From: Salipiger abyssi
Lineage (GTDB): Bacteria; Pseudomonadota; Alphaproteobacteria; Rhodobacterales; Rhodobacteraceae
Assembly (NCBI RefSeq): GCF_017311415.1
Contig: NZ_JAEKIS010000006.1
Span: forward strand, 1 to 64,000
Direction of reading: 5' to 3'
Length of the DNA: 64,000 bases
Part shown: one piece after another, positions 1 to 64,000 of the stretch
Layout: each line of letters opens with the position of its first letter
Position numbering within the stretch: the stretch's first letter is position 1
Notes under the pieces: model-generated
Databases searched by the model: none
Seen by the model: only the letters and a program-made list of their open reading frames with translations
What the model was told of the DNA's origin: nothing
Made by a program: the position numbers and the translations under genes

Positions 1-147
1 GAAAATCGCGGCGGCTGATTTGTGGTTAAGGCCGGTCAGTGAGGCGGCGCGATCAGCGGTGATATCGGTTGCGAAGAGGCGCAGAAGATCCCGGAACTTT
101 CTCTCCGAAATTCTCCCCCGAAATAGATACCGGTTTTTCTGAGACAT
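1..147 (-). CDS. IS1595-family (ISXO2-like) transposase, N-terminal fragment cut by the window edge
   Basis: Reading leftward from an ATG at 147, 49 codons stay open to the window edge. The product begins MSQKNRYLFRGRISERKF and continues into a helix-turn-helix-like stretch (RDLLRLFATDITADRAASLTG). This matches the usual N-terminus of IS1595/ISXO2-type transposases, where a short basic leader precedes an HTH that recognises the element ends. The catalytic DDE-type domain would lie outside the window, so I cannot tell whether the gene is intact. A candidate terminal inverted repeat lies just upstream. The family assignment rests on N-terminal resemblance only. Confidence 0.6.
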   Translation of the reverse strand, partial: MSQKNRYLFRGRISERKFRDLLRLFATDITADRAASLTGLNHKSAAAIF

Positions 148-193
148 GAGAGCACCTTAGCATACTCTCAGAACACCTCAGCTGGAATAGACC
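1..193 (-). mobile_element. Right-hand part of an IS1595-like insertion sequence
   Basis: The transposase fragment is preceded by about 45 untranslated bases. Read on the minus strand, these start GGGTCTATTCCAGCTGAGG near 193, which is plausible as the terminal inverted repeat. The other end and any 8-bp target duplication are outside the window or unverifiable, so the boundary at 193 is an estimate. Confidence 0.35.
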
Positions 194-277
194 CTTCGCA
201 AAATACTCCCACCGGAGGCATGCCTCCCAACACCGCAACGCGGCGCCCCGTCTCCGCAGCGCCGCCTCACCCACCGC

Positions 278-304
278 GTAGGGTGGGCAATCTGCCCACC
301 GCAC
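278..304. repeat. Dispersed palindromic repeat (GGTGGGC...GCCCACC family)
   Basis: A 27-bp element centred on GGTGGGC-AATCT-GCCCACC. The same 27 bases recur exactly at 25922-25948, and variants lie at 25885-25911 (inverted), 34493-34514 and 58883-58907. Here it sits between the IS end and the 3' end of dctM, where the hairpin could act as a terminator. Confidence 0.65.
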
Positions 305-311
305 GCACTGC

Positions 312-1688
312 TTAATTCGTGATGATCTCCGGCCCCATGAAGGTGGTCGGCAGCCAGGTCGAGATGACCGGGATATAGGTCACCATGATCAGGAACACGA
401 AGAGCACCGCGAGGAAGGGCAGCGCCGCGCGCACCACGTTCATCATCGGCATCCCCGCCACCCCGGAGGTCACGAAGAGGTTCAGGCCCACCGGCGGGGT
501 GATCATGCCGATCTCCATGTTCACCACCATGATGATGCCGAGATGGATCGGGTCGATGCCAAGCTCGATGGCGATGGGGAAGACCAGCGGCGCGACAATC
601 ACGATCAGGCCCGAGGGCTCCATGAACTGCCCGCCGATCAGCAGGATCACGTTGACGATCACCAGGAACATCACCGGCCCGAAGCCCGCGTTCAGCATCG
701 CCGCGGCGATCTGCTGCGGGATCTGCTCGTCGGTCAGCACATGCTTGAGGATCAGCGCGTTGGCGATGATGAACATCAGCGTGATCGTCAGCTTGCCCGC
801 ATCGAAGAGCGTATCGCGGGTGTCGCGGTGGAAGAACGCGGTCACCAGCGCAATGGGCTTGCGGATGAGCGGCAGGTTCGGCTCCCCGTCCCGGCCCGCC
901 AGCGGCCCCATGTCGCAATAGACGAAATTGGCGATCAGGAAGGCATAGACGGCGGCGACGGCGGCGGCTTCGGTCGGGGTGAAGATCCCGCCATAGATCC
1001 CGCCGAGGATGATCACGATCAGGAACAGCCCCCAGAGCGCCTCGCGCCCGGAACGGAACACCTCGCCCCAGCCCAGCCAGTCGCCTTTCGGCAGACCGCG
1101 GAAGCGCGCGATGAGATAGATGGTGATCATCAGCATGGTGCCCGCCATGAGCCCCGGGATAACCCCCGCGAGGAACATCCGGCCCACCGAGACATCGGTC
1201 GCCGAGGCATAGACCACCATCACGATCGACGGCGGGATGAGGATGCCCAGCGTGCCCGCATTGGCGATGACGCCGGCGGCGAAATCCTTGCTGTACCCCA
1301 CCTGCCGCATGCCGGCGATGACGATGGAGCCGATGGCGACCACGGTGGCCGGCGACGACCCCGAGAGCGCCGCGAAAAGCATGCAGGCAAAGACCCCCGC
1401 GATGGCCAGACCGCCGTGGAAATGCCCCACCAGCGCGATGGAGAAGCGGATGATCCGCCGCGCCACGCCGCCCGTCGACATGAAGGACGAGGCCAGGATG
1501 AAGAACGGGATCGCCAGCAGCGTGTAATGCCCCGCCATCGCCTGGAAAAAGCTCTGCGCCACCGAGGCCAGCGAGGTATCCGACAGCACCAGCAGGAAAA
1601 AGATCGACGACAGGCCCAGCGACACCGCGATGGGCACGCCGATCAGCATCAGCCCCACGACCGAGGCAAAGAGAAGAACGACATCCAT
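312..1688 (-). CDS. dctM: TRAP transporter large permease DctM
   Basis: A 458-residue integral membrane protein, the normal length for the 12-helix large subunit of tripartite ATP-independent periplasmic (TRAP) transporters. This subunit forms the Na+-coupled transport channel. Hallmarks include the N-terminal MDVVLLFASVVGLMLIGVP helix, the SGSSPATVVAIGSI loop, the AGTLGILIPPSI motif and, near the C-terminus, EIGMITPPVGLNLFV. The gene lies 4 bp downstream of the small permease gene and completes a dctP-Q-M operon read leftward. C4-dicarboxylates are the likely substrate because the paired binding protein resembles DctP and dctBD is adjacent. Confidence 0.93.
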   Translation of the reverse strand: MDVVLLFASVVGLMLIGVPIAVSLGLSSIFFLLVLSDTSLASVAQSFFQAMAGHYTLLAIPFFILASSFMSTGGVARRIIRFSIALVGHFHGGLAIAGVFACMLFAALSGSSPATVVAIGSIVIAGMRQVGYSKDFAAGVIANAGTLGILIPPSIVMVVYASATDVSVGRMFLAGVIPGLMAGTMLMITIYLIARFRGLPKGDWLGWGEVFRSGREALWGLFLIVIILGGIYGGIFTPTEAAAVAAVYAFLIANFVYCDMGPLAGRDGEPNLPLIRKPIALVTAFFHRDTRDTLFDAGKLTITLMFIIANALILKHVLTDEQIPQQIAAAMLNAGFGPVMFLVIVNVILLIGGQFMEPSGLIVIVAPLVFPIAIELGIDPIHLGIIMVVNMEIGMITPPVGLNLFVTSGVAGMPMMNVVRAALPFLAVLFVFLIMVTYIPVISTWLPTTFMGPEIITN

Positions 1689-1692
1689 GGTC

Positions 1693-2382
1693 TCAGTCCT
1701 CGCGGTTCAGATGGGCCACGTCTTCGACGGCGTCTTCCGCCTCGTGGCTGACGATCAGGCCGGTTTTCTCACCGGTCCAGATCTGCCAGCCTGCCTGAAT
1801 GAAGCGGAACAGCAGAAGCGCGGCGCCGATCGGCAGGATGGCATAGGGGATGAAGCGCGGCAGTTTCTCGTAATGCTCGCCTTCGTTGATCCAGGGCTCG
1901 ATAAAGCGCAGCCAGTCGGGCATCGGAATATCCACGACCTCGTACCAGCTGCGGTAGGAAGTGCGTTTCATCTCCTCCAGCCCGGTCGGGAACCAGCGCC
2001 CGTTGGTCTGCGGCAGGTTGGCGAAATTCGCCCAGTAATCCCAGGCGCCCTTGAGCAGCAGCACCGCATAGAAGATGCAGGCCGCTGCCGCGATCAGCGC
2101 CAGCGCGCGGCGCACCACCGGCGGCACCAGGTTGATCACCGCATCCACCCCCAGATGCGAGGTGGTCTTGACCGCGTAGCTGATTCCGAACAGCACCAGC
2201 CAGGCAAAGAGGATCGTCACCGCCTCCAGCCCCCAGATCAGCCCGGTATTGAAGCCGTAGCGCAGCACGACATTGACGAAGGTGATAAGCGTCATCAGCC
2301 CGAGGATCACCGCGATGGCGGTTTCCTCGAACTCGTTGACGAAACGGCCGAGCGCGCTCTGGCCTTGGCTGTGACTGGACAT
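1693..2382 (-). CDS. dctQ: TRAP transporter small permease DctQ
   Basis: A protein of about 229 residues, starting at the ATG at 2382 that follows a GGGGGAA ribosome binding site. An upstream in-frame ATG at 2448 lacks one and would add an unlikely polar leader. The four expected membrane helices are visible: two near residues 25-75 (containing VVLRYGFNTGLIWGLE), one near 90-115 and one near the C-terminus. It is longer than many DctQ proteins because of a hydrophilic insert (about residues 120-175) before the last helix. DctQ bridges the binding protein and DctM in the inner membrane. A 141-bp gap separates it from dctP. Confidence 0.9.
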   Translation of the reverse strand: MSSHSQGQSALGRFVNEFEETAIAVILGLMTLITFVNVVLRYGFNTGLIWGLEAVTILFAWLVLFGISYAVKTTSHLGVDAVINLVPPVVRRALALIAAAACIFYAVLLLKGAWDYWANFANLPQTNGRWFPTGLEEMKRTSYRSWYEVVDIPMPDWLRFIEPWINEGEHYEKLPRFIPYAILPIGAALLLFRFIQAGWQIWTGEKTGLIVSHEAEDAVEDVAHLNRED

Positions 2383-2523
2383 GCGGTTCCCCCTCGAGCC
2401 CTCCGGTCCCGTCTCCGGCGGCCTGTCCTCTGTGATGTCTCGGTGCAAAAAGGGGACGGCGGGACCGTCCCCCAGACCCCGGCCGGCCCCTGTCCCCGGG
2501 GGCCGGACCGAAGACGCGGGCGC

Positions 2524-3537
2524 TTAGCCCTGCACCTCGGCGTTGATCGCCTGTGCCGCGTCGATGTTCTCCTGGCCCACATCGCCCTCGAACTTCTCCC
2601 AGACCGGCTTGAGCGCATCGACCCATTCCTGGCGCTGCTCAGGCGTCAGCTCGCGGATGGTGCCGCCGGCATCGAGGATCGCCTGACGGTTGGCGGCATC
2701 CACTTCGGCGATGGCCGCATTGCGCTCGGCGGTCACCTCGTGGATGATGGTTTCGAGCTGGGTCCGCACGTCCCCGTCGAGACTGTCCCACCAGTCGGCG
2801 GAGGTCACGACCATATAGTCGAGCAGCCCGTGATTGGTCTCGGTGATGCCGTCCTGCACCTCAAAGAACTTCTGGCCGTAGATGTTCGACCAGGTGTTGT
2901 CCTGACCGTCGACAACGCCGGTCTGGAGGGCGCCGTAAACCTCCGAGAAGGCCATGGGCTGCGGGCTGGCGCCGAGCTGCTCCATATTGGCCTTCAGCAC
3001 TTCCGACGGCTGCACCCGGAACTTGAGGCCCTTGGCGTCCTCCGGCGAGATCAGCGGCTTGTTGGCCGAGAACTGGGTCAGGCCGTTATGCCAGAAATCG
3101 AGGCCCAGAAGGCCGCGGCGCAGCATCGATTCCTTCATCGCCTGGCCGGTTTCGCTGTTCTGGAACTTGTCCACCGCGTCCATGTTCACGAACATGAACG
3201 GCAGGTCGAAAATGCGGAACACCTTGGTGAACTGCTCGAATTTCGACAGCGAGGGCGCGGCCAGCTGCACGTCGCCGTTCAGCATCGCCTCAAGCACCTG
3301 ATCGTCATTGTAGAGCGTCGAGTTGGGGTAGACCTCCATGCAGGCGGTGCCGTCCATCTCGTTGTTGACGCGCTCCTGGAGCAGCGTCGCGGCGATGCCC
3401 TTGGGGTGCTTGTCGGTATTGGTGACATGGCTGAACTTGATCACGATCTCGCCATCGTCGCAGGCTGCCATGGCACCCGTCGCGCCGGCGGTGAGCAAAG
3501 CGGCGGTGGCGCAGGCGGTCATCAGAAACGTCTTCAT
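2524..3537 (-). CDS. dctP: TRAP transporter substrate-binding protein DctP
   Basis: A 337-residue periplasmic binding protein. The ATG at 3537 follows GGGAGGA and begins a clear signal peptide (MKTFLMTACATAALLTAGAT, cleavage after AMA). The mature protein starts with IVIKFSHVTNTDKHPKG, followed by EVYPNSTLYNDDQVLEA, KFRVQPSEV with the carboxylate-binding Arg, and AFSEVYGALQTGVVDGQDN. These are diagnostic of the DctP family and resemble the Rhodobacter capsulatus C4-dicarboxylate protein. It is the first gene of the dctPQM operon, and with dctBD nearby a succinate/malate/fumarate-type ligand is inferred. Confidence 0.92.
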   Translation of the reverse strand: MKTFLMTACATAALLTAGATGAMAACDDGEIVIKFSHVTNTDKHPKGIAATLLQERVNNEMDGTACMEVYPNSTLYNDDQVLEAMLNGDVQLAAPSLSKFEQFTKVFRIFDLPFMFVNMDAVDKFQNSETGQAMKESMLRRGLLGLDFWHNGLTQFSANKPLISPEDAKGLKFRVQPSEVLKANMEQLGASPQPMAFSEVYGALQTGVVDGQDNTWSNIYGQKFFEVQDGITETNHGLLDYMVVTSADWWDSLDGDVRTQLETIIHEVTAERNAAIAEVDAANRQAILDAGGTIRELTPEQRQEWVDALKPVWEKFEGDVGQENIDAAQAINAEVQG

Positions 3538-3664
3538 CGGTATCCTCCCGAATATGTACCTGTCAGGGCCCGCTCCCCTGCGAGCCCTTCGCCGCACACA
3601 AGACCGCCCTGCGCAAAACGCATCAAGTGTGCGTGATCGCCGCGCAAGCCCCCTAAGTTTTTTT

Positions 3665-3670
3665 ATTATA
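3665..3670 (-). promoter_or_regulatory. Candidate -10 element upstream of dctP
   Basis: A perfect TATAAT on the minus strand in an AT-rich patch (about 3655-3710), roughly 128 bp upstream of the dctP ATG. No convincing -35 sits at 17 bp. I also saw no sigma-54 -24/-12 (GG-N10-GC) pair between 3538 and 3720, which is notable because DctD normally works with sigma-54. Confidence 0.3.
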
Positions 3671-3754
3671 TGCCAAATGCTTACAAAGATATTATCGCAT
3701 CTCCTCCGGCCACGCAGGTCAAATGCGTGCGAGATCCCGCACATGGAATTCCCC

Positions 3755-3780
3755 GTGATGTGCGGATTTCCGCACATCAC
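3755..3780. promoter_or_regulatory. Perfect 11-bp inverted repeat (operator or hairpin) upstream of the HD-domain gene
   Basis: The arms GTGATGTGCGG and CCGCACATCAC flank a 4-bp ATTT spacer, ending 42 bp before the HD-domain start codon. It lies in the divergent region between dctP and the HD gene. Its shape fits either a dimeric regulator's operator or a 5'-UTR hairpin; no T-run follows, so it is not a standard terminator. Confidence 0.5.
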
Positions 3781-3822
3781 CATGGCTGGCGAATCTCCCG
3801 GCCCGCGCGCAGGATGCACGCC

Positions 3823-4383
3823 ATGGAACCCGACCGTCACGACCGCATCGTCGCCTTCATGGCCGAGGCCGAGCGCCTCAAGGCCACGTTCCGCTCGTCG
3901 CAGACCAGCGCCGGGCGACCCGAAAGCGTGGCCGAGCACAGCTGGAGCCTCTGCCTGCTCGCCCTGCTCACCGAACCCGAAAGCGGCGTCGATTTCGCCC
4001 ATCTGCTGCGGCTCTGCATCGTGCACGATCTCGGTGAGGCGATCTCCGGCGACGTGCCGGCGATCCATCAGAGCCCCGATGACGACAAGACCGCCCGCGA
4101 ACGCGCCGATCTCGCCACGCTGACAGAGGGGCTGCCCGAGGATCTGCGCGCCCGCATCCGCGCGCTCTGGGAGGAATACGAGGCGGGCGAAAGCGCCGAG
4201 GCACGCATGGCGAAGGGGCTCGACAAGCTGGAAACCATGATGCAGCACCTCACCGGCCCGCAGCACGCGGCGTTCGATTACGGCTGGAATCTCGGCTACG
4301 GCACGAAATGGACCGCCGGCACCGAGATGCTGCGCAGCCTGCGCGCCAAGGTCGATGCGCTCACGAAGGATGCCGCAGGCTAG
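3823..4383 (+). CDS. HD-domain hydrolase (HDDC2/YfbR-like 5'-deoxynucleotidase family)
   Basis: A 186-residue soluble protein. I prefer the ATG at 3823 because an AGGA lies 7 bp upstream; the ATG at 3814 overlaps that site. The metal-binding HD signature is complete: His39 in SVAEHSW, His68-Asp69 in CIVHDLGEAISGD, and Asp134 in KGLDKLE. This spacing is typical of HDDC2/YfbR proteins, which are divalent-metal phosphohydrolases that include 5'-deoxynucleotidases. It is transcribed away from dctP and towards dctD, and no functional link to the transporter is evident. The nucleotidase activity is inferred from the family. Confidence 0.8.
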   Translation: MEPDRHDRIVAFMAEAERLKATFRSSQTSAGRPESVAEHSWSLCLLALLTEPESGVDFAHLLRLCIVHDLGEAISGDVPAIHQSPDDDKTARERADLATLTEGLPEDLRARIRALWEEYEAGESAEARMAKGLDKLETMMQHLTGPQHAAFDYGWNLGYGTKWTAGTEMLRSLRAKVDALTKDAAG

Positions 4384-4447
4384 CGTCCTGCGCCGCGACG
4401 CCTCCAACCGAAATAAGGCTGTCTGGCAATCCCCTCACCACTGGCCC

Positions 4448-4571
4448 GGACTCAAGGCGAAGCCACCGAGCCCAGCGGCGGGCCGTCCCTGCGGGCTGCC
4501 GCTTTGGTGACGCAAACGCATGGCCTTGAGGTCTCTCGGATGTGGCCAGGATAAAGTAAGGGATTCCAAGA
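4448..4571. repeat. Intergenic dispersed repeat, copy 1 (related to 34569-34692)
   Basis: About 125 noncoding bases between the HD gene and dctD resemble 34569-34692 by eye. Shared blocks include CAAGGCGAAGCC, GGGCCG, and GAGGTC followed by TCGGAT and then GGCC(A/G)GGATAAA. No ORF of quality is present in either copy. This could be a dispersed repeat or a structured RNA. The convergent genes on either side mean a terminator role is also possible. Confidence 0.5.
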
Positions 4572-4643
4572 TCAGTGCGGCCCCCCACGATCCGCCGCCG
4601 GGCCCGGCTACCGTTGCGCCTCTTACACATTTCGATCCGACCG

Positions 4644-5870
4644 CTAACGGAACGCCTCCGGCTTCAGCCCGTATTTCGCCAGCTTGTCGTAAAAGGTCTT
4701 GCGCGGCAGCTTCAGCGTCTCCGCCGCCGCACTCGCCTGCCCGCCGGTGCGCTTCAGCGCATCCGCCAGCAGCGAGCGCTCGACCTGCGCCAGCCGTTCC
4801 GCCAGCCCCAGCCCCTCGCCGCCGGCCTCGCCCTCGCCGAGCCCCAGCACAAAGCGCATCGCTGCCGACATCAGCGAGCGCGCATTGCCCGGCCAGTCGC
4901 GCGCCATCAGCCCGGCGATCACCTCCTCGCCGATCTCCGGCTCGGGCAGACCCGCCTGCTCCGCCGCCTGCGCCACATAATGGCGGAACAGCACCGGAAT
5001 GTCCTGCGGCCGCTCCGCCAGCGCCGGGATGCGCAGCTGCATCACCTCCAGCCGATAGAACAGCTCCGCCGAGAACCGTCCCTGCGCCACCGCGTGCGAC
5101 AGATCCTCCACCGTGCCCGCGATGAGCCGCGCGCCGCCTGCCTCCAGCGCGTCCAGAAGCGCGAGCTGCGTGTCCACCGGCAATTGCCCGATCTCGTCGA
5201 GAAACAGCGTGCCGCCCGCACAGCTCTGCCAGTGCCGCGCCAGATCCTCGCGCCCCAGCCCCGCCGCCGAGCGCTTCTCGAACGGCCCCTTGGCGCGGGA
5301 CGAACACAGATGCACCACCTCCGCCACTTTCGACACGCCCGAGCCCGGCGCGCCGCGCACCAGCACATCCGTCCCCGCCCGCGCCGCGGCGCGTACCTTC
5401 CGCCGCATCGCCTCGGACAGCTCGGACGTGCCGAAGATCATCCGCGCCGCCGGATCTCCGGTCTCCAGCTGCGCCTTGAGGCGGCGGTTTTCCAGCACCA
5501 GCCCGCGGGTGCGCAGCGCCCGCTCGATCACCGAGATCAGATCCGCCGGCGCGCAGGGCTTTTCCAGAAAATCGAACGCCCCCGCCGACATCGCCCGCAC
5601 CGCCATGGGAATGTCGCCCTCGCCGGTCAACAGGATCACCGGCAGTTCGGCGTCCTGCTCATGCGCATAATCCAGCAGGTAGAACCCGTCGCGCCCCGGC
5701 ATGCGGATATCCGAAACGATCACCCCCTCGAAATGCCGCCCGATCAGATCCTTGGCCTCGACGAAACTGCCCGCCGTCACCGCGTCGAACTCCGCCAGCT
5801 CCAGTGTCTGGCCAAGCGCCTCGCGCACCGCCGCGTCGTCATCGACCAGAAGCACCCTGCGCACGCTCAT
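4644..5870 (-). CDS. dctD: DctD-like NtrC-family response regulator with a degenerate AAA+ domain
   Basis: A 408-residue protein whose ATG overlaps the dctB stop (ATGA). The receiver domain (1-120) is intact: acidic pocket D10-D12, phospho-acceptor Asp54 in VSDIRMPG, Thr82 and Lys104. The central AAA+ domain (about 145-330) is eroded. Walker A reads GAPGSGVSK with Val179 where the catalytic Lys should be. The segment that should carry the GAFTGA sigma-54 contact loop is absent, running from GPFEKR directly to the HWQSCAGGTLFLDEIG Walker B region. The C-terminal Fis-type HTH is present. It is the cognate regulator of DctB, but it probably cannot work as an ATP-driven sigma-54 activator. Confidence 0.85.
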   Translation of the reverse strand: MSVRRVLLVDDDAAVREALGQTLELAEFDAVTAGSFVEAKDLIGRHFEGVIVSDIRMPGRDGFYLLDYAHEQDAELPVILLTGEGDIPMAVRAMSAGAFDFLEKPCAPADLISVIERALRTRGLVLENRRLKAQLETGDPAARMIFGTSELSEAMRRKVRAAARAGTDVLVRGAPGSGVSKVAEVVHLCSSRAKGPFEKRSAAGLGREDLARHWQSCAGGTLFLDEIGQLPVDTQLALLDALEAGGARLIAGTVEDLSHAVAQGRFSAELFYRLEVMQLRIPALAERPQDIPVLFRHYVAQAAEQAGLPEPEIGEEVIAGLMARDWPGNARSLMSAAMRFVLGLGEGEAGGEGLGLAERLAQVERSLLADALKRTGGQASAAAETLKLPRKTFYDKLAKYGLKPEAFR

Positions 5871-7618
5871 GCGATTTCCCTCGCCTGTTGCAGCTCGATG
5901 GTGAAGAGCGCGCCGCCCTCGACATTCTCGCCGCGCAGCTTTCCGCCAAATCCCTCGACGATGCCATAGGAGATCGACAGGCCCAGCCCCATGCCCTCCT
6001 CGGCGCCCACCTCCTTGGTGGAGTAGAACGGATCGAAGATGCGCGACAGATCGGCGATGCCCGGCCCGGTGTCGCGCACGGTGAGCCGCACGAGACCCGC
6101 CGCATCGTCGGGCACGATCCGAATGGTGATGCGGCGCGTCTCGCACCCGGCCATCGCCTCCATCGCGTTCGAAAGCAGGTTCACCACCACCTGCCCCAGC
6201 CGCACCTCGCCGCCCATCACCACCGTGGCGCGCTCAGGGCGCTGCCAGTCGATCGCCGTGCCGGTCTCTTCGATGCGCCGCGCCAGCACTTCCAGCGCGC
6301 TTTCCACCACGGCAGCGAGCCCGATGCGGCGCGCGGGCTCGGGCTCGGCCTTGGCGAAGGCGCGCAGGTTCTTGATGATCCGCCCCATGCGGTTCGCCAT
6401 GTCCGAGATCCGCCCGAGATTCTCCGCCGCGCGCTCCGCCCGCCCGCGTTCGAGAAACGCCGCGCCGTTCTCGGCAAAGCTGCGGATCGCCATCAACGGC
6501 TGGTTCAGCTCATGGCTGATGCCGGCGCTCATCTTGCCCAGAGCCGAGAGCTTGGAGGCCTGCACCAGCTCCGCCTGCGCCCGTTTCAACGCCGCCTCCG
6601 CCTCCTGCCGCTCGGCGATCTCGCGGCGCAGCGCCACGTTGCTCTGTTCTAGCGCCCTCGTGCGCGCCGAGACCCGCGCCTCCAGCACCTGATTGGCCTC
6701 CGCCAGCGCTCGGCGCCGCTCCAGCGCCAGCCAGAGCAGCATGCCGAAAAACAGAAGCCCCGCCGCAACCACCGCCGCCTGAAGCGCCGCCAGCCGCGCC
6801 GCTGGCGCCACATCCACCAGCAGCACACCGGTCATGCCGATCACCGGCAGATCCGCCTCGAGCCGCAGCGCCCGCGCCGGGATATAGGGGGAAAACCGTT
6901 GCGCCCAGACAGTGTAGCCGCCCGGGCGGCGCACCTGCACCGCGCGTGGCTCGCCCTCCGCCGAGACCAGCGCCGCCGCCGCCTCGCGGCGCCAGCCCAG
7001 CAGTTCGGAGCGGTTGGTGGCAAAGACCTCGCCGCCACGATCCACGAACAGCACCGCCGGCAGCGAGCCGCGCCAGTCGCGTTCGAGCCGCGCCACATCG
7101 ACCACCACCACCAGCGCGCCGCGCACCTGCCCGTCATCGGAAAAGCTGGGGGCTGCGAAATAGAACGCCCGCGCCACCCCGGCAGGCCCCGGCCCGTGGG
7201 CCACCCCAAGCGCCCCGTCGAAGGCACGGCGCAGCGGCTCGCCGGCGCGCACCCAGTCGGGCAGCCCGGCCTCGGAGGCCGCCAGCACCTGGCCGTCGCG
7301 GTCGAGATAGGCCGCCAGCACCGCGCCGGAACGGTCGGCGGCGCGCAGCAGCATCGTCCCCGCCTCGGCCCGCGAACCGCCGTCATGCAGCGCCACCAGC
7401 GCCGGGTGATCCGCCGAGAGCACCGCGAATTCGCGAAACCGCTGCAACTGGGTGACCAGCCGGTCCGAGGCAAGCTCCAGATCGCTCTGCCCGCGCGCCG
7501 CCACCGGCCCCAGTGCCTGAACATAGGCCGAGCGCCCCACGACGCCGGCCAAAGCGGCGGTGGCAGCGAGCGCCAGTATCACGAGCGCCGCGCGGCTCTG
7601 GAGAAATCCCCGTCTCAT
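5867..7618 (-). CDS. dctB: C4-dicarboxylate sensor histidine kinase DctB
   Basis: A 583-residue membrane kinase. Helix 1 is near residues 8-28 and helix 2 near 280-305, enclosing a periplasmic dCache-like sensor domain of about 250 residues. A coiled coil (about 310-355, rich in Glu/Arg/Ala) leads to the HisKA box SALGKMSAGISHELNQPL with phospho-acceptor His369. The HATPase_c domain has N-box NLLSNAMEAM, DTGPGI and GMGLGLSIS. This is the DctB architecture. The stop codon overlaps the dctD start, so the pair is translationally coupled. It presumably senses extracellular dicarboxylates for the dctPQM operon about 2 kb away. Confidence 0.9.
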   Translation of the reverse strand: MRRGFLQSRAALVILALAATAALAGVVGRSAYVQALGPVAARGQSDLELASDRLVTQLQRFREFAVLSADHPALVALHDGGSRAEAGTMLLRAADRSGAVLAAYLDRDGQVLAASEAGLPDWVRAGEPLRRAFDGALGVAHGPGPAGVARAFYFAAPSFSDDGQVRGALVVVVDVARLERDWRGSLPAVLFVDRGGEVFATNRSELLGWRREAAAALVSAEGEPRAVQVRRPGGYTVWAQRFSPYIPARALRLEADLPVIGMTGVLLVDVAPAARLAALQAAVVAAGLLFFGMLLWLALERRRALAEANQVLEARVSARTRALEQSNVALRREIAERQEAEAALKRAQAELVQASKLSALGKMSAGISHELNQPLMAIRSFAENGAAFLERGRAERAAENLGRISDMANRMGRIIKNLRAFAKAEPEPARRIGLAAVVESALEVLARRIEETGTAIDWQRPERATVVMGGEVRLGQVVVNLLSNAMEAMAGCETRRITIRIVPDDAAGLVRLTVRDTGPGIADLSRIFDPFYSTKEVGAEEGMGLGLSISYGIVEGFGGKLRGENVEGGALFTIELQQAREIA

Positions 7619-7678
7619 GGCAAAGACATAGCAACCCCGCTCTTGTCAGGAAAGCGTCCCGGGGGCAGGGTCGCACGC

Positions 7679-8851
7679 ATGCGGCGCTTTTCCCAATCCC
7701 CCACCGATCCGGGCTTTGTGCAAGATCCCTACCCGTTCTACCACCGGATGCGCGCCGGCGGCGATCTGGGCTATTGGGACGAGTATGGCATGGTCTGCGC
7801 GGTCTCGCACCGGGCGGTGCAGGCGCTGCTGCGCGACCGCCGCTTCGGGCGCGAGATCCCCGCCGAGCAGGCCCGACCCATCCCCGAGCATCTCGCCCCC
7901 TTCTACGCCATCGAGGCGCATTCCATGCTGGAGCTGGAGGCGCCGCGCCACACGCGGCTGCGCGGTCTGGTGCTGCGCGCCTTCACCAGCCGCCGCATCG
8001 CCGCGCTGGGGCCGGAAATCGCAGCGCTGGCGCATGGGCTCATCGACGCCTTTCCGGACGGCCTCGTCGATCTGCTGCCGGCCTTCTGCCAGCCAATCCC
8101 GGTGATCGTGATCGCGCGCCTGCTGGGCGTGCCCGACACCATGGCGCCGCAGCTCCTTTCATGGTCCAACGCCATGGTGGCGATGTATCAGGCCCGCCGC
8201 AGCCGCGCCATCGAGGACGCCGCCGCCGAGGCCGCCGCCGATTTCGCGACCTTCCTCAGCGACTATATCGCAGAGCGCCGCAGATCCCCGCGCGACGACC
8301 TGCTCTCGCAACTGATCGCGGCGGAAGAGCAAGGCGACCGGCTCTCGACCGAGGAGCTGATCGCCACCTGCGTGCTGCTCCTGAATGCCGGGCACGAGGC
8401 CACTGTCCACACCATGGGCAACGGCATCAAGACGCTGCTGGAAGCCGGACATCCGATCACGACCGAGAGCGCCGCGCCGGTCTGCGAAGAGATCCTGCGC
8501 CACGATTCCCCGCTGCATCTCTTCACCCGCTATGCCTATGAGACGGCAGAGCTTTTCGGCCACAGGTTCACGCGCGGCGACCAGGTGGCGCTGCTGTTGG
8601 GGGCCGCCAACCGCGATCCGGCGGTCTATGCCGAGCCCGACCGCTTCGACCTCAAGCGCGAGGCCCAGCCCCATCACGGCTTTGGCGGCGGGCCGCATTT
8701 CTGCGTCGGTGCGCCGCTGGCGCGTCTGGAATTGCAGACCGCGCTGCCGATCCTCTTCGCGCGCCTGCCCGGGCTGCGCCTGAGCGAACCGCCGCGCTAT
8801 GCCGATCTCTACCATTTCCACGGGCTGGAACGGCTCCTCGCCGAGAGCTGA
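7679..8851 (+). CDS. Cytochrome P450
   Basis: A 390-residue soluble bacterial-type P450 monooxygenase. The start ATG at 7679 follows a GGGGGCAGGG purine run, and the N-terminus PTDPGFVQDPYPFYHRMR is typical. Key elements are the I-helix oxygen-activation motif AGHEAT (residues 237-242), the K-helix ExxR (Glu271-Arg274), and the heme loop FGGGPHFCVG with axial Cys342. No ferredoxin or ferredoxin reductase gene is adjacent, so its electron donors must come from elsewhere. It starts divergently from dctB and ends 6 bp from the convergent SelT-like gene. The substrate cannot be told from sequence. Confidence 0.93.
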   Translation: MRRFSQSPTDPGFVQDPYPFYHRMRAGGDLGYWDEYGMVCAVSHRAVQALLRDRRFGREIPAEQARPIPEHLAPFYAIEAHSMLELEAPRHTRLRGLVLRAFTSRRIAALGPEIAALAHGLIDAFPDGLVDLLPAFCQPIPVIVIARLLGVPDTMAPQLLSWSNAMVAMYQARRSRAIEDAAAEAAADFATFLSDYIAERRRSPRDDLLSQLIAAEEQGDRLSTEELIATCVLLLNAGHEATVHTMGNGIKTLLEAGHPITTESAAPVCEEILRHDSPLHLFTRYAYETAELFGHRFTRGDQVALLLGAANRDPAVYAEPDRFDLKREAQPHHGFGGGPHFCVGAPLARLELQTALPILFARLPGLRLSEPPRYADLYHFHGLERLLAES

Positions 8852-8857
8852 GCCGCC

Positions 8858-9145
8858 TCAGCGGTCGGAATGGCCGAGATCTTTCTCCGGCGCGATGGCG
8901 TCGCGCAGCCGGCGCTTGATCTCCTTGGGCTCGGGAAAGCCGCCGTCGCGCTTGCGCTCCCAGAGCAGCGTGCCGTCGACCGAGATCTCATAGACCCCGC
9001 CATAACCCGGCACCAGCGTCACCCCGCCCAGCTCCTCGCCAAAGGTCTGGAGCAGCTCCTGCGCCATCCAGCCGGCGCGCAACAGCCAGTTGCAGCCGGT
9101 ACAATAGGTGATGCTCACGCGGGGTTTTTCTGTAGTCTCCGTCAT
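8858..9145 (-). CDS. SelT/SelW/SelH (Rdx) family redox protein
   Basis: A 95-residue thioredoxin-fold protein of the Rdx family. The N-terminal redox motif is CTGC (Cys15-Cys18), with cysteine in the place where some homologues carry selenocysteine. YGGVYEISVDG and the GGFPEPKEIKRRLRD C-terminal helix are typical. Members are thought to act as small thiol-disulfide oxidoreductases, but the physiological partner is usually unknown. It ends the leftward gene series 48 bp downstream of hydantoinase B and could be cotranscribed with that cluster. Confidence 0.85.
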   Translation of the reverse strand: MTETTEKPRVSITYCTGCNWLLRAGWMAQELLQTFGEELGGVTLVPGYGGVYEISVDGTLLWERKRDGGFPEPKEIKRRLRDAIAPEKDLGHSDR

Positions 9146-9193
9146 GCCGCCACCCTGCGCCGGCTGGCGGGGCGGTGCAAGCGCCCCGCGCGC

Positions 9194-10876
9194 CTAGCCG
9201 TTCCCGAAGAGCCGCGTCGCCTCTTCCGCCGTGTAGCGGCCCAGACGCACGTCCTCCTCCACCAGCGCCCGGTCCCGCGCCGCCGGATCGCCGTATCCGC
9301 CCCCGCCCGGCGTCTTGACCCGCACCCGGTCGCCGGCGGAAAGCGCGATGTCCTGCGCTTTCGAAAGATGCTCCGGTGTGAAGGTCTCGCCGCTCCGCGT
9401 CACCGCGACCTCGTTCACCGCGCCATCGCCGCCGCCCAGCACCCCCTGCGGGCCAAAGCGCCCGTGATCCATCACGAAACTCGCCCGCGCCGTGCCCCTG
9501 AGGATCTCCACCTCGTAATCCAGCCCGAACCCGCCGCGATGCGCCCCCGCGCCGCCCGAGCCCTCGCGCAGCGCGTAGCGGTGATAGAGCACCGGGAATT
9601 GCTGCTCCATGATCTCCACCGGCGGCGCCTTGGAAATGCCGATGGTCGAGCATCCGTTGGAGATCCCGTCGCCCCCCGCATAGCCGCCATAGCCGCCGCC
9701 CGAGATCTGGTACATCACATAGCTCTGCCCGGTCTCGGCCACCTCGCCCCCCAGTGCGAAATTGCCCGATGAGCCCGCCGGCGCCGCGCTCACCCGGTCG
9801 GGCAGCGCCGTAACCAGCGCGGCAAACACCGCCTCGGCGATGCGCTGGCTGACCTCTGCCGCGCAGCCCGAGACCGGGCGCGGGTATTGCGCATCGAGGA
9901 ATGTGCCCTCGGGGCGGAGGATCTCCAGCGGCTCGAAGGCCCCGGCGCTGATCGGCACATCGGGAAAGATGTGGCGCATGGCGAGATAGACAGAGCTGTG
10001 CGTGGTCGCCAGAACCGAATTCATCGGCCCGGCGCAGGGCGCGCTGGAGCCGGCGAAATCGAAGGTCAGCTTTTCGCCATCGGCGGTGATCGCCAGCTTG
10101 ATCTCCAGCGGCTCGTTCACCACCCCGTCGCTGTCGATATAGGCAATCGAGCGATAGACACCGGGCGCAATCGCCGCGATCTGCGCCCGCATCTGCTCGG
10201 CGGCGCGGCGGCGCAGCTCGGCAATCGCCTCGCGCACGATGTCGTCGCCATAGCGGTCGAGCAGCCGCGTCAGCCGCGCCTGCCCCACATAGAGCGCCGC
10301 CGCCTGCGCCTTCACATCGCCGATGCGCTGATCGGCGACGCGGATATTGGAGCAGATGATGGCATAGATCTCGGGATCGAGCTCGCCCCGCTTGAAAAGC
10401 CGCACCGGCGGCAGCCGCAGCCCCTCCTGTTCCACCGCCGTGGCGCTGGCCGAGAACCCGCCGGGCACCGCGCCGCCGGTATCGGGCCAGTGGCCGGTAT
10501 TGCTGAGCCAGCAGAAAATCTCGCCCCCGCGCCAGACCGGCATGGCAAAGCGCACATCCATCAGATGCGTGCCGCCGAGATAGGGGTCGTTGACGATATA
10601 GATGTCCCCCGGCCGCGGCGCCGCCACGCGCCCCTCGGCGATCATCTCGATGATCTTGCGGGTGGAATGCTGCATGACCCCGACAAAGACCGGCAAGCCT
10701 TGCGAGCCCTGCGCGATCAGGCTTCCATCCTCGGCGGCATAGATCCCGTCCGAGCGGTCATTGGCCTCGGCGATCACCGGAGAGAACGCCGCGCGGGAAA
10801 AGCTCAGATCCATCTCGTCGCAGACCTGTTGCAGCCCGGACTGAATGACGGTGAGGGTGATGGGATCGAGACTCAT
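9194..10876 (-). CDS. Hydantoinase B/oxoprolinase family subunit (HyuB-like)
   Basis: A 560-residue protein starting at the ATG at 10876, which follows GGAGG. Family signatures include PGDIYIVNDPYLGGTHLMD, NTGHWPDTGG, MNSVLATTHSSVY, GGDGISNGCSTIG and the C-terminal GGGGYGDP. Together with the A subunit, this family hydrolyses lactam or cyclic-imide bonds at the cost of ATP (N-methylhydantoinase, 5-oxoprolinase and acetone carboxylase relatives). It follows the A subunit gene after a 157-bp gap that contains a long inverted repeat. The actual substrate is unknown; the context suggests a ring-opening step on a partly reduced N-heterocycle. Confidence 0.9.
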   Translation of the reverse strand: MSLDPITLTVIQSGLQQVCDEMDLSFSRAAFSPVIAEANDRSDGIYAAEDGSLIAQGSQGLPVFVGVMQHSTRKIIEMIAEGRVAAPRPGDIYIVNDPYLGGTHLMDVRFAMPVWRGGEIFCWLSNTGHWPDTGGAVPGGFSASATAVEQEGLRLPPVRLFKRGELDPEIYAIICSNIRVADQRIGDVKAQAAALYVGQARLTRLLDRYGDDIVREAIAELRRRAAEQMRAQIAAIAPGVYRSIAYIDSDGVVNEPLEIKLAITADGEKLTFDFAGSSAPCAGPMNSVLATTHSSVYLAMRHIFPDVPISAGAFEPLEILRPEGTFLDAQYPRPVSGCAAEVSQRIAEAVFAALVTALPDRVSAAPAGSSGNFALGGEVAETGQSYVMYQISGGGYGGYAGGDGISNGCSTIGISKAPPVEIMEQQFPVLYHRYALREGSGGAGAHRGGFGLDYEVEILRGTARASFVMDHGRFGPQGVLGGGDGAVNEVAVTRSGETFTPEHLSKAQDIALSAGDRVRVKTPGGGGYGDPAARDRALVEEDVRLGRYTAEEATRLFGNG

Positions 10877-10918
10877 GGCCGTCCTCCAAAGGATCGCCCG
10901 GCCACAAGGGCGCGCCGT

Positions 10919-10983
10919 GCGTATTTGGAAAGAGAAGAAGACAGGGGCGCCTCCCTGCCCCTTCTTCTCTTTGGCAAATACGC
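10919..10983. repeat. Long inverted repeat (GTATTTG...AAAGAGAAGAAG family)
   Basis: The left arm (10921-10940) and right arm (10961-10981) pair over about 20 bp with one unpaired base and one mismatch. GC pairs extend it outward, and an inner GGGGC/GCCCC stem extends it inward. Related single elements are at 41493-41515, 54949-54971, 59183-59206 and 59422-59443. It lies between hydantoinase A and B, where it could stabilise mRNA or attenuate transcription. Confidence 0.6.
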
Positions 10984-11033
10984 ATGCGGCATCGGCCATA
11001 GCAGGGCAAAGTGTCCGGTCGTGGGCACGCCGC

Positions 11034-13091
11034 TCATGACCCGGCCCCCAGCGTGACAATCAGATTGCCGTCGCCATCCTGGGCGGCGCGGTCGCCCGGT
11101 TCCAGCACCAGCGTGCAATCCATCTGCTCGACAATCGCCGGGCCGGTGAGCGTGGCCTCGGGCGGCAGGTGATCGCGCCAATAGACCGGCGTGTCGGTCC
11201 AGCTCTCGAAATAGACCTTGCGCGTGCCGCTCCGGGCCTCTTCCAGCGTGGCTTTGCGACCCGACGCGTCGATCAGCGCCGAGAGGTCGATCTCCGGGCG
11301 GCGGCCGATCACCGAGGTGTTGAGATTGACCAGCGCCGGGCGGATCTCGGGCAGGCGCACCTGGAAGCGGCGGAAATAGGCCTCCTCGAAGAGCGCTTGC
11401 AGGTCTTCGCGCGACGGCGTGGCGGAGGCGAGCGGCACGCGCAGCAGATGCGTCTGGCCGATGAAGCGCATCTCGACCGAATGGGTCACCCGCAGCTCGG
11501 CGATTTCCACCCGTTCGCGGGCGATGGCGGCGCGGCCCTCCTCGGTCTGGCGGGCGAAGATCGCATGCACCTCTCCCATGTCGCAGGCATCGAGCGGCCT
11601 GTTCACCGTGGCGACGTAATCGTGGCGCAGATCGGCGACGATGCAGCCCAGAGCGTTGGTGATGCCCGGACGCGCGGGCACCAGCACGCGCGGCACGCCC
11701 AGCTCGCGGGCAATGGCGCAGGCATGCAGCGGGCCGGCGCCGCCGAAGGCGAAGAGCGCGAAATCGCGCGGGTCTTCGCCGAGTGAAACAGAGACCATGC
11801 GCACCGCATCGGCCATCTTCGCCGTGGCAATGCGCAGCACCGCCGCCGCCGCCTCTGTCGCATCGAGCCCCAGCCGCGCGCCCAGCTTTTCGGCAAAGGC
11901 GGCGCGGATCGTCTCCAGCGACACGCCGCCGGCGCCGGTGTTCAGCCGCTCCGGGTTCATCCGTCCCAGCAACATATTGGCATCGGAAATCGTCGGCTCC
12001 GTGCCGCCCTTGCCGTAGCAGATCGGCCCCGGCACCGAGCCGGCGCTCTCCGGCCCGACCTGCAACAGCCCCGCCGCATCGACCCGCGCTATGGAGCCGC
12101 CGCCGGCACCCACGGTGCGCACATCGACCATGGGCACATGGATCGGCATGGCGTATTCGATCTCGATCTCATGGCTCACCGCCGGGTCGGCGCCCCGGAT
12201 CATCGCCACATCGGTGGAGGTGCCGCCCATATCGTAGGTCAGCAGGTCCGGGATGCCCGCGCGGCGCCCGGTATAGGCCGCCGCCATCACACCCGAGGCC
12301 GGGCCGGACATCACCGTCTTGGCGGCCTCCTCGGCCACCACCCGGGCCGAGACCATGCCGCCATTGCCGTTCATCACCAGAAGGTCGCGCCCGTAACCGC
12401 GCTCCGACAGCCGGTCGGCCAGCCGCTCCACATAGCGGCGCAGCAGCGGCTGCACCGAGGCGTTGACCGCCGCCGTCACCCCGCGCTCGTATTCGCGACT
12501 CTCGGATATCAGCGCGTGCCCGAGGGTGATATTGCCGTTGGGCCAGATCTCGCGGGCGATCTCGCCGGCGCGGATCTCATGCGCGGGGTTGGCATAGGCG
12601 TGCAGGAAATGGATCACCAGCGCCTCGCAGCCCTTTTTCACCAGTGCGGACAGCGCGACGCGCAGGGCGTCTTCGTCGAGCGGCAGATAGACGCTGCCAT
12701 CGGCCAGCAGCCGCTCGGGGATCTCCAGCCGCAGGTCGCGCGGGATGATCGGACGGAACTGGCCGGTCATGCCATAGGCATGCGGCCGCGTGCGGCGACC
12801 GAGCTCCAGCACGTCGCGGAAGCCTCGCGTGGTGATCAGCCCGGTCTTGCAGAGCCGCCGCTCCAGCACCGCGTTGGTGGTGGTGGTGGTGCCGTGCACG
12901 ATGAGATCCAGCGCGGCGGCATCGACCGAGGCCGCATCCAGCGCCGCCAGCACCCCCGTCGCCTGATTGTCCAGCGTGGTCGGCACCTTGGCGAGTTTCA
13001 CCGCCGCGGCGCGGCTGTCATAGAACACCAGATCGGTGAAGGTGCCGCCCACGTCGATCCCGGCGAAGGCGCCGGTCAGCTCGTCTGTCAT
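11034..13091 (-). CDS. Hydantoinase/oxoprolinase subunit A (HyuA-like)
   Basis: A 685-residue protein starting at the ATG at 13091, which overlaps the molybdenum hydroxylase stop (ATGA). The ASKHA-type ATP-binding motifs are present: GIDVGGTFTDLV near the N-terminus, HGTTTTTNAVLE, YDMGGTSTDVA and FAFGGAGPLHACAIA. This subunit binds and activates the substrate by ATP-dependent phosphorylation in hydantoinase and oxoprolinase systems. The translational coupling ties it to the oxidoreductase genes upstream, supporting one pathway. Known relatives act on N-methylhydantoin, 5-oxoproline or caprolactam-type rings; which of these applies is not visible. Confidence 0.92.
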   Translation of the reverse strand: MTDELTGAFAGIDVGGTFTDLVFYDSRAAAVKLAKVPTTLDNQATGVLAALDAASVDAAALDLIVHGTTTTTNAVLERRLCKTGLITTRGFRDVLELGRRTRPHAYGMTGQFRPIIPRDLRLEIPERLLADGSVYLPLDEDALRVALSALVKKGCEALVIHFLHAYANPAHEIRAGEIAREIWPNGNITLGHALISESREYERGVTAAVNASVQPLLRRYVERLADRLSERGYGRDLLVMNGNGGMVSARVVAEEAAKTVMSGPASGVMAAAYTGRRAGIPDLLTYDMGGTSTDVAMIRGADPAVSHEIEIEYAMPIHVPMVDVRTVGAGGGSIARVDAAGLLQVGPESAGSVPGPICYGKGGTEPTISDANMLLGRMNPERLNTGAGGVSLETIRAAFAEKLGARLGLDATEAAAAVLRIATAKMADAVRMVSVSLGEDPRDFALFAFGGAGPLHACAIARELGVPRVLVPARPGITNALGCIVADLRHDYVATVNRPLDACDMGEVHAIFARQTEEGRAAIARERVEIAELRVTHSVEMRFIGQTHLLRVPLASATPSREDLQALFEEAYFRRFQVRLPEIRPALVNLNTSVIGRRPEIDLSALIDASGRKATLEEARSGTRKVYFESWTDTPVYWRDHLPPEATLTGPAIVEQMDCTLVLEPGDRAAQDGDGNLIVTLGAGS

Positions 13092-15799
13092 GTTGTCCCC
13101 GAGAGGATGGCCGCGCGGATCTTGTCCGGGGTCGCGGGCAGATGGTGGATGCGCGCGCCCGTGGCATGGGCGATGGCGTTCAGCACGGCGGGCGCGGTGG
13201 GGATCAGGCAATGCTCGCCCAGCCCCTTGGCGCCGTAAGGCCCGTGCGCGTCGCCGCTCTCGACGAGCAGCGTGTCGATGGGGGGCACGTCGCCGATGGT
13301 GGGTATGAGGTAATCGTGCAGGTTCTCGGTGCGGCCCGGCAGGAATTCCTCCATCAGCGCCATGCCGATGCCCTGCGCCACGCCGCCCTCGATCTGGCCC
13401 TCGACCAGCAGCGGGTTGATCGCCTTGCCCACGTCATGCGCCGCCACGATGCGCCGCAGCTTGACCGTGCCGAGCGCCAGATCGACCTCCAGTTCGCAGA
13501 TCTGTGCGGCGGTGCCGAAGACGGCGTAGGGGTCGCCCTGCCCGTTCGGGTCGAGCGGCGTGGTCGGCGGGTCGTAGCTCTCGATAGCCTCCAGCGCATA
13601 AGGCGCGCCCGGCGGCAGCTCGACCCGCACGGTGGTGCCTCCGTCGGTGAGCAGGATGCCCTCTTCGGTGAACGCAATCTCGGCGGCGTCCGAGACATTG
13701 CCCAGCCGCAGGATCTGTGCCCGGAGCGCCGCGCCGCAAAGCCGGGCGGCGTTGCCGGAGATATAGGTCTGGCGGCTGGCAGAGGTCTTGCCCGCATCGG
13801 GCGTGATGTCGGTATCCGGCCCCACCCGCGTCACGGCGGAGACCGGCACGCCCAGGGCCTCGGCAAAGATCTGCGTGATCACGGTGTTGGAGCCCTGCCC
13901 GATATCCACCGCGCCCTGATGCAGCATCAGCGTGCCCTTGGGGGTGACGCCCGCGCGGATCGTCGAGGGGTTCGACATCGAGGTGTTGCCGCAGCCGTAC
14001 CAGCCCGCCGCCACGCCGATGCCGCGCTTGCGGTCCTCGTGGCTGGCGTTGAACGCCGCCACCTCGGCTTGCGCCCTGTCCCAATGCGGTTTCAGCGCGT
14101 CGAGACAGGCGTCGATGCCCATGCCGGTCTCGAACACCTGCCCGGTCACGGTCGGATCGCCGTTCGTCAGGCAATTGCGGCGACGGAACTCCAGCCGGTC
14201 GAGGCCCAGCCTTTCGGCCAGCATGTCGTAGAGCTGTTCCTGCGCCACCGCCGATTGCGGCACGCCGAAGCCGCGAAAGGCCCCGGCGGGGGAGGTATTG
14301 GTATGAATCCCCGCGCTTTTCGCCTGATAGTTCGGCGTCCGGTACGGCCCGCTGGCGTGGATCGGCACGCGGTTCGCCACGGTCGGCCCCCAGCTCGCAT
14401 AGGCGCCGGTGTTGAACACGCCGTCAAAGCGCGCGCCCACGATACGGCCATCGGCATCCGCGCCGATCTCCATCACCATGTCCGAAGGGTGGCGCTTGGT
14501 CGAGGTCGAGATCGACTCGGTGCGGGTGTAGGTGATGCGCGCCGGGCGGTTCAGATGCCAGGCGGCCAGCGCCACATAGGGCTGCGCGGTAAGGTCCAGC
14601 TTGGAGCCGAAGCCGCCGCCGACCGCCGTGGGCAGGATGCGCACCGCCTCTGGCGCCAGCCCCATGATCGTCGCGAGGCCGTCGCGGTTCATATAGGGCG
14701 CCTGGGTGCAGCAGGAGATCTCGATCCGGTCGCCGACCCGGTGGGCCGAGGCCGCCTCGGGCTCGATATAGCCATGCTCGATAAAGCCGGTGGAGAAGCG
14801 GCCCGAGACCACATGCGCGGCGCCCTTCAGCGCGGCATCGGCATCGCCGCGCGCCACATAGCCCCGGCACATGACGTTTTCGGCGCGGCTCTGGTGCAGT
14901 TGCGCGGCACTCTCGGCCCCCTCCGGGGTGAGGATCGCGGGCCGTTCCTCCCACACAACCGGAAACGCGGCCATGGCGTCGAGCGCCTCCTGTGTGCCGA
15001 CCACCGCCGCCACCGCCTCGCCCTTGAATCGCGTCTCGCCCTCGGCAAAGACCGGCTGGTCTTCGAAACCGGGGATGACGCCGAAACGGTTCTCACCGGG
15101 GATGTCGGCGGCAGTGAGGATCAGGTCGAGCCCGTTGGCCTCGCGAAACGCCTCCAGTTCACCGAAGCGGAACCCCGCCCGGTGATAGGGCGAGCGGATC
15201 ACCCGGACCGTCAACGCATCAGCGGGCGCCACATCGTCGCCGAAGCGTTCCTCGCCCGAGAGTTTCGGCCCGCCGTCGAGCCGGGCGATGGGCGCACCGA
15301 CCCCGCCCTCGGTCAGCGGTTCGGTGCCGGACGCATCCAGCACCGCGGCAACGATCTTGCGATACCCCGTGCAGCGGCAGAGCACGCCGCCAAGCGCATC
15401 CGCGACGCTCTCCTCGCTTAGCGCCGTGCCCGAGCGCAGCAGCGCCACCGCCGAAACCATCATGCCCGGCGTGCAGATGCCGCATTGCGCCGCCTGATGA
15501 CGCTGAAAGCTGCGCACGAGACGGCGCGCATGCGGATCCTCCGCCGCGAGCCCGGATTGCGTTTCCACGATATGGCCCTGCACCTGCCCGGCGGCCATCA
15601 GGCAGGCACAGACCGGCGCGCCGTCAACCAGAACCGTGCAGGCGCCGCAATCACCGGCGTTGCAACCGATCTTGACATCCTTCGCCCCGGCCACCTCGCG
15701 CAGCACTTCCGAGAGCCGGGCCGTGCTGTCTGCGGGCACGGTGATCTCGGCGCCGTTGAGGGTGAAGCCGATATGACCCTGCGGCGCATCAAGCGACAT
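13088..15799 (-). CDS. Molybdenum hydroxylase: [2Fe-2S] subunit fused to molybdopterin-binding subunit
   Basis: A 903-residue fusion. Residues 1-160 are the xanthine-dehydrogenase-type iron-sulfur subunit, with a plant-type cluster (Cys46, Cys51, Cys54, Cys64) and a second cluster (Cys106, Cys109, Cys141, Cys143). From about residue 175 the molybdopterin subunit begins, with GGGFGSKLDL, AFRGFGVPQ and GAKGLGEH, whose Glu is the catalytic base of the family. Such enzymes hydroxylate the carbon next to a ring nitrogen using water. The start overlaps the end of the FAD subunit gene by 11 bp and the stop overlaps hydantoinase A. Xanthine, nicotinate and other N-heterocycles are all possible substrates. 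Confidence 0.92.
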   Translation of the reverse strand: MSLDAPQGHIGFTLNGAEITVPADSTARLSEVLREVAGAKDVKIGCNAGDCGACTVLVDGAPVCACLMAAGQVQGHIVETQSGLAAEDPHARRLVRSFQRHQAAQCGICTPGMMVSAVALLRSGTALSEESVADALGGVLCRCTGYRKIVAAVLDASGTEPLTEGGVGAPIARLDGGPKLSGEERFGDDVAPADALTVRVIRSPYHRAGFRFGELEAFREANGLDLILTAADIPGENRFGVIPGFEDQPVFAEGETRFKGEAVAAVVGTQEALDAMAAFPVVWEERPAILTPEGAESAAQLHQSRAENVMCRGYVARGDADAALKGAAHVVSGRFSTGFIEHGYIEPEAASAHRVGDRIEISCCTQAPYMNRDGLATIMGLAPEAVRILPTAVGGGFGSKLDLTAQPYVALAAWHLNRPARITYTRTESISTSTKRHPSDMVMEIGADADGRIVGARFDGVFNTGAYASWGPTVANRVPIHASGPYRTPNYQAKSAGIHTNTSPAGAFRGFGVPQSAVAQEQLYDMLAERLGLDRLEFRRRNCLTNGDPTVTGQVFETGMGIDACLDALKPHWDRAQAEVAAFNASHEDRKRGIGVAAGWYGCGNTSMSNPSTIRAGVTPKGTLMLHQGAVDIGQGSNTVITQIFAEALGVPVSAVTRVGPDTDITPDAGKTSASRQTYISGNAARLCGAALRAQILRLGNVSDAAEIAFTEEGILLTDGGTTVRVELPPGAPYALEAIESYDPPTTPLDPNGQGDPYAVFGTAAQICELEVDLALGTVKLRRIVAAHDVGKAINPLLVEGQIEGGVAQGIGMALMEEFLPGRTENLHDYLIPTIGDVPPIDTLLVESGDAHGPYGAKGLGEHCLIPTAPAVLNAIAHATGARIHHLPATPDKIRAAILSGTT

Positions 15800-16631
15800 G
15801 AGCGGCCTCCTGTTCCATGGCGGTGGTAATGGCGCGCGCGACGAGCGTGCGCACGGCGTCGTCACGATACGCCGCAGGCGCCCGGACATCGCCGATGGGA
15901 GCCAGCTCCGGGAATGGGTAGTCACGCAGGATCTCAGAGAGTTCCGCCACGCTCTTGCCACGAAGGCCCGCCTCCAGATCGGGCAGTCGTCGCGCCACCG
16001 GCGCGCAGGCACCCACGGCAATGCGGGCGCGGGCGATGCGGCCCGCCTCAACCTCGATCACCGCCGCGACCATGGCGATGGAGATCACCAGATATTTCCG
16101 CGCCCCGAGCTTGAGAAATGCACCGCAACCTTTTGCGCCTGGTATATAAATCTCCGTCAGGATTTCCCCCGGCACGAGCAGAGTTGCGCGCGGGCCGGTG
16201 ATGAATTCGGCAAGCGGCAGGCGCCGTGTGCCCGCCGCAGAGGCCAGCCCGACCTCGGCATCGAGCGCCAGCAGCGCCGGCACCCCATCCGCCGCCGGAG
16301 AGGCGTTGCAGAGATTGCCCGCCACCGTGCCCGCGTTCTGGATCTGCACCGATCCGACCTCGCGCGCGGCGGCTTTCAGCCCGTCGAAAAGCGGCGGCAG
16401 ATCGGCGCGCAGCAACGCGCTCCACGTGGTCGCCCCGCCGATGCGCCAGCCCTCCGCCTCGCGCGTCATCCCGCGCAGCTCCGCCACCCCGGTCAGGTCG
16501 ACCAGCTCGGCCGGCGGCACCCCGTCGCGCAGCGCCGGATAGAGATCCGTCCCCCCGCCCAGCGCCTGCGCGCCGCCCCTGCCCATCAGCGCCAGAGCGG
16601 CGTCGAGCGTGTCGGGTCGGTGCAGGGGCAT
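15789..16631 (-). CDS. FAD-binding subunit of the molybdenum hydroxylase (XdhA/CoxM type)
   Basis: A 280-residue protein with the FAD_binding_5 motifs GGGTDLYPALRDG near the N-terminus and NAGTVAGNLCNASPAAD in the middle, plus a CO-dehydrogenase-flavoprotein-type C-terminal domain. It passes electrons from the molybdenum and iron-sulfur centres to NAD+ or another acceptor. It is the first gene of the leftward operon, with AGGAGA ahead of the ATG. The fused Fe-S/Mo gene overlaps its 3' end, so the two products together make a complete hydroxylase. No XdhC-like maturation gene is in the window. Confidence 0.9.
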   Translation of the reverse strand: MPLHRPDTLDAALALMGRGGAQALGGGTDLYPALRDGVPPAELVDLTGVAELRGMTREAEGWRIGGATTWSALLRADLPPLFDGLKAAAREVGSVQIQNAGTVAGNLCNASPAADGVPALLALDAEVGLASAAGTRRLPLAEFITGPRATLLVPGEILTEIYIPGAKGCGAFLKLGARKYLVISIAMVAAVIEVEAGRIARARIAVGACAPVARRLPDLEAGLRGKSVAELSEILRDYPFPELAPIGDVRAPAAYRDDAVRTLVARAITTAMEQEAAHVA

Positions 16632-16668
16632 GGCGTCTCTCCTGAGGTCGCTGGCTCTGATGATTTCA

Positions 16669-16684
16669 TTCGCACACAAACGAA
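16669..16684. promoter_or_regulatory. Operator-like site, copy 1 (leftward hydroxylase operon)
   Basis: TTCGCACACAAACGAA matches the site at 16840-16855 at 14 of 16 positions, and both have TTCG/CGAA ends. It lies 38-53 bp upstream of the FAD-subunit ATG. On the minus strand a TTGACA at 16723-16718 is followed 17-18 bp later by a weak -10, which would place this site just downstream of the start of transcription. A repressor binding here would block the leftward operon. Confidence 0.5.
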
Positions 16685-16717
16685 GATGCAGGCAGCCTAG
16701 GGCGGCTTTGCGATTTC

Positions 16718-16723
16718 TGTCAA
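16718..16723 (-). promoter_or_regulatory. Candidate -35 element of the leftward hydroxylase operon
   Basis: A consensus TTGACA on the minus strand, 87 bp upstream of the FAD-subunit ATG. The hexamer 17-18 bp downstream (CTAGGC/TAGGCT) is a poor -10, as is common in GC-rich alphaproteobacteria. Confidence 0.35.
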
Positions 16724-16839
16724 TCCGCATCCGGGGGCTGCCAGACCACACGTAACGGATTGCTGAAAAACTCATCACAGGTCTCGATACACCCCATCTG
16801 CCATATCGCGCCGCTTGACAGAAGAGCGGATGACATGCG

Positions 16840-16855
16840 TTCGTATACAAACGAA
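16840..16855. promoter_or_regulatory. Operator-like site, copy 2 (rightward reductase operon)
   Basis: TTCGTATACAAACGAA, extended to the palindromic arms GTTCGT/ACGAAC at 16839-16856. It is the better palindrome of the pair, and a TTGACA lies 19 bp before it at 16815-16820. GntR- and IclR-like regulators bind sites of this general form, but no such regulator is encoded nearby; a MarR gene ends the rightward series. Its position argues for a translation start downstream of it. Confidence 0.5.
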
Positions 16856-16891
16856 CTTGCCGCAGATCAGCCAGCAGCCGGAGCCCGCGAC

Positions 16892-18403
16892 TTGAGCACA
16901 CCGACGTCCCCCGCGAAACGCAGCCCCTCGGACCGCCCCGACAAGATCCGCTGCGATGCCTGCCCGGTGATGTGCTATATCGCCGAGGGCCGCGCCGGCG
17001 CCTGCGACCGCTACGCCAACGAGGGCGGCGAACTGGTGCGGCTCGACCCGCTGACCATTCTGGAAAACCGCGAGGACGTGGCGCTGGTGCCCTTTCTCGA
17101 CCGCGAATGGGACGGCGATATCGTTTCGGGCGACGAGGCCTTCATCACTGCCGTGGGCTCCGGCACGACCTATCCCGATTACAAGCCCGCGCCGTTCATC
17201 GTCGCCTCCAAAGCGGCGGATGCCGACATGATCACCGTGGTGACCGAGGGGATCTTTTCCTATTGCGGCGCCAAGGTGAAGATCGACACCGACCGGCATC
17301 TGGGCAGCGAATGCGCCTGGGTGCGCGCCGGGGACGAGGTGATCGGCCATGTCACCACCTCGGAATATGGCTCGCAAATGCTCAGCCTCGGCGGGGTCAA
17401 CCACCTGACCGGCGGCTCCAAGAAGGAGGGCCGCGCGACCTGCTCGGCCCTGCTGGCGCTGTGCAATGGCGAGAGTGTCGCGCTCAGCATCGACAATGGC
17501 GCCGAGCTGGAGATCGCCGCCGGACAGGCGCCGGTAGTCAATGGCCAGCGCGAGGAGCGTATGCGCGTCGGCTGCGGCTCGGCCACGGTGGGCATGTTCG
17601 CGGCGCAGTGGCAGGGGCTGGTGGACGAGGTTGTCGTGGTCGACGACCATATCACCGGCGTGATGTCCGAGCATCAGGCGGGCAAGGTCATCGGCTGGCC
17701 CGCCACGGGGATCAAGATCAACGGGCGGCGCTCGACGCCGGGGCGCTATTTCCAGGTGGCCGAGCCCGGCACCGGCTGGGGCGGCACCGATCTCTCCGAT
17801 CCGCTGGAGATTCTCGGCGCGTGGAAACCCGGCATCGCCTGGCCCGGACTGTCGCTGCTCATGGTCTCGACCACCGGCGAACACGCCGCCTATTTCGAGC
17901 TGAACGAGGATCTCGTGCCGGTCGAGAAAGAGATGCCCGAGCGGCTGCTGCCCTCGGTCCGGCGGATCGAGGAGAATTGCGAGCCTTCGCTCGCCTCGGT
18001 GCTGTTCATGGCCGGCGCTGGCGGCTCGCTGCGCTCGGGCGTGACCGAGAACCCGGTGAGCCTGACGCGCTCTGTGCAGTCGCGGCTGACCCGGGTGACC
18101 TGCGGCGGCGCGCCGGTGATGATGTGGCCGGGCGGCGGCATCACCTTCATGTCGGACGTGACGCAGATGCCGAAGAACGCCTTTGGCTACGTACCGACCC
18201 CGGCGCTTGTGGCGCCCATCGAGTTCACCATGCGGCGCGAGGATTATCAGGCGCTTGGCGGGCATATGGATTATGTGATGCCGCTGGAGGAGGCGCTGAA
18301 AGGCGTCACCGGGCGGCAGAGCGATCACCGGCTCTCGGGCCGCCGCGCCGAGACTCGCAAATCCGGCAGCCCCTGGCCTGTCAGCCGGGAGCCCGCGAAA
18401 TGA
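16892..18403 (+). CDS. 6-hydroxynicotinate reductase-like iron-sulfur oxidoreductase
   Basis: A protein of about 503 residues resembling the 6-hydroxynicotinate reductase of anaerobic nicotinate degradation, which reduces 6-hydroxynicotinate to 1,4,5,6-tetrahydro-6-oxonicotinate. An N-terminal cysteine motif CX2CX3CX9C (Cys21, 24, 28, 38) in RCDACPVMCYIAEGRAGAC should bind a [4Fe-4S] cluster. I prefer the TTG at 16892 (GGAG 8 bp upstream) because in-frame ATGs at 16760 and 16835 lie before or at the operator-like palindrome; the start is uncertain. The product overlaps the UPF0280 gene by ATGA. The exact substrate is inferred only from family and from the divergent hydroxylase. Confidence 0.8.
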   Translation: MSTPTSPAKRSPSDRPDKIRCDACPVMCYIAEGRAGACDRYANEGGELVRLDPLTILENREDVALVPFLDREWDGDIVSGDEAFITAVGSGTTYPDYKPAPFIVASKAADADMITVVTEGIFSYCGAKVKIDTDRHLGSECAWVRAGDEVIGHVTTSEYGSQMLSLGGVNHLTGGSKKEGRATCSALLALCNGESVALSIDNGAELEIAAGQAPVVNGQREERMRVGCGSATVGMFAAQWQGLVDEVVVVDDHITGVMSEHQAGKVIGWPATGIKINGRRSTPGRYFQVAEPGTGWGGTDLSDPLEILGAWKPGIAWPGLSLLMVSTTGEHAAYFELNEDLVPVEKEMPERLLPSVRRIEENCEPSLASVLFMAGAGGSLRSGVTENPVSLTRSVQSRLTRVTCGGAPVMMWPGGGITFMSDVTQMPKNAFGYVPTPALVAPIEFTMRREDYQALGGHMDYVMPLEEALKGVTGRQSDHRLSGRRAETRKSGSPWPVSREPAK

Positions 18404-19263
18404 GCTTTCGCGAGGCGCCCATCGTGCAGATGGCCCGCGACGGGCGGATGCGGCTGACCCACGGCCCCATCGACCTGATCGTGACGGCGGAGGGCCCGGA
18501 AAGCGCGGCCAAAGCCGCCCTGCGGCGCGCGCATGAGGTCTTTGAGCCGGTGCTCCACGATCTCTGCGCCGAGCTGCCCCGGCTGCGCGCGGCACATGGT
18601 CCCGCGCCGCGCGGTGCCGTGGCGCTACGGATGCAGAGCGCGACCGATCTCTTTGCGCCCGCCTTCGTGACACCGATGGCGGCCGTGGCGGGATCGGTGG
18701 CCGATCATATCCTGGCGGCGATGCTGGTGCCCGGCCACGGGCTCGCCCGCGCGCATGTGAACAATGGTGGCGATATCGCGCTCTGGACGAGCGCCGCGCC
18801 GCTGCGGCTGGCGATCTGCGAAGACCCGCAGAGCCGCGCGCCCGGCGCCCGCGCCAGTATCGCCGCCGGCGATGGCATCGGCGGCGTGGCGACCAGCGGC
18901 TGGCGCGGGCGCTCGCACTCGCTGGGCATCGCCGATGCGGTCACCGTGCTGGCGCGCGACGCGGCGCGGGCCGATGCCGCCGCCACGCTGATCGCCAACG
19001 CGGTGGACCTGCCCGGCCATCCCGCCATCGCCCGCCAGCCCGCAAGCGCCCTCGCCCCCGACAGCGATCTGGGCGACCGGCCTGTGACCACCGGCGTGGG
19101 CGCGCTCACCGCCCGCGAGGCGCGGCGCGCGCTGGACGCGGGCCGCGTGCTGGCCGAAGACTATATCCGCCGGGGCCTGATCCGCGCCGCCTGCCTTGCG
19201 CTGGCGGGCGAGCGGACGGCCCTCGGCACCGCCATTGCCAAGGAGGAGCCCGCCCATGCCTGA
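18400..19263 (+). CDS. UPF0280 family protein (ApbE-like fold)
   Basis: A 287-residue protein of the uncharacterised UPF0280 family, distantly related to ApbE flavin transferases. The family motif HVNNGGDIAL is present, along with VAGSVADHIL and the GGVATSGWRGRSHSLGIADAV stretch. ApbE proteins attach FMN to partner proteins, so a cofactor-loading role for the neighbouring reductase is conceivable, but this is speculation. The ATG overlaps the reductase stop, and its own stop overlaps the next gene by 8 bp. This very tight coupling argues for a shared complex or pathway. Confidence 0.8.
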   Translation: MSFREAPIVQMARDGRMRLTHGPIDLIVTAEGPESAAKAALRRAHEVFEPVLHDLCAELPRLRAAHGPAPRGAVALRMQSATDLFAPAFVTPMAAVAGSVADHILAAMLVPGHGLARAHVNNGGDIALWTSAAPLRLAICEDPQSRAPGARASIAAGDGIGGVATSGWRGRSHSLGIADAVTVLARDAARADAAATLIANAVDLPGHPAIARQPASALAPDSDLGDRPVTTGVGALTAREARRALDAGRVLAEDYIRRGLIRAACLALAGERTALGTAIAKEEPAHA

Positions 19264-19840
19264 GGTCAAGATCCGCAAGACGCTGGTCCAGGTCGAAACC
19301 GTCTTTCACGAGGGCGGCCCTGCCCCCGAAACGCCGCAAAAACGCGCCGCCGCGCTGGCGGTGATCGAGAACCCTTATGCCGGGCGCTATGTGGACGACA
19401 TCGCCCCCTTCATGAAAGATCTCGAACCGCTGGGGGCGCAGATGGCGCAACAGCTCATCGACGCGCTCGGCGGCGATGCGGCGGCGGTCGAGGGCTATGG
19501 CAAGGGCGCCATTGTCGGCGTGAACGGCGAGGTCGAACATGGCGCGCTCTGGCATGTGCCGGGCGGCTACGCGATGCGCGACGCCATCGAGAAGAGCAAG
19601 GCCATCGTGCCCTCGGCCAAGAAGGTCGGCGCGGCGGGCACGCGGCTCGACGTGCCGGTGACCCATACCAACGCCTCTTACGTGCGCTCGCATTACGATG
19701 CGGTGGAGGTCGGCATTCCCGACGCGCCGCGCCCGGACGAGATCGTGCTGGTGCTGGTGATGACCACCGGCGGGCGCATCCACGCCCGCATGGGTGGTCT
19801 GACGAAAGAAGACGTCAAGGGCGAGGACGGGTTGCGGTGA
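19256..19840 (+). CDS. DUF1185 ('amino acid synthesis') family protein, copy 1
   Basis: A 194-residue protein of the DUF1185/AA_synth family, which has solved structures but no proven reaction. Conserved blocks are VIENPYAGRY, AVEGYGKGAIVG, GEVEHGA, ASYVRSHYD and the C-terminal GEDGLR. The ATG at 19256 lies within the last codons of the UPF0280 gene, after AGGAGG. The following gene encodes a clear paralogue and overlaps it by GTGA. The name given to the family does not mean a role in amino-acid synthesis here; the catabolic and transport neighbours suggest a ring-degradation role. Confidence 0.82.
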   Translation: MPEVKIRKTLVQVETVFHEGGPAPETPQKRAAALAVIENPYAGRYVDDIAPFMKDLEPLGAQMAQQLIDALGGDAAAVEGYGKGAIVGVNGEVEHGALWHVPGGYAMRDAIEKSKAIVPSAKKVGAAGTRLDVPVTHTNASYVRSHYDAVEVGIPDAPRPDEIVLVLVMTTGGRIHARMGGLTKEDVKGEDGLR

Positions 19841-20415
19841 AGCTGCGCAAGATCATCACGCAGGTCGAGGAGACCCGCTCGGAGATGGGCCGGGCGGTCA
19901 CGCCGCCCGCCCGCCGGGCGCTCGCGGCGGCGGTGATCGAGAACCCGTTCGCCGGGCGCTACGAGGACGACCTGTCGGAGCTGATCGAGACCGGCGCCGC
20001 GCTGGGAGATCTGCTGGGCCGCGAGGCGCTGGCGGCGCTCGGCTGCGGCGCGCAGGCGGTCGAGGGCTATGGCAAGGCCGCGCTGGTGGGCGAGCTGGGC
20101 GAACTGGAACACGCCGCCGCCCTGCTGCACCCCAGGCTCGGCGCGCCGCTGCGCGCGGTGATCGGCGGCGGCAAGGCGCTGGTGCCCTCCTCCAAGGCCA
20201 TCGGGCGCGCGGGCGAGTTCCTGGACATTCCGCTGGGCCACAAGGATGCCGCCTATGTGCGCAGCCATTTCGACGGCATGCGCCTGCGCATCGCCGACGC
20301 CCCGCGCCCGCGCGAGATCGTCGTGGCGGTGACGTTGCAGCAGACCGGTCGACCACTGTCCCGCGTCGGCGGCTTGCAACATGACGAGGTGACGGGCGAG
20401 GATGGGCTGCGATGA
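19837..20415 (+). CDS. DUF1185 ('amino acid synthesis') family protein, copy 2
   Basis: A 192-residue paralogue of the preceding gene, sharing VIENPFAGRY, AVEGYGKAALVG, GELEHAA, AAYVRSHFD and GEDGLR. By eye, roughly 45% of positions match. The GTG start overlaps the previous stop (GTGA) and no other start is closer. Retention of both copies in one operon suggests either a heterodimer or two related substrates. Conserved Glu and His residues (GYGK, GE-EH, RSH) could form an active site, but this is inference. Confidence 0.8.
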   Translation: MKLRKIITQVEETRSEMGRAVTPPARRALAAAVIENPFAGRYEDDLSELIETGAALGDLLGREALAALGCGAQAVEGYGKAALVGELGELEHAAALLHPRLGAPLRAVIGGGKALVPSSKAIGRAGEFLDIPLGHKDAAYVRSHFDGMRLRIADAPRPREIVVAVTLQQTGRPLSRVGGLQHDEVTGEDGLR

Positions 20416-20534
20416 CCCGGACCGCGCCCCATAGCGCTCCGCGACAGGCCGGAGGGGCGCCTTCGGGTCCGGCCCGTCTTGCCTGTCCGGTAACAATCCC
20501 CCAATCTCGGGCCGTGAGACCGTTCCCGGCCCGC

Positions 20535-20557
20535 ATCGCCGCCCGCCCGGCGGCGAT
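20535..20557 (+). promoter_or_regulatory. Intergenic hairpin ahead of the ABC transporter genes
   Basis: ATCGCCGCC and GGCGGCGAT form a 9-bp perfect stem around a 5-base loop, 82 bp before the binding-protein ATG and within a 223-bp gap. No T-run follows. It may stabilise the downstream mRNA or partly terminate, letting the abundant binding protein be expressed differently from the enzymes. Confidence 0.35.
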
Positions 20558-20638
20558 TGCAGATCCAGACACCCGGCACAAAGACCGGATCACATCGGGG
20601 GCCGGAAAGACCCCCAGCCAACAGGAGATTGAACCGCG

Positions 20639-21847
20639 ATGAACCTGATGAGACGCACCGTGCTGGCCACGGCCGCCGCCCTTGCCCTGACCCCTGCCAC
20701 AGCTTTTGCGCAGGAGACGATCAAGGTCGGCGAGATCAACCATTACAAGCGCCTCGCCGCCTTTGCCGAGCCCTACAGGAAGGGCATCGAACTGGCGCTG
20801 AGCGAGATCAACGCCGATGGCGGCGTGCTGGGCAAGGATCTGGAATTCATCTTCCGCGACGATCAGGGCGACCCGGCCGAGGCGGTGAAGATCGCCGAAG
20901 AGCTGATGACCCGCGACGGCGCGGTGATGTTCACCGGCTCGATCCTGTCGAATGTCGGGCTGGCGCTGTCGAGCTTCGCCAACGAGAAGAAATATCTCTA
21001 CCTCGCCTCCGAGCCGCTGGCCGACACGTTGGTGTGGAAATCCGGCAACCCCTACACCTTCCGCCTGCGGGTCTCGACCTGGGTGCAGGCCGCCATGCTG
21101 GCCGAGGAGGCCGCCAAGACCGACGCAATCAAATACGCCACCATCGCGCCGAACTACGCCTATGGCACCGATGCGGTCGAGGCCTTCAAGACCAACCTCA
21201 AGATGCTGAAGCCCGAGGTGGAATTCGTCGCAGAGCAATGGCCGGCGCTGTTCAAGATCGACGCCGGCGCCGAGGTGCAGGCCATCGAACGCGCCAAGCC
21301 CGATGCGATCTATAACGTCACCTTCGGCACCGACCTCGCCAAATTCGTGCGTCAGGGCACCGACCGGGGCCTCTTTGACGGGCGCCCCGTCTATGGGCTG
21401 CTGACCGGCGAGCCGGAATATCTCGAACCGCTGGAGGACGAGGCGCCCGAAGGCTGGTTCGTCACCGGCTTCCCCTGGTACGGGTTCGAGGACGGCACGC
21501 CGGGCAAGACCTTTGTCGATGCCTATGAGGCGTTTACCGGCGAGACGCCCAAGATCGGCTCGCTGGTGGGCTACATGACGGCGCAGAGCATCGCCGCCGC
21601 CATCACCAAGGCTGGCGCCACTGATACCGAGGCGCTGCGGATGGCCTTCGAAGGGCTTGAGGTCGAGAACACGCCCATCGGCACGCTGCATTACCGCGAG
21701 ATCGACAACCAGTCGACACTGGGCGCCTGGACCGGCACCACGGCGGTGGAGGACGGCAAGGGCGTGATGGTCGACTGGACCTATAACGACCCCGCGCCCT
21801 ACATGCCCTCCGACGAGGAGATCCTGGAGATGCGCCCGGCGGACTAA
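20639..21847 (+). CDS. ABC transporter substrate-binding protein (branched-chain amino acid/LivK type)
   Basis: A 402-residue periplasmic binding protein with a signal peptide (basic MNLMRRTV, hydrophobic core, cleavage near AFAQ). The mature start ETIKVGEINHYKRLAA and the internal IAPNYAYGTDAVEAF are typical of type-I Leu/Ile/Val-like binding proteins. AGGAG precedes the ATG. The family binds amino acids but also urea, amides and aromatic or heterocyclic acids. It heads a full importer downstream of the reductase genes, so the ligand may be the pathway's N-heterocycle or its acid form. Confidence 0.88.
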   Translation: MNLMRRTVLATAAALALTPATAFAQETIKVGEINHYKRLAAFAEPYRKGIELALSEINADGGVLGKDLEFIFRDDQGDPAEAVKIAEELMTRDGAVMFTGSILSNVGLALSSFANEKKYLYLASEPLADTLVWKSGNPYTFRLRVSTWVQAAMLAEEAAKTDAIKYATIAPNYAYGTDAVEAFKTNLKMLKPEVEFVAEQWPALFKIDAGAEVQAIERAKPDAIYNVTFGTDLAKFVRQGTDRGLFDGRPVYGLLTGEPEYLEPLEDEAPEGWFVTGFPWYGFEDGTPGKTFVDAYEAFTGETPKIGSLVGYMTAQSIAAAITKAGATDTEALRMAFEGLEVENTPIGTLHYREIDNQSTLGAWTGTTAVEDGKGVMVDWTYNDPAPYMPSDEEILEMRPAD

Positions 21848-21862
21848 GCCCGGCACAGCCAT

Positions 21863-21940
21863 GAGGCCCCGGACCACGTCCGGGGCGGGTTGGGACGGCT
21901 CTAGCCGATGCCCCCCGCCCCGGGCCTGACCCGGGGCCTC
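21863..21940. repeat. Inverted pair of GC-rich dispersed repeats
   Basis: The element GAGGCCCCGG-n7-CCGGGGCGGG (21863-21889) is followed 24 bp later by a closely matching copy in the opposite orientation (21914-21940). Related copies are at 26656-26683 and three times within 45772-45873. It sits between the binding-protein and permease genes, where it could form a long mRNA hairpin. Confidence 0.6.
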
Positions 21941-22003
21941 CACCGGAGCCGCCCGCGCGGCGGCCCCGCAAGCCTCTCTCCCGATACCAGCCAGAGGACC
22001 GTC

Positions 22004-23860
22004 ATGGCCTTCTTCTTCGCCCAGTTCCTCACCGGGCTCGCCAATGCCGCCGCGCTGTTCCTCGTGGCCTCCGGCCTGTCGCTGATCTTCGGCGTCACCC
22101 GGATCGTGAATTTTGCGCATGGCTCTTTCTACATGCTCGGCGCCTTCATCGGCGTCGTCCTGATGGATCTGCTGCCCGGCCATGTCGGGTTCTGGGGCGC
22201 CATCCTGCTCACCGGGCTTGCGGTGGGGCTCATCGGCGCCCTGGTCGAGATGGTGGTGCTGCGCCCGATCTACCGCGCGCCGGAGCTGTTCCAGCTTGTC
22301 GCCACCTTCGGGGTGATCCTCGTCATCCAGGATCTGGCGCTGATGATCTGGGGCGCCGAAGACCGGCTCGGCCCGCGCGCCCCCGGCCTGCGCGGCGTCT
22401 GGCGGATCTTTGGCGAGCCGGTGCCGAAATACGATATCGTGCTGATCGCCATCACCCCGGTCATCCTCTTCGCGCTCTGGTATCTCATCGCCCGCACAAG
22501 GCTCGGCGTGCTGGTGCGCGCCGCCACGCAGGACCGCGAGATGGTCGGCGCGCTCGGCGTCAACCAAGCCTGGCTCTTCACCGGGGTCTTTGCGCTCGGC
22601 TCGGCGCTGGCCGGGCTTGGCGGCGCGCTGCAACTGCCCAAGGGCGGCGCCGATCTGCTGATGGATTTCAATATCATCGGCGCGGTCTTTGTCGTGGTCG
22701 TCATCGGCGGCATGGGCTCCCTGCCCGGCGCCTTCATCGCCTCGGTGCTGATCTCGGTGCTGAACGTCTTTGGTGTCACCTACCTGCCGCAATCGACGCT
22801 GGTGCTGATGTATGTGGTCATGGCGGTGGTGCTGATCGTGCGCCCCTACGGCCTTCTGGGCCGCGAGGAGGTGGCCGGAGAACATGGTCAGGTCGGCGCG
22901 CCGGAAACCCCGATCCGCCCCTATGGCCCCAAGGGCATGGCACTGGTCGCCGTCCTGCTCGCCCTGCTGGCGCTGCTGCCGGTCTTTGCCGAGCCCTTCG
23001 TGCTGACGCTGGTGGTCGATATGGTGGTCTTTGCGCTTTTCGCCGCCAGCCTGCATTTCATCCTCGGCTCCGGCGGGCTGGTCAGCTTTGGCCATGCGGC
23101 GTTTTTCGGCGGCGGCGCCTATGCGGCGGCGCTGCTGGTCTATCACACCGGCACGCCGATGGAGCTCGCCTTTCTCTTCGCGCCGCTCGCCGCCGGGCTG
23201 CTGGCGCTGGGGATCGGCTGGTTCTGCATCCGCCTCACCGGCGTCTATTTCGCCATGCTGACGCTGGCCTTTTCGCAGCTTGTCTGGAGCCTCGCCTTCC
23301 AGTGGCGCTCGGTCACCCGTGGCGATGACGGGCTGGTCAATATCTGGCCCGCCGAGTGGCTCTCGGGCGACATAACCTACTACTATTTCGCGCTGGCCTT
23401 CGGCATCGGCGGCATCCTCGTCCTGCGCCATGTCATCCACGCGCCCTTCGGCTATGCGCTGCGCGCCGGGCGCGACAGCCCGCGCCAGGCCGAAGCCACC
23501 GGCATCGACGTCAAGCGCGTGCAATTCGCGGCCTTCGCGCTGGCCGGCGCCATGGCGGGACTTGCGGGCGGGATCTTCGTCTTTTCCAAGGGCTCGGTCT
23601 TTCCGACGGAGCTGGAGATCGCCAAGAGCTTCGATGCGCTGATCGTGGTGTTTCTCGGCGGGGTGAAGACGCTGGCGGGGGGCGTCGTGGGCGCCGGCTT
23701 CATGACCGTGGTCGAGGACTGGCTGGTGCGGCTGGAATACTGGCGGCTGCTGCTGGGGCTGGTGATCATCGCGGTGGTGATCCTGATGCCCGAGGGCATC
23801 GTCGGCACCCTGCGCACGCTCTGGCGGCGCATCCGCCACAGCGATGAGGAGGCGGTCTGA
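22004..23860 (+). CDS. Fused LivH-LivM type ABC transporter permease
   Basis: A 618-residue fusion of the two permeases of a branched-chain-amino-acid-type importer. Residues 1-300 are LivH-like (VNFAHGSFYMLGAF, GVNQAWLFTGVFALGSALAG, VVVIGGMGSLPGAF). Residues 340-618 are LivM-like (SFGHAAFFGGGAYAAALL, TGVYFAMLTLAFSQLVW, RDSPRQAEATGIDV, VVFLGGVKTLAGGVVGA). The ATG at 22004 follows AGAGGA. The stop and the ATPase start overlap by one base (TGATG). Separate LivH and LivM genes are the rule, so one chain with both halves is less usual, though known in other bacteria. Confidence 0.9.
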   Translation: MAFFFAQFLTGLANAAALFLVASGLSLIFGVTRIVNFAHGSFYMLGAFIGVVLMDLLPGHVGFWGAILLTGLAVGLIGALVEMVVLRPIYRAPELFQLVATFGVILVIQDLALMIWGAEDRLGPRAPGLRGVWRIFGEPVPKYDIVLIAITPVILFALWYLIARTRLGVLVRAATQDREMVGALGVNQAWLFTGVFALGSALAGLGGALQLPKGGADLLMDFNIIGAVFVVVVIGGMGSLPGAFIASVLISVLNVFGVTYLPQSTLVLMYVVMAVVLIVRPYGLLGREEVAGEHGQVGAPETPIRPYGPKGMALVAVLLALLALLPVFAEPFVLTLVVDMVVFALFAASLHFILGSGGLVSFGHAAFFGGGAYAAALLVYHTGTPMELAFLFAPLAAGLLALGIGWFCIRLTGVYFAMLTLAFSQLVWSLAFQWRSVTRGDDGLVNIWPAEWLSGDITYYYFALAFGIGGILVLRHVIHAPFGYALRAGRDSPRQAEATGIDVKRVQFAAFALAGAMAGLAGGIFVFSKGSVFPTELEIAKSFDALIVVFLGGVKTLAGGVVGAGFMTVVEDWLVRLEYWRLLLGLVIIAVVILMPEGIVGTLRTLWRRIRHSDEEAV

Positions 23861-24630
23861 TGTCCGAGATCCTGCGTGTCGAAAACCTCAGGAAGAGCTA
23901 TGACGGCTTTCTCGCTGTCAATGGCGTCTCCTTCGCGGTGGCCAAGGGCGAGCTGAAGGCGCTGATCGGCCCCAACGGGGCGGGCAAGTCCACCTGCTTC
24001 AACATGCTCATGGGGCAGCTCAAACCCAGTGCCGGAGAGGTTTATCTCGATGGCCAGCGCATCACCGGCAAGCGCCCGCGCGAGATCTGGCGGCGCGGCG
24101 TCGGGCGTACCTTCCAGATCACCGGCACCTATCAGTCGATGAGCGTGATCGAGAATGTGCAGATGGCGCTGATGAGCCACCACAAACGGATCTTTTCCAT
24201 CGCGCCGCGCGCCTGGAAGCTCTACCGCGATGAGGCCATGGGCTTTCTCGACACCGTGTCGATGGCGGATCAGGCCGACCGGCCCTGTTCGGTGCTGGCC
24301 TATGGCGATCTCAAGCGGCTGGAGCTGGCGATTGCGCTCTGCCACCGCCCGCGCCTCTTGCTGATGGACGAGCCCACGGCGGGCATGGCGCCCTCGGCGC
24401 GGATCGAACTCATGCAGCTGGTGGCCGATATCGTGCGGGATCAGGGCGTTTCGGTGCTCTTTACCGAGCATGACATGGACGTGGTCTTTGCCCATGCCCA
24501 TCACATCATGGTGCTGAACCGGGGCGAGCTGATCGCGGACGGCTCTGCGACCGAGGTGCGCAACAACCCGCAGGTGCAAGAGGTCTATCTGGGCGGCGGC
24601 ACGCTCTTCAAGGAGGACGCAAATGCTTAG
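23860..24630 (+). CDS. ABC transporter ATP-binding protein (LivG type)
   Basis: A 256-residue ATPase with Walker A GPNGAGKST, the signature-region YGDLKRLELA in place of a canonical LSGGQ, Walker B LLLMDEPTAGMA and the H-loop FTEHDMDVVF. The long insertion after Walker A (GVGRTFQITGTYQSM) is typical of LivG. It pairs with LivF below to power the fused permease. The start overlaps the permease stop, and LivF begins within its last three codons. Confidence 0.92.
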   Translation: MSEILRVENLRKSYDGFLAVNGVSFAVAKGELKALIGPNGAGKSTCFNMLMGQLKPSAGEVYLDGQRITGKRPREIWRRGVGRTFQITGTYQSMSVIENVQMALMSHHKRIFSIAPRAWKLYRDEAMGFLDTVSMADQADRPCSVLAYGDLKRLELAIALCHRPRLLLMDEPTAGMAPSARIELMQLVADIVRDQGVSVLFTEHDMDVVFAHAHHIMVLNRGELIADGSATEVRNNPQVQEVYLGGGTLFKEDANA

Positions 24631-25324
24631 CGTCGAGCGCATCCACAGCTATTACGGCAAGGCGCATATCCTCAACGATCTCAGCTTCGAGGTGCGGCGC
24701 GGCGAGGTGGTGGCGCTTTTGGGCCGCAACGGCGCGGGCAAATCCACCACGATGAAATCGGTGATGCAGCTTTTGCGCCCGCGTCAGGGACAGGTGACGT
24801 TTCAGGGCCGCGATCTGGTGGGCGAGCCCGCCTTCCGCGTCGCCAAATGCGGCATCGGTTACGTGCCCGAGGACCGGCGCATCTTCACCGATCTCACGGT
24901 GCTGGAAAACCTGGAGGTCGGCCGCCAGCCCCGCCGCGAGGACGCGCCGTTCTGGACCCAGGAACAGCTTTTCGAGATCTTCCCCAACCTCTACGAGCGA
25001 CGCGCCAACCGGGGCAAGCACATGTCGGGCGGCGAGCAGCAGATGCTGACCATCGCGCGCACGCTGATGGGCAACCCGGCGCTGCTGCTGCTCGACGAGC
25101 CTTCGGAGGGCATCGCGCCGGTGATCGTCGAGCAGATGGCCGAGACCATCAAGACGCTGAAGGAAGAGGGGCTGACGGTGATGATCTCCGAACAGAACCT
25201 GCATTTCGCCCGCGCCGTGGCGGATCGCGCGATCATCATCGAGGGCGGGGAGAAGAAGTTCGACGGCAGCTTCGCCGAGCTTGAGGCGCATCCGGAGATC
25301 CGCGATGCCTATCTGTCGGTCTGA
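24623..25324 (+). CDS. ABC transporter ATP-binding protein (LivF type)
   Basis: A 233-residue ATPase with Walker A GRNGAGKST, signature MSGGEQQMLTIARTL, Walker B LLLLDEPSEGIAP and H-loop-equivalent ISEQNLHFA (Gln instead of His, as is frequent in LivF). The ATG overlaps the previous stop by 8 bp. It completes a five-part importer (binding protein, fused permease, two ATPases) that ends 85 bp before a MarR regulator. Confidence 0.92.
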   Translation: MLSVERIHSYYGKAHILNDLSFEVRRGEVVALLGRNGAGKSTTMKSVMQLLRPRQGQVTFQGRDLVGEPAFRVAKCGIGYVPEDRRIFTDLTVLENLEVGRQPRREDAPFWTQEQLFEIFPNLYERRANRGKHMSGGEQQMLTIARTLMGNPALLLLDEPSEGIAPVIVEQMAETIKTLKEEGLTVMISEQNLHFARAVADRAIIIEGGEKKFDGSFAELEAHPEIRDAYLSV

Positions 25325-25409
25325 GGCTTTGCCGCTAACAGCGTCATGCGGGATTGCCCTTGCGTCACTTCCCCGCTAGGGCAGTGCGCCAGAGAGGAGA
25401 CACGCGCCC

Positions 25410-25856
25410 TTGGACGATTTTCGCAAAGCCCGCACCAGCGCCGAACACGGCTATCTGCTGGACGAACAGATCGGATTTCTCTTGCGCAAGGCCTATCAGC
25501 GCAACTCCACCATCTTTGCCGAGACGGTGCCGGGCAAGCTGACGCCAACGCAGTTCTCGGTGATGCACCGGCTGGCCGAGGACGGGCCGATGTCGCAGAA
25601 CCGGCTGGGCCGCTCGGTCGCGATGGACGGGGCGACGACGAAAGGCGTGGTCGACCGGCTGATCGCGCGTGGGCTGCTCAGCACCGCCCCCGACCCCGAC
25701 GACCGGCGGCGGCATCTGGTGTCGCTGACGGCAGAAGGCGTGGCGCTGATCGACGAGGCGGTGGAGGCGGCCATCGAGGTCAGCGCCGAGACGTTGGCGC
25801 CACTGCGCGAACGTGAGCGGGAGACGCTGCTGCGGCTGTTGAAGAAGCTCGGGTAA
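25410..25856 (+). CDS. MarR-family transcriptional regulator
   Basis: A 148-residue winged-helix protein. The TTG at 25410 is chosen because AGAGGAGA lies about 11 bp upstream and no ATG fits. The MarR core is clear: MSQNRLGRSVAMDGATTKGV as the recognition helix region and PDPDDRRRHLVSLTAEG as the wing. MarR proteins usually repress transport or degradation genes and respond to aromatic or acidic ligands. Position after the ABC genes suggests local control, but the divergent-promoter palindromes could belong to another regulator. Confidence 0.85.
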   Translation: MDDFRKARTSAEHGYLLDEQIGFLLRKAYQRNSTIFAETVPGKLTPTQFSVMHRLAEDGPMSQNRLGRSVAMDGATTKGVVDRLIARGLLSTAPDPDDRRRHLVSLTAEGVALIDEAVEAAIEVSAETLAPLRERERETLLRLLKKLG

Positions 25857-25884
25857 CGGCGTCCGCTTGCGCGTGACGAGGCCG

Positions 25885-25948
25885 GTGCGGTGGGCAGATT
25901 GCCCACCCTGCAACTCCGCCCGTAGGGTGGGCAATCTGCCCACCGCAC
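25885..25948. terminator. Inverted pair of GGTGGGC repeats forming a long hairpin between convergent genes
   Basis: Two 27-bp repeat copies in opposite orientation (25885-25911 and 25922-25948) match at 26 of 27 positions around a 10-base loop, giving a very stable stem. Each copy is itself a palindrome. The site lies between the convergent MarR and cysteine hydrolase genes, so it probably serves as a bidirectional terminator. Confidence 0.55.
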
Positions 25949-25970
25949 CGCAACGATCGTGCGGTCCCTC

Positions 25971-26639
25971 TCACCCCAGAAACCCCATCACCTCCGCGCT
26001 GCTCACCACATGGCAGTAGATCATGTTGATGATCCGCAGCTCCGCCTCGTGCAGCTCGCGCGTGGCCGCCGCGCAGCAATCCTCCACGACCACCACGCCG
26101 AAACTCTCATCGGCCAGCGACCGCACCGAAGACGAAATACACTGATCGGTGAAGATCCCCGCCACGATCACGTCGCGAATGCCCATATTGTGCAGGATCA
26201 TCCGCAGGTTGGTGCCGGTCAGCGCCGAATCCGTGGTCTTGGTCACCACGATCTCGTCCCCCGCCGGGCCGACCGCGTCGACGATCTGGCTGTCGGGGCG
26301 ATCCTTGGGCAGCAGCAGATAGTTGAATCCGGGCTTTTTCTGCGACAGCGAGCGGTCGCGCCCGTCCTCCTTGAGACAGGCGATGCGGGCATGGATGACC
26401 TCGATCCCGTTCGCCCGCGCCCAGGATTGAAGCGCGCTCGTGTTGGGGATCACCACCTCGCGCATGCGGGTGAAAAACGGCGCCCAGCGCGCGGCCTCCG
26501 CCGGGTCGTCGGGCAGCTCCAGATAGGTGTTCTGGATGTCGATCACCAGAAGCGCCGTCTTCGCCGCCTCCAACACGATATCCTCGGGCTCGGCGGCGGT
26601 CTCGTAATAGAACGAGCGCCAGGCGGTTTTCCAGCTCAT
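25971..26639 (-). CDS. Isochorismatase-like cysteine hydrolase
   Basis: A 222-residue member of the cysteine hydrolase superfamily. The catalytic triad is visible: Asp in LLVIDIQNTYLELP, Lys in VVTKTTDSAL and Cys in GIFTDQCISSSVRSL, with the cis-peptide region before the cysteine. AAAGGA precedes the ATG at 26639. Relatives include N-carbamoyl amidases, ureidoacrylate amidohydrolase, nicotinamidase and maleamate amidase. An amide released by opening an N-heterocycle would be a natural substrate next to the hydantoinase cluster, but a direct link is unproven. It is the second gene after the SDR on the same strand. Confidence 0.88.
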   Translation of the reverse strand: MSWKTAWRSFYYETAAEPEDIVLEAAKTALLVIDIQNTYLELPDDPAEAARWAPFFTRMREVVIPNTSALQSWARANGIEVIHARIACLKEDGRDRSLSQKKPGFNYLLLPKDRPDSQIVDAVGPAGDEIVVTKTTDSALTGTNLRMILHNMGIRDVIVAGIFTDQCISSSVRSLADESFGVVVVEDCCAAATRELHEAELRIINMIYCHVVSSAEVMGFLG

Positions 26640-26655
26640 GGGAATCCTTTCACAA

Positions 26656-26683
26656 CCCGCCCCGGACGCCGATCCGGGGCCTC
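26656..26683. repeat. GC-rich dispersed repeat, single copy
   Basis: CCCGCCCCGG ... CCGGGGCCTC, the same family as 21863-21940 and 45772-45873, between the SDR and the cysteine hydrolase genes. It can fold into a hairpin. Confidence 0.5.
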
Positions 26684-26716
26684 GGCAATCCCCCGGGCAG
26701 GAGGCACGGGGCACGC

Positions 26717-27496
26717 TCAGATTTCCTCAATCGCCTCTAGGCTCTCCGGCAGGATCTGCCCGCCATCCACGACGATCTGCTGGCCGGTGATGTAACCCGC
26801 CTCGTCGCTGGCAAAGAACAGCGCCGCGTTGCCGATATCCTCCACCGCGCCCAGCCGTTTCAGCGGAATCGAGGCGGCCATGGTCCTGAGATAATCCTCG
26901 CCCAGATCCTGGAGCCCCTCGGTATAGATATTGCCCGGCATCACCGCGTTGATCGTGGTGCCATAGCGCGCCAGCTCCATCGCGGCGGTCTTGAGAAAGC
27001 CGAGCTGGCCGGATTTCGACGCGCCGTAATGCGCCCAGCCCGGAAAGCCCGTCACCGGCCCGGTGATCGACGAGGTCAGCACCACCCGGCCCTTGCCGGC
27101 CTTTTCGAAATACGGGATGCAGGCCTTCACGCAGAGAAAGCTGCTCTTGAGATTGGTGGACAGGACGTTGTCCCACTCCTCCGGGTCCATATCCACCAGC
27201 TTCACCTGCGGAAAGATCCCGGCATTGGCGCAGAGGATATCGACCCCGCCGAACGCCTCCGCCGTGGCCGCCACCATCGCCTGCACGCTGTTCCAGTCCG
27301 CCACGTCGCAGGGCGTGTAGGCCGCCGTGCCGCCCGCCGCCGCGATCTCGGCCACCGTGGCCTCGGCCGCAGCCTGCCCGCGCGCCGCGATCATCACCTT
27401 GGCGCCCTGCCGGGCAAAGACCGTGGCGATGCCCTTGCCGATCCCCTTTGACCCGCCGGTCACGATCACCGATTTTCCCTCAATGGATGTCAGCAT
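26717..27496 (-). CDS. Short-chain dehydrogenase/reductase (SDR), FabG-like
   Basis: A 259-residue classical SDR. The start ATG at 27496 gives MLTSIEGKSVIVTGG. Motifs are TGGSKGIG for the coenzyme, NAGIFP, the catalytic Ser in LTSSITGP and YGASK (Tyr and Lys), and the ending ITGQQIVVDGGQILPES. It oxidises or reduces an alcohol or carbonyl; the exact substrate is not predictable. It precedes the cysteine hydrolase and is divergent from the kinase/PLP pair, with which it could share the 178-bp promoter region. Confidence 0.88.
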   Translation of the reverse strand: MLTSIEGKSVIVTGGSKGIGKGIATVFARQGAKVMIAARGQAAAEATVAEIAAAGGTAAYTPCDVADWNSVQAMVAATAEAFGGVDILCANAGIFPQVKLVDMDPEEWDNVLSTNLKSSFLCVKACIPYFEKAGKGRVVLTSSITGPVTGFPGWAHYGASKSGQLGFLKTAAMELARYGTTINAVMPGNIYTEGLQDLGEDYLRTMAASIPLKRLGAVEDIGNAALFFASDEAGYITGQQIVVDGGQILPESLEAIEEI

Positions 27497-27674
27497 ATCC
27501 GTGCTCCCTGTTCGAGGTTCCCGCGCCTGCCGCGCATCCGCCAGCGGCGCGGGCGTTTTTTGCGCATCTAAAGCGGATGATTTGCACGAATGTGGAGGTG
27601 AGCAAGCAAAATGTTGCAAGACACAAATTCTCTAGTTACCCCGATGGGAGGATGCGGAAGAAAAGGGCAGGCAG

Positions 27675-28676
27675 ATGTCGGGACTGTATGAGGACGGCTT
27701 TGTCGAGCGCCTGCGGCGCGGCGCCGAAGCGCTCGCGCCGGAATGGGGGCTTGGCCCTGACACGACGATCCGGCTGCTGACGCTGTCGGAGAACGCCACC
27801 TTCCTTGCCGAGGATCCCGCCCGCGACGCGCCGCTGATCCTGCGCGTGCACCGCCCCGAGTATCACAGCCGCGCCGAGATCGAGTCCGAGCTGGCCTGGA
27901 TCTCGGCCCTGCGCGAGAGCGGCACGGTGCTGACGCCCGAGCCGCTGCGCCTGCGCGACAGCGGCCATATCGCCAGTTTCGAGGAGAGCGGCCAGACCCG
28001 CCATGTGGTGGGCTTCACCTTCATGCCCGGGCGCGAGCCCGATGCGGATGCCAGTCTCGTGCCCGGGTTCGAGACGCTGGGCGCGATCTCCGCCCGGCTG
28101 CACGGGCACAGCCGCGACTGGACACCGCCCGGGCATTTCCTGCGCAAGACCTGGAATTTCGAGACCGCCTTTGGCACCGCCCCGCTCTGGGGCGACTGGC
28201 GCGCGGCGTTGGGGCTGACGGTGGCGCAGCGCGCGCTGCTGGAGCGACTCTGCGACGTGCTGGAGCAGAAACTCGCCGCCTACGGTGCCGGGCCGGAGCG
28301 CTTCGGGCTGGTGCATGCGGATCTGCGGCTCGCCAACCTGCTCGCCGATGGCGACAATCTTGCGGTGATCGACTTCGACGATTGCGGGTTTTCCTGGTTC
28401 ATCTACGATTTCGCCGCGGCGATATCCTTTCTCGAAACCGACCCGATCGTGCCGGCGCTGCAAGAGGCCTGGGTGCGCGGCTACCGCTCGGTCGCGCCGC
28501 TCTCCGACGAGGATGTGGCGATGATCCCAACCTTCATCATGTTCCGCCGCCTGCTGCTCACCGCCTGGATCGCCAGCCATGCAGAGACCGAAACCGCCGC
28601 CATGGCCGGGCACGCCGCCTATACCAAGGGCACGGTGGCGCTGGCCGAGGCTTATCTGGCGGAGCAGGAGAGATGA
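27675..28676 (+). CDS. APH-family phosphotransferase (hydroxylysine kinase-like)
   Basis: A 333-residue kinase of the aminoglycoside phosphotransferase/choline kinase fold. The catalytic loop is VHADLRLANLL (HxDxxxxN) and the metal-binding IDFDDCG follows. Bacterial and animal relatives phosphorylate small hydroxy-amines, including 5-hydroxylysine kinase. The gene overlaps the PLP enzyme gene by ATGA. A hydroxylysine kinase next to a phospho-lyase is the same functional pairing, so an amino-alcohol phosphate is the suggested intermediate. Antibiotic resistance is unlikely in this context. Confidence 0.78.
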   Translation: MSGLYEDGFVERLRRGAEALAPEWGLGPDTTIRLLTLSENATFLAEDPARDAPLILRVHRPEYHSRAEIESELAWISALRESGTVLTPEPLRLRDSGHIASFEESGQTRHVVGFTFMPGREPDADASLVPGFETLGAISARLHGHSRDWTPPGHFLRKTWNFETAFGTAPLWGDWRAALGLTVAQRALLERLCDVLEQKLAAYGAGPERFGLVHADLRLANLLADGDNLAVIDFDDCGFSWFIYDFAAAISFLETDPIVPALQEAWVRGYRSVAPLSDEDVAMIPTFIMFRRLLLTAWIASHAETETAAMAGHAAYTKGTVALAEAYLAEQER

Positions 28677-29983
28677 GCGAACCGCGCCGGATTCTCGAGA
28701 TGAACGCCTTCGACAACCGTCAGGGCGGTGCCGGACCGGTGGCGCGGCGGCTCGGCAATCTCGGCGCGGCCTCGGTGCTTTTCTATCGCGCCCCCATCGA
28801 GATGGTGTCGGCACAGGGCGCCTGGATGGTGGCGGCGGACGGCACCCGCTATCTGGATTTCTACAACAACGTGCCCTCGGTCGGTCACTCCCACCCGGAG
28901 GTGGTCGATGCGGTGTCGCGGCAGATCGCGACGCTCAACACCAATACCCGCTATCTGGTGGCCGGGGTCGACACCTATCTCGAAGCGCTGAAGGCGCGGC
29001 TGCCTTCGGCGCTGTCGAACGTGGTGCTGACCTGCTCGGGCAGCGAGGCCAACGATCTCGCGATGCGGGTGGCGCGGCGGGCGAGTGGCGCCGGCGGGTT
29101 CATCGTCACCGAGACCGCCTATCACGGCAACACCGCGCTGGTGACCGAAGCCTCGCCCTCGGCGCTGAAACGCACCGCCCCGCCGGCGCATGTGGTCACC
29201 GTCCCGGCGCCGGGCGCGGCCGCCTATGGCGACGACATCGCCGGCGGCTTCGCCCGCGCCGTGCGCGCCGCCATGGCCGAGCTCGACGCGCACGGCATCG
29301 GCACGGCGGCGCTTCTGGCGGATTCGATCTTTTCCTCCGACGGCATCTTTGCCGACCCTCCAGGCTTTCTGCGCCCCGCCGTCGAGGCGGTGCAGGCGGC
29401 GGGCGCGCTCTATATCGCCGACGAGGTGCAGCCCGGTTTCGCCCGCACCGGCAGCGCCTTCTGGGGGTACGCGCGCCACGGCGTGACCCCCGACATCGTC
29501 ACCATGGGCAAACCCATGGGCAACGGCTTTCCCATGGCCGGCATGGCGGCGCGGCCCGAACGTCTCGCCGCCTTTTGCGACGACACCGGCTATTTCAACA
29601 CTTTCGGCGGCAATCCCGTGGCCTGCGCCGCCGGGCTGGCGGTGTTGCGGGTGATCGAGGAGGAAGGGCTTCAGGAAAACGCGCAGCGTGTCGGCGCGCG
29701 GCTGAAATCCGATCTCGAAGAGATCGCGGCGCGCGCTCCGAGAGTGGCAGCGGTGCGCGGCGCGGGGCTGTTTCTCGGCGTCGATCTCTGCGCGCCCGAC
29801 GCGCCCGGCACGCCCGATGCGGATTTCACCGTGCAGGTCATCGACGCGATGCGCGATGCGGGCGTGCTGATCGGCGCCGCCGGGCGCCATGGCGCGACGC
29901 TGAAGCTGCGCCCGCCGCTCTGTCTCAGCCAGCCGGAGGCCGACCGCTTCGCCGAGGCTTTCGCCGGCGCGGTCCTGCCCTGA
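28673..29983 (+). CDS. Class-III aminotransferase-fold PLP enzyme (possible amino-alcohol phosphate phospho-lyase)
   Basis: A 436-residue enzyme. Motifs include VPSVGHSHPEVVDAV, CSGSEANDLAMR, ETAYHGNT, ADEVQPGFARTG and the PLP lysine in VTMGKPMGNGFPMA. Most relatives are omega-aminotransferases, but ethanolamine-phosphate and phosphohydroxylysine phospho-lyases share this fold and often lie by an APH-like kinase. The coupled kinase here makes that alternative attractive, producing an aldehyde, ammonia and phosphate. Sequence alone does not separate transamination from elimination. Confidence 0.8.
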   Translation: MSEPRRILEMNAFDNRQGGAGPVARRLGNLGAASVLFYRAPIEMVSAQGAWMVAADGTRYLDFYNNVPSVGHSHPEVVDAVSRQIATLNTNTRYLVAGVDTYLEALKARLPSALSNVVLTCSGSEANDLAMRVARRASGAGGFIVTETAYHGNTALVTEASPSALKRTAPPAHVVTVPAPGAAAYGDDIAGGFARAVRAAMAELDAHGIGTAALLADSIFSSDGIFADPPGFLRPAVEAVQAAGALYIADEVQPGFARTGSAFWGYARHGVTPDIVTMGKPMGNGFPMAGMAARPERLAAFCDDTGYFNTFGGNPVACAAGLAVLRVIEEEGLQENAQRVGARLKSDLEEIAARAPRVAAVRGAGLFLGVDLCAPDAPGTPDADFTVQVIDAMRDAGVLIGAAGRHGATLKLRPPLCLSQPEADRFAEAFAGAVLP

Positions 29984-29989
29984 GCCCGC

Positions 29990-30757
29990 TCAGCCCCGCG
30001 CCAGCCGCAGATCCACGCCGCCCGTCTTCAGCGCGCGCTGCAACGGCCCCTGCGGACGTGCATCGCTGACCAGAACGTCAATCTCGCCCCAGTCGGCGTA
30101 ACGCGCCGTGGCCATGCGGTCGAATTTCGAATGATCCGCCAGCACCATGTGCCGCGCGCTCTGCCGCAGCATCGTGGCATAGACATCGCCCGCCTCCATC
30201 AGCGCATCCGACGGGCCCAGCGGCGAGATCGCGCTGGCGCCGGTCACCGACCAGTCGGCGGAGTAATCCGAGAGGAAGCGCACGGTCTGCGCGCCGTGCA
30301 GCGCCCCCTCGCCCGGGTGATAAACCCCCGGCGCCATCACCACCTGGATCGTGGGGTTCATCGCCAGCGCCGCCGCCACGCTGACCGAATGCGCAATCAC
30401 CGTGAGATCGCCCATCTCGAAGGCGATGCGCTTGGCGAGCTGCGTCGTGGTGGCGCCCGAGCCCAACATGAGCACCCGCGCGCCGCTCAGCAGCGGCGCC
30501 GCCGCCCGCCCAATCGCGGCGCGCTCCTCCACCAGCTCGGTATGGCGCTGCGAGAGCGTCGGCTCCGCCGGCTGACGCAGCATGGCACCGCCATAAGTCC
30601 GGCTGATGAGCCCCTGCGCCGCCAGTTCCTCGAGATCCCGGCGGATGGTTTCGGTGGTCACCTCCAAAAGGTCCGACAGCCGCCCGACACGCAGGGTCGG
30701 GTTGATCGACAGCTGATCGAGGATCGCCTTCTGGCGTTTGTCCTTCTTGCGCGACAT
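29990..30757 (-). CDS. DeoR/GlpR-family transcriptional regulator
   Basis: A 255-residue regulator with an N-terminal DeoR HTH (KRQKAILDQLSINPTLRVG, then TTETIRRDLEELAAQGLISR) and a C-terminal sugar-phosphate-isomerase-like sensor domain with the MLGSGATTTQLAK loop. DeoR proteins typically respond to phosphorylated metabolites, which fits the neighbouring kinase/PLP pair that would make such an intermediate. It is convergent with the PLP gene (7-bp gap). Confidence 0.85.
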   Translation of the reverse strand: MSRKKDKRQKAILDQLSINPTLRVGRLSDLLEVTTETIRRDLEELAAQGLISRTYGGAMLRQPAEPTLSQRHTELVEERAAIGRAAAPLLSGARVLMLGSGATTTQLAKRIAFEMGDLTVIAHSVSVAAALAMNPTIQVVMAPGVYHPGEGALHGAQTVRFLSDYSADWSVTGASAISPLGPSDALMEAGDVYATMLRQSARHMVLADHSKFDRMATARYADWGEIDVLVSDARPQGPLQRALKTGGVDLRLARG

Positions 30758-30861
30758 GCCCTGCCCTGTTCCGGAGACAGCGCGCCGCCGCGCGCCTCTG
30801 CCGCAGGACTCAAGCAGAGCCCGGCGGTGCGTTCAAGCCCCGGGCGCGCCCCACGCAAAGC

Positions 30862-31014
30862 TCAGAACAGCGCCTGCACCAGCGCCAGCGCGACAAAGGG
30901 CAGCGACAGGCCCGCAGCCAGCAACAGCGCTGCGGCGGCGGTGGGTTTCGGACGGGGTGCCACGGCGGCGATCGAACGGGGCGCCGCACGGCGCTTGGAG
31001 GGAATCTGTGCCAT
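30862..31014 (-). CDS. Small single-pass membrane protein, unknown function
   Basis: A possible 50-residue protein. The N-terminus is basic (MAQIPSKRRAAPRS), followed by an Ala/Pro-rich linker and one hydrophobic helix (AALLLAAGLSLPFVALALVQ) ending at the C-terminus. No clear Shine-Dalgarno site precedes the ATG. It is divergent from the acyltransferase-like gene. Basic N-terminus plus one helix is coherent for a small membrane protein, but a random ORF in GC-rich DNA cannot be excluded. Confidence 0.4.
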   Translation of the reverse strand: MAQIPSKRRAAPRSIAAVAPRPKPTAAAALLLAAGLSLPFVALALVQALF

Positions 31015-31061
31015 GGCTGGAATTAACCACGGATTTACTTTCCAGTTCCTTAATCCAGATC

Positions 31062-31931
31062 ATGGAATCGCTTCGCCTGCCGCTGCCGCAATCGCCCGAA
31101 TACGCCCGCACCCTGGGCTCGCTCGGCATCGCCCTGCGCAGCGGCTCGGAAACCGGGCTGGCCTGGCAGATCCAGTCGCGCCGCCTGCCGGTGCTGGGCC
31201 CGGTCGATCTGCTGTCGCGCGGCCCGGTGGCGCGCGATCCCGCCGATCTTTACCCGGCTCTTGCGCGCTGCCGCCGCCCCGGCGTGCCGCTGTTGCTCAA
31301 TGCCGACGGCATCGGCGCGGAGGCGCTGCGCGCAGGCGGATTCTGGCCGCTGATGACCCCGGCGACGCTGGCGCTGCTGCCGCTCGGGCCCGAGGACACG
31401 ATGCGCGCGGCGATGCATCAGAAATGGCGCAACACCCTCAACCGCTCCGCGCGACAGGGGCTGACGCTCTCCCGCCAGTCCCTTTCGGGCACCCATTGGC
31501 TGCTGGAAGCCGAAGCGCGCCAGGCAAGCGCCCGCCGCTACCGCGCCCTGCCCCCCGGGCTCATTGCCGCCTTCGCCCGCGCCAATCCCGGCAAGGCGCT
31601 GATCTGGGAGGCGCGCCATCGAGGCAGCCCGGTCGCCGCCATCGCGGTGCTGCGCCATGGCCGCATGGCGAGCTGGCAGATCGGCGTCACGCTGGACGAA
31701 GGCCGCCGGCGCGGCGCCATGAATGCCCTGCTCTGGGAGGCGATGCGCTGGCTTGCCGGCCATGGCCACGACCAGCTCGATCTCGGCATGCTGAATTCCG
31801 ACGACGCCCCCGGCCTCACCCGGTTCAAGCTGCGCAGCGGCGCCTCTGCGCACCGGCTGGGCGGCACCTGGCTGCATATGGGCGCGCTGGCGCCCCTCGC
31901 CCGCCATCTGCCCGCAGGCCTCGCCGCCTGA
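31062..31931 (+). CDS. FemAB/BioF2-like GNAT-fold acyltransferase
   Basis: A protein of about 289 residues. The ATG at 31062 is taken as the first reasonable start. The C-terminal half resembles the GNAT/FemAB-type acetyltransferase fold seen in PF13480 proteins (KWRNTLNRSARQGLTLSR, then GKALIWEARHRGSPVAAIAV and LLWEAMRWLAGHGHDQLDLG). These enzymes transfer acyl or aminoacyl groups. The role is unknown and no neighbour gives a clear hint. A hairpin terminator follows at 31977-32017. Confidence 0.65.
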   Translation: MESLRLPLPQSPEYARTLGSLGIALRSGSETGLAWQIQSRRLPVLGPVDLLSRGPVARDPADLYPALARCRRPGVPLLLNADGIGAEALRAGGFWPLMTPATLALLPLGPEDTMRAAMHQKWRNTLNRSARQGLTLSRQSLSGTHWLLEAEARQASARRYRALPPGLIAAFARANPGKALIWEARHRGSPVAAIAVLRHGRMASWQIGVTLDEGRRRGAMNALLWEAMRWLAGHGHDQLDLGMLNSDDAPGLTRFKLRSGASAHRLGGTWLHMGALAPLARHLPAGLAA

Positions 31932-31976
31932 GCGCGCCAGGCCCTTCCATTGGCCCAAAATATCCCGGGTGGTGAA

Positions 31977-32017
31977 TTGGCCCCCTCGGGGGCCAAGAGG
32001 AGGGCAGCGCCCTCCTC
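31977..32017. terminator. Two consecutive hairpins between convergent genes
   Basis: TTGGCCCCC/GGGGGCCAA (9 bp, 31977-31996) is followed at once by GAGGAGGGC/GCCCTCCTC (9 bp, 31997-32017). They lie between the acyltransferase-like gene and the convergent cyclophilin gene and probably terminate from both sides. Confidence 0.5.
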
Positions 32018-32086
32018 CAACGGCGCCCGGCCGCCACAGGCGGCGGGGCGCAATCCCTGCGCGCGCCCGGCACGGGCGCGCCCCGC

Positions 32087-32638
32087 TCAGTCGGTCGCCT
32101 TGACCGAGACCATCACGTCGGGCGCTCCGACCACGGCGCCATTGCGGCCGGTGCCGCGCTTGATCGCGTCGATCACATCCATGCCCGAGGTCACCTCGCC
32201 GACGACGGTATATTGCCCGTTCAGATGCGGCGCCGGGGCGAACATGATAAAGAACTGCGAATTCGCCGAATTCGGGTTCTGCGAGCGCGCCATGCCCACC
32301 GCGCCCCGGGTGAAGGGGCGGTCGGAGAACTCCGCCGGGAGGTCCGGCATGTCCGAGCCACCGGTGCCCGCCAGCCGCATGTCGCCGCCGCGCTTGCCGT
32401 ATTGCACGTCGCCGGTCTGCGCCATGAAGCCCTCGATCACGCGGTGGAACACCACCCCGTCATAAGCGCCCTGCTCGGCCAGCGTCGTGATCCGCTCTGC
32501 ATGCTGCGGCGCCACATCGTCGAAAAGCTCGATATGGAAGCTGCCATTCGCCCCCTCGCCCTCGACGGTCACGTCCAGCCCCGCCGCCGAAAGCGGCGCG
32601 GCCAGAACGCAGAAGAGGCCGGTGACGAGACTACGCAT
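32087..32638 (-). CDS. Exported cyclophilin-type peptidyl-prolyl isomerase
   Basis: A 183-residue cyclophilin with a signal peptide (MRSLVTGLFCVLAAPLSAA). Cyclophilin core motifs are VVFHRVIEGFMAQTGD with the catalytic Arg, SANSQFFIMFAP and LNGQYTVVGEV. The protein should fold proline-containing proteins in the periplasm. The ATG lies inside the end of the cytoplasmic cyclophilin gene (8-bp overlap), so the pair is co-translated. Confidence 0.92.
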   Translation of the reverse strand: MRSLVTGLFCVLAAPLSAAGLDVTVEGEGANGSFHIELFDDVAPQHAERITTLAEQGAYDGVVFHRVIEGFMAQTGDVQYGKRGGDMRLAGTGGSDMPDLPAEFSDRPFTRGAVGMARSQNPNSANSQFFIMFAPAPHLNGQYTVVGEVTSGMDVIDAIKRGTGRNGAVVGAPDVMVSVKATD

Positions 32639-33137
32639 CGGAGGCCACTTTCACGCTGACCATGCGGTCGGGCTCCGCCGGCGGCTCGCCGCGGGTGATC
32701 GCATCCACATGCGCCATGCCGTCGACCACCCGTCCATAAACGGTGTACTGACCGTTCAGGAAGTGGTTGTCCTTGAAATTGATGAAGAACTGCGAATTCG
32801 CCGAGTTCGGGTTCATCGAGCGCGCCGCGCCCAGCGTGCCCCGGTCATGCGGCAGTTTCGAGAACTCCGCCGGCAGGTCGGGCAGATCCGAACCGCCGGT
32901 GCCGGCGCGGCTCAGGTTGAAATCCTTTTCCATATTGCCGTGGGCCACGTCGCCGGTCTGCGCCATGAACCCGTCGATCACCCGGTGAAAGGCGACATTG
33001 TCATAGGCACCGGCGCGCGCAAGCTCCTTCATCCGCTCCGCATGTTTCGGCGCCACGTCGGGCAGCAGCTCGATCGTCACGGTGCCGCCCTTCAGCTCCA
33101 TGAGGATCGTGTTCTCGGGGTCCTTGATCTCGGCCAT
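32631..33137 (-). CDS. Cytoplasmic cyclophilin-type peptidyl-prolyl isomerase (PpiB-like)
   Basis: A 168-residue cyclophilin with no signal peptide. Motifs are VAFHRVIDGFMAQTGD, PNSANSQFFINF and FLNGQYTVYGRV, including the catalytic Arg and the substrate-binding Gln/Phe. It is the upstream member of a tandem cytoplasmic/periplasmic pair and is divergent from pgk, with a 135-bp spacer. By eye the two copies share about half their residues, consistent with a duplication followed by one copy gaining an export signal. Confidence 0.92.
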   Translation of the reverse strand: MAEIKDPENTILMELKGGTVTIELLPDVAPKHAERMKELARAGAYDNVAFHRVIDGFMAQTGDVAHGNMEKDFNLSRAGTGGSDLPDLPAEFSKLPHDRGTLGAARSMNPNSANSQFFINFKDNHFLNGQYTVYGRVVDGMAHVDAITRGEPPAEPDRMVSVKVASDA

Positions 33138-33272
33138 GTCGCGTCTCTCCTATGCGCCTAAAGCTTGTCTCCGACTTAATCCGCCACCGCGCGATTGCCA
33201 AGGGACGCGCGTGCATTGACGCCGCCGGCCCTTCGGGGCAGACCTTTGGCAATGAATGTGCAGGAGGACAGT

Positions 33273-34451
33273 ATGGCCTGGAAGACCCTCGACGACATGG
33301 ACCTGGACGGCAAACGCGTGCTGACCCGTGTCGATATCAACGTTCCGGTGGAAAACGGCGAAGTGACGGATGCCACCCGCATCGAGCGCGTCGGCCCCAC
33401 CGTGCAGGACATCCTGTCGCGCGGCGGCAAGCCGGTGCTGCTGGCGCATTTCGGCCGGCCCAAGGGTAAGGTCGTGCCCGAGATGTCGCTGAAGATGCTG
33501 GTGCCCGCGATCGAGGCGGCGTTCGGCACCAAGGTGCATTTCGCCACGCTGGACGAGGCCGAGGTGGTGATCGACGCTTGCGATGCCGGCCAGGTGGTGC
33601 TGCTGGAGAACACCCGTTTCGAGCCGGGCGAGGAAAAGAACGACGCGGAGCTGGCGAAACGCTATGCCGCGCTCGGCGATATCTATTGTAACGACGCCTT
33701 CTCGGCGGCGCACCGCGCCCATGCCTCCACCGAGGCGCTGGCGCATCTGCTGCCGGCCTGCGCCGGCCGGCTGATGCAGGCCGAGCTGGAAGCGCTCGAC
33801 GCGGCGCTCGGCACGCCGAAGCGTCCGGTGCTGGCGGTCGTGGGCGGCGCCAAGGTCTCCACCAAGCTGGAACTGCTGGGAAATCTGGTGGAAAAGGTCG
33901 ATCTTCTGGTGATCGGCGGCGGCATGGCCAACACCTTCCTCGCCGCCAAGGGAATCGATGTCGGCAAATCGCTTTGCGAGCATGAGATGGCCGGCACCGC
34001 CAAGGAGATCATCGCCAAGGCGGCAACCGCCGGCTGCGAGATCCTGCTGCCGAGCGATGTGGTCGTGGCGCGCGAATTCCGCGAGAACGCCCCCTCCGAG
34101 ACCGTGCCCGCCGATGCCTGCCCCGCCGATGCAATGATCCTCGATGCCGGCCCCGACAGCGTCGAGGCGGTCAAGGCTGCCATCGACAAGGCCGAGACGC
34201 TGATCTGGAACGGCCCGCTCGGCGCCTTCGAGATCGCGCCCTTCGATGCGGCCACCAATGCCGCAGCCGCCCACGCGGCGGCTGCCACGGCGCATGGTCA
34301 GCTGGTCTCGGTCGCCGGTGGCGGCGACACGGTCGCGGCGCTCAACAAGGCCGGTGCGGCGGAGGATTTCACCTATATCTCCACCGCCGGCGGCGCCTTC
34401 CTGGAATGGATGGAAGGCAAGGTCCTGCCCGGCGTCGCCGCCCTGGGCTGA
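33273..34451 (+). CDS. pgk: Phosphoglycerate kinase
   Basis: A 392-residue phosphoglycerate kinase interconverting 1,3-bisphosphoglycerate + ADP with 3-phosphoglycerate + ATP. AGGAGGA precedes the ATG. The N-terminal [15 protein letters not shown] motif, [11 protein letters not shown], the basic patch [32 protein letters not shown] and the ATP-site [13 protein letters not shown] are all intact. It is a stand-alone gene here, followed by a perfect palindrome. Confidence 0.97.
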
Positions 34452-34492
34452 GCCAAAACACACGGTCGCCAGCGATTCCTAAAACCGGTAAA

Positions 34493-34514
34493 CGGTGGGC
34501 AGATCTGCCCACCG
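34493..34514. terminator. Perfect 22-bp palindrome downstream of pgk
   Basis: Arms CGGTGGGC and GCCCACCG around AGATCT make a perfect dyad, a GGTGGGC-family repeat 41 bp after the pgk stop. It fits a transcription terminator or an mRNA 3'-end stabiliser, though no T-run follows. Confidence 0.5.
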
Positions 34515-34568
34515 TCGCTTCCCTCGGGAAACACCGGTCCTGTTTCCGCAACTTTTTGAGCGTTGCCC

Positions 34569-34733
34569 CGGCGCGGAACAAGGCGAAGCCGCCGCGCCAT
34601 CGACGGGCCGCCCCCCCGGGCCGGCGATTTGCCGACGTCCGCGTATCGTTGCGAGGTCCTTCGGATTTGGCCGGGATAAATCGAGAGGATCTATCTGTCG
34701 GGCCGCCAGCCCGCGGCCCGTCGATGACGCGGC
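34569..34733. repeat. Noncoding dispersed repeat, copy 2, with a 21-bp inverted repeat
   Basis: The first 125 bases resemble 4448-4571. In addition, 34591-34611 and 34713-34733 form a 21-bp inverted repeat with one mismatch, including the perfect 14-mer CATCGACGGGCCGC. The 101 bases between the arms hold no credible ORF. A long-stem RNA or a MITE-like element would look like this. The surrounding gap, 34452-34971, contains no gene that I can support. Confidence 0.5.
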
Positions 34734-34971
34734 TTGTGTCTCACGTTTTCCAAAGTGAACCTCCGGGGCGATGTCGCGCTAGCGGGCACCCAATCCCTGC
34801 CCATCCCCTCCTGGCCAGTCCCACGCCCGCGGTTTTTCCACCGCCACGGTCACGAAGTTTTTCACCGCAAGCGCTGCCAGGAGGGATTCCCTTTGCGAAT
34901 CACCTGTGGCATAGTCGCTGTCACGCATCCGCCAGAGATGCGGCTGACAAGGCAGAGCAAGAGCGCACCCC

Positions 34972-35271
34972 ATGAGCGCAAGGCGCAAACCCGCATTCGG
35001 AGTCGTGATCTACGCGGCCATCACCCTGAGTCTTTCGGGGTATTTCGTCTTTGCCGCCGTGCAGGGCGATTTCGGGCTGTTCCGCCGCGCCGAGATCGAG
35101 GTCGAGGGCGACCGGCTCGCCGCCGAGCTCGACACGCTCGAAACCGAGGTGGCGCGCATGGAGAATCTGACGCGGCGCCTGTCGGACGATTATCTCGATC
35201 TCGATCTGCTCGATCAGCAGGCCCGCGATGTGCTGGGCCTGATGCGCGCCGACGAGATCGTGGTGCGCTGA
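34972..35271 (+). CDS. FtsB/DivIC-family septum formation protein
   Basis: A 99-residue bitopic protein with a short cytoplasmic N-terminus, one membrane helix (VVIYAAITLSLSGYFVFAAV) and a periplasmic coiled coil (about 40-85, LAAELDTLETEVARMENL) ending in a short conserved tail. This is the FtsB/DivIC layout; in the divisome FtsB partners FtsL and FtsQ. The start follows a long noncoding stretch. In alphaproteobacteria ftsB often lies near eno/pdh genes, so the neighbourhood here is only mildly informative. Confidence 0.82.
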   Translation: MSARRKPAFGVVIYAAITLSLSGYFVFAAVQGDFGLFRRAEIEVEGDRLAAELDTLETEVARMENLTRRLSDDYLDLDLLDQQARDVLGLMRADEIVVR

Positions 35272-35461
35272 GCCCCCTTTTTCGCAATTCGCCGCTCCGA
35301 CGCGCGGAAATCCGCCCCGCCGCCGCTTTGCTGCGCAACTCTCCGCCAGACGCGGCGCCACCGCGCGCCCGCCACATTTCTCAGGCTTGAAAAAGCCCGG
35401 GCGCGGCGCACATTTCTGTCACGAGACGACCAAAAACAACAAAAATTCCCGAGGCAGCAGA

Positions 35462-35602
35462 ATGAAAACCCTCACCATCCTCCAGGCCGCCGCACTTGCC
35501 GTTCTGGCCGTGTTCGGTGCCTATGCCGCGCATGGCCAGCCACCGAGCTGCGACACCGGCAACGCCAGCAACACCGAGATCAGCACGCCCTGCGATCTCT
35601 GA
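35462..35602 (+). CDS. Small exported peptide, unknown function
   Basis: A 46-residue protein. GAGG lies 7 bp before the ATG at 35462. The first 25 residues (MKTLTILQAAALAVLAVFGA and on to AHG) look like a signal peptide, leaving a mature peptide of about 21 residues, QPPSCDTGNASNTEISTPCD and a final Leu. Its two cysteines could form one disulfide loop. I do not recognise a family. Confidence 0.5.
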   Translation: MKTLTILQAAALAVLAVFGAYAAHGQPPSCDTGNASNTEISTPCDL

Positions 35603-35629
35603 GGAGATTTCTGCGGCACCCCGACCGGT

Positions 35630-36193
35630 TCAGCGCCCGAGCGCCTCATGCAGCTTGGGCAGGAACACATCCGTATAGAGCGTGCCGGCCAGCGGGCCGG
35701 TATGCTTGTGCAGGATCGTGCCGTCGCCCGCGACGATGAAGGTCTCGGGCGGGCCGGTCACCCCCCATTCGATCGCCGTGCGCCCCTGCGGATCGTAGGG
35801 CACGCCCATAAAGGGCGACTCCGCCTCCGCCAGATAGCCCGATGCGGCGCCGGCCTTGTCCTTGAAGTTCACGCCGACGACGCGCACGCCCTCGTCCTGA
35901 AGCTCCAGCAGCCGGGGATGCTCGGCGCGGCAGGGCGGGCACCAGGAGGCCCAGAAATTCACCACCGTCACCTCACCGCTGCGCAGATCGGCATCGGCGA
36001 CAGAGGGGAAGCCTTCGAGCGTCTCCTCCGGCAGCGCCGGGGCCTGACGGCCGATGAAGGTCGAGGGCAGAATGCTGGTGTCGCCGCGCTGCATGCCGAG
36101 ATAGGCCATCACCGCGAAAGCGGCGAAGATCAGCGGCGGCAGGATCATCAGCAGCGAGATCTTCTTCCTGGGTCCGGTCTGCGTGTCAGCCAT
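35630..36193 (-). CDS. ccmG: Cytochrome c maturation thioredoxin CcmG/DsbE
   Basis: A 187-residue protein with an N-terminal membrane anchor (ISLLMILPPLIFAAFAVMAY) and a periplasmic thioredoxin domain with active site NFWASWCPPCRAEHP and GPPETFIVAGDG with the cis-Pro. It keeps apocytochrome c cysteines reduced before heme attachment. Its ATG overlaps the ccmD stop by 8 bp, and it is the last gene of the ccmC-D-G unit. Confidence 0.93.
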   Translation of the reverse strand: MADTQTGPRKKISLLMILPPLIFAAFAVMAYLGMQRGDTSILPSTFIGRQAPALPEETLEGFPSVADADLRSGEVTVVNFWASWCPPCRAEHPRLLELQDEGVRVVGVNFKDKAGAASGYLAEAESPFMGVPYDPQGRTAIEWGVTGPPETFIVAGDGTILHKHTGPLAGTLYTDVFLPKLHEALGR

Positions 36194-36344
36194 TGGATTT
36201 GATCCGTTTCTCGATTTTCGCAAGCTCGGCCCGCACCTTGCGGGCGCGCGCGATGCTCAGCCCGACCAGCACGACGAGCAGCCCCAGGCTGACCCCGTAG
36301 GAGGCCAGCACCGCAAAGGCGTATTTCCCCAGATCCGGCATCAT
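36186..36344 (-). CDS. ccmD: Heme exporter protein CcmD
   Basis: A 52-residue membrane protein: MMPDLGKYAFAVLASYGVSL begins its single helix, followed by a basic tail (ARARKVRAELAKIEKRIKSN). This is the CcmD form, in which the conserved Tyr-rich helix anchors CcmE/CcmC release of heme. It overlaps ccmC at its 5' end (ATGA) and ccmG at its 3' end, so three genes are translationally linked. The ATG at 36341 is an equally possible start. Confidence 0.88.
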   Translation of the reverse strand: MMPDLGKYAFAVLASYGVSLGLLVVLVGLSIARARKVRAELAKIEKRIKSNG

Positions 36345-37069
36345 GCCCGGCGCTCCCGTGCCAGCAGCGCGCGCGAGCGGCGGGCGCGGATTTCGGTTTG
36401 CGTGCGCAGAAAGACCAGCGCGACGAACAGCAGCACAAAGCCCGCGATGCAGACCAGCGCCGGATACCAGTAGACGTCCGAGACGTTCTCCTCGGCGTCC
36501 AGCGACAGCGAGGCGCCCTGATGCAGCCCCTGGTTCCAGAACAGCACCGCATAGCGCGACAGGATCGCAAAGACCGAGCCCACGAGGCAGAGGATCGAGG
36601 TCAGGTCGGCGGCGGTGTCGTCATTCTCGATCGCCGACCACAGCGCCATATAGCCGAGATAGAACAGGAACAGCACCAGGAACGAGGTCAGGCGCGGATC
36701 CCAGGCCCACCAGGTGCCCCACATGGGCTGTCCCCAGAGCGCGCCGGTGGCCAGCGCGATCACCGTGAAGGTGGCGCCCACCGGGGCGGCGGCGCGGGCC
36801 GCCAGCGCCGAGACATGGTGGCGCCGGATGATCCAGACCAGCGAGGCCACCAGCATCATCGCCCAGGCGTTGATCGCCATCATCGCGGCGGGCACATGGA
36901 TGTAGAAGATCTTGACCGTCGAGCCCTGACGGTAATCGTCGGGGGTGAAGAAGAACCCCCAGACCAGCCCGGTCACGAGGCACAGCACCGCCGCCGCCGA
37001 GATCCACGGCAGCACGATATCCGTGGTCCGGATGAATTTGACGGGGTTGGCATATTCCCAGATCGACAT
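36341..37069 (-). CDS. ccmC: Heme lyase/transport protein CcmC
   Basis: A 242-residue six-helix membrane protein starting at the ATG at 37069. The tryptophan-rich heme-handling motif WGTWWAWDPRLTS is present, and KIFYIHVPAAMM carries a conserved His. CcmC loads heme onto CcmE in cytochrome c maturation system I. It begins a ccmC-D-G unit; ccmB lies about 3 kb upstream on the same strand beyond trkA-trkH. Confidence 0.94.
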   Translation of the reverse strand: MSIWEYANPVKFIRTTDIVLPWISAAAVLCLVTGLVWGFFFTPDDYRQGSTVKIFYIHVPAAMMAINAWAMMLVASLVWIIRRHHVSALAARAAAPVGATFTVIALATGALWGQPMWGTWWAWDPRLTSFLVLFLFYLGYMALWSAIENDDTAADLTSILCLVGSVFAILSRYAVLFWNQGLHQGASLSLDAEENVSDVYWYPALVCIAGFVLLFVALVFLRTQTEIRARRSRALLARERRA

Positions 37070-37164
37070 GGCCCTGCCTCTATCGCAAACATCGCCCGGT
37101 TTCACCTGAAATTTCCGTCATGTGCAATGGCGCCTCCTGCCGCAGGGGGCGCGATGCGCCGGGT

Positions 37165-38679
37165 TCAGTCGCGCCAGATATCCGGCGTCAGCAGCACCAC
37201 GATGGCCAGCAGCTCCAGCCGACCCAGCACCATCGCCGCGCAAACCGTAAGCTTGGCGCCGGCGCTGAGCCCCGCCAGATCCACCGGCAGTTCGGCTGCC
37301 GCCGGGATCAGCGGGCCGCAATTGGTCAGCGCCGCGATGGTCAGCACCATGGCGTTCTCGAAGTCGATGCCGAAGAGGCCGAAGATCAGCGAGAACACCG
37401 CGATGGACATGGCGAACATCATGAAGAAGACCCAGGCGATGAACGCCCCCTGCCGCCGGATCCGCCGCGCCATCACGCCCGAGCGGCCGATGGAGCTGGG
37501 ATGCACCAGCCGCTCCAGCTCGCGCTTGCCGGCGAGATAGAGCGCGTAGATCCTCAGCAGCTTCACCCCGCCCGCCGTGGTCGCCACGCCGCCGCCGACA
37601 ATCGCCAGCCCCAGCAGGATCAGCCCAGGCGTCGACAGGCCCGACCAGCCCTGCGCCTCGGCCCAGTCGGCGCTGACGAAACCGGTGGTCGACAGGAAGG
37701 AGAGCGCGGTGAACACTCCGCCCCAGAGCGCCCGCAGCGCCAGTTGGAGATTCTGCTCGCCGCCCACGTCGAAGGCCGCGATCCAGTGCCGCAGGAACAG
37801 CACCGCCGGCACCAGCGCGGCAATGGACAGCCCCATGCGGAACTCGGGGTCTTCGCGCAGCCCGGGGCGGTAGGAGGCGCCGGTGTCGCCGGAAAAGGTC
37901 AGCCGCGACAGCGCGAAGAACAGGAAACAGAAGATGATCATCTCGCCCGCAAGCCCGCTCGGCGCGTTGATCGGTCCGCCCACCGGCGAGATGCCCGAGG
38001 TCGCCATGGTCGACATCGCATGGCTGAGCGCCACCAGCGGCGGGTCGCCCGCCAGCAGCAGCATCATCCAAAGCGCCAGCGTCAGCCCGGCATAGACCGG
38101 CACCAGCATGCGCGAGGATGCCCCCAGCCGCTGCGCCGGATCCGACATGTCGCGCCGCCCGGCCAGCGCATCGACGCTCTGCCCAGGCTCGCCGCGCGCG
38201 GTGATCTCGAACCCGCCCAGCGTCAGCGGCGCCAGGATCGCCGCCGCCGCCACCCACATCAACAGCCCGCCGAGCCAGCCGACCTGCGCGCGCCAGAGAT
38301 GCTCTGCCGAGGACAGGCGCGACGGCTCAAAGAGCGTGGCGCCGGTGGTGGTCAGGCTCGAAACCATCTCGAAGAAAGCGTTCAGAAAGGAGGTCGTGCG
38401 CAGCGCCTCGTGAAACGGCACCGCCAGCACCGCCGGCAGCAGCACAAAGGCTCCCATCAGCGCGAAGAGCTGCCGCGAGGCAGAGCGGTTGTGCCGCCGC
38501 GTCGCCTGCGCGATGGCGACGAGCGTGGTCAGCACCATGCCCACCAGCGCCGAATAGAAAAAGCTGCGCGCGTCGTGAAACTCCTCCTCCGCCAGCGCGA
38601 CCGCCGCCGGCAGGATCATAGACGCGCTCGCGAGCCCGGTGAGCAGCAGAAAGAGCGGCAGGCGGTAAAGGGCTCCCAT
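37165..38679 (-). CDS. trkH: TrkH-family potassium uptake membrane protein
   Basis: A 504-residue protein with four pore-loop repeats of the TrkH/Ktr family: SSLTTTGATLF, MATSGISPVGG, LSTTGFVSADW and LTNCGPLIP. The selectivity-filter-type glycine is present in each. It forms the K+ channel component gated by TrkA, encoded by the next gene (3-bp gap). The pair interrupts the ccm genes (ccmB upstream, ccmC downstream). Confidence 0.93.
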   Translation of the reverse strand: MGALYRLPLFLLLTGLASASMILPAAVALAEEEFHDARSFFYSALVGMVLTTLVAIAQATRRHNRSASRQLFALMGAFVLLPAVLAVPFHEALRTTSFLNAFFEMVSSLTTTGATLFEPSRLSSAEHLWRAQVGWLGGLLMWVAAAAILAPLTLGGFEITARGEPGQSVDALAGRRDMSDPAQRLGASSRMLVPVYAGLTLALWMMLLLAGDPPLVALSHAMSTMATSGISPVGGPINAPSGLAGEMIIFCFLFFALSRLTFSGDTGASYRPGLREDPEFRMGLSIAALVPAVLFLRHWIAAFDVGGEQNLQLALRALWGGVFTALSFLSTTGFVSADWAEAQGWSGLSTPGLILLGLAIVGGGVATTAGGVKLLRIYALYLAGKRELERLVHPSSIGRSGVMARRIRRQGAFIAWVFFMMFAMSIAVFSLIFGLFGIDFENAMVLTIAALTNCGPLIPAAAELPVDLAGLSAGAKLTVCAAMVLGRLELLAIVVLLTPDIWRD

Positions 38680-38682
38680 GGC

Positions 38683-40059
38683 TCAGAAAAAGTCGATCGA
38701 GACCTGGAGCAGCCGCTCCACCTGCGCGACATCCTTGGCCATGGCAAAGATCACGATGCGGTCGCCGTCGTCGATGCGCAGCCCGCCGGTGATCTTGACC
38801 ACCTTGTCGCCCTTGCGCACCGCGCCGACCAGCACACCCTCGGGAAAGTCGATCTCACGGATGGTCTTGCCGGCCATGGAGGAGGTCGAGAGCACCTCGG
38901 CCTCGATCACCTCCGCCTCGGCATCGCCGATGGAATAGACCGAGCGCACCCGTCCGTGGCGGATATGGCGCAGGATCGAGCTGACCGTGGTGGCGCGCGG
39001 GTTGATATAGGCGTCGACCCCGAGCGGCTCCATCAGCGGCACCATGGTCGGGTCGTTGACCAGCGCGATGGCAAAGGGACAGCCCGCCGCCTTGGCGCGC
39101 ACCGCCGCCAGCATATTGGTCTTGTCGTCGTCGGTAACACACAGCACCGCATCGGCGCGGTCGATCCCGGCCTCGGCCAGAAGCCCCGCATCCAGCCCGT
39201 CGCCATGCAGCACGATGGTGCGCTCCAGAGCATCCGCCGCCCGCTCGGCGCGCTTGCGGTCGCGCTCGATCACCTTGGCGCGGATGCGCTCGGTGCGGGC
39301 CTCCAAGGCGCTTGCCACCGCGAGCCCGACATTGCCGCCACCGATCACCACCACGCGCTCCTGCTTGCGCTGCGACTTGCCAAAGATCTCCAGTGTGCGG
39401 CGGATATCGTCCTTGTGCACGATCACATAACAGGAATCGCCGGGGAAAAGCTGGTCGCCCGGCTCCGGCGCAAACAATGTCCCCTCGCGCCGCACCCCCA
39501 CCACGACCGAGCGCAGGGTCGAGAACAGATCCGAGAGCTGCCGCAGCGGCGTGTTCACGATGGGGCAGCCATCCTCGATGGTGAGGCCGAGGAGCTGCGC
39601 GCCGCCGTTCAGGAACCGCTCTGTGTCAAAGGCGGCGGGGGCCGAGAGCCGCTGCTGCGCCGCCTCGGCCACCTCTTTCTCGGGGCTGATCACCACGTCG
39701 ATGGGCATGTGATCGCGGCGGTAGAGGTCGGAATAGATCGCCGTCAGATAGGATTGCGAGCGCAGCCGCGCGACCTTGCGCGGAATGGCAAAGATCGAAT
39801 GCGCCACCTGACAGGTCACCATATTGACCTCGTCGGAATAGGTGGCGGCGATGATCATGTCGGCGTCGCGCGCGCCCGCCTTGTCGAGCACATCCGGGTA
39901 GGAGGCAAAGCCCGCGATCCCCTGCACGTCGAGCGTGTCGGTGGCGCGGCGCACCAGATCGGGGTTGTTGTCGACGACGGTGACGTCGTTGCGCTCGCCC
40001 GAGAGGTGCCGGGCGATCTGCCAGCCGACCTGCCCCGCACCGCAAATGATGACCTTCAT
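38683..40059 (-). CDS. trkA: Trk potassium transporter NAD-binding protein TrkA
   Basis: A 458-residue cytosolic protein with two RCK_N/RCK_C repeats. The first Rossmann half begins MKVIICGAGQVGWQIARHL, and the second has VVVIGGGNVGLAVASAL with GxGxxG-type NAD(H) motifs. It gates TrkH in response to NAD+/NADH. It is transcribed just before trkH. Confidence 0.94.
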   Translation of the reverse strand: MKVIICGAGQVGWQIARHLSGERNDVTVVDNNPDLVRRATDTLDVQGIAGFASYPDVLDKAGARDADMIIAATYSDEVNMVTCQVAHSIFAIPRKVARLRSQSYLTAIYSDLYRRDHMPIDVVISPEKEVAEAAQQRLSAPAAFDTERFLNGGAQLLGLTIEDGCPIVNTPLRQLSDLFSTLRSVVVGVRREGTLFAPEPGDQLFPGDSCYVIVHKDDIRRTLEIFGKSQRKQERVVVIGGGNVGLAVASALEARTERIRAKVIERDRKRAERAADALERTIVLHGDGLDAGLLAEAGIDRADAVLCVTDDDKTNMLAAVRAKAAGCPFAIALVNDPTMVPLMEPLGVDAYINPRATTVSSILRHIRHGRVRSVYSIGDAEAEVIEAEVLSTSSMAGKTIREIDFPEGVLVGAVRKGDKVVKITGGLRIDDGDRIVIFAMAKDVAQVERLLQVSIDFF

Positions 40060-40152
40060 GCGCTTCTCATCCCTGGACCGCTATTCCCGTGGCATGACAC
40101 GCGGACACCGGGCGGTCAACGCCCCGCCGCGCACCGCGCGGGCCGCCCCGGC

Positions 40153-40809
40153 TCAGCGCAGGTTGATGCGCAACACGGCGGCACTGGCAAAGGGCAGAAG
40201 CGCGATCGCCCCGGCGCTGATGCCCGCCAGCATCAAAAGCGGTGTCTGCACCGCCAGCCCCTCGGCCCCGCGCCGCGCCGCCTCGGCGCCAAAGATCAGC
40301 GTCGGCACGTAGAGCGGCAGCACCAGCAGCGACAGCAGCAGCCCGCCGCGCTTCAGCCCCACCGTGAGCGCCGCGCCGAAGGTGCCGATCACCGAGAGCG
40401 CCGGCGTGCCGAGCGCCAGCGAGACCAGCAGCCAGAGATAGCCCTCCTGCGGCAGGCTCAGCAGCACCCCCAGCAGCGGCGCCGCCAGCACCAGCGGCAG
40501 CCCGGTGGTGAGCCAGTGCGCCAGCGCCTTGACCGAGACGATACCCTCCATCGGCAGCGGCGCAGTGGCCAGCAGATCGAGCGAGCCGTCCTCCCAGTCG
40601 AGCGCAAGGATCCGGTCCAGCGACAGCAGGCAGGCGAGCAGCGCGCCGATCCACAGCACGCCGGGCGCGATCCGCGCCAGCAGGCCGGTCTCCGGGCCGA
40701 CCCCGAAGGGCACCAGCACGGTGACGATCAGGAAAAACGCCAGCCCCAGGCCAAAGCCCCCGCCGGCGCGCACCGCCAGCCGCAGATCCCGTGTCAAAAG
40801 CGCGATCAC
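40153..40809 (-). CDS. ccmB: Heme exporter protein CcmB
   Basis: A 218-residue membrane protein with six predicted helices, starting [18 protein letters not shown]. It resembles CcmB in [20 protein letters not shown] and the [14 protein letters not shown] stretch. With CcmA it forms the ABC complex that powers release of holo-CcmE. The ATG overlaps the ccmA stop (ATGA). Confidence 0.93.
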
Positions 40810-41420
40810 AGAAAGGCCTCGTCCTGTTTCGCCGCGCGCGGCGCCGCCTTGAAGGGGGTGACGTCGAAGATCTCGGCCTCTTCCAGCCCCAGCTCGATAT
40901 GGGTCGCCATCAGCGCCGAGCCGCCCGTCTCCAGATGCCGCCGCACGGCAGCGGCGAAAAGCGCCACCGAGGCCGCGTCGAGCGATACGGTCGGCTCGTC
41001 CAGCACCCAGACCGGGCGCCCGGTGACCATCAGCCGCGCCAGCCCCAGCCGGCGTTTCTGCCCGGCCGAGAGCGTGCCCGCCGGACGGTCGCTCAGCGCC
41101 TCCAGGTCGAAATCGCGCAGCGCGTCGGAAATCTCTTTGGTGCCAAAGACCTGCGCCCAGAACCTCAGATTCTCGGTGACGCTCAGCATGGCCTTGAGCC
41201 CGTCGGAATGGCCGGCATAGGCGATGCGCTCGCCGGCGCCCTCGATGCGGCCCTCATGCGCCGGTTGCAGCCCGGCCACGGTGCGCAAGAGCGTGGTCTT
41301 GCCCGAACCGTTGGGCCCGCGCAGCACCAGCGCCCGGCCGGCGGCGAGATCGAAGCTCACCCCTTCCAGCACCGGCACCCCGCCCCGGGAGACCGCAAGA
41401 TCGCGCACGCTCAGCATCAT
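40806..41420 (-). CDS. ccmA: Cytochrome c biogenesis ATP-binding protein CcmA
   Basis: A 204-residue ATPase with Walker [10 protein letters not shown], signature [14 protein letters not shown], Walker [13 protein letters not shown] and a switch His in ATHIELG. The start could be at 41420 or one codon later. It works with CcmB in cytochrome c maturation system I. The 41421-41579 gap ahead of it holds a GTATTTG-family repeat. Confidence 0.93.
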
Positions 41421-41492
41421 GGCCGAGCCATTACCGCAGCAAAGCCCGTGGGGAAAGCGCCAAAACCGCGCATCCCCCGCGCCCGCCCGCGG

Positions 41493-41515
41493 CTTTCATC
41501 TTTCTGCAAATACTC
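41493..41515. repeat. GTATTTG-family repeat, single copy
   Basis: CTTTCATCTTTCTGCAAATA followed by CTC; on the other strand it matches GTATTTGnnnAAAGATGAAAG. Related elements are at 10921-10981, 54949-54971, 59183-59206 and 59422-59443. It is in the gap between ccmA and the Mth938 gene. Confidence 0.5.
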
Positions 41516-41579
41516 AAAAACCGCAGCCGGGAGAGATGCGCCAAATCGGCCTGCCAGAGCAGCCCCCGCCACGCGCCTC

Positions 41580-41933
41580 TCAGACCGGCACCACCGCAAG
41601 CGCCACCCGGCGCCCCTCGCCCAGCAGCACGTTATAGGTCCGGCAGGCCGAGGGCGTGTTCATCACCTCGACCCCGAGCCCGGCGTCCTCGAGCCGCTCG
41701 CGGAGCGCGGTCGGCAGCGGCGCGATCTCGGCGCCGGTGCCGACGAAGAGCACGTCGACATCACCCGCCAGCGCCAGCAGCGCCTCGGCATCGTCCAGCC
41801 CGCCCCAGGAGCGGCAGCCGTCGCTCGACAGGCACAGCGCGCCGCCCAGAGGACGTCCGCCGACCCGGAAGAATCCCGGGCCGTAACCGTCGACCGGCTG
41901 AGCGCCGCCAAAGCTGATTTCATTCATCTGCAT
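41580..41933 (-). CDS. Mth938-like domain protein (DUF498)
   Basis: A 117-residue protein of the Mth938/NDUFAF3-like family. The conserved VLFVGTGAEIAPLPTALRE and VMNTPSACRTYNVLLGEGR are visible, and the latter is the family signature. The human relative assists complex I assembly; bacterial function is open. Its place just downstream of secDF is conserved in alphaproteobacteria, here with a TauE-family gene in between. Confidence 0.88.
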   Translation of the reverse strand: MQMNEISFGGAQPVDGYGPGFFRVGGRPLGGALCLSSDGCRSWGGLDDAEALLALAGDVDVLFVGTGAEIAPLPTALRERLEDAGLGVEVMNTPSACRTYNVLLGEGRRVALAVVPV

Positions 41934-41942
41934 GGTTGTCCC

Positions 41943-42695
41943 CTAGTCCCACACAGGCAATCCCAGCACGATTGCCGTCGCGATGATCAGGTAGGCCACG
42001 ACACGGTATTCCCCCTCCCGTGCCGGGTTAAACAGCGCCTGGCCCACTTTCGTGCCCAGACCATAAGGCAAAAGCATGAGAAGACCAAGGGGGATGGCCG
42101 AAAGCGTTAACACGCCCTGCATCGCCATGAGGGGCAAAAGCAACACCGAAGTGACGGTGAGAAAGACCAGGATCGTCGCACGCGAACGCGCCACGCTGTC
42201 CTGCCCCGCAAGTTGAAAAAGGATCAGCACCGGCCCCAGCAGCCCGGTGGCACCGCCGACGAAGCCGGTGGCGCCGGCCACCGCCGCGCGCATCCCCGGC
42301 CCCGGCACGCCGCGATAGCGCCAGCCGGTCACCAGCGCCGCCAGCGTCACTGCCGCGACGCCCACCACCGCCCAGCGAAGCACCGTCACATCCGCGAGCT
42401 TCAGCACCCGGATCCCCAGCGCCACCATCGGCAGCGCCGCCAGCACCATGAGCCCGGTCGCTTTGCGGTTCACCTCGCCCAATGCGCGCGGCAGCACCGT
42501 GACGACCGAGACCATGGCCGCGATATTGAAGGACGCAATGGCCGCCTCGACGGGCAGAAAGATCGCCCCCACCGGCATAAAGACCAGCGCCGCGCCAAAG
42601 CCGGCAAAGCCATAGACCAGCCCCGCGACAAAGCAGGTGCCAAGCATCGCCCAGAGCCCCGGCGCCGCCAGAGCCTGGGCGAAGGCCTCAGACAC
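41943..42695 (-). CDS. TauE/SafE-family sulfite exporter-like permease
   Basis: A 250-residue membrane protein with about seven helices, including GLVYGFAGFGAALVFMPVG near the N-terminus and GATGFVGGATGLLGPVLILF in the middle. This glycine-rich pair of repeats is typical of TauE/SafE, thought to carry sulfite, sulfoacetate or similar anions. The start lies inside the end of secF (8-bp overlap). Substrate is unknown. Confidence 0.85.
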   Translation of the reverse strand: MSEAFAQALAAPGLWAMLGTCFVAGLVYGFAGFGAALVFMPVGAIFLPVEAAIASFNIAAMVSVVTVLPRALGEVNRKATGLMVLAALPMVALGIRVLKLADVTVLRWAVVGVAAVTLAALVTGWRYRGVPGPGMRAAVAGATGFVGGATGLLGPVLILFQLAGQDSVARSRATILVFLTVTSVLLLPLMAMQGVLTLSAIPLGLLMLLPYGLGTKVGQALFNPAREGEYRVVAYLIIATAIVLGLPVWD

Positions 42696-43659
42696 TCGTG
42701 CCCGCCGCCTTGGCCTCGGCCTCCGCCTCGGGCTTCGACCAGTCGCGCTTGACGCCCAGCCAGAGCAGGATCGCCGAAGCCACGAAGATCGAGGAATAGG
42801 TGCCCACGAACACGCCCCAGATCATCGCAAAGACAAAGCCCCGGATCACGTCGCCACCGAGCGCAAACAGCGCGAACAGCGCCAGAAGCGTGGTCAGCGA
42901 GGTCATGATCGTGCGGCTCAGCGTCTCGTTGATCGACAGGTTCAGCACCTCTTTCAGCGGGCGTTTCTTGTACTTGACCAGGTTCTCGCGCACCCGGTCG
43001 AACACCACCACCGTGTCGTTGAGCGAATAGCCCACGATGGTCAGCAGCGCCGCGATGATCGCCAGATCGAACTTGATCCCCACTTCCGAGAACACGCCGA
43101 TGGTCAGCAGCACGTCATGCACCAGCGCCAGCACCGCGCCGAGCGCGAACTGCCATTCGAAGCGCAGCCAGATATAGATAAGCACCGCCGCGATCGCGAG
43201 GCCCACGGCCAGAAAGGCGGTCTGGATCAGCTCGCCCGAGACTTTCGGCCCGACGCTTTCCACCGAGACGAACTGGATGTCCGGCGCGATCTCCTGAAGC
43301 GCGCCCTCGACCGCGGCGATGGTCTCCTGGGTGACCGCCTCCTGGTCGTCCTGCGCCTGGATGCGCACCATGGCGACGTTGCGGTCGGGGCCGAAGCTCG
43401 GGTCGAACACCTCGGAGATGGTGCTGTCGCCCAGCCCCAGCGCCGAGATCGCGTCGCGATAGGCGCCCACATCCACCGGTTGCGCGCTCTCCGTCCGGAT
43501 CGTCGTGCCGCCGCGGAAGTCGATGCCGTAATTCAGCCCGCGCAGGCCAAAGCTGACCATGGCCAGCACGATCATGAAAGCCGAGATGCCGAGCCACATC
43601 TTCCAGTGCCTGAAGAAATCGAACGCGGTCCCGTCCTTGACCAGTCTCAGATGGTGCAT
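42688..43659 (-). CDS. secF: Protein translocase subunit SecF
   Basis: A 323-residue membrane protein with six helices. The N-terminal RGLNYGIDFRGGTTIRTE and the later GYSLNDTVVVFDRVREN are SecF signatures. With SecD it uses the proton gradient to pull proteins through SecYEG. It begins one base after the secD stop. Confidence 0.96.
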   Translation of the reverse strand: MHHLRLVKDGTAFDFFRHWKMWLGISAFMIVLAMVSFGLRGLNYGIDFRGGTTIRTESAQPVDVGAYRDAISALGLGDSTISEVFDPSFGPDRNVAMVRIQAQDDQEAVTQETIAAVEGALQEIAPDIQFVSVESVGPKVSGELIQTAFLAVGLAIAAVLIYIWLRFEWQFALGAVLALVHDVLLTIGVFSEVGIKFDLAIIAALLTIVGYSLNDTVVVFDRVRENLVKYKKRPLKEVLNLSINETLSRTIMTSLTTLLALFALFALGGDVIRGFVFAMIWGVFVGTYSSIFVASAILLWLGVKRDWSKPEAEAEAKAAGTSV

Positions 43660-43660
43660 A

Positions 43661-45322
43661 TCAGATCTCCAGAGTCCGGGGGCGACGGCGTTCGAACCAC
43701 ATCACCAGCAGCAGCCGCGTCACCCAGATCGCGGTGAAGACCGAGGTCACGATGCCGAGCCCCAGCGTGATGGCAAAGCCGCGCACCGGGCCGGAGCCCA
43801 TGACGTAGAGGATCACGGCGGTGATGAAGGTGGTGATATTGGCGTCGACGATGGCCGACAACGCCCGTTCGTAACCGAGCTCGATGGCCCGGGCCGGGCC
43901 GCGCGCCGATTTCAGCTCTTCGCGGATGCGTTCGAAGATCAGCACATTGGCGTCCACCGCCATGCCGACCGTCAGCACGATGCCGGCGATGCCGGGCAGC
44001 GTCAGCGTCGCCCCGATCAGCGACAGGATGCCCATGATCAGCGCGATATTGAGGATCAGCGCCACATTGGCGAAGAGCCCGAAGAGCCCGTAGCTCAGGA
44101 ACATGAAGACCAGCACGGCGGCAAAGGCCACGCCGGTGGCGAGCTTGCCCGCCTCGATGCTGTCCTGCCCGAGTTCAGGGCCGATGGTGCGCTCCTCGAG
44201 GAACTCCATCCCCGCCGGCAGCGCGCCGGCGCGCAGCAGCACGGCGAGATTGGTACTTTCCTCGACCGAGAAATTGCCGGTGATGATGCCCGAGCCGCCG
44301 GGAATGTGGCTCTGAATCACCGGCGCCGAGATCACCTCGTCATCGAGCACGATGGCGAAGGGCGAGCCGATATTCTCGGCGGTGTAATCGCCGAACTTGC
44401 GCGCCCCCGAGGGGTTGAAGCGGAAATTCACCGCCGGGCGGCCGTTCTGGTCATAGGAAGGCTGCGCGTCGACCAGCTCCTCGCCGGTCACCACGGGGGC
44501 CTGTTCGAGGATGTAATAGACGCCGTCCTCGTTTTGCGACGGCAGGATCTCGTTGCCGACACCGGGGCTTTCATTGGCATTGGTGGAGCGGCTGATCACC
44601 GGCTGAAAGGTGAGCTGCGCGGTGGTGCCGATGATGTCCTTCAGCTCGGCGGCCGAGCCGATGCCCGGCACCTGGATGAGGATCCGGTCGGCGCCCTGGC
44701 GCTGGATCGTCGGTTCGCGCGTGCCGACCTCGTCGATGCGGCGGCGGATGATCTCCAGCGACTGGCGCAGGGTGCGCTCGTCGGTGGCCTGTTTCTCGGC
44801 CTCCGAGAAACTCACGACAATGTCGCTGCCCTCGCCCGCCACTTGCAGGTCGGTGGCGCCGGCACCGGTGAGCGAGACCACCGGCTGCGCCAGACCGCGC
44901 ACCAGCTCCAGCGCGCGCGCCATGCCCTCGGGGTTGGAGATGCGCACCCGCAGCGTGCCGGGCTCGGAGGGTTGCAACCGCACCGTGCCGACCTCGTCGC
45001 GGGCATCGCGCAGGATGTCGCGGACATCGGGCCAGAGCGCCTCCATCCGCGCGGCATAGACATCGGCGACCTTGACCTCGGCCAGCAGATGCGCGCCGCC
45101 GCGCAGGTCGAGCCCGAGATTCACCAGATCCGAGGGCAGCCAGTTCGGCCACCCAGCCGCCTGCGCCTCGCGTTCGGGCGTGGCGCCGCTCGTCTCGATG
45201 GCTTTCACGGCGTCGTTGTGAGTCTCGACGCGGTTATAGAAGAGGTTGGGCGCCGCCAGCACCAGCCCCGCGACCACCAGCGCCCAGATCAGGACGCGCT
45301 TCCAGGTATCGATTTGCAGCAT
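43661..45322 (-). CDS. secD: Protein translocase subunit SecD
   Basis: A 553-residue protein with one N-terminal helix, a large periplasmic domain (LGLDLRGGAHLLAEV at its start) and five C-terminal helices (TVGMAVDANVLIFERIREEL). These are the SecD hallmarks. It lies between yajC and secF in the usual yajC-secD-secF order. Confidence 0.96.
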   Translation of the reverse strand: MLQIDTWKRVLIWALVVAGLVLAAPNLFYNRVETHNDAVKAIETSGATPEREAQAAGWPNWLPSDLVNLGLDLRGGAHLLAEVKVADVYAARMEALWPDVRDILRDARDEVGTVRLQPSEPGTLRVRISNPEGMARALELVRGLAQPVVSLTGAGATDLQVAGEGSDIVVSFSEAEKQATDERTLRQSLEIIRRRIDEVGTREPTIQRQGADRILIQVPGIGSAAELKDIIGTTAQLTFQPVISRSTNANESPGVGNEILPSQNEDGVYYILEQAPVVTGEELVDAQPSYDQNGRPAVNFRFNPSGARKFGDYTAENIGSPFAIVLDDEVISAPVIQSHIPGGSGIITGNFSVEESTNLAVLLRAGALPAGMEFLEERTIGPELGQDSIEAGKLATGVAFAAVLVFMFLSYGLFGLFANVALILNIALIMGILSLIGATLTLPGIAGIVLTVGMAVDANVLIFERIREELKSARGPARAIELGYERALSAIVDANITTFITAVILYVMGSGPVRGFAITLGLGIVTSVFTAIWVTRLLLVMWFERRRPRTLEI

Positions 45323-45350
45323 GCTTACGCGCGCCCTCTTCGGTCAGGGA

Positions 45351-45638
45351 TCAGCTTTCGGCCGGTTCGGTCTTGGAGAGCACCTGGCTGATGGTGTTCT
45401 GCACGACGCGGACCTTGACGCCCTCGGCGATCTCGATCTCGACCTCGTTGTTTTCCTTGACCTTCGCGACCTTGCCGATGATCCCGCCCTGGGTCACCAC
45501 CTGATCGCCCCGGCGCAGCGCCGACACCATTTTCTGGTGTTCCTTGACCTTCTTCTGCTGCGGACGGATGAGCAGGAAATACATGATCCCGAAGATCAGG
45601 ATCAGCGGGACGAACTGGGCAATGGCGCTGCCTTCCAT
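45351..45638 (-). CDS. yajC: Preprotein translocase subunit YajC
   Basis: A 95-residue membrane protein starting at the ATG at 45638 after GAGGAG. One helix (IAQFVPLILIFGIMYFLLIRP) is followed by QQKKVKEHQKMVSALRRGD and a basic/acidic tail, the standard YajC layout. It binds the SecDF complex. It is the first gene of the leftward yajC-secD-secF operon. Confidence 0.94.
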   Translation of the reverse strand: MEGSAIAQFVPLILIFGIMYFLLIRPQQKKVKEHQKMVSALRRGDQVVTQGGIIGKVAKVKENNEVEIEIAEGVKVRVVQNTISQVLSKTEPAES

Positions 45639-45771
45639 GGGCGGGCTCCTCGTTGGATGGTGGCGGGGGAGGCCCCCCTTGCAAGTCGCGCGGAACCTAT
45701 GTGCGAACGGTAGCGGATGCAAGGCGGCTGAGGCGCCGCTCACGCAAGCCTGCCTGACACCCCTCGCCTGT

Positions 45772-45873
45772 CCCGCCCCGGACGCGATCCGCCCCCTCCC
45801 CCTGACACCCGCCCCAGACTTGATCCGGGGCCTCAGCGACAGCCATGAGGCCCCGGGTCGAGCCCGGGGCGGG
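45772..45873. repeat. Cluster of three GC-rich dispersed repeats, two in inverted orientation
   Basis: A partial copy (45772-45790), a full copy (45808-45833) and an inverted full copy (45847-45873) of the CCCGCCCC(G/A)G ... CCGGGGCCTC element. The last two can form a long hairpin. Same family as 21863-21940 and 26656-26683. They lie in the 297-bp gap between divergent yajC and the hypothetical gene at 45936. Confidence 0.55.
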
Positions 45874-45935
45874 AGGCTCTTTTCCAACCGGCGCAAATCG
45901 GGATAGGCTCGCGTCAAAGGCGACGGGGGCCGGTG

Positions 45936-46385
45936 ATGCCAACAGAGGTCAGTATCGAACTCATCACAGGCGCCTTTGTGCTTGCGGGCGTCGTTTTTGG
46001 CGCGCTCATACAGTTTTTCCTGACCAATATCCGGACTCGCCGCGAAGCCTTCGAACAGCGTCAGAGCGAAGCCTATGTCGCCTTTCTGAAGGCCACCGCC
46101 GAGCTCGCGATCGCTCAGACACGGGATCAGGGGTCAGCCTCCCTGCCCGCCGCGATGGCCGCCGCTGCCGAGGCCAAGGCGCGCATCGCCATTTACGGCA
46201 ATGCGGATGTGGCGAAACGTCTGGCGCATTTCATGCGCAAACACGAGGCACTTACCTCTCCCGAAGCGATGGCGGACTTCGTGGCGGTCGCGACTGCGAT
46301 GCGAAAAAGCTCGCGCCGCGCAAAAAACGCGATCCCCGCATCGGATCTCGGTCAGCTCCTGTTCAGCGCCGATGTGCCCGACTGA
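45936..46385 (+). CDS. Hypothetical protein with one membrane helix
   Basis: About 149 residues from the ATG at 45936 (a GTG three bases earlier is also possible). A short N-terminus leads into one helix (ELITGAFVLAGVVFGALIQF) and a cytoplasmic helical region of about 115 residues rich in Ala, Glu and Arg. Members with this layout resemble small DUF-type membrane-anchored helical proteins, but I do not recognise the family. It is followed 15 bp later by the exported protease gene. Confidence 0.6.
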   Translation: MPTEVSIELITGAFVLAGVVFGALIQFFLTNIRTRREAFEQRQSEAYVAFLKATAELAIAQTRDQGSASLPAAMAAAAEAKARIAIYGNADVAKRLAHFMRKHEALTSPEAMADFVAVATAMRKSSRRAKNAIPASDLGQLLFSADVPD

Positions 46386-46400
46386 CACCAAGAACCCGCA

Positions 46401-47084
46401 ATGATCCGCACCGCGCTGCTCGCCCTCCTCCTCGCCACCCCAGCCACCGCGCAGGATCTGCCCGCCCTGCCCCTCGCAGACCACCCCCAATGGCAGGCTG
46501 TGGGCAGGCTCAACACCAGGGGCTACAACCGGCGCGGCATGTGTTCCGGGGCGCTGATCGCGCCCGATACGGTGCTGACCGCCGCGCATTGTCTCGCCGG
46601 CCCCGGCGGCACGCCGGAGCGGGCCGAGAACCTGCATTTCGTCGCGGGCTGGCTTGGCGGCGACTATGCCGGGGAGAGCGCCGTGGCGGGGTATGAGCTG
46701 CACCCCGAGGCCTATGACAACCTGCATCTCGATATCGAGCACGATCTGGCGCTGGTCACGCTGGCCCAGCCGCTCGACATCGCGCCTCTGCATATCGGCA
46801 GCGGCTTCGCCCCGCCTTTCGCGCTGATCGGCTATCACGATCACCGGCCGCACCGGCTTTCGGCCCGGTTCGACTGCAAGGGCCGGAAGGATCACGCGCT
46901 CCTGCGCATCGCCTGCCCGGTGCGGCCCGGCAATTCCGGCGGGCCGGTGCTGAGCGGCGGGCCGGGCGCGTGGGAGGTGACAGCGGTGGTCACTGCCTAT
47001 GCGCAAGGCGATACGCTGGCGGTGCCGGTGGATGAATGGGTTCGGGCGCGGCTGCTGCGGGGCGCCCCCTACACCTCGGATTAA
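46401..47084 (+). CDS. Exported trypsin-like serine protease
   Basis: A 227-residue protein with a signal peptide (MIRTALLALLLATPATAQ). The chymotrypsin-fold triad is present: His in VLTAAHC, Asp in EHDLALV and Ser in PGNSGGPV. The short length and absence of PDZ domains distinguish it from DegP-type proteases. It is probably periplasmic or secreted. serS follows 49 bp later. Confidence 0.85.
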   Translation: MIRTALLALLLATPATAQDLPALPLADHPQWQAVGRLNTRGYNRRGMCSGALIAPDTVLTAAHCLAGPGGTPERAENLHFVAGWLGGDYAGESAVAGYELHPEAYDNLHLDIEHDLALVTLAQPLDIAPLHIGSGFAPPFALIGYHDHRPHRLSARFDCKGRKDHALLRIACPVRPGNSGGPVLSGGPGAWEVTAVVTAYAQGDTLAVPVDEWVRARLLRGAPYTSD

Positions 47085-47133
47085 AAAGAGGGCATAACCG
47101 CCGCGACTCGCACCCAAAGAAGGACAAGGGACG

Positions 47134-48426
47134 ATGCACGACATCCGCGCCATCCGAGAAACCCCCGCCGCATGGGATGCGGCGCTGTCTCGCCGTGGGC
47201 TGGATGCGCAATCGTCCTCGGTCCTGGCCATCGACGAGGAACGCCGCGCCGCGATCCACGCCGCCGAAACCGCGCAGGCCGAGCAGAACAGGGCCTCCAA
47301 GGAGGTCGGCAAGGCCAAGGCCTCCGGCGACGAGGCGGAGTTCGAACGGCTGCGCGCGCTGGTCTCGGCGAAAAAATCCGAGGTGGCGGAGATGCAGGCC
47401 AAGGCCAAGGAGCTCGACACCCAGCTCACCGATCTGCTGATGGGCATGCCGAACCTGCCCTATGACGATGTGCCCGAGGGCGCGGACGAGGACGACAATG
47501 TTGAGATCCGCCGCTGGGGCACGCCGGCGACCTATGATTTCGCCCCCAAGGAGCATTACCAGCTCGAGGGCGTACAGAATGGCATGGATTTCGAGACCGC
47601 CGCCAAGCTCTCCGGCGCGCGTTTCGTGGTGCTCTCGGGCGCCGTGGCGCGCATCCACCGGGCTCTGGCGCAGTTCATGCTCGACACCCACACCGAGGAG
47701 AACGGGCTCACCGAGACCTGGACCCCGGTGCTGGTGCGCGAAGAGATGATGTATGGCACCGGCCAGCTGCCGAAATTCGGCGAGGACAGCTATCAGACCC
47801 GCGAGGGCTGGTGGCTGGTGCCCACCGCCGAGGTGACGCTGACCAATATCGTCAACGGGCTGACCGTGGACGAAGACTACCTGCCGCGCCGCTATGTGGC
47901 GCATACGCAGTGCTTCCGCTCGGAGGCGGGCTCTGCGGGGCGCGACACCGCCGGCATGCTGCGTCAGCACCAGTTCGAGAAGGTCGAGATGGTCTCGGTC
48001 ACGCACCCGGAGAAATCGCGCGAAGAGCTCGACCGGATGACCGGCTGCGCGCAGGGCATTCTGGAAAAGCTGGGCCTGCCCTATCGCACCGTGGTGCTCT
48101 GCACCGGCGATATGGGCTTCGGCGCGCGGCGGACGCATGATATCGAGGTCTGGCTGCCCGGGCAGAACACCTATCGCGAGATCTCCTCGGTCTCGGTCTG
48201 CGGCGATTTCCAGGCGCGGCGGATGAACGCGCGGTTCAAGCCGGGCGCCGGTGGCAAGCCGGACTATGTGCATACGCTGAACGGCTCGGGTCTCGCCGTC
48301 GGGCGCTGCCTGATCGCGGTGCTGGAAAACGGCCAGCAGGCGGATGGCTCGGTCAAGCTGCCCGAGGCGCTGCATCCGTGGCTGCGCGGCAAGACCACGC
48401 TCACGGCGGATGGGGATCTGGTCTGA
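47134..48426 (+). CDS. serS: Seryl-tRNA synthetase
   Basis: A 430-residue class-II aminoacyl-tRNA synthetase. The N-terminal coiled-coil arm (about residues 25-105, Glu/Lys/Ala-rich) grips the long variable arm of tRNA-Ser. Motif 2 is [20 protein letters not shown], motif 3 is [18 protein letters not shown], and TAEVTLTN contacts serine. It charges tRNA-Ser and also supplies Ser-tRNA-Sec where relevant. The sequence appears complete. Confidence 0.97.
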
Positions 48427-48428
48427 TC

Positions 48429-49130
48429 ATGAACAAGCTCTGGGCGGCAGCGGTATTCCTGGCAGCGGTGGCCTTTGCCGCCGGGCCGGTGCTGTGGCCC
48501 GGCTTCGGCGGCTTCGCACCCGACGCCTTTCCCGTACCGCAGAACGAACCGCCGGTGCAGCCGGCGGGCTACGCCTTTGCAATCTGGGGGCTGATCTATC
48601 TCTGGCTCGTCGCGGGCACCGGTTTCGGCCTGCTGCGCCGCGCCGAAGACCCCGACTGGCAGAGCCACCGCCCGGCGCTGCTGCTGAGCCTCGGCATAGG
48701 TGTGGTCTGGCTGCCGGTGGCGCAGGTCTCGCCGCTGGCCGCCACGGCGATGATCTGGGTGATGCTGACCGCCGCGCTGCTGGCGCTGTTCCGCACCGGC
48801 GACATGGACCGCTGGTTGCAGATCTCGCCGCTGGCTGTCTATTCGGGCTGGCTGACGGCGGCGGCGCCGGTCTCGGTCGGGCTGCTGCTGGCGGGCTATG
48901 GCTGGCTGCCCGAGACCACCGCCGCGCTGGTGGCGCTGGTCATCGCGCTCACCCTCGCGCTGGTGATGCAATACCGGCTGCACCGGGCGCCGCTTTACGG
49001 GATCACGGTGATCTGGGCGCTGATCGCGGTGATCGTGGCCAATTCCTCGCCGCTCAATATCGCCGTGGCGGGGCTGGCGCTGATCGGGATCTTCGCCATT
49101 CTGGCGCTGCGCGGCACCGACACCGAATAA
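48429..49130 (+). CDS. TspO/MBR-related membrane protein
   Basis: A 233-residue protein beginning MNKLWAAAVFLAAVAFAA, 2 bp after the serS stop. It has about six hydrophobic helices and Trp-rich segments (PAGYAFAIWGLIYLWLVAGT). The AIWGLIY region resembles TspO/tryptophan-rich sensory proteins and their DUF relatives. TspO binds porphyrins and modulates tetrapyrrole metabolism, but that role is not established for this more distant protein. Confidence 0.6.
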   Translation: MNKLWAAAVFLAAVAFAAGPVLWPGFGGFAPDAFPVPQNEPPVQPAGYAFAIWGLIYLWLVAGTGFGLLRRAEDPDWQSHRPALLLSLGIGVVWLPVAQVSPLAATAMIWVMLTAALLALFRTGDMDRWLQISPLAVYSGWLTAAAPVSVGLLLAGYGWLPETTAALVALVIALTLALVMQYRLHRAPLYGITVIWALIAVIVANSSPLNIAVAGLALIGIFAILALRGTDTE

Positions 49131-49260
49131 GCGCCCGGGCGGTTTCCGGGCTTGCAGCGCCGGCGCTTTCGGTCATCCTTGCCCGGTGAGGCCACCGCCC
49201 GGAACCCGGGCGGCACCCTGCCGGTTGTCTTCGCGACGCCCCCAGCCAGGACCGCTTACC

Positions 49261-50217
49261 ATGCAGATCTTTCAGTGCCCCAATTGCGGGGCACCGCTCT
49301 ACTTTCACAATACCGGCTGCACCTGCGGTCAGCAGGTCAGTTTCGATCCGGAGCGCCAGCTCATGCAGCCCGCGGCAGAGGTCTGCGCGAATCGCGAGAT
49401 CATCGGCTGCAACTGGCAGGCCGAGGCTGGCGGGCTCTGCCGCTCCTGCGCGATGACCGAGACGCTGCCGGATCTGCGCGAGGCGGAAAACCGACCGCTC
49501 TGGGAGGTTTCCGAACGCGCCAAGCGCTGGATGCTGGCCAATCTCGCCCGATGGGGCTGGTTCACCGAGGCCGATCCCGGCGGGCGGCCGGTGTTCCGGC
49601 TGCTCTCGGAAAGCACGGCGGCGGGGCCCGAAGAGATCGTGATGGGGCACGCGGATGGCATCATCACCATCAATGTGACCGAGGCGAGCGACGCAGTGCT
49701 GGCGCTGCGGCAGGAGCAGTTCGGCGAGCTCTACCGCACGATGCTGGGCCATATGCGTCACGAGATCGCGCATTATCTGTTCCTGCGGCTGAGCGCCGAA
49801 CCGGGCTTTCTCGAGGCGTTCCGCCCGCTCTTCGGCGACGAGCGGCAGGATTACGGCGCCGCGCTCGAGGCGCATTACGCCGAGCCGCAGCCGGCGGGCT
49901 ATGACCATGTCACCAGCTATGCCACCGCGCATCCGCATGAGGACTGGGCCGAGAGCATCGCGCATCTGCTGCATCTGGTGGATCTGGTCGACAGTGCCGC
50001 GGCGGCGGGTCTGGCAGTTCCGGGCGGCCCGACACCGGGATATGATGCCTATGCCGAGAGCGACACCGAAGCCGAGATCACGCTCGCGGTGGACCTGTCG
50101 ATCGCAATGAACCATGTGAACCGCGCTCTGGATCTGCCGGATCTCTACCCGTTCGTTCTGGCGCAGGGAGTGCGTGACAAGCTGAGCTTCGCGCATGGCT
50201 GGCTGCGGCGCAGCTGA
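49261..50217 (+). CDS. Zinc-ribbon putative zinc metallopeptidase
   Basis: A 318-residue cytosolic protein starting at the ATG at 49261. The N-terminal zinc ribbon has CPNCGAPLYFHNTGCTCG (CxxC plus CxC), and two more cysteine pairs lie at about residues 40-65 (VCANREIIGC, LCRSC). The metalloprotease motif HEIAHYLF (HExxH) follows near residue 165, and ESIAHLLHLVD could supply the third ligand. This combination matches the putative zinc-binding metallopeptidase family of proteobacteria. Substrate unknown. Confidence 0.75.
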   Translation: MQIFQCPNCGAPLYFHNTGCTCGQQVSFDPERQLMQPAAEVCANREIIGCNWQAEAGGLCRSCAMTETLPDLREAENRPLWEVSERAKRWMLANLARWGWFTEADPGGRPVFRLLSESTAAGPEEIVMGHADGIITINVTEASDAVLALRQEQFGELYRTMLGHMRHEIAHYLFLRLSAEPGFLEAFRPLFGDERQDYGAALEAHYAEPQPAGYDHVTSYATAHPHEDWAESIAHLLHLVDLVDSAAAAGLAVPGGPTPGYDAYAESDTEAEITLAVDLSIAMNHVNRALDLPDLYPFVLAQGVRDKLSFAHGWLRRS

Positions 50218-50403
50218 GGTTTGCGGCACTGTGCCCCATGGCAGCGAGCAGAATTGCCTATCCTCCTCGCTCCGGGCGTGATCCGTACGCGCAGTTCAAC
50301 AAGCCTGCACCAGAGGCCAAGCTTCGATCTTTGAAGGAGCCTGAGAAAGCCGATGACTTCGCGCCATCGGCTCATTCTTCGCCGGGAACAAACCGTCCCG
50401 GTC

Positions 50404-51630
50404 TCACCCCATATCGAAGCCCAGATGCTTCGCCACGGTGAAGATGTCCTTGTCGCCGCGCCCGCACATGTTCATCACGAGGATGTGGTCGCGGGGCAGC
50501 GTCGGCGCCAGCTTCATCACATGGCCAAGCGCGTGGCAGGGCTCCAGCGCCGGGATGATGCCCTCGGTGCGGCAGGAGAACTGGAACGCCTCCAGCGCCT
50601 CCTTGTCGGTGATCGAGACATATTCCGCGCGGCCCGTGTCATGCAGCCAGGCATGTTCCGGCCCGATGCCGGGATAATCCAGCCCCGCCGAGATCGAGAA
50701 GCCTTCGAGGATCTGGCCGTCATCGTCCTGAAGCAGATAGGTGCGGTTGCCATGCAGCACGCCCGGGCGCCCGCCGGTGAGCGAGGCGCAATGCTCCATC
50801 TTTTCGTTGACGCCCTTGCCCCCCGCTTCGACGCCGATGATCTTCACCGACGGGTCGTCGAGGAACGGATAGAACAGCCCCATGGCGTTGGAGCCGCCGC
50901 CGATCGCGGCGATGATCGTGTCGGGCAGACGGCCCTCGCCCTCCTGCTCGGGGAGCTGCCAGCGCACTTCCTTGCCGATGATCGACTGGAAATCGCGCAC
51001 CATCGCAGGGTAAGGCGCGGGGCCGGCCACCGTGCCGATGCAGTAAAACGTGTCGCGCACATTGGTCACCCAGTCGCGCAGCGCGTCGTTCATCGCGTCC
51101 TTCAGCGTGCCGCGCCCGGAGGTCACCGGCACCACCTCGGCGCCCAGAAGGCGCATGCGGAAGACGTTGGGCTGCTGACGCTCGACATCATGCGCGCCCA
51201 TATAGACCACGCATTTCAGCCCGAACTTGGCACAGACAGTGGCGGTGGCCACGCCGTGCTGACCGGCGCCGGTCTCGGCGATGATGCGGGTCTTGCCCAT
51301 GCGCTTGGCGAGGATGATCTGCCCCAGCACATTGTTGATCTTGTGCGCGCCGGTGTGGTTCAGCTCGTCGCGCTTGAGATAGATCTTGGCCCCACCCAGC
51401 TCTTCGGTCATGCGCGCGGCATAATAGAGCGGCGAGGGGCGGCCCACGTAATGGGTCCAGAGATCGTTCATCTCGTCCCAGAAGCTCTGGTCGGTCTTGG
51501 CCTTTTCGTATTCCTCTTCCAGCGAGAGGATCAGCGGCATCAGGGTTTCCGATACGAAACGCCCGCCATAGATGCCGAAACGCCCGTTTTCGTCGGGGCC
51601 GTTCATGAAGGAATTGACCAGATCGTCCAT
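50404..51630 (-). CDS. trpB: Tryptophan synthase beta chain
   Basis: A 408-residue PLP enzyme that condenses indole and serine to tryptophan. The PLP lysine lies in [16 protein letters not shown], the phosphate-binding loop in [15 protein letters not shown] and the Glu/Asp region in [12 protein letters not shown]. In other bacteria trpB lies by trpF or trpA; neither is in the window. Divergent from the transglutaminase gene, with a 182-bp spacer. Confidence 0.96.
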
Positions 51631-51812
51631 CGCGCTTCTCCGTGTCGCAGCGGCCTCTGTCTAAGGCATCATACGGGCGCTTGACCAGCCCGCGCGGCCA
51701 CCTTTCGCGCGGAAAAGCGGCGTGGGACGACACGCCGGGCTTGTCTTGCGGCGCGGCCTGCCGTTTCCTATACGCGTCGCACCGCATTCCGACAGTCAGG
51801 ACACCCAACGCC

Positions 51813-52901
51813 ATGCACAGACGCCGTCTCTTGCAAGCCGGGGCCGCCGCCGCCCTCTTCGCCACCGCGCCGCGCCTCGCAACCGCCGCCTATGCGCCCC
51901 GCCCCGAGGGCTGGCGCCGCTTCGAGCTGACCACGCGGGTCGAGCTGCCGCGCGCCGGCAAGGCGGCGCAGGCCTGGGTGCCGGTGCCCTCGCTGAGCCA
52001 GAGCCTCTGGACCCAGCCGGGCGAGACCGGCTTCGACGGCAGCGCCGCGCAGGCCGAACTGATCGACGATCCGGCGCAGGGCATCGCCTTTGTGCATGCG
52101 GTCTGGCCCGCGGGCGAGGCGCCGGCGGTGCTGGAGGTGGTCTCGCAGGTCGCCACGCAGAGCCGCAAGATCGACCTCTCCGCCGCGCCCGGCGACGCCA
52201 CGCTCTCGCCCAGGGAGCGCGCGAAACACACCGCCGCCACCGATCTCATTCCCACCGACGGCATCGTGCGCGACACGGCCGAGGCGATCACCCGCGGCGC
52301 CTCCAGCGATCTCGATCGCGCCCGCCGGATCTATGACTGGGTGGTCGAGCGCTCGCAGCGCAACCCCGAGACGCGCGGCTGCGGCCTCGGCGATGTGGCG
52401 ACCATGCTGCATTCCGGCGATCTCTCGGGCAAATGCGCCGATCTCAACGCGCTCTTCGTGGGCCTCGCCCGCGCCGCCGGCCTGCCCGCGCGCGACCTTT
52501 ACGGGCTGCGCGTGGCGCCCTCGGCCTTCGGCTACAAGAGCCTCGGCGCCGGGTCGTCCGATGTGACCAAGGCACAGCATTGCCGCGCCGAGGTCTTCCT
52601 GGAGGGCTATGGCTGGGTGCCGGCCGACCCGGCAGATGTGCGCAAGGTCGTGCTGGAAGAGCCGCCGAAAACCCTCACGCTGGACGACCGGGAGGTCGAG
52701 GACGTGCGCGCCGCGCTGTTCGGCGCCTCCGAAGGCAACTGGCTCTGCTATAACGACGCCCATGACGTCACCCTGTCCGGCGCCTCCTTCGGCACCCTGC
52801 CCTTCCTGATGTATCCGCAGGCGGAAATCGGCGGCGTCGAGCAGGATTCGCTCAGCCCCGCCGATTTCGTCTACAGCATCACCGCGCGCGAGATCGTCTG
52901 A
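51813..52901 (+). CDS. Exported transglutaminase-like protein
   Basis: A 362-residue protein. The N-terminus MHRRRLLQAGAAAALFATAP has an RRR pair and a hydrophobic core typical of a Tat-type signal. The transglutaminase-like catalytic triad is seen as Cys in LSGKCADLNALFVGLAR, His in AQHCRAEVFL and Asp in GWVPADPAD. These proteins are usually proteases or protein-modifying enzymes of the papain-like superfamily. Substrate unknown. Confidence 0.8.
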   Translation: MHRRRLLQAGAAAALFATAPRLATAAYAPRPEGWRRFELTTRVELPRAGKAAQAWVPVPSLSQSLWTQPGETGFDGSAAQAELIDDPAQGIAFVHAVWPAGEAPAVLEVVSQVATQSRKIDLSAAPGDATLSPRERAKHTAATDLIPTDGIVRDTAEAITRGASSDLDRARRIYDWVVERSQRNPETRGCGLGDVATMLHSGDLSGKCADLNALFVGLARAAGLPARDLYGLRVAPSAFGYKSLGAGSSDVTKAQHCRAEVFLEGYGWVPADPADVRKVVLEEPPKTLTLDDREVEDVRAALFGASEGNWLCYNDAHDVTLSGASFGTLPFLMYPQAEIGGVEQDSLSPADFVYSITAREIV

Positions 52902-52927
52902 ACCGTCTGAACAGACAGCGCGCCGGC

Positions 52928-53482
52928 TCAGACCGTGCCGGCGCGCACCGCCTCTGCGAACCCTGCCACAAAACCCGCGAGCCGCTCGCGGGTTTTCTCG
53001 TCGGTGAGGTTGCCCGCCTCGTCGAATTTCCCCGGCGCCTTCGACACCATCAGCCGCTGCCCGTTCCAGGGACGCGTTCCCAGCGCCCGCAGCACCGGAA
53101 GCCAAGCGTTCTGCGACAGGATCGTGCCAAAGCCCATCGGCGAGGCACCGAGCAGCGTCACCGGCTTGCCGGCGAAGAGATCCGCGCCCGGGCCGGACGA
53201 CATCCAGTCGATGGCGTTCTTGAAGACGCCCGGAAGGCTGTTGTTGTATTCAGGCGTGAAGAGGATCAACCCATCGCAGGCCCTGAGCGCAGCGCGCAGC
53301 GCGGTCACCGCCTCCGGATCGCCCTCCGCCTCCAGATCGGCGTCGTAGAGCGGCACCCCGTGCACCGTGTGCGCGTCGATCTCGACCCAGTCAGGCGCCT
53401 CTTCCAGCGCCGCACGCATCAGTCCGGTGTTGAAGGAACCCCGCCGCAGGCTGCCCGAAAGGCCCATAAGTTGCGTCATCAT
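52928..53482 (-). CDS. NAD(P)H-dependent FMN reductase
   Basis: A 184-residue flavodoxin-like oxidoreductase. The FMN phosphate loop is GLSGSLRRGSFNTGLMRA and the second motif FTPEYNNSLPGVFKNAIDW. Such proteins reduce FMN or quinones and azo compounds. The start could be at 53482 or one codon later. It lies between convergent (transglutaminase) and same-strand (MATE) genes. Confidence 0.9.
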   Translation of the reverse strand: MMTQLMGLSGSLRRGSFNTGLMRAALEEAPDWVEIDAHTVHGVPLYDADLEAEGDPEAVTALRAALRACDGLILFTPEYNNSLPGVFKNAIDWMSSGPGADLFAGKPVTLLGASPMGFGTILSQNAWLPVLRALGTRPWNGQRLMVSKAPGKFDEAGNLTDEKTRERLAGFVAGFAEAVRAGTV

Positions 53483-53561
53483 GCTCTCCGCCTTTGTCGC
53501 TGTCTGAGAGCAAAGCTAGACGGCGGCGCATAAATCGCAACCGCTCGCGCGTGGCGTCCGC

Positions 53562-54899
53562 TCAGGCGGCGCGGCCCGTCGGCCCCGCCGCCGCTCGTTC
53601 CAGCGCCGGATAGCGCAACGCCAGGGTCAGACCGCGCGCCACGAAAGAGACCTGCATCGCCAGCCACAGCCCGTGATTGCCCAGCGGCCCGATCAGCAGC
53701 GTCAGCGCCGCGTAATAGAGCGCCGCCGCGAGGATCATCATGTTGCGCATATCGCGCGAGCGGGTGGCGCCGATGAAGATGCCGTCGAACATCACCAGCG
53801 CCAGCTGGGTGAGCGGCGTCAGCACCATCCAGGGCAGATAGACCCGCGCCTCGGCCCGCACGCCCTCATCGGTCGCCATGAGATCGACGATTGCGGGCCC
53901 GCCCAGCCAGAAGGCCAGCGCCATCACCGCCGCCACCAGCCCTGCCCAGAGGCTGGTGAGCAGCGCACCGCGCCGCAGCTCCGCAAGCTTGCCGGCCCCG
54001 AAGGCCCGCCCCACCAGCGCCTCGGCGGCGAAGGCAAAGCCGTCCAGCGCGTAGCCGGTGATCATCAGGAACTGGAACAGCACCTGATTGGCCGCCAGCG
54101 TCACATCGCCGAAGCGACCGCCGATCAGCATGAAGGAGACGAAGATCGACTCGAGCAGCAGCGAGCGGATCAGGATATCGCCATTGACCACCGCCATGCG
54201 CCGCAGCCGCGCCCGGTCGAAGACCCGCGCCCAGGCGCGCGCCGCCGGATCGCGCAGCGCCGCGCGGCAGAGCCAGAGCCCCATGGCAAACCCCGACCAT
54301 TCGGCGAGGAAGGTGGCCAGCGCCACGCCCTCGACGCCCCAGCCGAGCCCCAGCACGAAAAGCAGGTCGAGCGCCACGTTGATCGCATTCATCCAGAGCT
54401 GGAGCACAAAGACCCCACGGGTGCGCTCCTGCGCGATGAGCCAGCCGGTGACGCCATAGATCGCGATGGCCGCCGGCGCCGACCAGATGCGGATCTGCAT
54501 ATAGCTGCGCGCCAGCGCCTCGACCTCTGCCGAGGCCGGCGAGACCGCAAAGGCCGCCGCGAAGATCACCCATTGCAGCGCGATGAGCGTCAGCCCGCCC
54601 GCAAGCCCGATCGCCAGCGCCCGGGTGAGCAGCGCCGAGACCTCTGCACGGTCGCCCACCCCGGCGGCCTGCGCCGCGAGCCCCACAGTGCCCATGCGCA
54701 GGAAGCCGAAGACCCAGTAGATCGCCGTCAGCACGATGGCGCCGATCCCCACGGCGGCAATGGGCTCGGGCTGCGGGATCTGGCCCACCACACCGGTATC
54801 CACCGCGCCGAGAATCGGAATGGTGACATTGGAGAGCAGGATCGGCAGCGCGATCTTCAGCACGCGGCCATGCGAAATCTGCGAGGTGGTCTGGGACAT
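53562..54899 (-). CDS. MATE-family efflux transporter (DinF-like)
   Basis: A 445-residue membrane protein with twelve helices in two related halves. Signature stretches are SNVTIPILGAVDTGVVGQI at the start, NAINVALDLLFVLGLGWGVEG mid-way and GYALDGFAFAAEALVGRAFG at the second half. MATE proteins export cationic or organic compounds using Na+ or H+; the DinF branch is associated with oxidative-stress and bile-salt tolerance. Substrate unknown. Confidence 0.9.
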   Translation of the reverse strand: MSQTTSQISHGRVLKIALPILLSNVTIPILGAVDTGVVGQIPQPEPIAAVGIGAIVLTAIYWVFGFLRMGTVGLAAQAAGVGDRAEVSALLTRALAIGLAGGLTLIALQWVIFAAAFAVSPASAEVEALARSYMQIRIWSAPAAIAIYGVTGWLIAQERTRGVFVLQLWMNAINVALDLLFVLGLGWGVEGVALATFLAEWSGFAMGLWLCRAALRDPAARAWARVFDRARLRRMAVVNGDILIRSLLLESIFVSFMLIGGRFGDVTLAANQVLFQFLMITGYALDGFAFAAEALVGRAFGAGKLAELRRGALLTSLWAGLVAAVMALAFWLGGPAIVDLMATDEGVRAEARVYLPWMVLTPLTQLALVMFDGIFIGATRSRDMRNMMILAAALYYAALTLLIGPLGNHGLWLAMQVSFVARGLTLALRYPALERAAAGPTGRAA

Positions 54900-54948
54900 G
54901 GCGAAGGCGGCTTTGACGCTGGGCCGGCGGGATCTGGCCTCCGGCCGG

Positions 54949-54971
54949 GGAGTATTTGTCGAAAGATGAAG
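54949..54971. repeat. GTATTTG-family repeat, single copy
   Basis: AGTATTTGTCGAAAGATGAA, flanked by G on both sides, between the thioesterase and MATE genes. It matches 41493-41515 on the opposite strand. Confidence 0.5.
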
Positions 54972-54984
54972 GGGCTGGCGCGGC

Positions 54985-55494
54985 TCAGACCTCTCTGCGC
55001 GGCATCATGAAATGCGCATGCGCCTGGGCGATGGGACGGGCGTGATTGTCCTGCCAGGCCTCGGCGCGCACGCTGGCATAGCGCCGGCCCGAGCGGGTCA
55101 CATGCGCCCGCGCATAGGCGTCGCGCGGCAGGCCGGAGCGCAGGTAATCTACAGTGAAATCAATGGTCTTTGGCAGGCGCGGCAGACTGCCCGCCTCCAG
55201 ATCGTCTTGCGTCAGCGCGCCGGTCTCGACATCTTCCCACAGCACCGACCAGCTCAGCGTGATGATCGAGGTGACCTCGAGAAACGCCGCCGTCACCCCG
55301 CCATGCAGCGCCGGCAGATGCGGGTTGCCGATCAGCTTTTCGTCGAAATGCAGCACGCCGGTCAGCTCGTCGCCGCGCCGGTCGAAACCGATATCCAGGA
55401 AACGGATATAGGGCACGCGCCCCGCGAGCGCGAGCAGTGCCGCGTCGCGGCGCTGTTTGACCACCTGCATCGGTTCGGGACGCGCGCGGCTCAT
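54985..55494 (-). CDS. PaaI-family hotdog thioesterase, copy 1
   Basis: A 169-residue hotdog-fold protein. The family motif LHGGVTAAFLEVTSIITLSW and DFTVDYLRSGLPRDAYARA are present. It hydrolyses acyl- or aroyl-CoA thioesters of unknown chain. Its ATG overlaps the stop of a second thioesterase gene (ATGA). Confidence 0.85.
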   Translation of the reverse strand: MSRARPEPMQVVKQRRDAALLALAGRVPYIRFLDIGFDRRGDELTGVLHFDEKLIGNPHLPALHGGVTAAFLEVTSIITLSWSVLWEDVETGALTQDDLEAGSLPRLPKTIDFTVDYLRSGLPRDAYARAHVTRSGRRYASVRAEAWQDNHARPIAQAHAHFMMPRREV

Positions 55495-55916
55495 GCCTTG
55501 GTCTCCACGGTGAAGGTGCCGGTGGCCGTGGCCACCGGGCAGCCGGTTTCCTCGTCATGTGCGGTGCCGCGCACAAAGGCCACCGAGCGCGTAAGATGAT
55601 AACATTCCGCGCGGGCGGTGACCGCCTGCCCCGGCGCCGCCGCGCGCAGATAGTCGATGCGCAGACTGATCGTCGCGGTGCCGCCCGGATTGTCCGGATG
55701 CGCGATCACCGCGGTGCCGCAACAGGTGTCCATCAGCGTCGAGACGGCACCGCCGTGAATCACCCCGGTTTCCGGATCGCCGACGATCTGCGGATCGTAG
55801 GGCATGCGGATCACCGCCGCCCCGTCGGCGATCTCGACCAGCTCCATCTTCAGCGCCAGCACCTGCGGCACACATTCGATGAAGTCCCGGGCGTTCTTGA
55901 TCTTGTCGGCGCTCAT
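55491..55916 (-). CDS. PaaI-family hotdog thioesterase, copy 2
   Basis: A 141-residue hotdog-fold protein with VIHGGAVSTLMDTCCGTAV and LRIDYLRAAAPGQAVTARAE. PaaI-type thioesterases remove dead-end CoA esters. It is the upstream member of the coupled pair. It is divergent from a MerR-family gene (137 bp), and the whole locus lies beside beta-oxidation genes, so a CoA-ester scavenging role is plausible. Confidence 0.87.
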   Translation of the reverse strand: MSADKIKNARDFIECVPQVLALKMELVEIADGAAVIRMPYDPQIVGDPETGVIHGGAVSTLMDTCCGTAVIAHPDNPGGTATISLRIDYLRAAAPGQAVTARAECYHLTRSVAFVRGTAHDEETGCPVATATGTFTVETKA

Positions 55917-56053
55917 TGCGCGTCTCCTTGCGTGACCGCATCTTTATGCGGGCCCCCGGGCGGCTCTGCAAGGGCACCGCCATCCGAGGGCCCAGGCGTG
56001 TTGCTCCGCCCGACGGACCGAACTACGCTTCGCCGGTAACCAAGGAGACGCGC

Positions 56054-56425
56054 ATGAGCGACACCCGCCTCAACTTCAAGGAGATGTGTGCGACCTTCGG
56101 GGTCACCCCACGCACCCTGCGCTATTACGAGTATATCGAGCTGCTCTCGCCGGCGCGCGAGGGCCGCGCCCGCTTTTACGGCCCGCGCGAGATCGCCCGC
56201 ATGACGCTCATCCTGCGCGGGCGGAAGTTCGGCTTCCAGCTCGAGGACATCCGCCAGTGGCTGGAGATCCGGGACCAGGAGGGCACCGAGGCGCAGATGC
56301 GCGCATGGGTTGAAATCGCCGACCGTCAGCTGGGTGAGCTGGCGGAGCAGCGCAGCCAGCTCGAGGAGGCAATGACAGAACTCAAAGCGCTTCGAGACGA
56401 AACCGCGAAGGCGCTCGGGAACTGA
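56054..56425 (+). CDS. MerR-family transcriptional regulator, copy 1
   Basis: A 123-residue regulator. The winged-helix HTH is MCATFGVTPRTLRYYEYIEL and FYGPREIARMTLILRGRKFG, followed by a dimerisation coiled coil (about 75-115). No cysteine-based metal site is seen. In many proteobacteria related MerR proteins (LiuR-like) control acyl-CoA catabolism, fitting the adjacent genes. A second MerR gene follows about 270 bp later. Confidence 0.9.
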   Translation: MSDTRLNFKEMCATFGVTPRTLRYYEYIELLSPAREGRARFYGPREIARMTLILRGRKFGFQLEDIRQWLEIRDQEGTEAQMRAWVEIADRQLGELAEQRSQLEEAMTELKALRDETAKALGN

Positions 56426-56556
56426 TTTGATTCGCCTTCCGCTCAGAGAGTCGAAGCGCTTTGGTAAAAGCGCCGAAAACTGCCCGTCGGGCATTGCGCA
56501 AAGTTACATCCGCAAGAAAGAATATATCTTATTTCTCGACGTGACGCGAAAGGAAG

Positions 56557-56580
56557 TTACGTCAACCAAAAGGTGACGCA
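56557..56580. promoter_or_regulatory. Imperfect dyad, possible MerR operator
   Basis: TTACGTCAACC-AAAA-GGTGACGCA: the core GTCAACC and GGTGAC is an imperfect inverted repeat with one bulged base. It lies about 115 bp upstream of the second MerR gene in a 269-bp gap. LiuR-type operators contain ACGT-rich half sites, so the resemblance is suggestive only. Confidence 0.3.
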
Positions 56581-56677
56581 GCGTCCAGTTCGTGTCGTTG
56601 GTTTTTTTCGTTGTCAGAGCCGTCCGGAAAGCCCACCTGACCCTTCATCTTAACGCAACGTGAGGGCTGAAACACCG

Positions 56678-56698
56678 ATGAGCGAAGACCAGACATGA
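56678..56698 (+). CDS. Possible 6-codon leader ORF overlapping the second MerR start
   Basis: ATG AGC GAA GAC CAG ACA TGA encodes MSEDQT, and its stop overlaps the MerR ATG (ATGA). GAGGG lies about 10 bp upstream. The MerR start itself has only a weak Shine-Dalgarno, so re-initiation from the leader is plausible. It may equally be chance. Confidence 0.25.
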   Translation: MSEDQT

Positions 56699-57075
56699 CC
56701 ATTCGGGAGATGTGCGACCAGTTCGAGGTAACGCCTCGGACCCTGCGCTTCTACGAGCAGAAGGAGCTGCTCTTCCCGATCCGCGAAGGCCAGAAGCGCC
56801 TCTTTACACGCCGCGACCGCGCGCGTCTCAAGCTGATCCTGCGCGGCAAGCGCTTCGGCTTCAGCCTTGAGGAAATCCGCCAGCTGCTCGACCTCTACGA
56901 TATGGGCGACCAGCAGCAGACGCAGATTGAACGCACCTATGAGGTGGCGCAGCAGCGCCTGGCCGATATGATCCGCCAGCGCGACGATCTCAACGCCGCC
57001 ATCGCGGAGTTGCAGGAGCAGATGGTCTGGGGCGAAAAGATGCTTCAGCAGCTGCAACACAGAAAGGCCGGCTGA
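56695..57075 (+). CDS. MerR-family transcriptional regulator, copy 2
   Basis: A 126-residue regulator with [23 protein letters not shown], the wing [19 protein letters not shown] and a C-terminal coiled coil (about 70-120). It is clearly related to the first MerR (LRGRKFG versus LRGKRFG). An acyl-CoA dehydrogenase gene begins 31 bp downstream, so it likely regulates that gene or the whole fad block. Confidence 0.9.
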
Positions 57076-57106
57076 GCGCAGCCGGCCGGGACCGAGGAGG
57101 AGCCCC

Positions 57107-58876
<1,770 letters not shown>

Positions 58877-58882
58877 GACGGA

Positions 58883-58907
58883 CGGTGGGCAGGATTGCCC
58901 ACCCTAC
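58883..58907. repeat. GGTGGGC-family palindromic repeat
   Basis: CGGTGGGC-AGGATT-GCCCACC plus CTAC: another variant of the palindrome at 278, 25885, 25922 and 34493. It starts 7 bp after the acyl-CoA dehydrogenase stop and could form a hairpin ahead of the small gene at 58926. Confidence 0.5.
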
Positions 58908-58925
58908 GGAGGAGACACGTAAAAC

Positions 58926-59138
58926 ATGCCCAAACGCTTCCGCCTGACCCGCCGCTTCCCCGTCGCGATGACCGAGGACGGCTATCGCGGGCTGAAAAAA
59001 TTCTCCGCCGAGGCCGGGCTCGACGAGGGCGAAGCGCTGTCCTTTCTCTTCGAGCATTTCGACAGCGTCACCGACAGCGAGCTGCTCTCGCACCGGCTGC
59101 GGCTCTTCAATGCCGAGCTGGAGGCGCGCAAACGCTGA
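58926..59138 (+). CDS. Small hypothetical protein
   Basis: A 70-residue protein, MPKRFRLTRRFPVAMTEDG and onwards, with a basic start and a helical, acidic middle (SFLFEHFDSVTDSELLSHRL). GGAGGAGA lies about 14 bp upstream. It lies between the acyl-CoA dehydrogenase and GST genes; small proteins of this appearance are seen at the same place in roseobacters, from memory. No function is known to me. Confidence 0.65.
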   Translation: MPKRFRLTRRFPVAMTEDGYRGLKKFSAEAGLDEGEALSFLFEHFDSVTDSELLSHRLRLFNAELEARKR

Positions 59139-59182
59139 TCGGGCGCAGACCACAGCCGCCGCAGGGGAGGAGAGGCCGCAAT

Positions 59183-59443
59183 GGGCGTATTTGCAAAGAG
59201 AAGAAGAGCAGACCGCGTATCGAGCCCTGAAAGGCAGCGCGGGCGGCAATCGGCCGGCTCTTCCCGATGTCACGCCGCCCCCCCGGCCCGACCGCCAGGC
59301 GGAACGCAGGCGGGGTGGCGGCGCGTCTCCTCTTGCGGTCATCGGCTCGCCAGCCTGTACCGCCCGCCCATGCAAGCAGATGAGGATTAACGCAAGGTTA
59401 CAATCGACGCCGCGCCCTGCGCATCTTCTCTTTCCAAATACGC
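59183..59443. repeat. Widely spaced inverted pair of GTATTTG repeats
   Basis: GCGTATTTGCAAAGAGAAGA at 59186-59205 (element 59183-59206) and, in the opposite orientation, 59422-59443 (CATCTTCTCTTTCCAAATAC plus GC). The arms are about 215 bp apart in the 346-bp gap 59139-59484. Nothing between them looks coding. The arrangement mirrors 10921-10981, only with a longer spacer. Confidence 0.5.
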
Positions 59444-59484
59444 ACCGCTCCGGTGCCACCCACGCAACGCCGGGAGAATAACAC

Positions 59485-60114
59485 ATGACGATCAAGCTCT
59501 ACTGCTTCGGAGAATCCGGCAATGCCTACAAGGCCGCGCTGCCGCTGGAGCTTTCCGGGCTCGACTGGCAGCCGGTGAAGGTGGATTTCTTCAACGGCGA
59601 AACCCGCAGCCCGGATTATCGAAGCCAGATCAACGAGATGGGCGAGGCTCCGGTGCTGGTGGACGGCGAGGTGAAACTCACCCAGTCCGGGGTGATCCAG
59701 ATGTATATCAGCGAAAAGACCGGCCGTTTCGGCGGCGCCACGCCAGAGGAGGCGCGCGAGGTCATGCGCTGGATGTTCTGGGACAATCACAAGCTTTCGA
59801 GCCAGGCCGGCATGACGCGCTTTCTGATGAACTTCCTGCCCGAGGAGAAACGCTCCGCCGAGATCATCGCCTTTTCGCAGGGCCGCCTGAAAGCCGCCTA
59901 CGAGGTGCTGAACGCGCATCTGGAAGGGCGCGACTGGATCGTCGGCAACGGCCCGACCAATGCGGATTTCTGCTGCTGCGGCTATCTCTTCTATCCCGAA
60001 CCCTTTGGCTTTGCCCGCGAGGACTGGCCCGAGATCGACCGCTGGCTGGGCCATATCCAGGCGCTGCCCGGCTGGAAACACCCCTATGACCTGATGCCGC
60101 GCGCCCGGAGCTGA
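59485..60114 (+). CDS. Glutathione S-transferase family protein
   Basis: A 209-residue GST. The N-terminal thioredoxin-like half has MGEAPVLVDGEVKLTQSGVI (cis-Pro and Ser-binding loop), and the C-terminal all-helical domain has a GPTNADFCCCGYLFYP stretch in place of the usual N-capping motif. A catalytic Ser in FGESGNAYK is possible. It is cotranscribed with thiolase and FadB (3-bp gap), hinting at a detoxification link to CoA metabolism. Substrate unknown. Confidence 0.9.
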   Translation: MTIKLYCFGESGNAYKAALPLELSGLDWQPVKVDFFNGETRSPDYRSQINEMGEAPVLVDGEVKLTQSGVIQMYISEKTGRFGGATPEEAREVMRWMFWDNHKLSSQAGMTRFLMNFLPEEKRSAEIIAFSQGRLKAAYEVLNAHLEGRDWIVGNGPTNADFCCCGYLFYPEPFGFAREDWPEIDRWLGHIQALPGWKHPYDLMPRARS

Positions 60115-60117
60115 GCG

Positions 60118-61329
60118 ATGAGCGATGTCTATATCTTCGATGCGCTCCGCACCCCGCGTGGCCGGGGCCGCAAGGACGGCGCGCTGCACGAGGTGACGGC
60201 GCTGCGGCTCTCGGCGCTGACCCTCAACGCCATCGCCGCGCGCAACGGGCTCGACGGCCACGCGGTCGAGGACGTGATCTGGGGCAATGCCACGCAGGTC
60301 GGCGAACAGGGCGGCTGTCTGGCGCGCTCCGCCGTGCTGGCCTCGGAGCTCGACGAACGCATTCCCGGGCTCAGCATCAACCGCTTCTGCGCCTCGGGAC
60401 TGGAGGCGGTGAACCTCGCCGCCAGCCAGATCCGCGGCGGCGCCGGGCATGGCTATATCGCCGGCGGGGTCGAGATGATGGGCCGCGTCGCCATGGGCAG
60501 CGACGGTGCCGCCATCGCCGTCGATCCGAGCCTCGCCATGCAGAGCTATTTCGTGCCGCAGGGCATCGCCGCCGACATCATCGCCACCGAATACGGCATC
60601 ACCCGCGACGACGCGGACGCGCTGGCGATGGAAAGCCAGCGCCGCGCCGCCCGCGCCTGGGACGAGGGCCGTTTCGCCCGCTCGGTGATCCCGGTGCCGG
60701 ATATAAACGGGCTGACAATTCTCGACCGCGACGAGCATATGCGCCCCGAGACCGACCTGCAGAGCCTCGGCGCGCTCACCCCCGCCTTTCGCGAAATGGG
60801 TGAGGCGATGCCCGGTTTCGATCAGGTGGCGCTGATGAAATACCCGCATCTGGAGCGGATCGCGCATATCCACCATGCCGGCAACAGCTCGGGTATCGTC
60901 GATGGCGCGGCGGCGCTGCTGATCGGCGACAAGGCCTTTGGCGAGGCGCACGGCCTGACCCCGCGCGCGCGCATCCGCGCCAGCGCCCGGATCGGCACCG
61001 ACCCCACGATCATGCTCACCGGTCCGGTGCCGGTGACCGAGCGGATCCTGCGCGAGAGCGGCATGGAGATCGGCGATATCGACCTTTTCGAGGTGAACGA
61101 GGCGTTCTCGGCGGTGGTGCTGCGCTTCATGCAGGCCTTTGGCGTCGAGGAGAGCCGCGTCAACGTCAATGGCGGCGCCATCGCCATGGGCCACCCGCTG
61201 GGCGCCACCGGGGCGATCCTGCTCGGCACGCTGCTCGACGAGCTGGAGCGCAGCGGCAAGTCCACCGGGCTCGCCACGCTCTGCGTCGCCTCGGGCATGG
61301 GCGTGGCCACGATCATCGAGAGGGTGTGA
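60118..61329 (+). CDS. Acetyl-CoA C-acyltransferase (thiolase, FadA-like)
   Basis: A 403-residue thiolase. The nucleophile Cys lies in INRFCASGLEAVN, the second active-site motif GHPLGATGAILL supplies His, and the acid Cys is in LATLCVASGMGVA. It cleaves 3-ketoacyl-CoA to acetyl-CoA and a shortened acyl-CoA. It lies between the GST and the FadB gene, with which it forms the beta-oxidation complex. Confidence 0.95.
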   Translation: MSDVYIFDALRTPRGRGRKDGALHEVTALRLSALTLNAIAARNGLDGHAVEDVIWGNATQVGEQGGCLARSAVLASELDERIPGLSINRFCASGLEAVNLAASQIRGGAGHGYIAGGVEMMGRVAMGSDGAAIAVDPSLAMQSYFVPQGIAADIIATEYGITRDDADALAMESQRRAARAWDEGRFARSVIPVPDINGLTILDRDEHMRPETDLQSLGALTPAFREMGEAMPGFDQVALMKYPHLERIAHIHHAGNSSGIVDGAAALLIGDKAFGEAHGLTPRARIRASARIGTDPTIMLTGPVPVTERILRESGMEIGDIDLFEVNEAFSAVVLRFMQAFGVEESRVNVNGGAIAMGHPLGATGAILLGTLLDELERSGKSTGLATLCVASGMGVATIIERV

Positions 61330-61420
61330 TGCCGACACTGCCGCCGCACCCCCGGGCCGAGCAGCGCGCCCTGCGGACCTGTCGCCGCCGCGACGACCGT
61401 GACATCGGGAGGAGAGAGAC

Positions 61421-63613
61421 ATGAGCGATTTCACCCTGCAAACCGGCGCTGACGGCGTCGCGGTGATTTCCTGGGACACCCCGGGAAAATCCATGAATAT
61501 CATGAGCCTGCAAGGTCTTCTTGATCTTGGGGCGCTGATCGACACGGCGCTGGCGGATTCGGATATCCGGGGCATCGTGATCACCAGCGGCAAGCCGGGC
61601 AGCTTTGCCGGCGGCATGGATCTCAACGTGCTGGCCGAGATGCGCAGCGCCGGCAACGACCCGGCGCAGGGGCTTTTCGATGGCGTCATGCGCATCCACA
61701 CATTGCTGCGCAAGATCGAGCGCGCCGGCATGGATGCGCAGGGCAAGGGCGGCAAGCCCATCGCCGCCGCCCTGCCCGGCACCGCGCTGGGGATCGGGCT
61801 GGAGCTGCCGCTGTCCTGTCACCGGATCTTTGTCGCCGACGATCCGAGGGCCAGGATCGGCCTGCCCGAGATCAAGGTCGGCCTCTTCCCCGGCGCCGGC
61901 GGCACCACCCGGCTGATCCGCAAGCTGGGCGCCATGGGCGCGGCGCCCTACCTGCTCGAAGGCAAGCTCTGCGCGCCGAAACAGGCGAAAGCGGCGGGGC
62001 TGGTGGATGAGATCTGCGCCGACCCGCTCGCCGCCGCCCGCTCCTGGGTGCTGGAGGCGAGCGAGGCCGATCTGGTCAAACCCTGGGACCGCAGGGGCTA
62101 CAAACTCCCGGGCGGCGCGCCCTACAGTGCGCAGGGCTTCATGACCTTCCTCGGCGCCAATGCCATGGTGATGGGCAAGACCAAGGGCGTCTACCCGGCG
62201 GCAAAAGCACTGCTCTCGGCGGTTTACGAGGGCGCGCTGGTGCCCTTCGATACGGCGCTGAAGATCGAGGCGCGCTGGTTCACCAGCGTCATGCTCAACC
62301 CGTCCTCGGGTGCGATGATCCGCACGCTGTTCCAGAGCAAGCAGGCGCTGGAGAAAGGCGCCAACCGGCCCGACGCGCCGGACAGCGCTGTGCAAAAGCT
62401 GGGCATTCTCGGCGCCGGCATGATGGGCGCGGGCATCGCGCTGGTCGCGGCACAGGCGGGCATCGAGGTGGTGCTGCTCGACCGCAGCGCCGAGGCCGCC
62501 GAGAAAGGCAAGAGCTACAGCGCCAGCTACATGGACAAGGGCATCGCGCGCGGCAAGGCGACGGCGGAGGACAAGGCGGCGCTGCTGGGCCGCATCACGG
62601 CCAGCGGCGATTACGCCGAGCTTCGGGGCTGCGATCTGGTGATCGAGGCGGTGTTCGAAGACCCCGAGACCAAGGCCACGGCCACCCGCGAGGCCGGGGC
62701 GCGGATCGCGCAGGAGGCGGTCTTTGCCACCAACACCTCCACCCTGCCCGTCTCGGATCTCGCCCGTGCCTTCGACCGGCCGCAGGACTATATCGGCATC
62801 CATTTCTTCTCGCCGGTCGAGAAGATGGCGTTGGTCGAGATCATCAAGGGCCGCGAGACCGGGCCGCGTGCCGTGGCCAAGGCGCTGGATTTCGTGCGCC
62901 AGATCCGCAAGACGCCCATCGTGGTCAACGACGCGCGGTTCTTCTACGCCAACCGCTGCATCATCCCCTATATCAACGAGGGCATCCGCATGGTCGGCGA
63001 GGGCGTCGCCCCCGCGCTGATAGAGAATGCCGCCAAGCTGGTGGGCATGCCGCTGGGGCCGCTGCAACTGGTCGACGAGACCTCGATCGAGCTGGGGGTG
63101 AAGATCGCCCGCGCCACCCGCGCGGCGATGGGCGAGGCCTATCCCGACGGCGCGGTCGACGCGGTGCTCTTCGAGATGGCCGACGAAGGCCGGCTGGGCC
63201 GCAAGGCGGGCGCCGGGTTCTATGCCTATGACGACAAGGGCAAGCGCGCGGGGCTCTGGGACGGGCTGACGGCGCAATACCCGCCGGAGGCGGAGCAGCC
63301 GGAGCTGCTCGACATCCAGCACCGGCTGCTCTTCATTCAGGCGCTGGAGGCGGTGCGGGCGCTGGAGGCGGGCGTGCTGGAGGATATCCGCGAGGGCGAT
63401 GTGGGCGCCATTCTCGGCTGGGGCTTTGCGCCCTGGTCGGGCGGGCCGTTCAGCTGGCTCGACATGCTGGGCACGCCCTATGCCGCCGAACGCTGCGATG
63501 CGCTCAGCGACATGCATGGCACACGCTTTGCCTGTCCGGCGCTGCTGCGCGAGATGGCGGCACGGGGCGAAAGCTTCTACGGTCGGTTCGGCGCTGCGCG
63601 GAACGCCGCCTGA
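61421..63613 (+). CDS. Fatty-acid oxidation protein FadB-like (enoyl-CoA hydratase / 3-hydroxyacyl-CoA dehydrogenase)
   Basis: A 730-residue bifunctional enzyme. Residues 1-290 are a crotonase domain (oxyanion loop SFAGGMDL, catalytic region GLPEIKVGLFPGAGG). From about 325 the NAD-binding domain begins with LGILGAGMMGAGIA, followed by ATNTSTLPVSDLA and the HFFSPVEKM catalytic His. The C-terminal dehydrogenase domain has ANRCIIPYINEG. It hydrates enoyl-CoA and oxidises 3-hydroxyacyl-CoA, feeding the thiolase encoded just upstream. The start at 61421 follows GGAGAGAG. Confidence 0.95.
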   Translation: MSDFTLQTGADGVAVISWDTPGKSMNIMSLQGLLDLGALIDTALADSDIRGIVITSGKPGSFAGGMDLNVLAEMRSAGNDPAQGLFDGVMRIHTLLRKIERAGMDAQGKGGKPIAAALPGTALGIGLELPLSCHRIFVADDPRARIGLPEIKVGLFPGAGGTTRLIRKLGAMGAAPYLLEGKLCAPKQAKAAGLVDEICADPLAAARSWVLEASEADLVKPWDRRGYKLPGGAPYSAQGFMTFLGANAMVMGKTKGVYPAAKALLSAVYEGALVPFDTALKIEARWFTSVMLNPSSGAMIRTLFQSKQALEKGANRPDAPDSAVQKLGILGAGMMGAGIALVAAQAGIEVVLLDRSAEAAEKGKSYSASYMDKGIARGKATAEDKAALLGRITASGDYAELRGCDLVIEAVFEDPETKATATREAGARIAQEAVFATNTSTLPVSDLARAFDRPQDYIGIHFFSPVEKMALVEIIKGRETGPRAVAKALDFVRQIRKTPIVVNDARFFYANRCIIPYINEGIRMVGEGVAPALIENAAKLVGMPLGPLQLVDETSIELGVKIARATRAAMGEAYPDGAVDAVLFEMADEGRLGRKAGAGFYAYDDKGKRAGLWDGLTAQYPPEAEQPELLDIQHRLLFIQALEAVRALEAGVLEDIREGDVGAILGWGFAPWSGGPFSWLDMLGTPYAAERCDALSDMHGTRFACPALLREMAARGESFYGRFGAARNAA

Positions 63614-63620
63614 GGCCCCG

Positions 63621-64000
63621 CTAGCCGCCCTGCGCGCCGCTCAGCACGCGGGTGAGGTTGGCGCCCAGCGTATCGCTGACATAGCCGCCCTCCTGCACAA
63701 AGAGGATCTTGCGCCCGGTGGCGGCAAAGGCCGCGCCGATGCGGGCAAAACCCTCCTGCGTGACCGCAAGTCCCCGGAAAGGATCGTCCACCGAGGCGTC
63801 GAGCCCCAGCGCCACGACGATGACATCGGCACCGAAACTGTCACAGCGCTCCAGCGCGGTGGCCAGCGTCGCGAGATAATCGGCGTCCCCGGTGCCGCGC
63901 GGCAGCGGCAGGTTGAGATTGTAGCCCAGCCCCTGCCCCTCGCCGCGTTCCTGCGCATGCCCCCAGAAGAACGGGTAGAACCGCGCCGGATCGGCATGGA
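63621..64000 (-). CDS. Histone deacetylase-like / acetylpolyamine amidohydrolase, C-terminal part
   Basis: The minus-strand frame from the window edge to a TAG at 63621 encodes 125 residues: ADPARFYPFFWGHAQERGEG, GLGYNLNLPLPRGTGDADYL, ALGLDASVDDPFRG with a metal-ligand Asp, and VQEGGYVSDTLGANL with the active-site Tyr. This is the end of a class-II HDAC-like acetylpolyamine amidohydrolase. The N-terminal catalytic half is beyond the window. It is convergent with the fad genes. Confidence 0.8.
   Translation of the reverse strand, partial: HADPARFYPFFWGHAQERGEGQGLGYNLNLPLPRGTGDADYLATLATALERCDSFGADVIVVALGLDASVDDPFRGLAVTQEGFARIGAAFAATGRKILFVQEGGYVSDTLGANLTRVLSGAQGG

Follow-up and report, generated by a model that had tools for sequence, protein, structure and literature searches.

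The DNA analysed here, a window of 64,000 nucleotides from Salipiger abyssi, most probably carries a gene cluster for nicotinate breakdown of the tetrahydro-oxonicotinate (THON) type, with HyuAB in the place of enamidase. The likely substrate is nicotinate, degraded via 6-hydroxynicotinate and tetrahydro-oxonicotinate. Gene content, complementarity with enamidase, dependence on hnr, ATP and metal residues, co-occurrence of hnr and UPF0280, and the ApbE-like predicted fold were computed; we infer every reaction, the substrate and the regulation.

The THON route has been published, together with its hnr cluster, for Azorhizobium and Bradyrhizobiaceae (PMC3511419), so that the novelty of the pathway described here lies only in the HyuAB variant. 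The cluster of Azorhizobium caulinodans and Bradyrhizobiaceae described there has in common with ours the Mo hydroxylase, Hnr, an ABC importer putatively for nicotinate, conserved proteins without known function and the reduction of 6-hydroxynicotinate to THON. All 11 genomes searched in one group of the same class (f8/g30, presumably Bradyrhizobium) have an enamidase relative and no HyuA orthologue, whereas in the window HyuAB is present and enamidase absent. Nicotinate fermentation in Eubacterium barkeri, reportedly described by Alhapel in 2006 (a study cited in PMC3511419 and PMC9304392), proceeds through a Mo hydroxylase, then Hnr and then hydrolytic opening of THON. In this organism the Mo enzyme has four subunits and is built unlike that of the window, and ring opening is the work of an ATP-independent enamidase (PDB 2vun), where the window has HyuAB. 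Among the matches listed in open-access literature searches, none joined a hydantoinase to nicotinate breakdown, and a further search listed none for 6-hydroxynicotinate.

The locus consists of two divergent arms with HyuAB, the Mo hydroxylase, Hnr, UPF0280, two DUF1185 proteins, an importer and a MarR regulator. All genes named by the initial annotation are present where it had placed them, with family matches far above chance, and the MarR gene, which ends the plus arm, is added here:

9194..10876, minus strand: HyuB, putative metal-site subunit of an ATP-dependent lactam hydrolase (Hydantoinase_B PF02538, 1e-157)
10919..10983, strand not applicable: palindromic dispersed repeat of 65 bp between HyuA and HyuB, outside the pathway
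11034..13091, minus strand: HyuA, ATP-binding subunit (Hydantoinase_A PF01968, 2e-88)
13088..15799, minus strand: Mo hydroxylase large subunit with fused 2Fe-2S domains (MoCoBD_1/2, Ald_Xan_dh_C, Fer2, Fer2_2)
15789..16631, minus strand: Mo hydroxylase FAD subunit (FAD_binding_5 PF00941, 9e-40; PF03450, 4e-13)
16669..16684, strand not applicable: operator-like palindrome copy 1, TTCGCACACAAACGAA, at 38 bp from the start of the FAD subunit
16840..16855, strand not applicable: operator-like palindrome copy 2, TTCGTATACAAACGAA, before hnr
16892..18403, plus strand: Hnr, 6-hydroxynicotinate reductase-like protein (annotated relatives, 60-87% identity)
18430..19263, plus strand: UPF0280 protein, ApbE-like predicted fold (NF003322)
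19256..19840, plus strand: DUF1185 (AA_synth) protein 1 (PF06684, 1.4e-73; PDB 3byq, 1e-66)
19837..20415, plus strand: DUF1185 (AA_synth) protein 2 (PF06684, 5.5e-68)
20639..21847, plus strand: ABC importer substrate-binding protein, branched-chain amino acid/urea type (Peripla_BP_6 PF13458, 7.8e-59)
21908..23860, plus strand: fused ABC permease (BPD_transp_2 PF02653, two stretches, 1e-70)
23860..24630, plus strand: ABC ATPase 1 (ABC_tran PF00005, 1.4e-29; PF12399)
24623..25324, plus strand: ABC ATPase 2 (ABC_tran PF00005, 1.2e-32)
25410..25856, plus strand: MarR-family regulator (PF01047, 4.4e-12)

UPF0280 likely starts at 18430 and the first DUF1185 protein at 19256. Tight overlaps, which had been described for both arms, hold only in part: HyuA and HyuB lie 157 nt apart in the window with the repeat between them, and overlap by 4 nt in loci L002 and L003. 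The repeat gives 27 match rows in its own genome (E<=0.001), several of which are both strands of one place. Three neighbours, encoding a P450 (7682-8851), an isochorismatase-type hydrolase (25971-26714) and an SDR (26717-27619), were rejected as pathway members, being absent from L002 and L003; the hydrolase also scores far under all curated cut-offs, nicotinamidase included. Unbiased clustering of the ORFs around these loci yielded nothing firm because of antisense shadow ORFs in the high-GC DNA, and a cluster of enamidase-side ORFs (12 loci) had no Pfam match.

The two Hyu proteins carry both hallmarks of the Hyu/Opl/Cap lactamases, namely the ATP motifs of the A subunit and the Asp-His-Asp-His site of the B subunit. 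Among the loci covering them, the HyuA motif DxGGTxTD at 13 is found in 39/39, and DMGGT at 287 and GxxPGP at 351 in 42/42 each. D40, H104, D107 and H129 of HyuB align with D41, H99, D102 and H124, the metal-site residues of CapB (PMC8453981), and are conserved in every Hyu locus that spans them (28 of 28). In the PDB, HyuA matches 7hk5, an N-methylhydantoinase (1.8e-134), and 6yra (8.1e-111), and HyuB matches 6yra_B (1.6e-69). Caprolactamase models give 501 bits for HyuA and 296 for HyuB, versus 315 and 128 bits with acetophenone carboxylase models; since the curated caprolactamase cut-off (NF050156, NF050157) is 1000 bits, the two proteins are not caprolactamases as such. The pair shares with the caprolactamase CapAB and the oxoprolinase OplAB its family, ATP motifs and four metal ligands (PMC8453981, PMC11033972), and OplAB, an ATP-dependent pair of this family, opens the six-membered delta-valerolactam (PMC11033972). 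It differs from them by these low scores, by being bound to hnr and by its proposed substrate, an enamide lactam from pyridine breakdown.

That HyuAB acts instead of enamidase had been proposed by the initial annotation, and the proposal, which could have failed, passed a comparison of 118 hnr-bearing genomes out of 164 found. A HyuA orthologue only is present in 67 of them, an enamidase relative only in 49, both in 2 and neither in 0, where the enamidase relative matches PDB 2vun (E 1e-106) and the limit for HyuA orthologues (>=61% versus <=51% identity) was chosen from the results themselves. The Fisher p of 2.8e-31 ignores kinship and overstates the evidence, because the two states cluster on the Hnr tree. 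At the locus level (194 hnr loci, flanks of ~9-10 kb), Hyu genes are found in 44, enamidase in 69, both in 0 and neither in 81. One of 38 same-family genomes without hnr has a HyuA orthologue, on a contig that starts at the DUF1185 gene and is cut beside the cluster, and therefore hnr may fall in the gap; one of the 38 has an enamidase relative, at 44% identity, with none higher. The window's own genome has no enamidase match and a HyuA orthologue instead, which makes the locus a variant and not a plain member of the THON pathway. Enamidase works without ATP, a point that counts against a swap with HyuAB.

The complementary pattern could also reflect the shared ancestry of two Hnr lineages without any functional replacement. 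In its favour, genomes of like state group closely together on the Hnr tree, with at least 6 changes (7 with FastTree) against a mean of 37 in label shuffles, and independent pairs (6 opposite, 0 same, 2 undecided) reach just p 0.031. We nevertheless consider ancestry alone improbable, given that each of the at least six changes retained exactly one of the two genes and that no genome of the 118 lacks both; from these sequence comparisons, the exchange of enamidase, the usual ring opener, for the unrelated HyuAB seems to have occurred several times in evolution. An explanation to which we give equally little weight is that HyuAB acts on another lactam or imide (hydantoin, oxoproline or a pyrimidine derivative) and is just co-regulated with hnr. 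Its family is broad, including hydantoinase, oxoprolinase, caprolactamase and carboxylases, and the window's genome alone contains 12 HyuA matches at E<=1e-100, but such a role does not account for the presence of the HyuA group or enamidase in each of the 118 hnr genomes, nor for the near-absence of the HyuA group where hnr is missing. HyuAB is sometimes apart from hnr, being on another contig in several genomes. The two genomes holding both a HyuA orthologue and an enamidase relative are Rhizobium-like (both f10/g34), and their enamidase relative lies inside a second group, DUF1185-DUF1185-enamidase-MarR, with no hnr.

The initial annotation had also taken the two arms for one pathway, which would be contradicted if they were never found together; they are found together, and the genes beside hnr comprise a Mo hydroxylase in 159 of the 194 loci, UPF0280 in 190 and Hyu genes in 44. 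The large subunit of the Mo hydroxylase combines MoCoBD_1 (1e-70), Fer2 and Fer2_2 in one 903-aa chain, and its Glu862, which we take to be the family's catalytic Glu, is conserved in 158/158 relatives. Clustered with hnr as in the THON pathway, this enzyme may, judging from its sequence, hydroxylate C6. The nicotinate dehydrogenase NicAB adjoins hnr in the 25 loci that have NicB; these lack the window-type Mo hydroxylase (both, 0; neither, 10). The NicB reference has cytochrome c domains, whereas the window's enzyme combines an FAD subunit with fused 2Fe-2S domains, and no NicB-type match was found in positions 5000-30000 of the window. In sister loci, a NicAB-type dehydrogenase stands in for the Mo hydroxylase, and enamidase for HyuAB, which narrows the options first listed (nicotinate, a pyrimidine or another N-heterocycle) to nicotinate as the likely substrate; this reciprocal pattern leads us to rate pyrimidine and hydantoin low.

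The same enzymes might have another entry substrate, be it N-methylnicotinate (trigonelline) or a different pyridine-3-carboxylate bearing a substituent, and nicotinate would then be just an intermediate. This is rather unlikely, although trigonelline is a marine metabolite (according to PMC8269262) and a Rieske oxygenase whose C-terminal domain is of the vanillate-demethylase type (PF19112) is encoded in 11/44 Hyu, 12/69 enamidase and 5/81 other hnr loci, including most loci of near relatives; most hnr loci have no Rieske gene, and there is none in the 5000-30000 stretch of the window.

Hnr owes its name to plasmid records annotated as 6-hydroxynicotinate reductase (60-87% identity), that is, to annotation and not experiment. 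A Bradyrhizobiaceae relative, distinct from the window's protein, has 42% identity to the E. barkeri enzyme (PMC3511419). Hnr has no match in Pfam, NCBIfam or PDB sequences (a profile search against the latter gave only E 0.5 and above), and Foldseek found nothing below E 0.16 for its model, a weak prediction with mean pLDDT 74.4. Seven cysteines (21, 24, 28, 38, 125, 228 and 363) are conserved in 193/193 relatives, and among 394 genomes sampled from the window's family, 136 carry the gene.

UPF0280 (NF003322, 321 bits, cut-off 290) probably is a maturation factor of Hnr, because it tracks hnr and its model matches ApbE flavin transferases. Besides adjoining hnr in nearly all loci, it is present as one copy in each of 42 genomes with hnr and in none of 38 without. 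The best Foldseek match of its model (pLDDT 94.9) is DVU1097 (DUF375, 1.9e-11), followed by ApbE, Ftp and FmnB; hhalign gives E 8e-9 against ApbE. Asp115, Ser156 and Asp182 (54/54 sequences) and Thr186 (53/54) align with the ApbE stretches GGD, TSG and ADAxAT. Instead of a flavin transferase, the protein could be a chaperone for flavin or an enzyme of the catabolic route itself, a possibility to which we assign somewhat less than an even chance: the likeness to ApbE comes with modest TM-scores (0.31-0.52), no histidine column is invariant among the 54 sequences, unlike the conserved catalytic histidine of ApbE/FmnB, and the ApbE target motif D-x-x-[ST]-G-A-[ST] (PMC12052999) occurs in 0/55 Hnr sequences. 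Against this stand the four conserved residues and the strict single-copy association with hnr, and a role in Hnr maturation is preferred. No mention of UPF0280 was found in the open-access papers searched; its link with hnr, its ApbE-like predicted fold and the addition of MarR are new in this analysis.

In the proposed pathway the importer may bring in nicotinate or a precursor, and the FAD/2Fe-2S/Mo hydroxylase may make 6-hydroxynicotinate, the job of NicAB in sister loci. Hnr, matured by UPF0280, may reduce it to 1,4,5,6-tetrahydro-6-oxonicotinate, whose lactam HyuA would activate with ATP and whose ring the metal site of HyuB would open, giving aminomethylene-glutarate and then 2-formylglutarate plus ammonia. 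The DUF1185 proteins, both of which pass the PF06684 cut-off, may act at or after ring opening, for example in decarboxylation of the formyl acid or tautomerisation towards glutarate semialdehyde. One or two DUF1185 copies are found in hnr loci; TgnF, of trigonelline breakdown, and HcdD, for which no effect was seen, are likewise DUF1185 proteins of heterocycle breakdown operons (PMC7913881).

A bolder reading, which we put forward tentatively, is that UPF0280 is a divergent enzyme of the cytosol, flavin-transferase-like (or else a flavin chaperone), and devoted to Hnr, a reductase whose model has no PDB match, that HyuAB is an ATP-driven enamide-lactam hydrolase which replaced enamidase at least 6 times, producing two interchangeable ring-opening versions of a pyridine pathway, and that DUF1185 acts on the opened formyl acid. 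HyuAB proteins are numerous in genomes and can seldom be assigned; if this reading is true, one group of them would gain a substrate and a step, nicotinate use would be predicted in many marine bacteria and UPF0280 would have a proposed function. Close relatives opening the same lactam with and without ATP would then constitute a natural experiment in which the reason for the ATP cost is measurable.

The single shared promoter suggested by the initial annotation is better described as one divergent region of 260 bp that contains two operator-like palindromes, one near each start. The palindrome site (<=3 mismatches) lies upstream of hnr in 16/16 loci of the window's clade and in 25/178 other loci, and elsewhere there are 141 sites in 3.53 Mb. 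On the sequence evidence, the MarR protein is a candidate ligand of both palindromes, on which it would act as a repressor. MarR-type matches are found in 40/44 Hyu, 54/69 enamidase and 50/81 remaining hnr loci.

Every gene of the two divergent arms described in the initial annotation was confirmed individually in the window, and the cluster reads as follows:

Minus strand, in order away from 16631: FAD subunit, Mo-binding subunit with fused 2Fe-2S domains, HyuA, HyuB
Between the arms, 16669-16684: palindrome, first copy
Between the arms, 16840-16855: palindrome, second copy
Plus strand, from 16892: Hnr, UPF0280, two DUF1185 proteins, substrate-binding protein, fused permease, two ATPases, MarR

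The hnr cluster and the route through 1,4,5,6-tetrahydro-6-oxonicotinate (THON) are published for Azorhizobium and Bradyrhizobiaceae (PMC3511419), and PMC9304392 reviews the route; HyuAB as a part of either was not found in the literature searched. The pathway is known, and the HyuAB version proposed here is new.

Plasmids of Pseudosulfitobacter and Sagittula show the same divergent arrangement, with the addition of a ferredoxin-NADP reductase and a Rieske oxygenase. HyuAB occurs together with genes named nicAB in plasmid loci of a Paracoccaceae strain and Neorhizobium and, without a Mo enzyme in the stretch examined, in the Pleomorphomonas plasmid locus. The plasmids of Sulfitobacter pontiacus and of one member of the Comamonadaceae carry, without HyuAB in the stretch examined, an amidohydrolase that matches enamidase (PDB 2vun, E 1e-106). 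A test follows from these loci: if HyuAB performs the enamidase step, hnr genomes are expected to hold either HyuAB or enamidase.

The locus set was assembled from the window, 7 plasmid loci, 120 further genome regions and the 80 best of the 593 stretches confirmed in a contig scan. Loci shorter than 9 kb were dropped, which gave 202, or 194 once identical Hnr sequences were merged. Hyu genes are present in 44 (both subunits in 28, a single one in 16, where the flank probably truncates the pair) and an enamidase relative in 69, never together; 81 have neither, a count limited by flanks of only about 9 to 10 kb. For whole genomes, 118 of the 164 known to carry hnr, each at least 90% complete, were picked by hand and 46 omitted, a choice made before the whole-genome searches, yet after the locus counts were seen. 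A HyuA orthologue was found in 51 of 80 and 18 of 38 of them, never below 61% identity, while the next matches reached at most 51% (a limit set from the results themselves); an enamidase relative was found in 29 of 80 and 22 of 38, again at 61% or more, with no further match at E<=1e-20. As anticipated by the proposal that HyuAB takes the place of enamidase, 67 genomes hold the HyuA orthologue without an enamidase relative, 49 the reverse, 2 both and none of the 118 neither (Fisher p 2.8e-31, too strong a value since the genomes are kin). Where both occur, in two genomes, the enamidase relative lies on another contig, in a second gene group that lacks hnr and UPF0280:

L269:7776-10739 (locus of one genome): DUF1185, DUF1185, enamidase relative, MarR
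L270:7956-10848 (locus of the other): DUF1185, DUF1185, enamidase relative, MarR

In 38 control genomes of the same family that lack hnr, 35 of them with a completeness of 90% or more, searching for enamidase returned a single match, at 44% identity and outside the group, and searching for HyuA returned one paralogue at 45% and one orthologue at 70%. The genome with this orthologue is 85% complete, and its contig begins 147 nt before a DUF1185 gene followed by importer genes and HyuAB, so hnr may be absent merely from the assembly.

Kinship was considered on a tree of the Hnr sequences from 117 genomes, no locus having been fetched for the remaining one of the 118. With the two genomes that have both genes left out, the tree requires at least 6 state changes when built with IQ-TREE (quick) and 7 with FastTree, whereas 100 label shuffles required 37.3 on average and never fewer than 30. 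The two states are thus strongly clustered, though exchanged at least six times. Eight independent pairs gave 6 opposite, 0 same and 2 undecided (sign test p 0.031). The window's clade comprises 12 Hyu genomes, and its sister, genome G449, has enamidase.

HyuA keeps the ATP motifs and HyuB the four metal ligands of caprolactamase, as given in PMC8453981; from chain lengths of 696 and 581 we infer that PDB 6yra is CapAB. A precedent for the proposed step is the related OplAB, which, according to PMC11033972, opens delta-valerolactam with ATP. HyuA would activate the lactam oxygen, or act via a carboxyphosphate route, and HyuB would then open the ring.

The first step is exchanged likewise: the window-type Mo hydroxylase is present in 159 of 194 loci and NicB, whose reference has cytochrome c domains, in 25, with both in none and neither in 10. 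The Mo hydroxylase adjoins hnr in 39 of 44 Hyu loci and 48 of 69 enamidase loci (those of enamidase loci sharing 52-64% identity with the window protein), so that, judging from gene content, both types likely act on one common substrate. NicAB and enamidase point to nicotinate. The initial annotation, in which the substrate had been left among nicotinate, a pyrimidine or another N-heterocycle, is supported and sharpened. A Rieske oxygenase with a vanillate-demethylase-type C-terminal domain, not found at the window locus, lies in hnr loci of relatives, including the three below, and is a candidate N-demethylase that might act on trigonelline:

L002:15562-16632, Rieske oxygenase
L003:15562-16632, Rieske oxygenase
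L007:16067-17134, Rieske oxygenase

UPF0280, for which no mention was found in the literature searched, is one strong new lead from this cluster. In 190 of 194 loci it lies downstream of hnr in the same orientation (at most 400 nt away in 187); of the other four, one stands at the end of a contig, two come from Granulosicoccus, in whose group another locus carries UPF0280 some 9 kb upstream, and the fourth, L069, has no explanation. Whole genomes agree, with a single copy in each of 42 with hnr and none in 38 without. Its predicted model is confident (pLDDT 94.9); Foldseek places DVU1097 first and, between ranks 3 and 40, structures of ApbE, Ftp and FmnB with TM-scores of 0.31-0.52, 34 of them at E <0.001, and its profile matches that of 23 ApbE proteins (probability 96, E 8e-9). 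The E. barkeri Hnr reportedly (Alhapel, 2006) has covalently bound flavin. Linkage, ApbE likeness and this flavin together suggest that UPF0280 is likely a maturation factor of Hnr; two results count against this role, namely that the canonical ApbE target motif occurs in 0 of 55 Hnr sequences and that no histidine of UPF0280 is invariant.

Of the 69 enamidase, 44 Hyu and 81 other loci, 53, 15 and 29, respectively, have two copies of DUF1185, 16, 27 and 43 have one, and 0, 2 and 9 have none, counts that the thresholds may lower. Occurring with HyuAB and with enamidase, it does not substitute for either, and the grouping at L269 and L270 hints that it belongs to the ring-opening stage, where as a guess it might act on a formyl acid. 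Its relative TgnF, of trigonelline breakdown, is said in PMC7913881 to stimulate succinate semialdehyde oxidation.

The palindrome of the 260-bp inter-arm region was scored upstream of hnr with at most three mismatches. All 16 loci in the clade of the window have it, a count that is not independent because the motif came from the window, as do 16 of 69 enamidase loci, 2 of the 13 further full and 0 of the 16 partial Hyu loci, and 7 of 80 remaining loci. The background of 141 sites in 3.53 Mb outside these regions would put about 0.06 in each region tested, and the excess outside the clade is modest (25 of 178, about 11 sites expected).

A 65-bp palindromic repeat (10919-10983; 27 match rows genome-wide, some being both strands of one place) separates HyuA from HyuB, whose counterparts in L002 and L003 overlap. 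An isochorismatase-type hydrolase (25971-26714), weakly like RutB and biuret hydrolase, adjoins the MarR gene, a cytochrome P450 gene (7682-8851) converges on HyuB, and a pair of sensor histidine kinase and sigma-54-type response regulator (4644-7618) lies to the left of the cluster.
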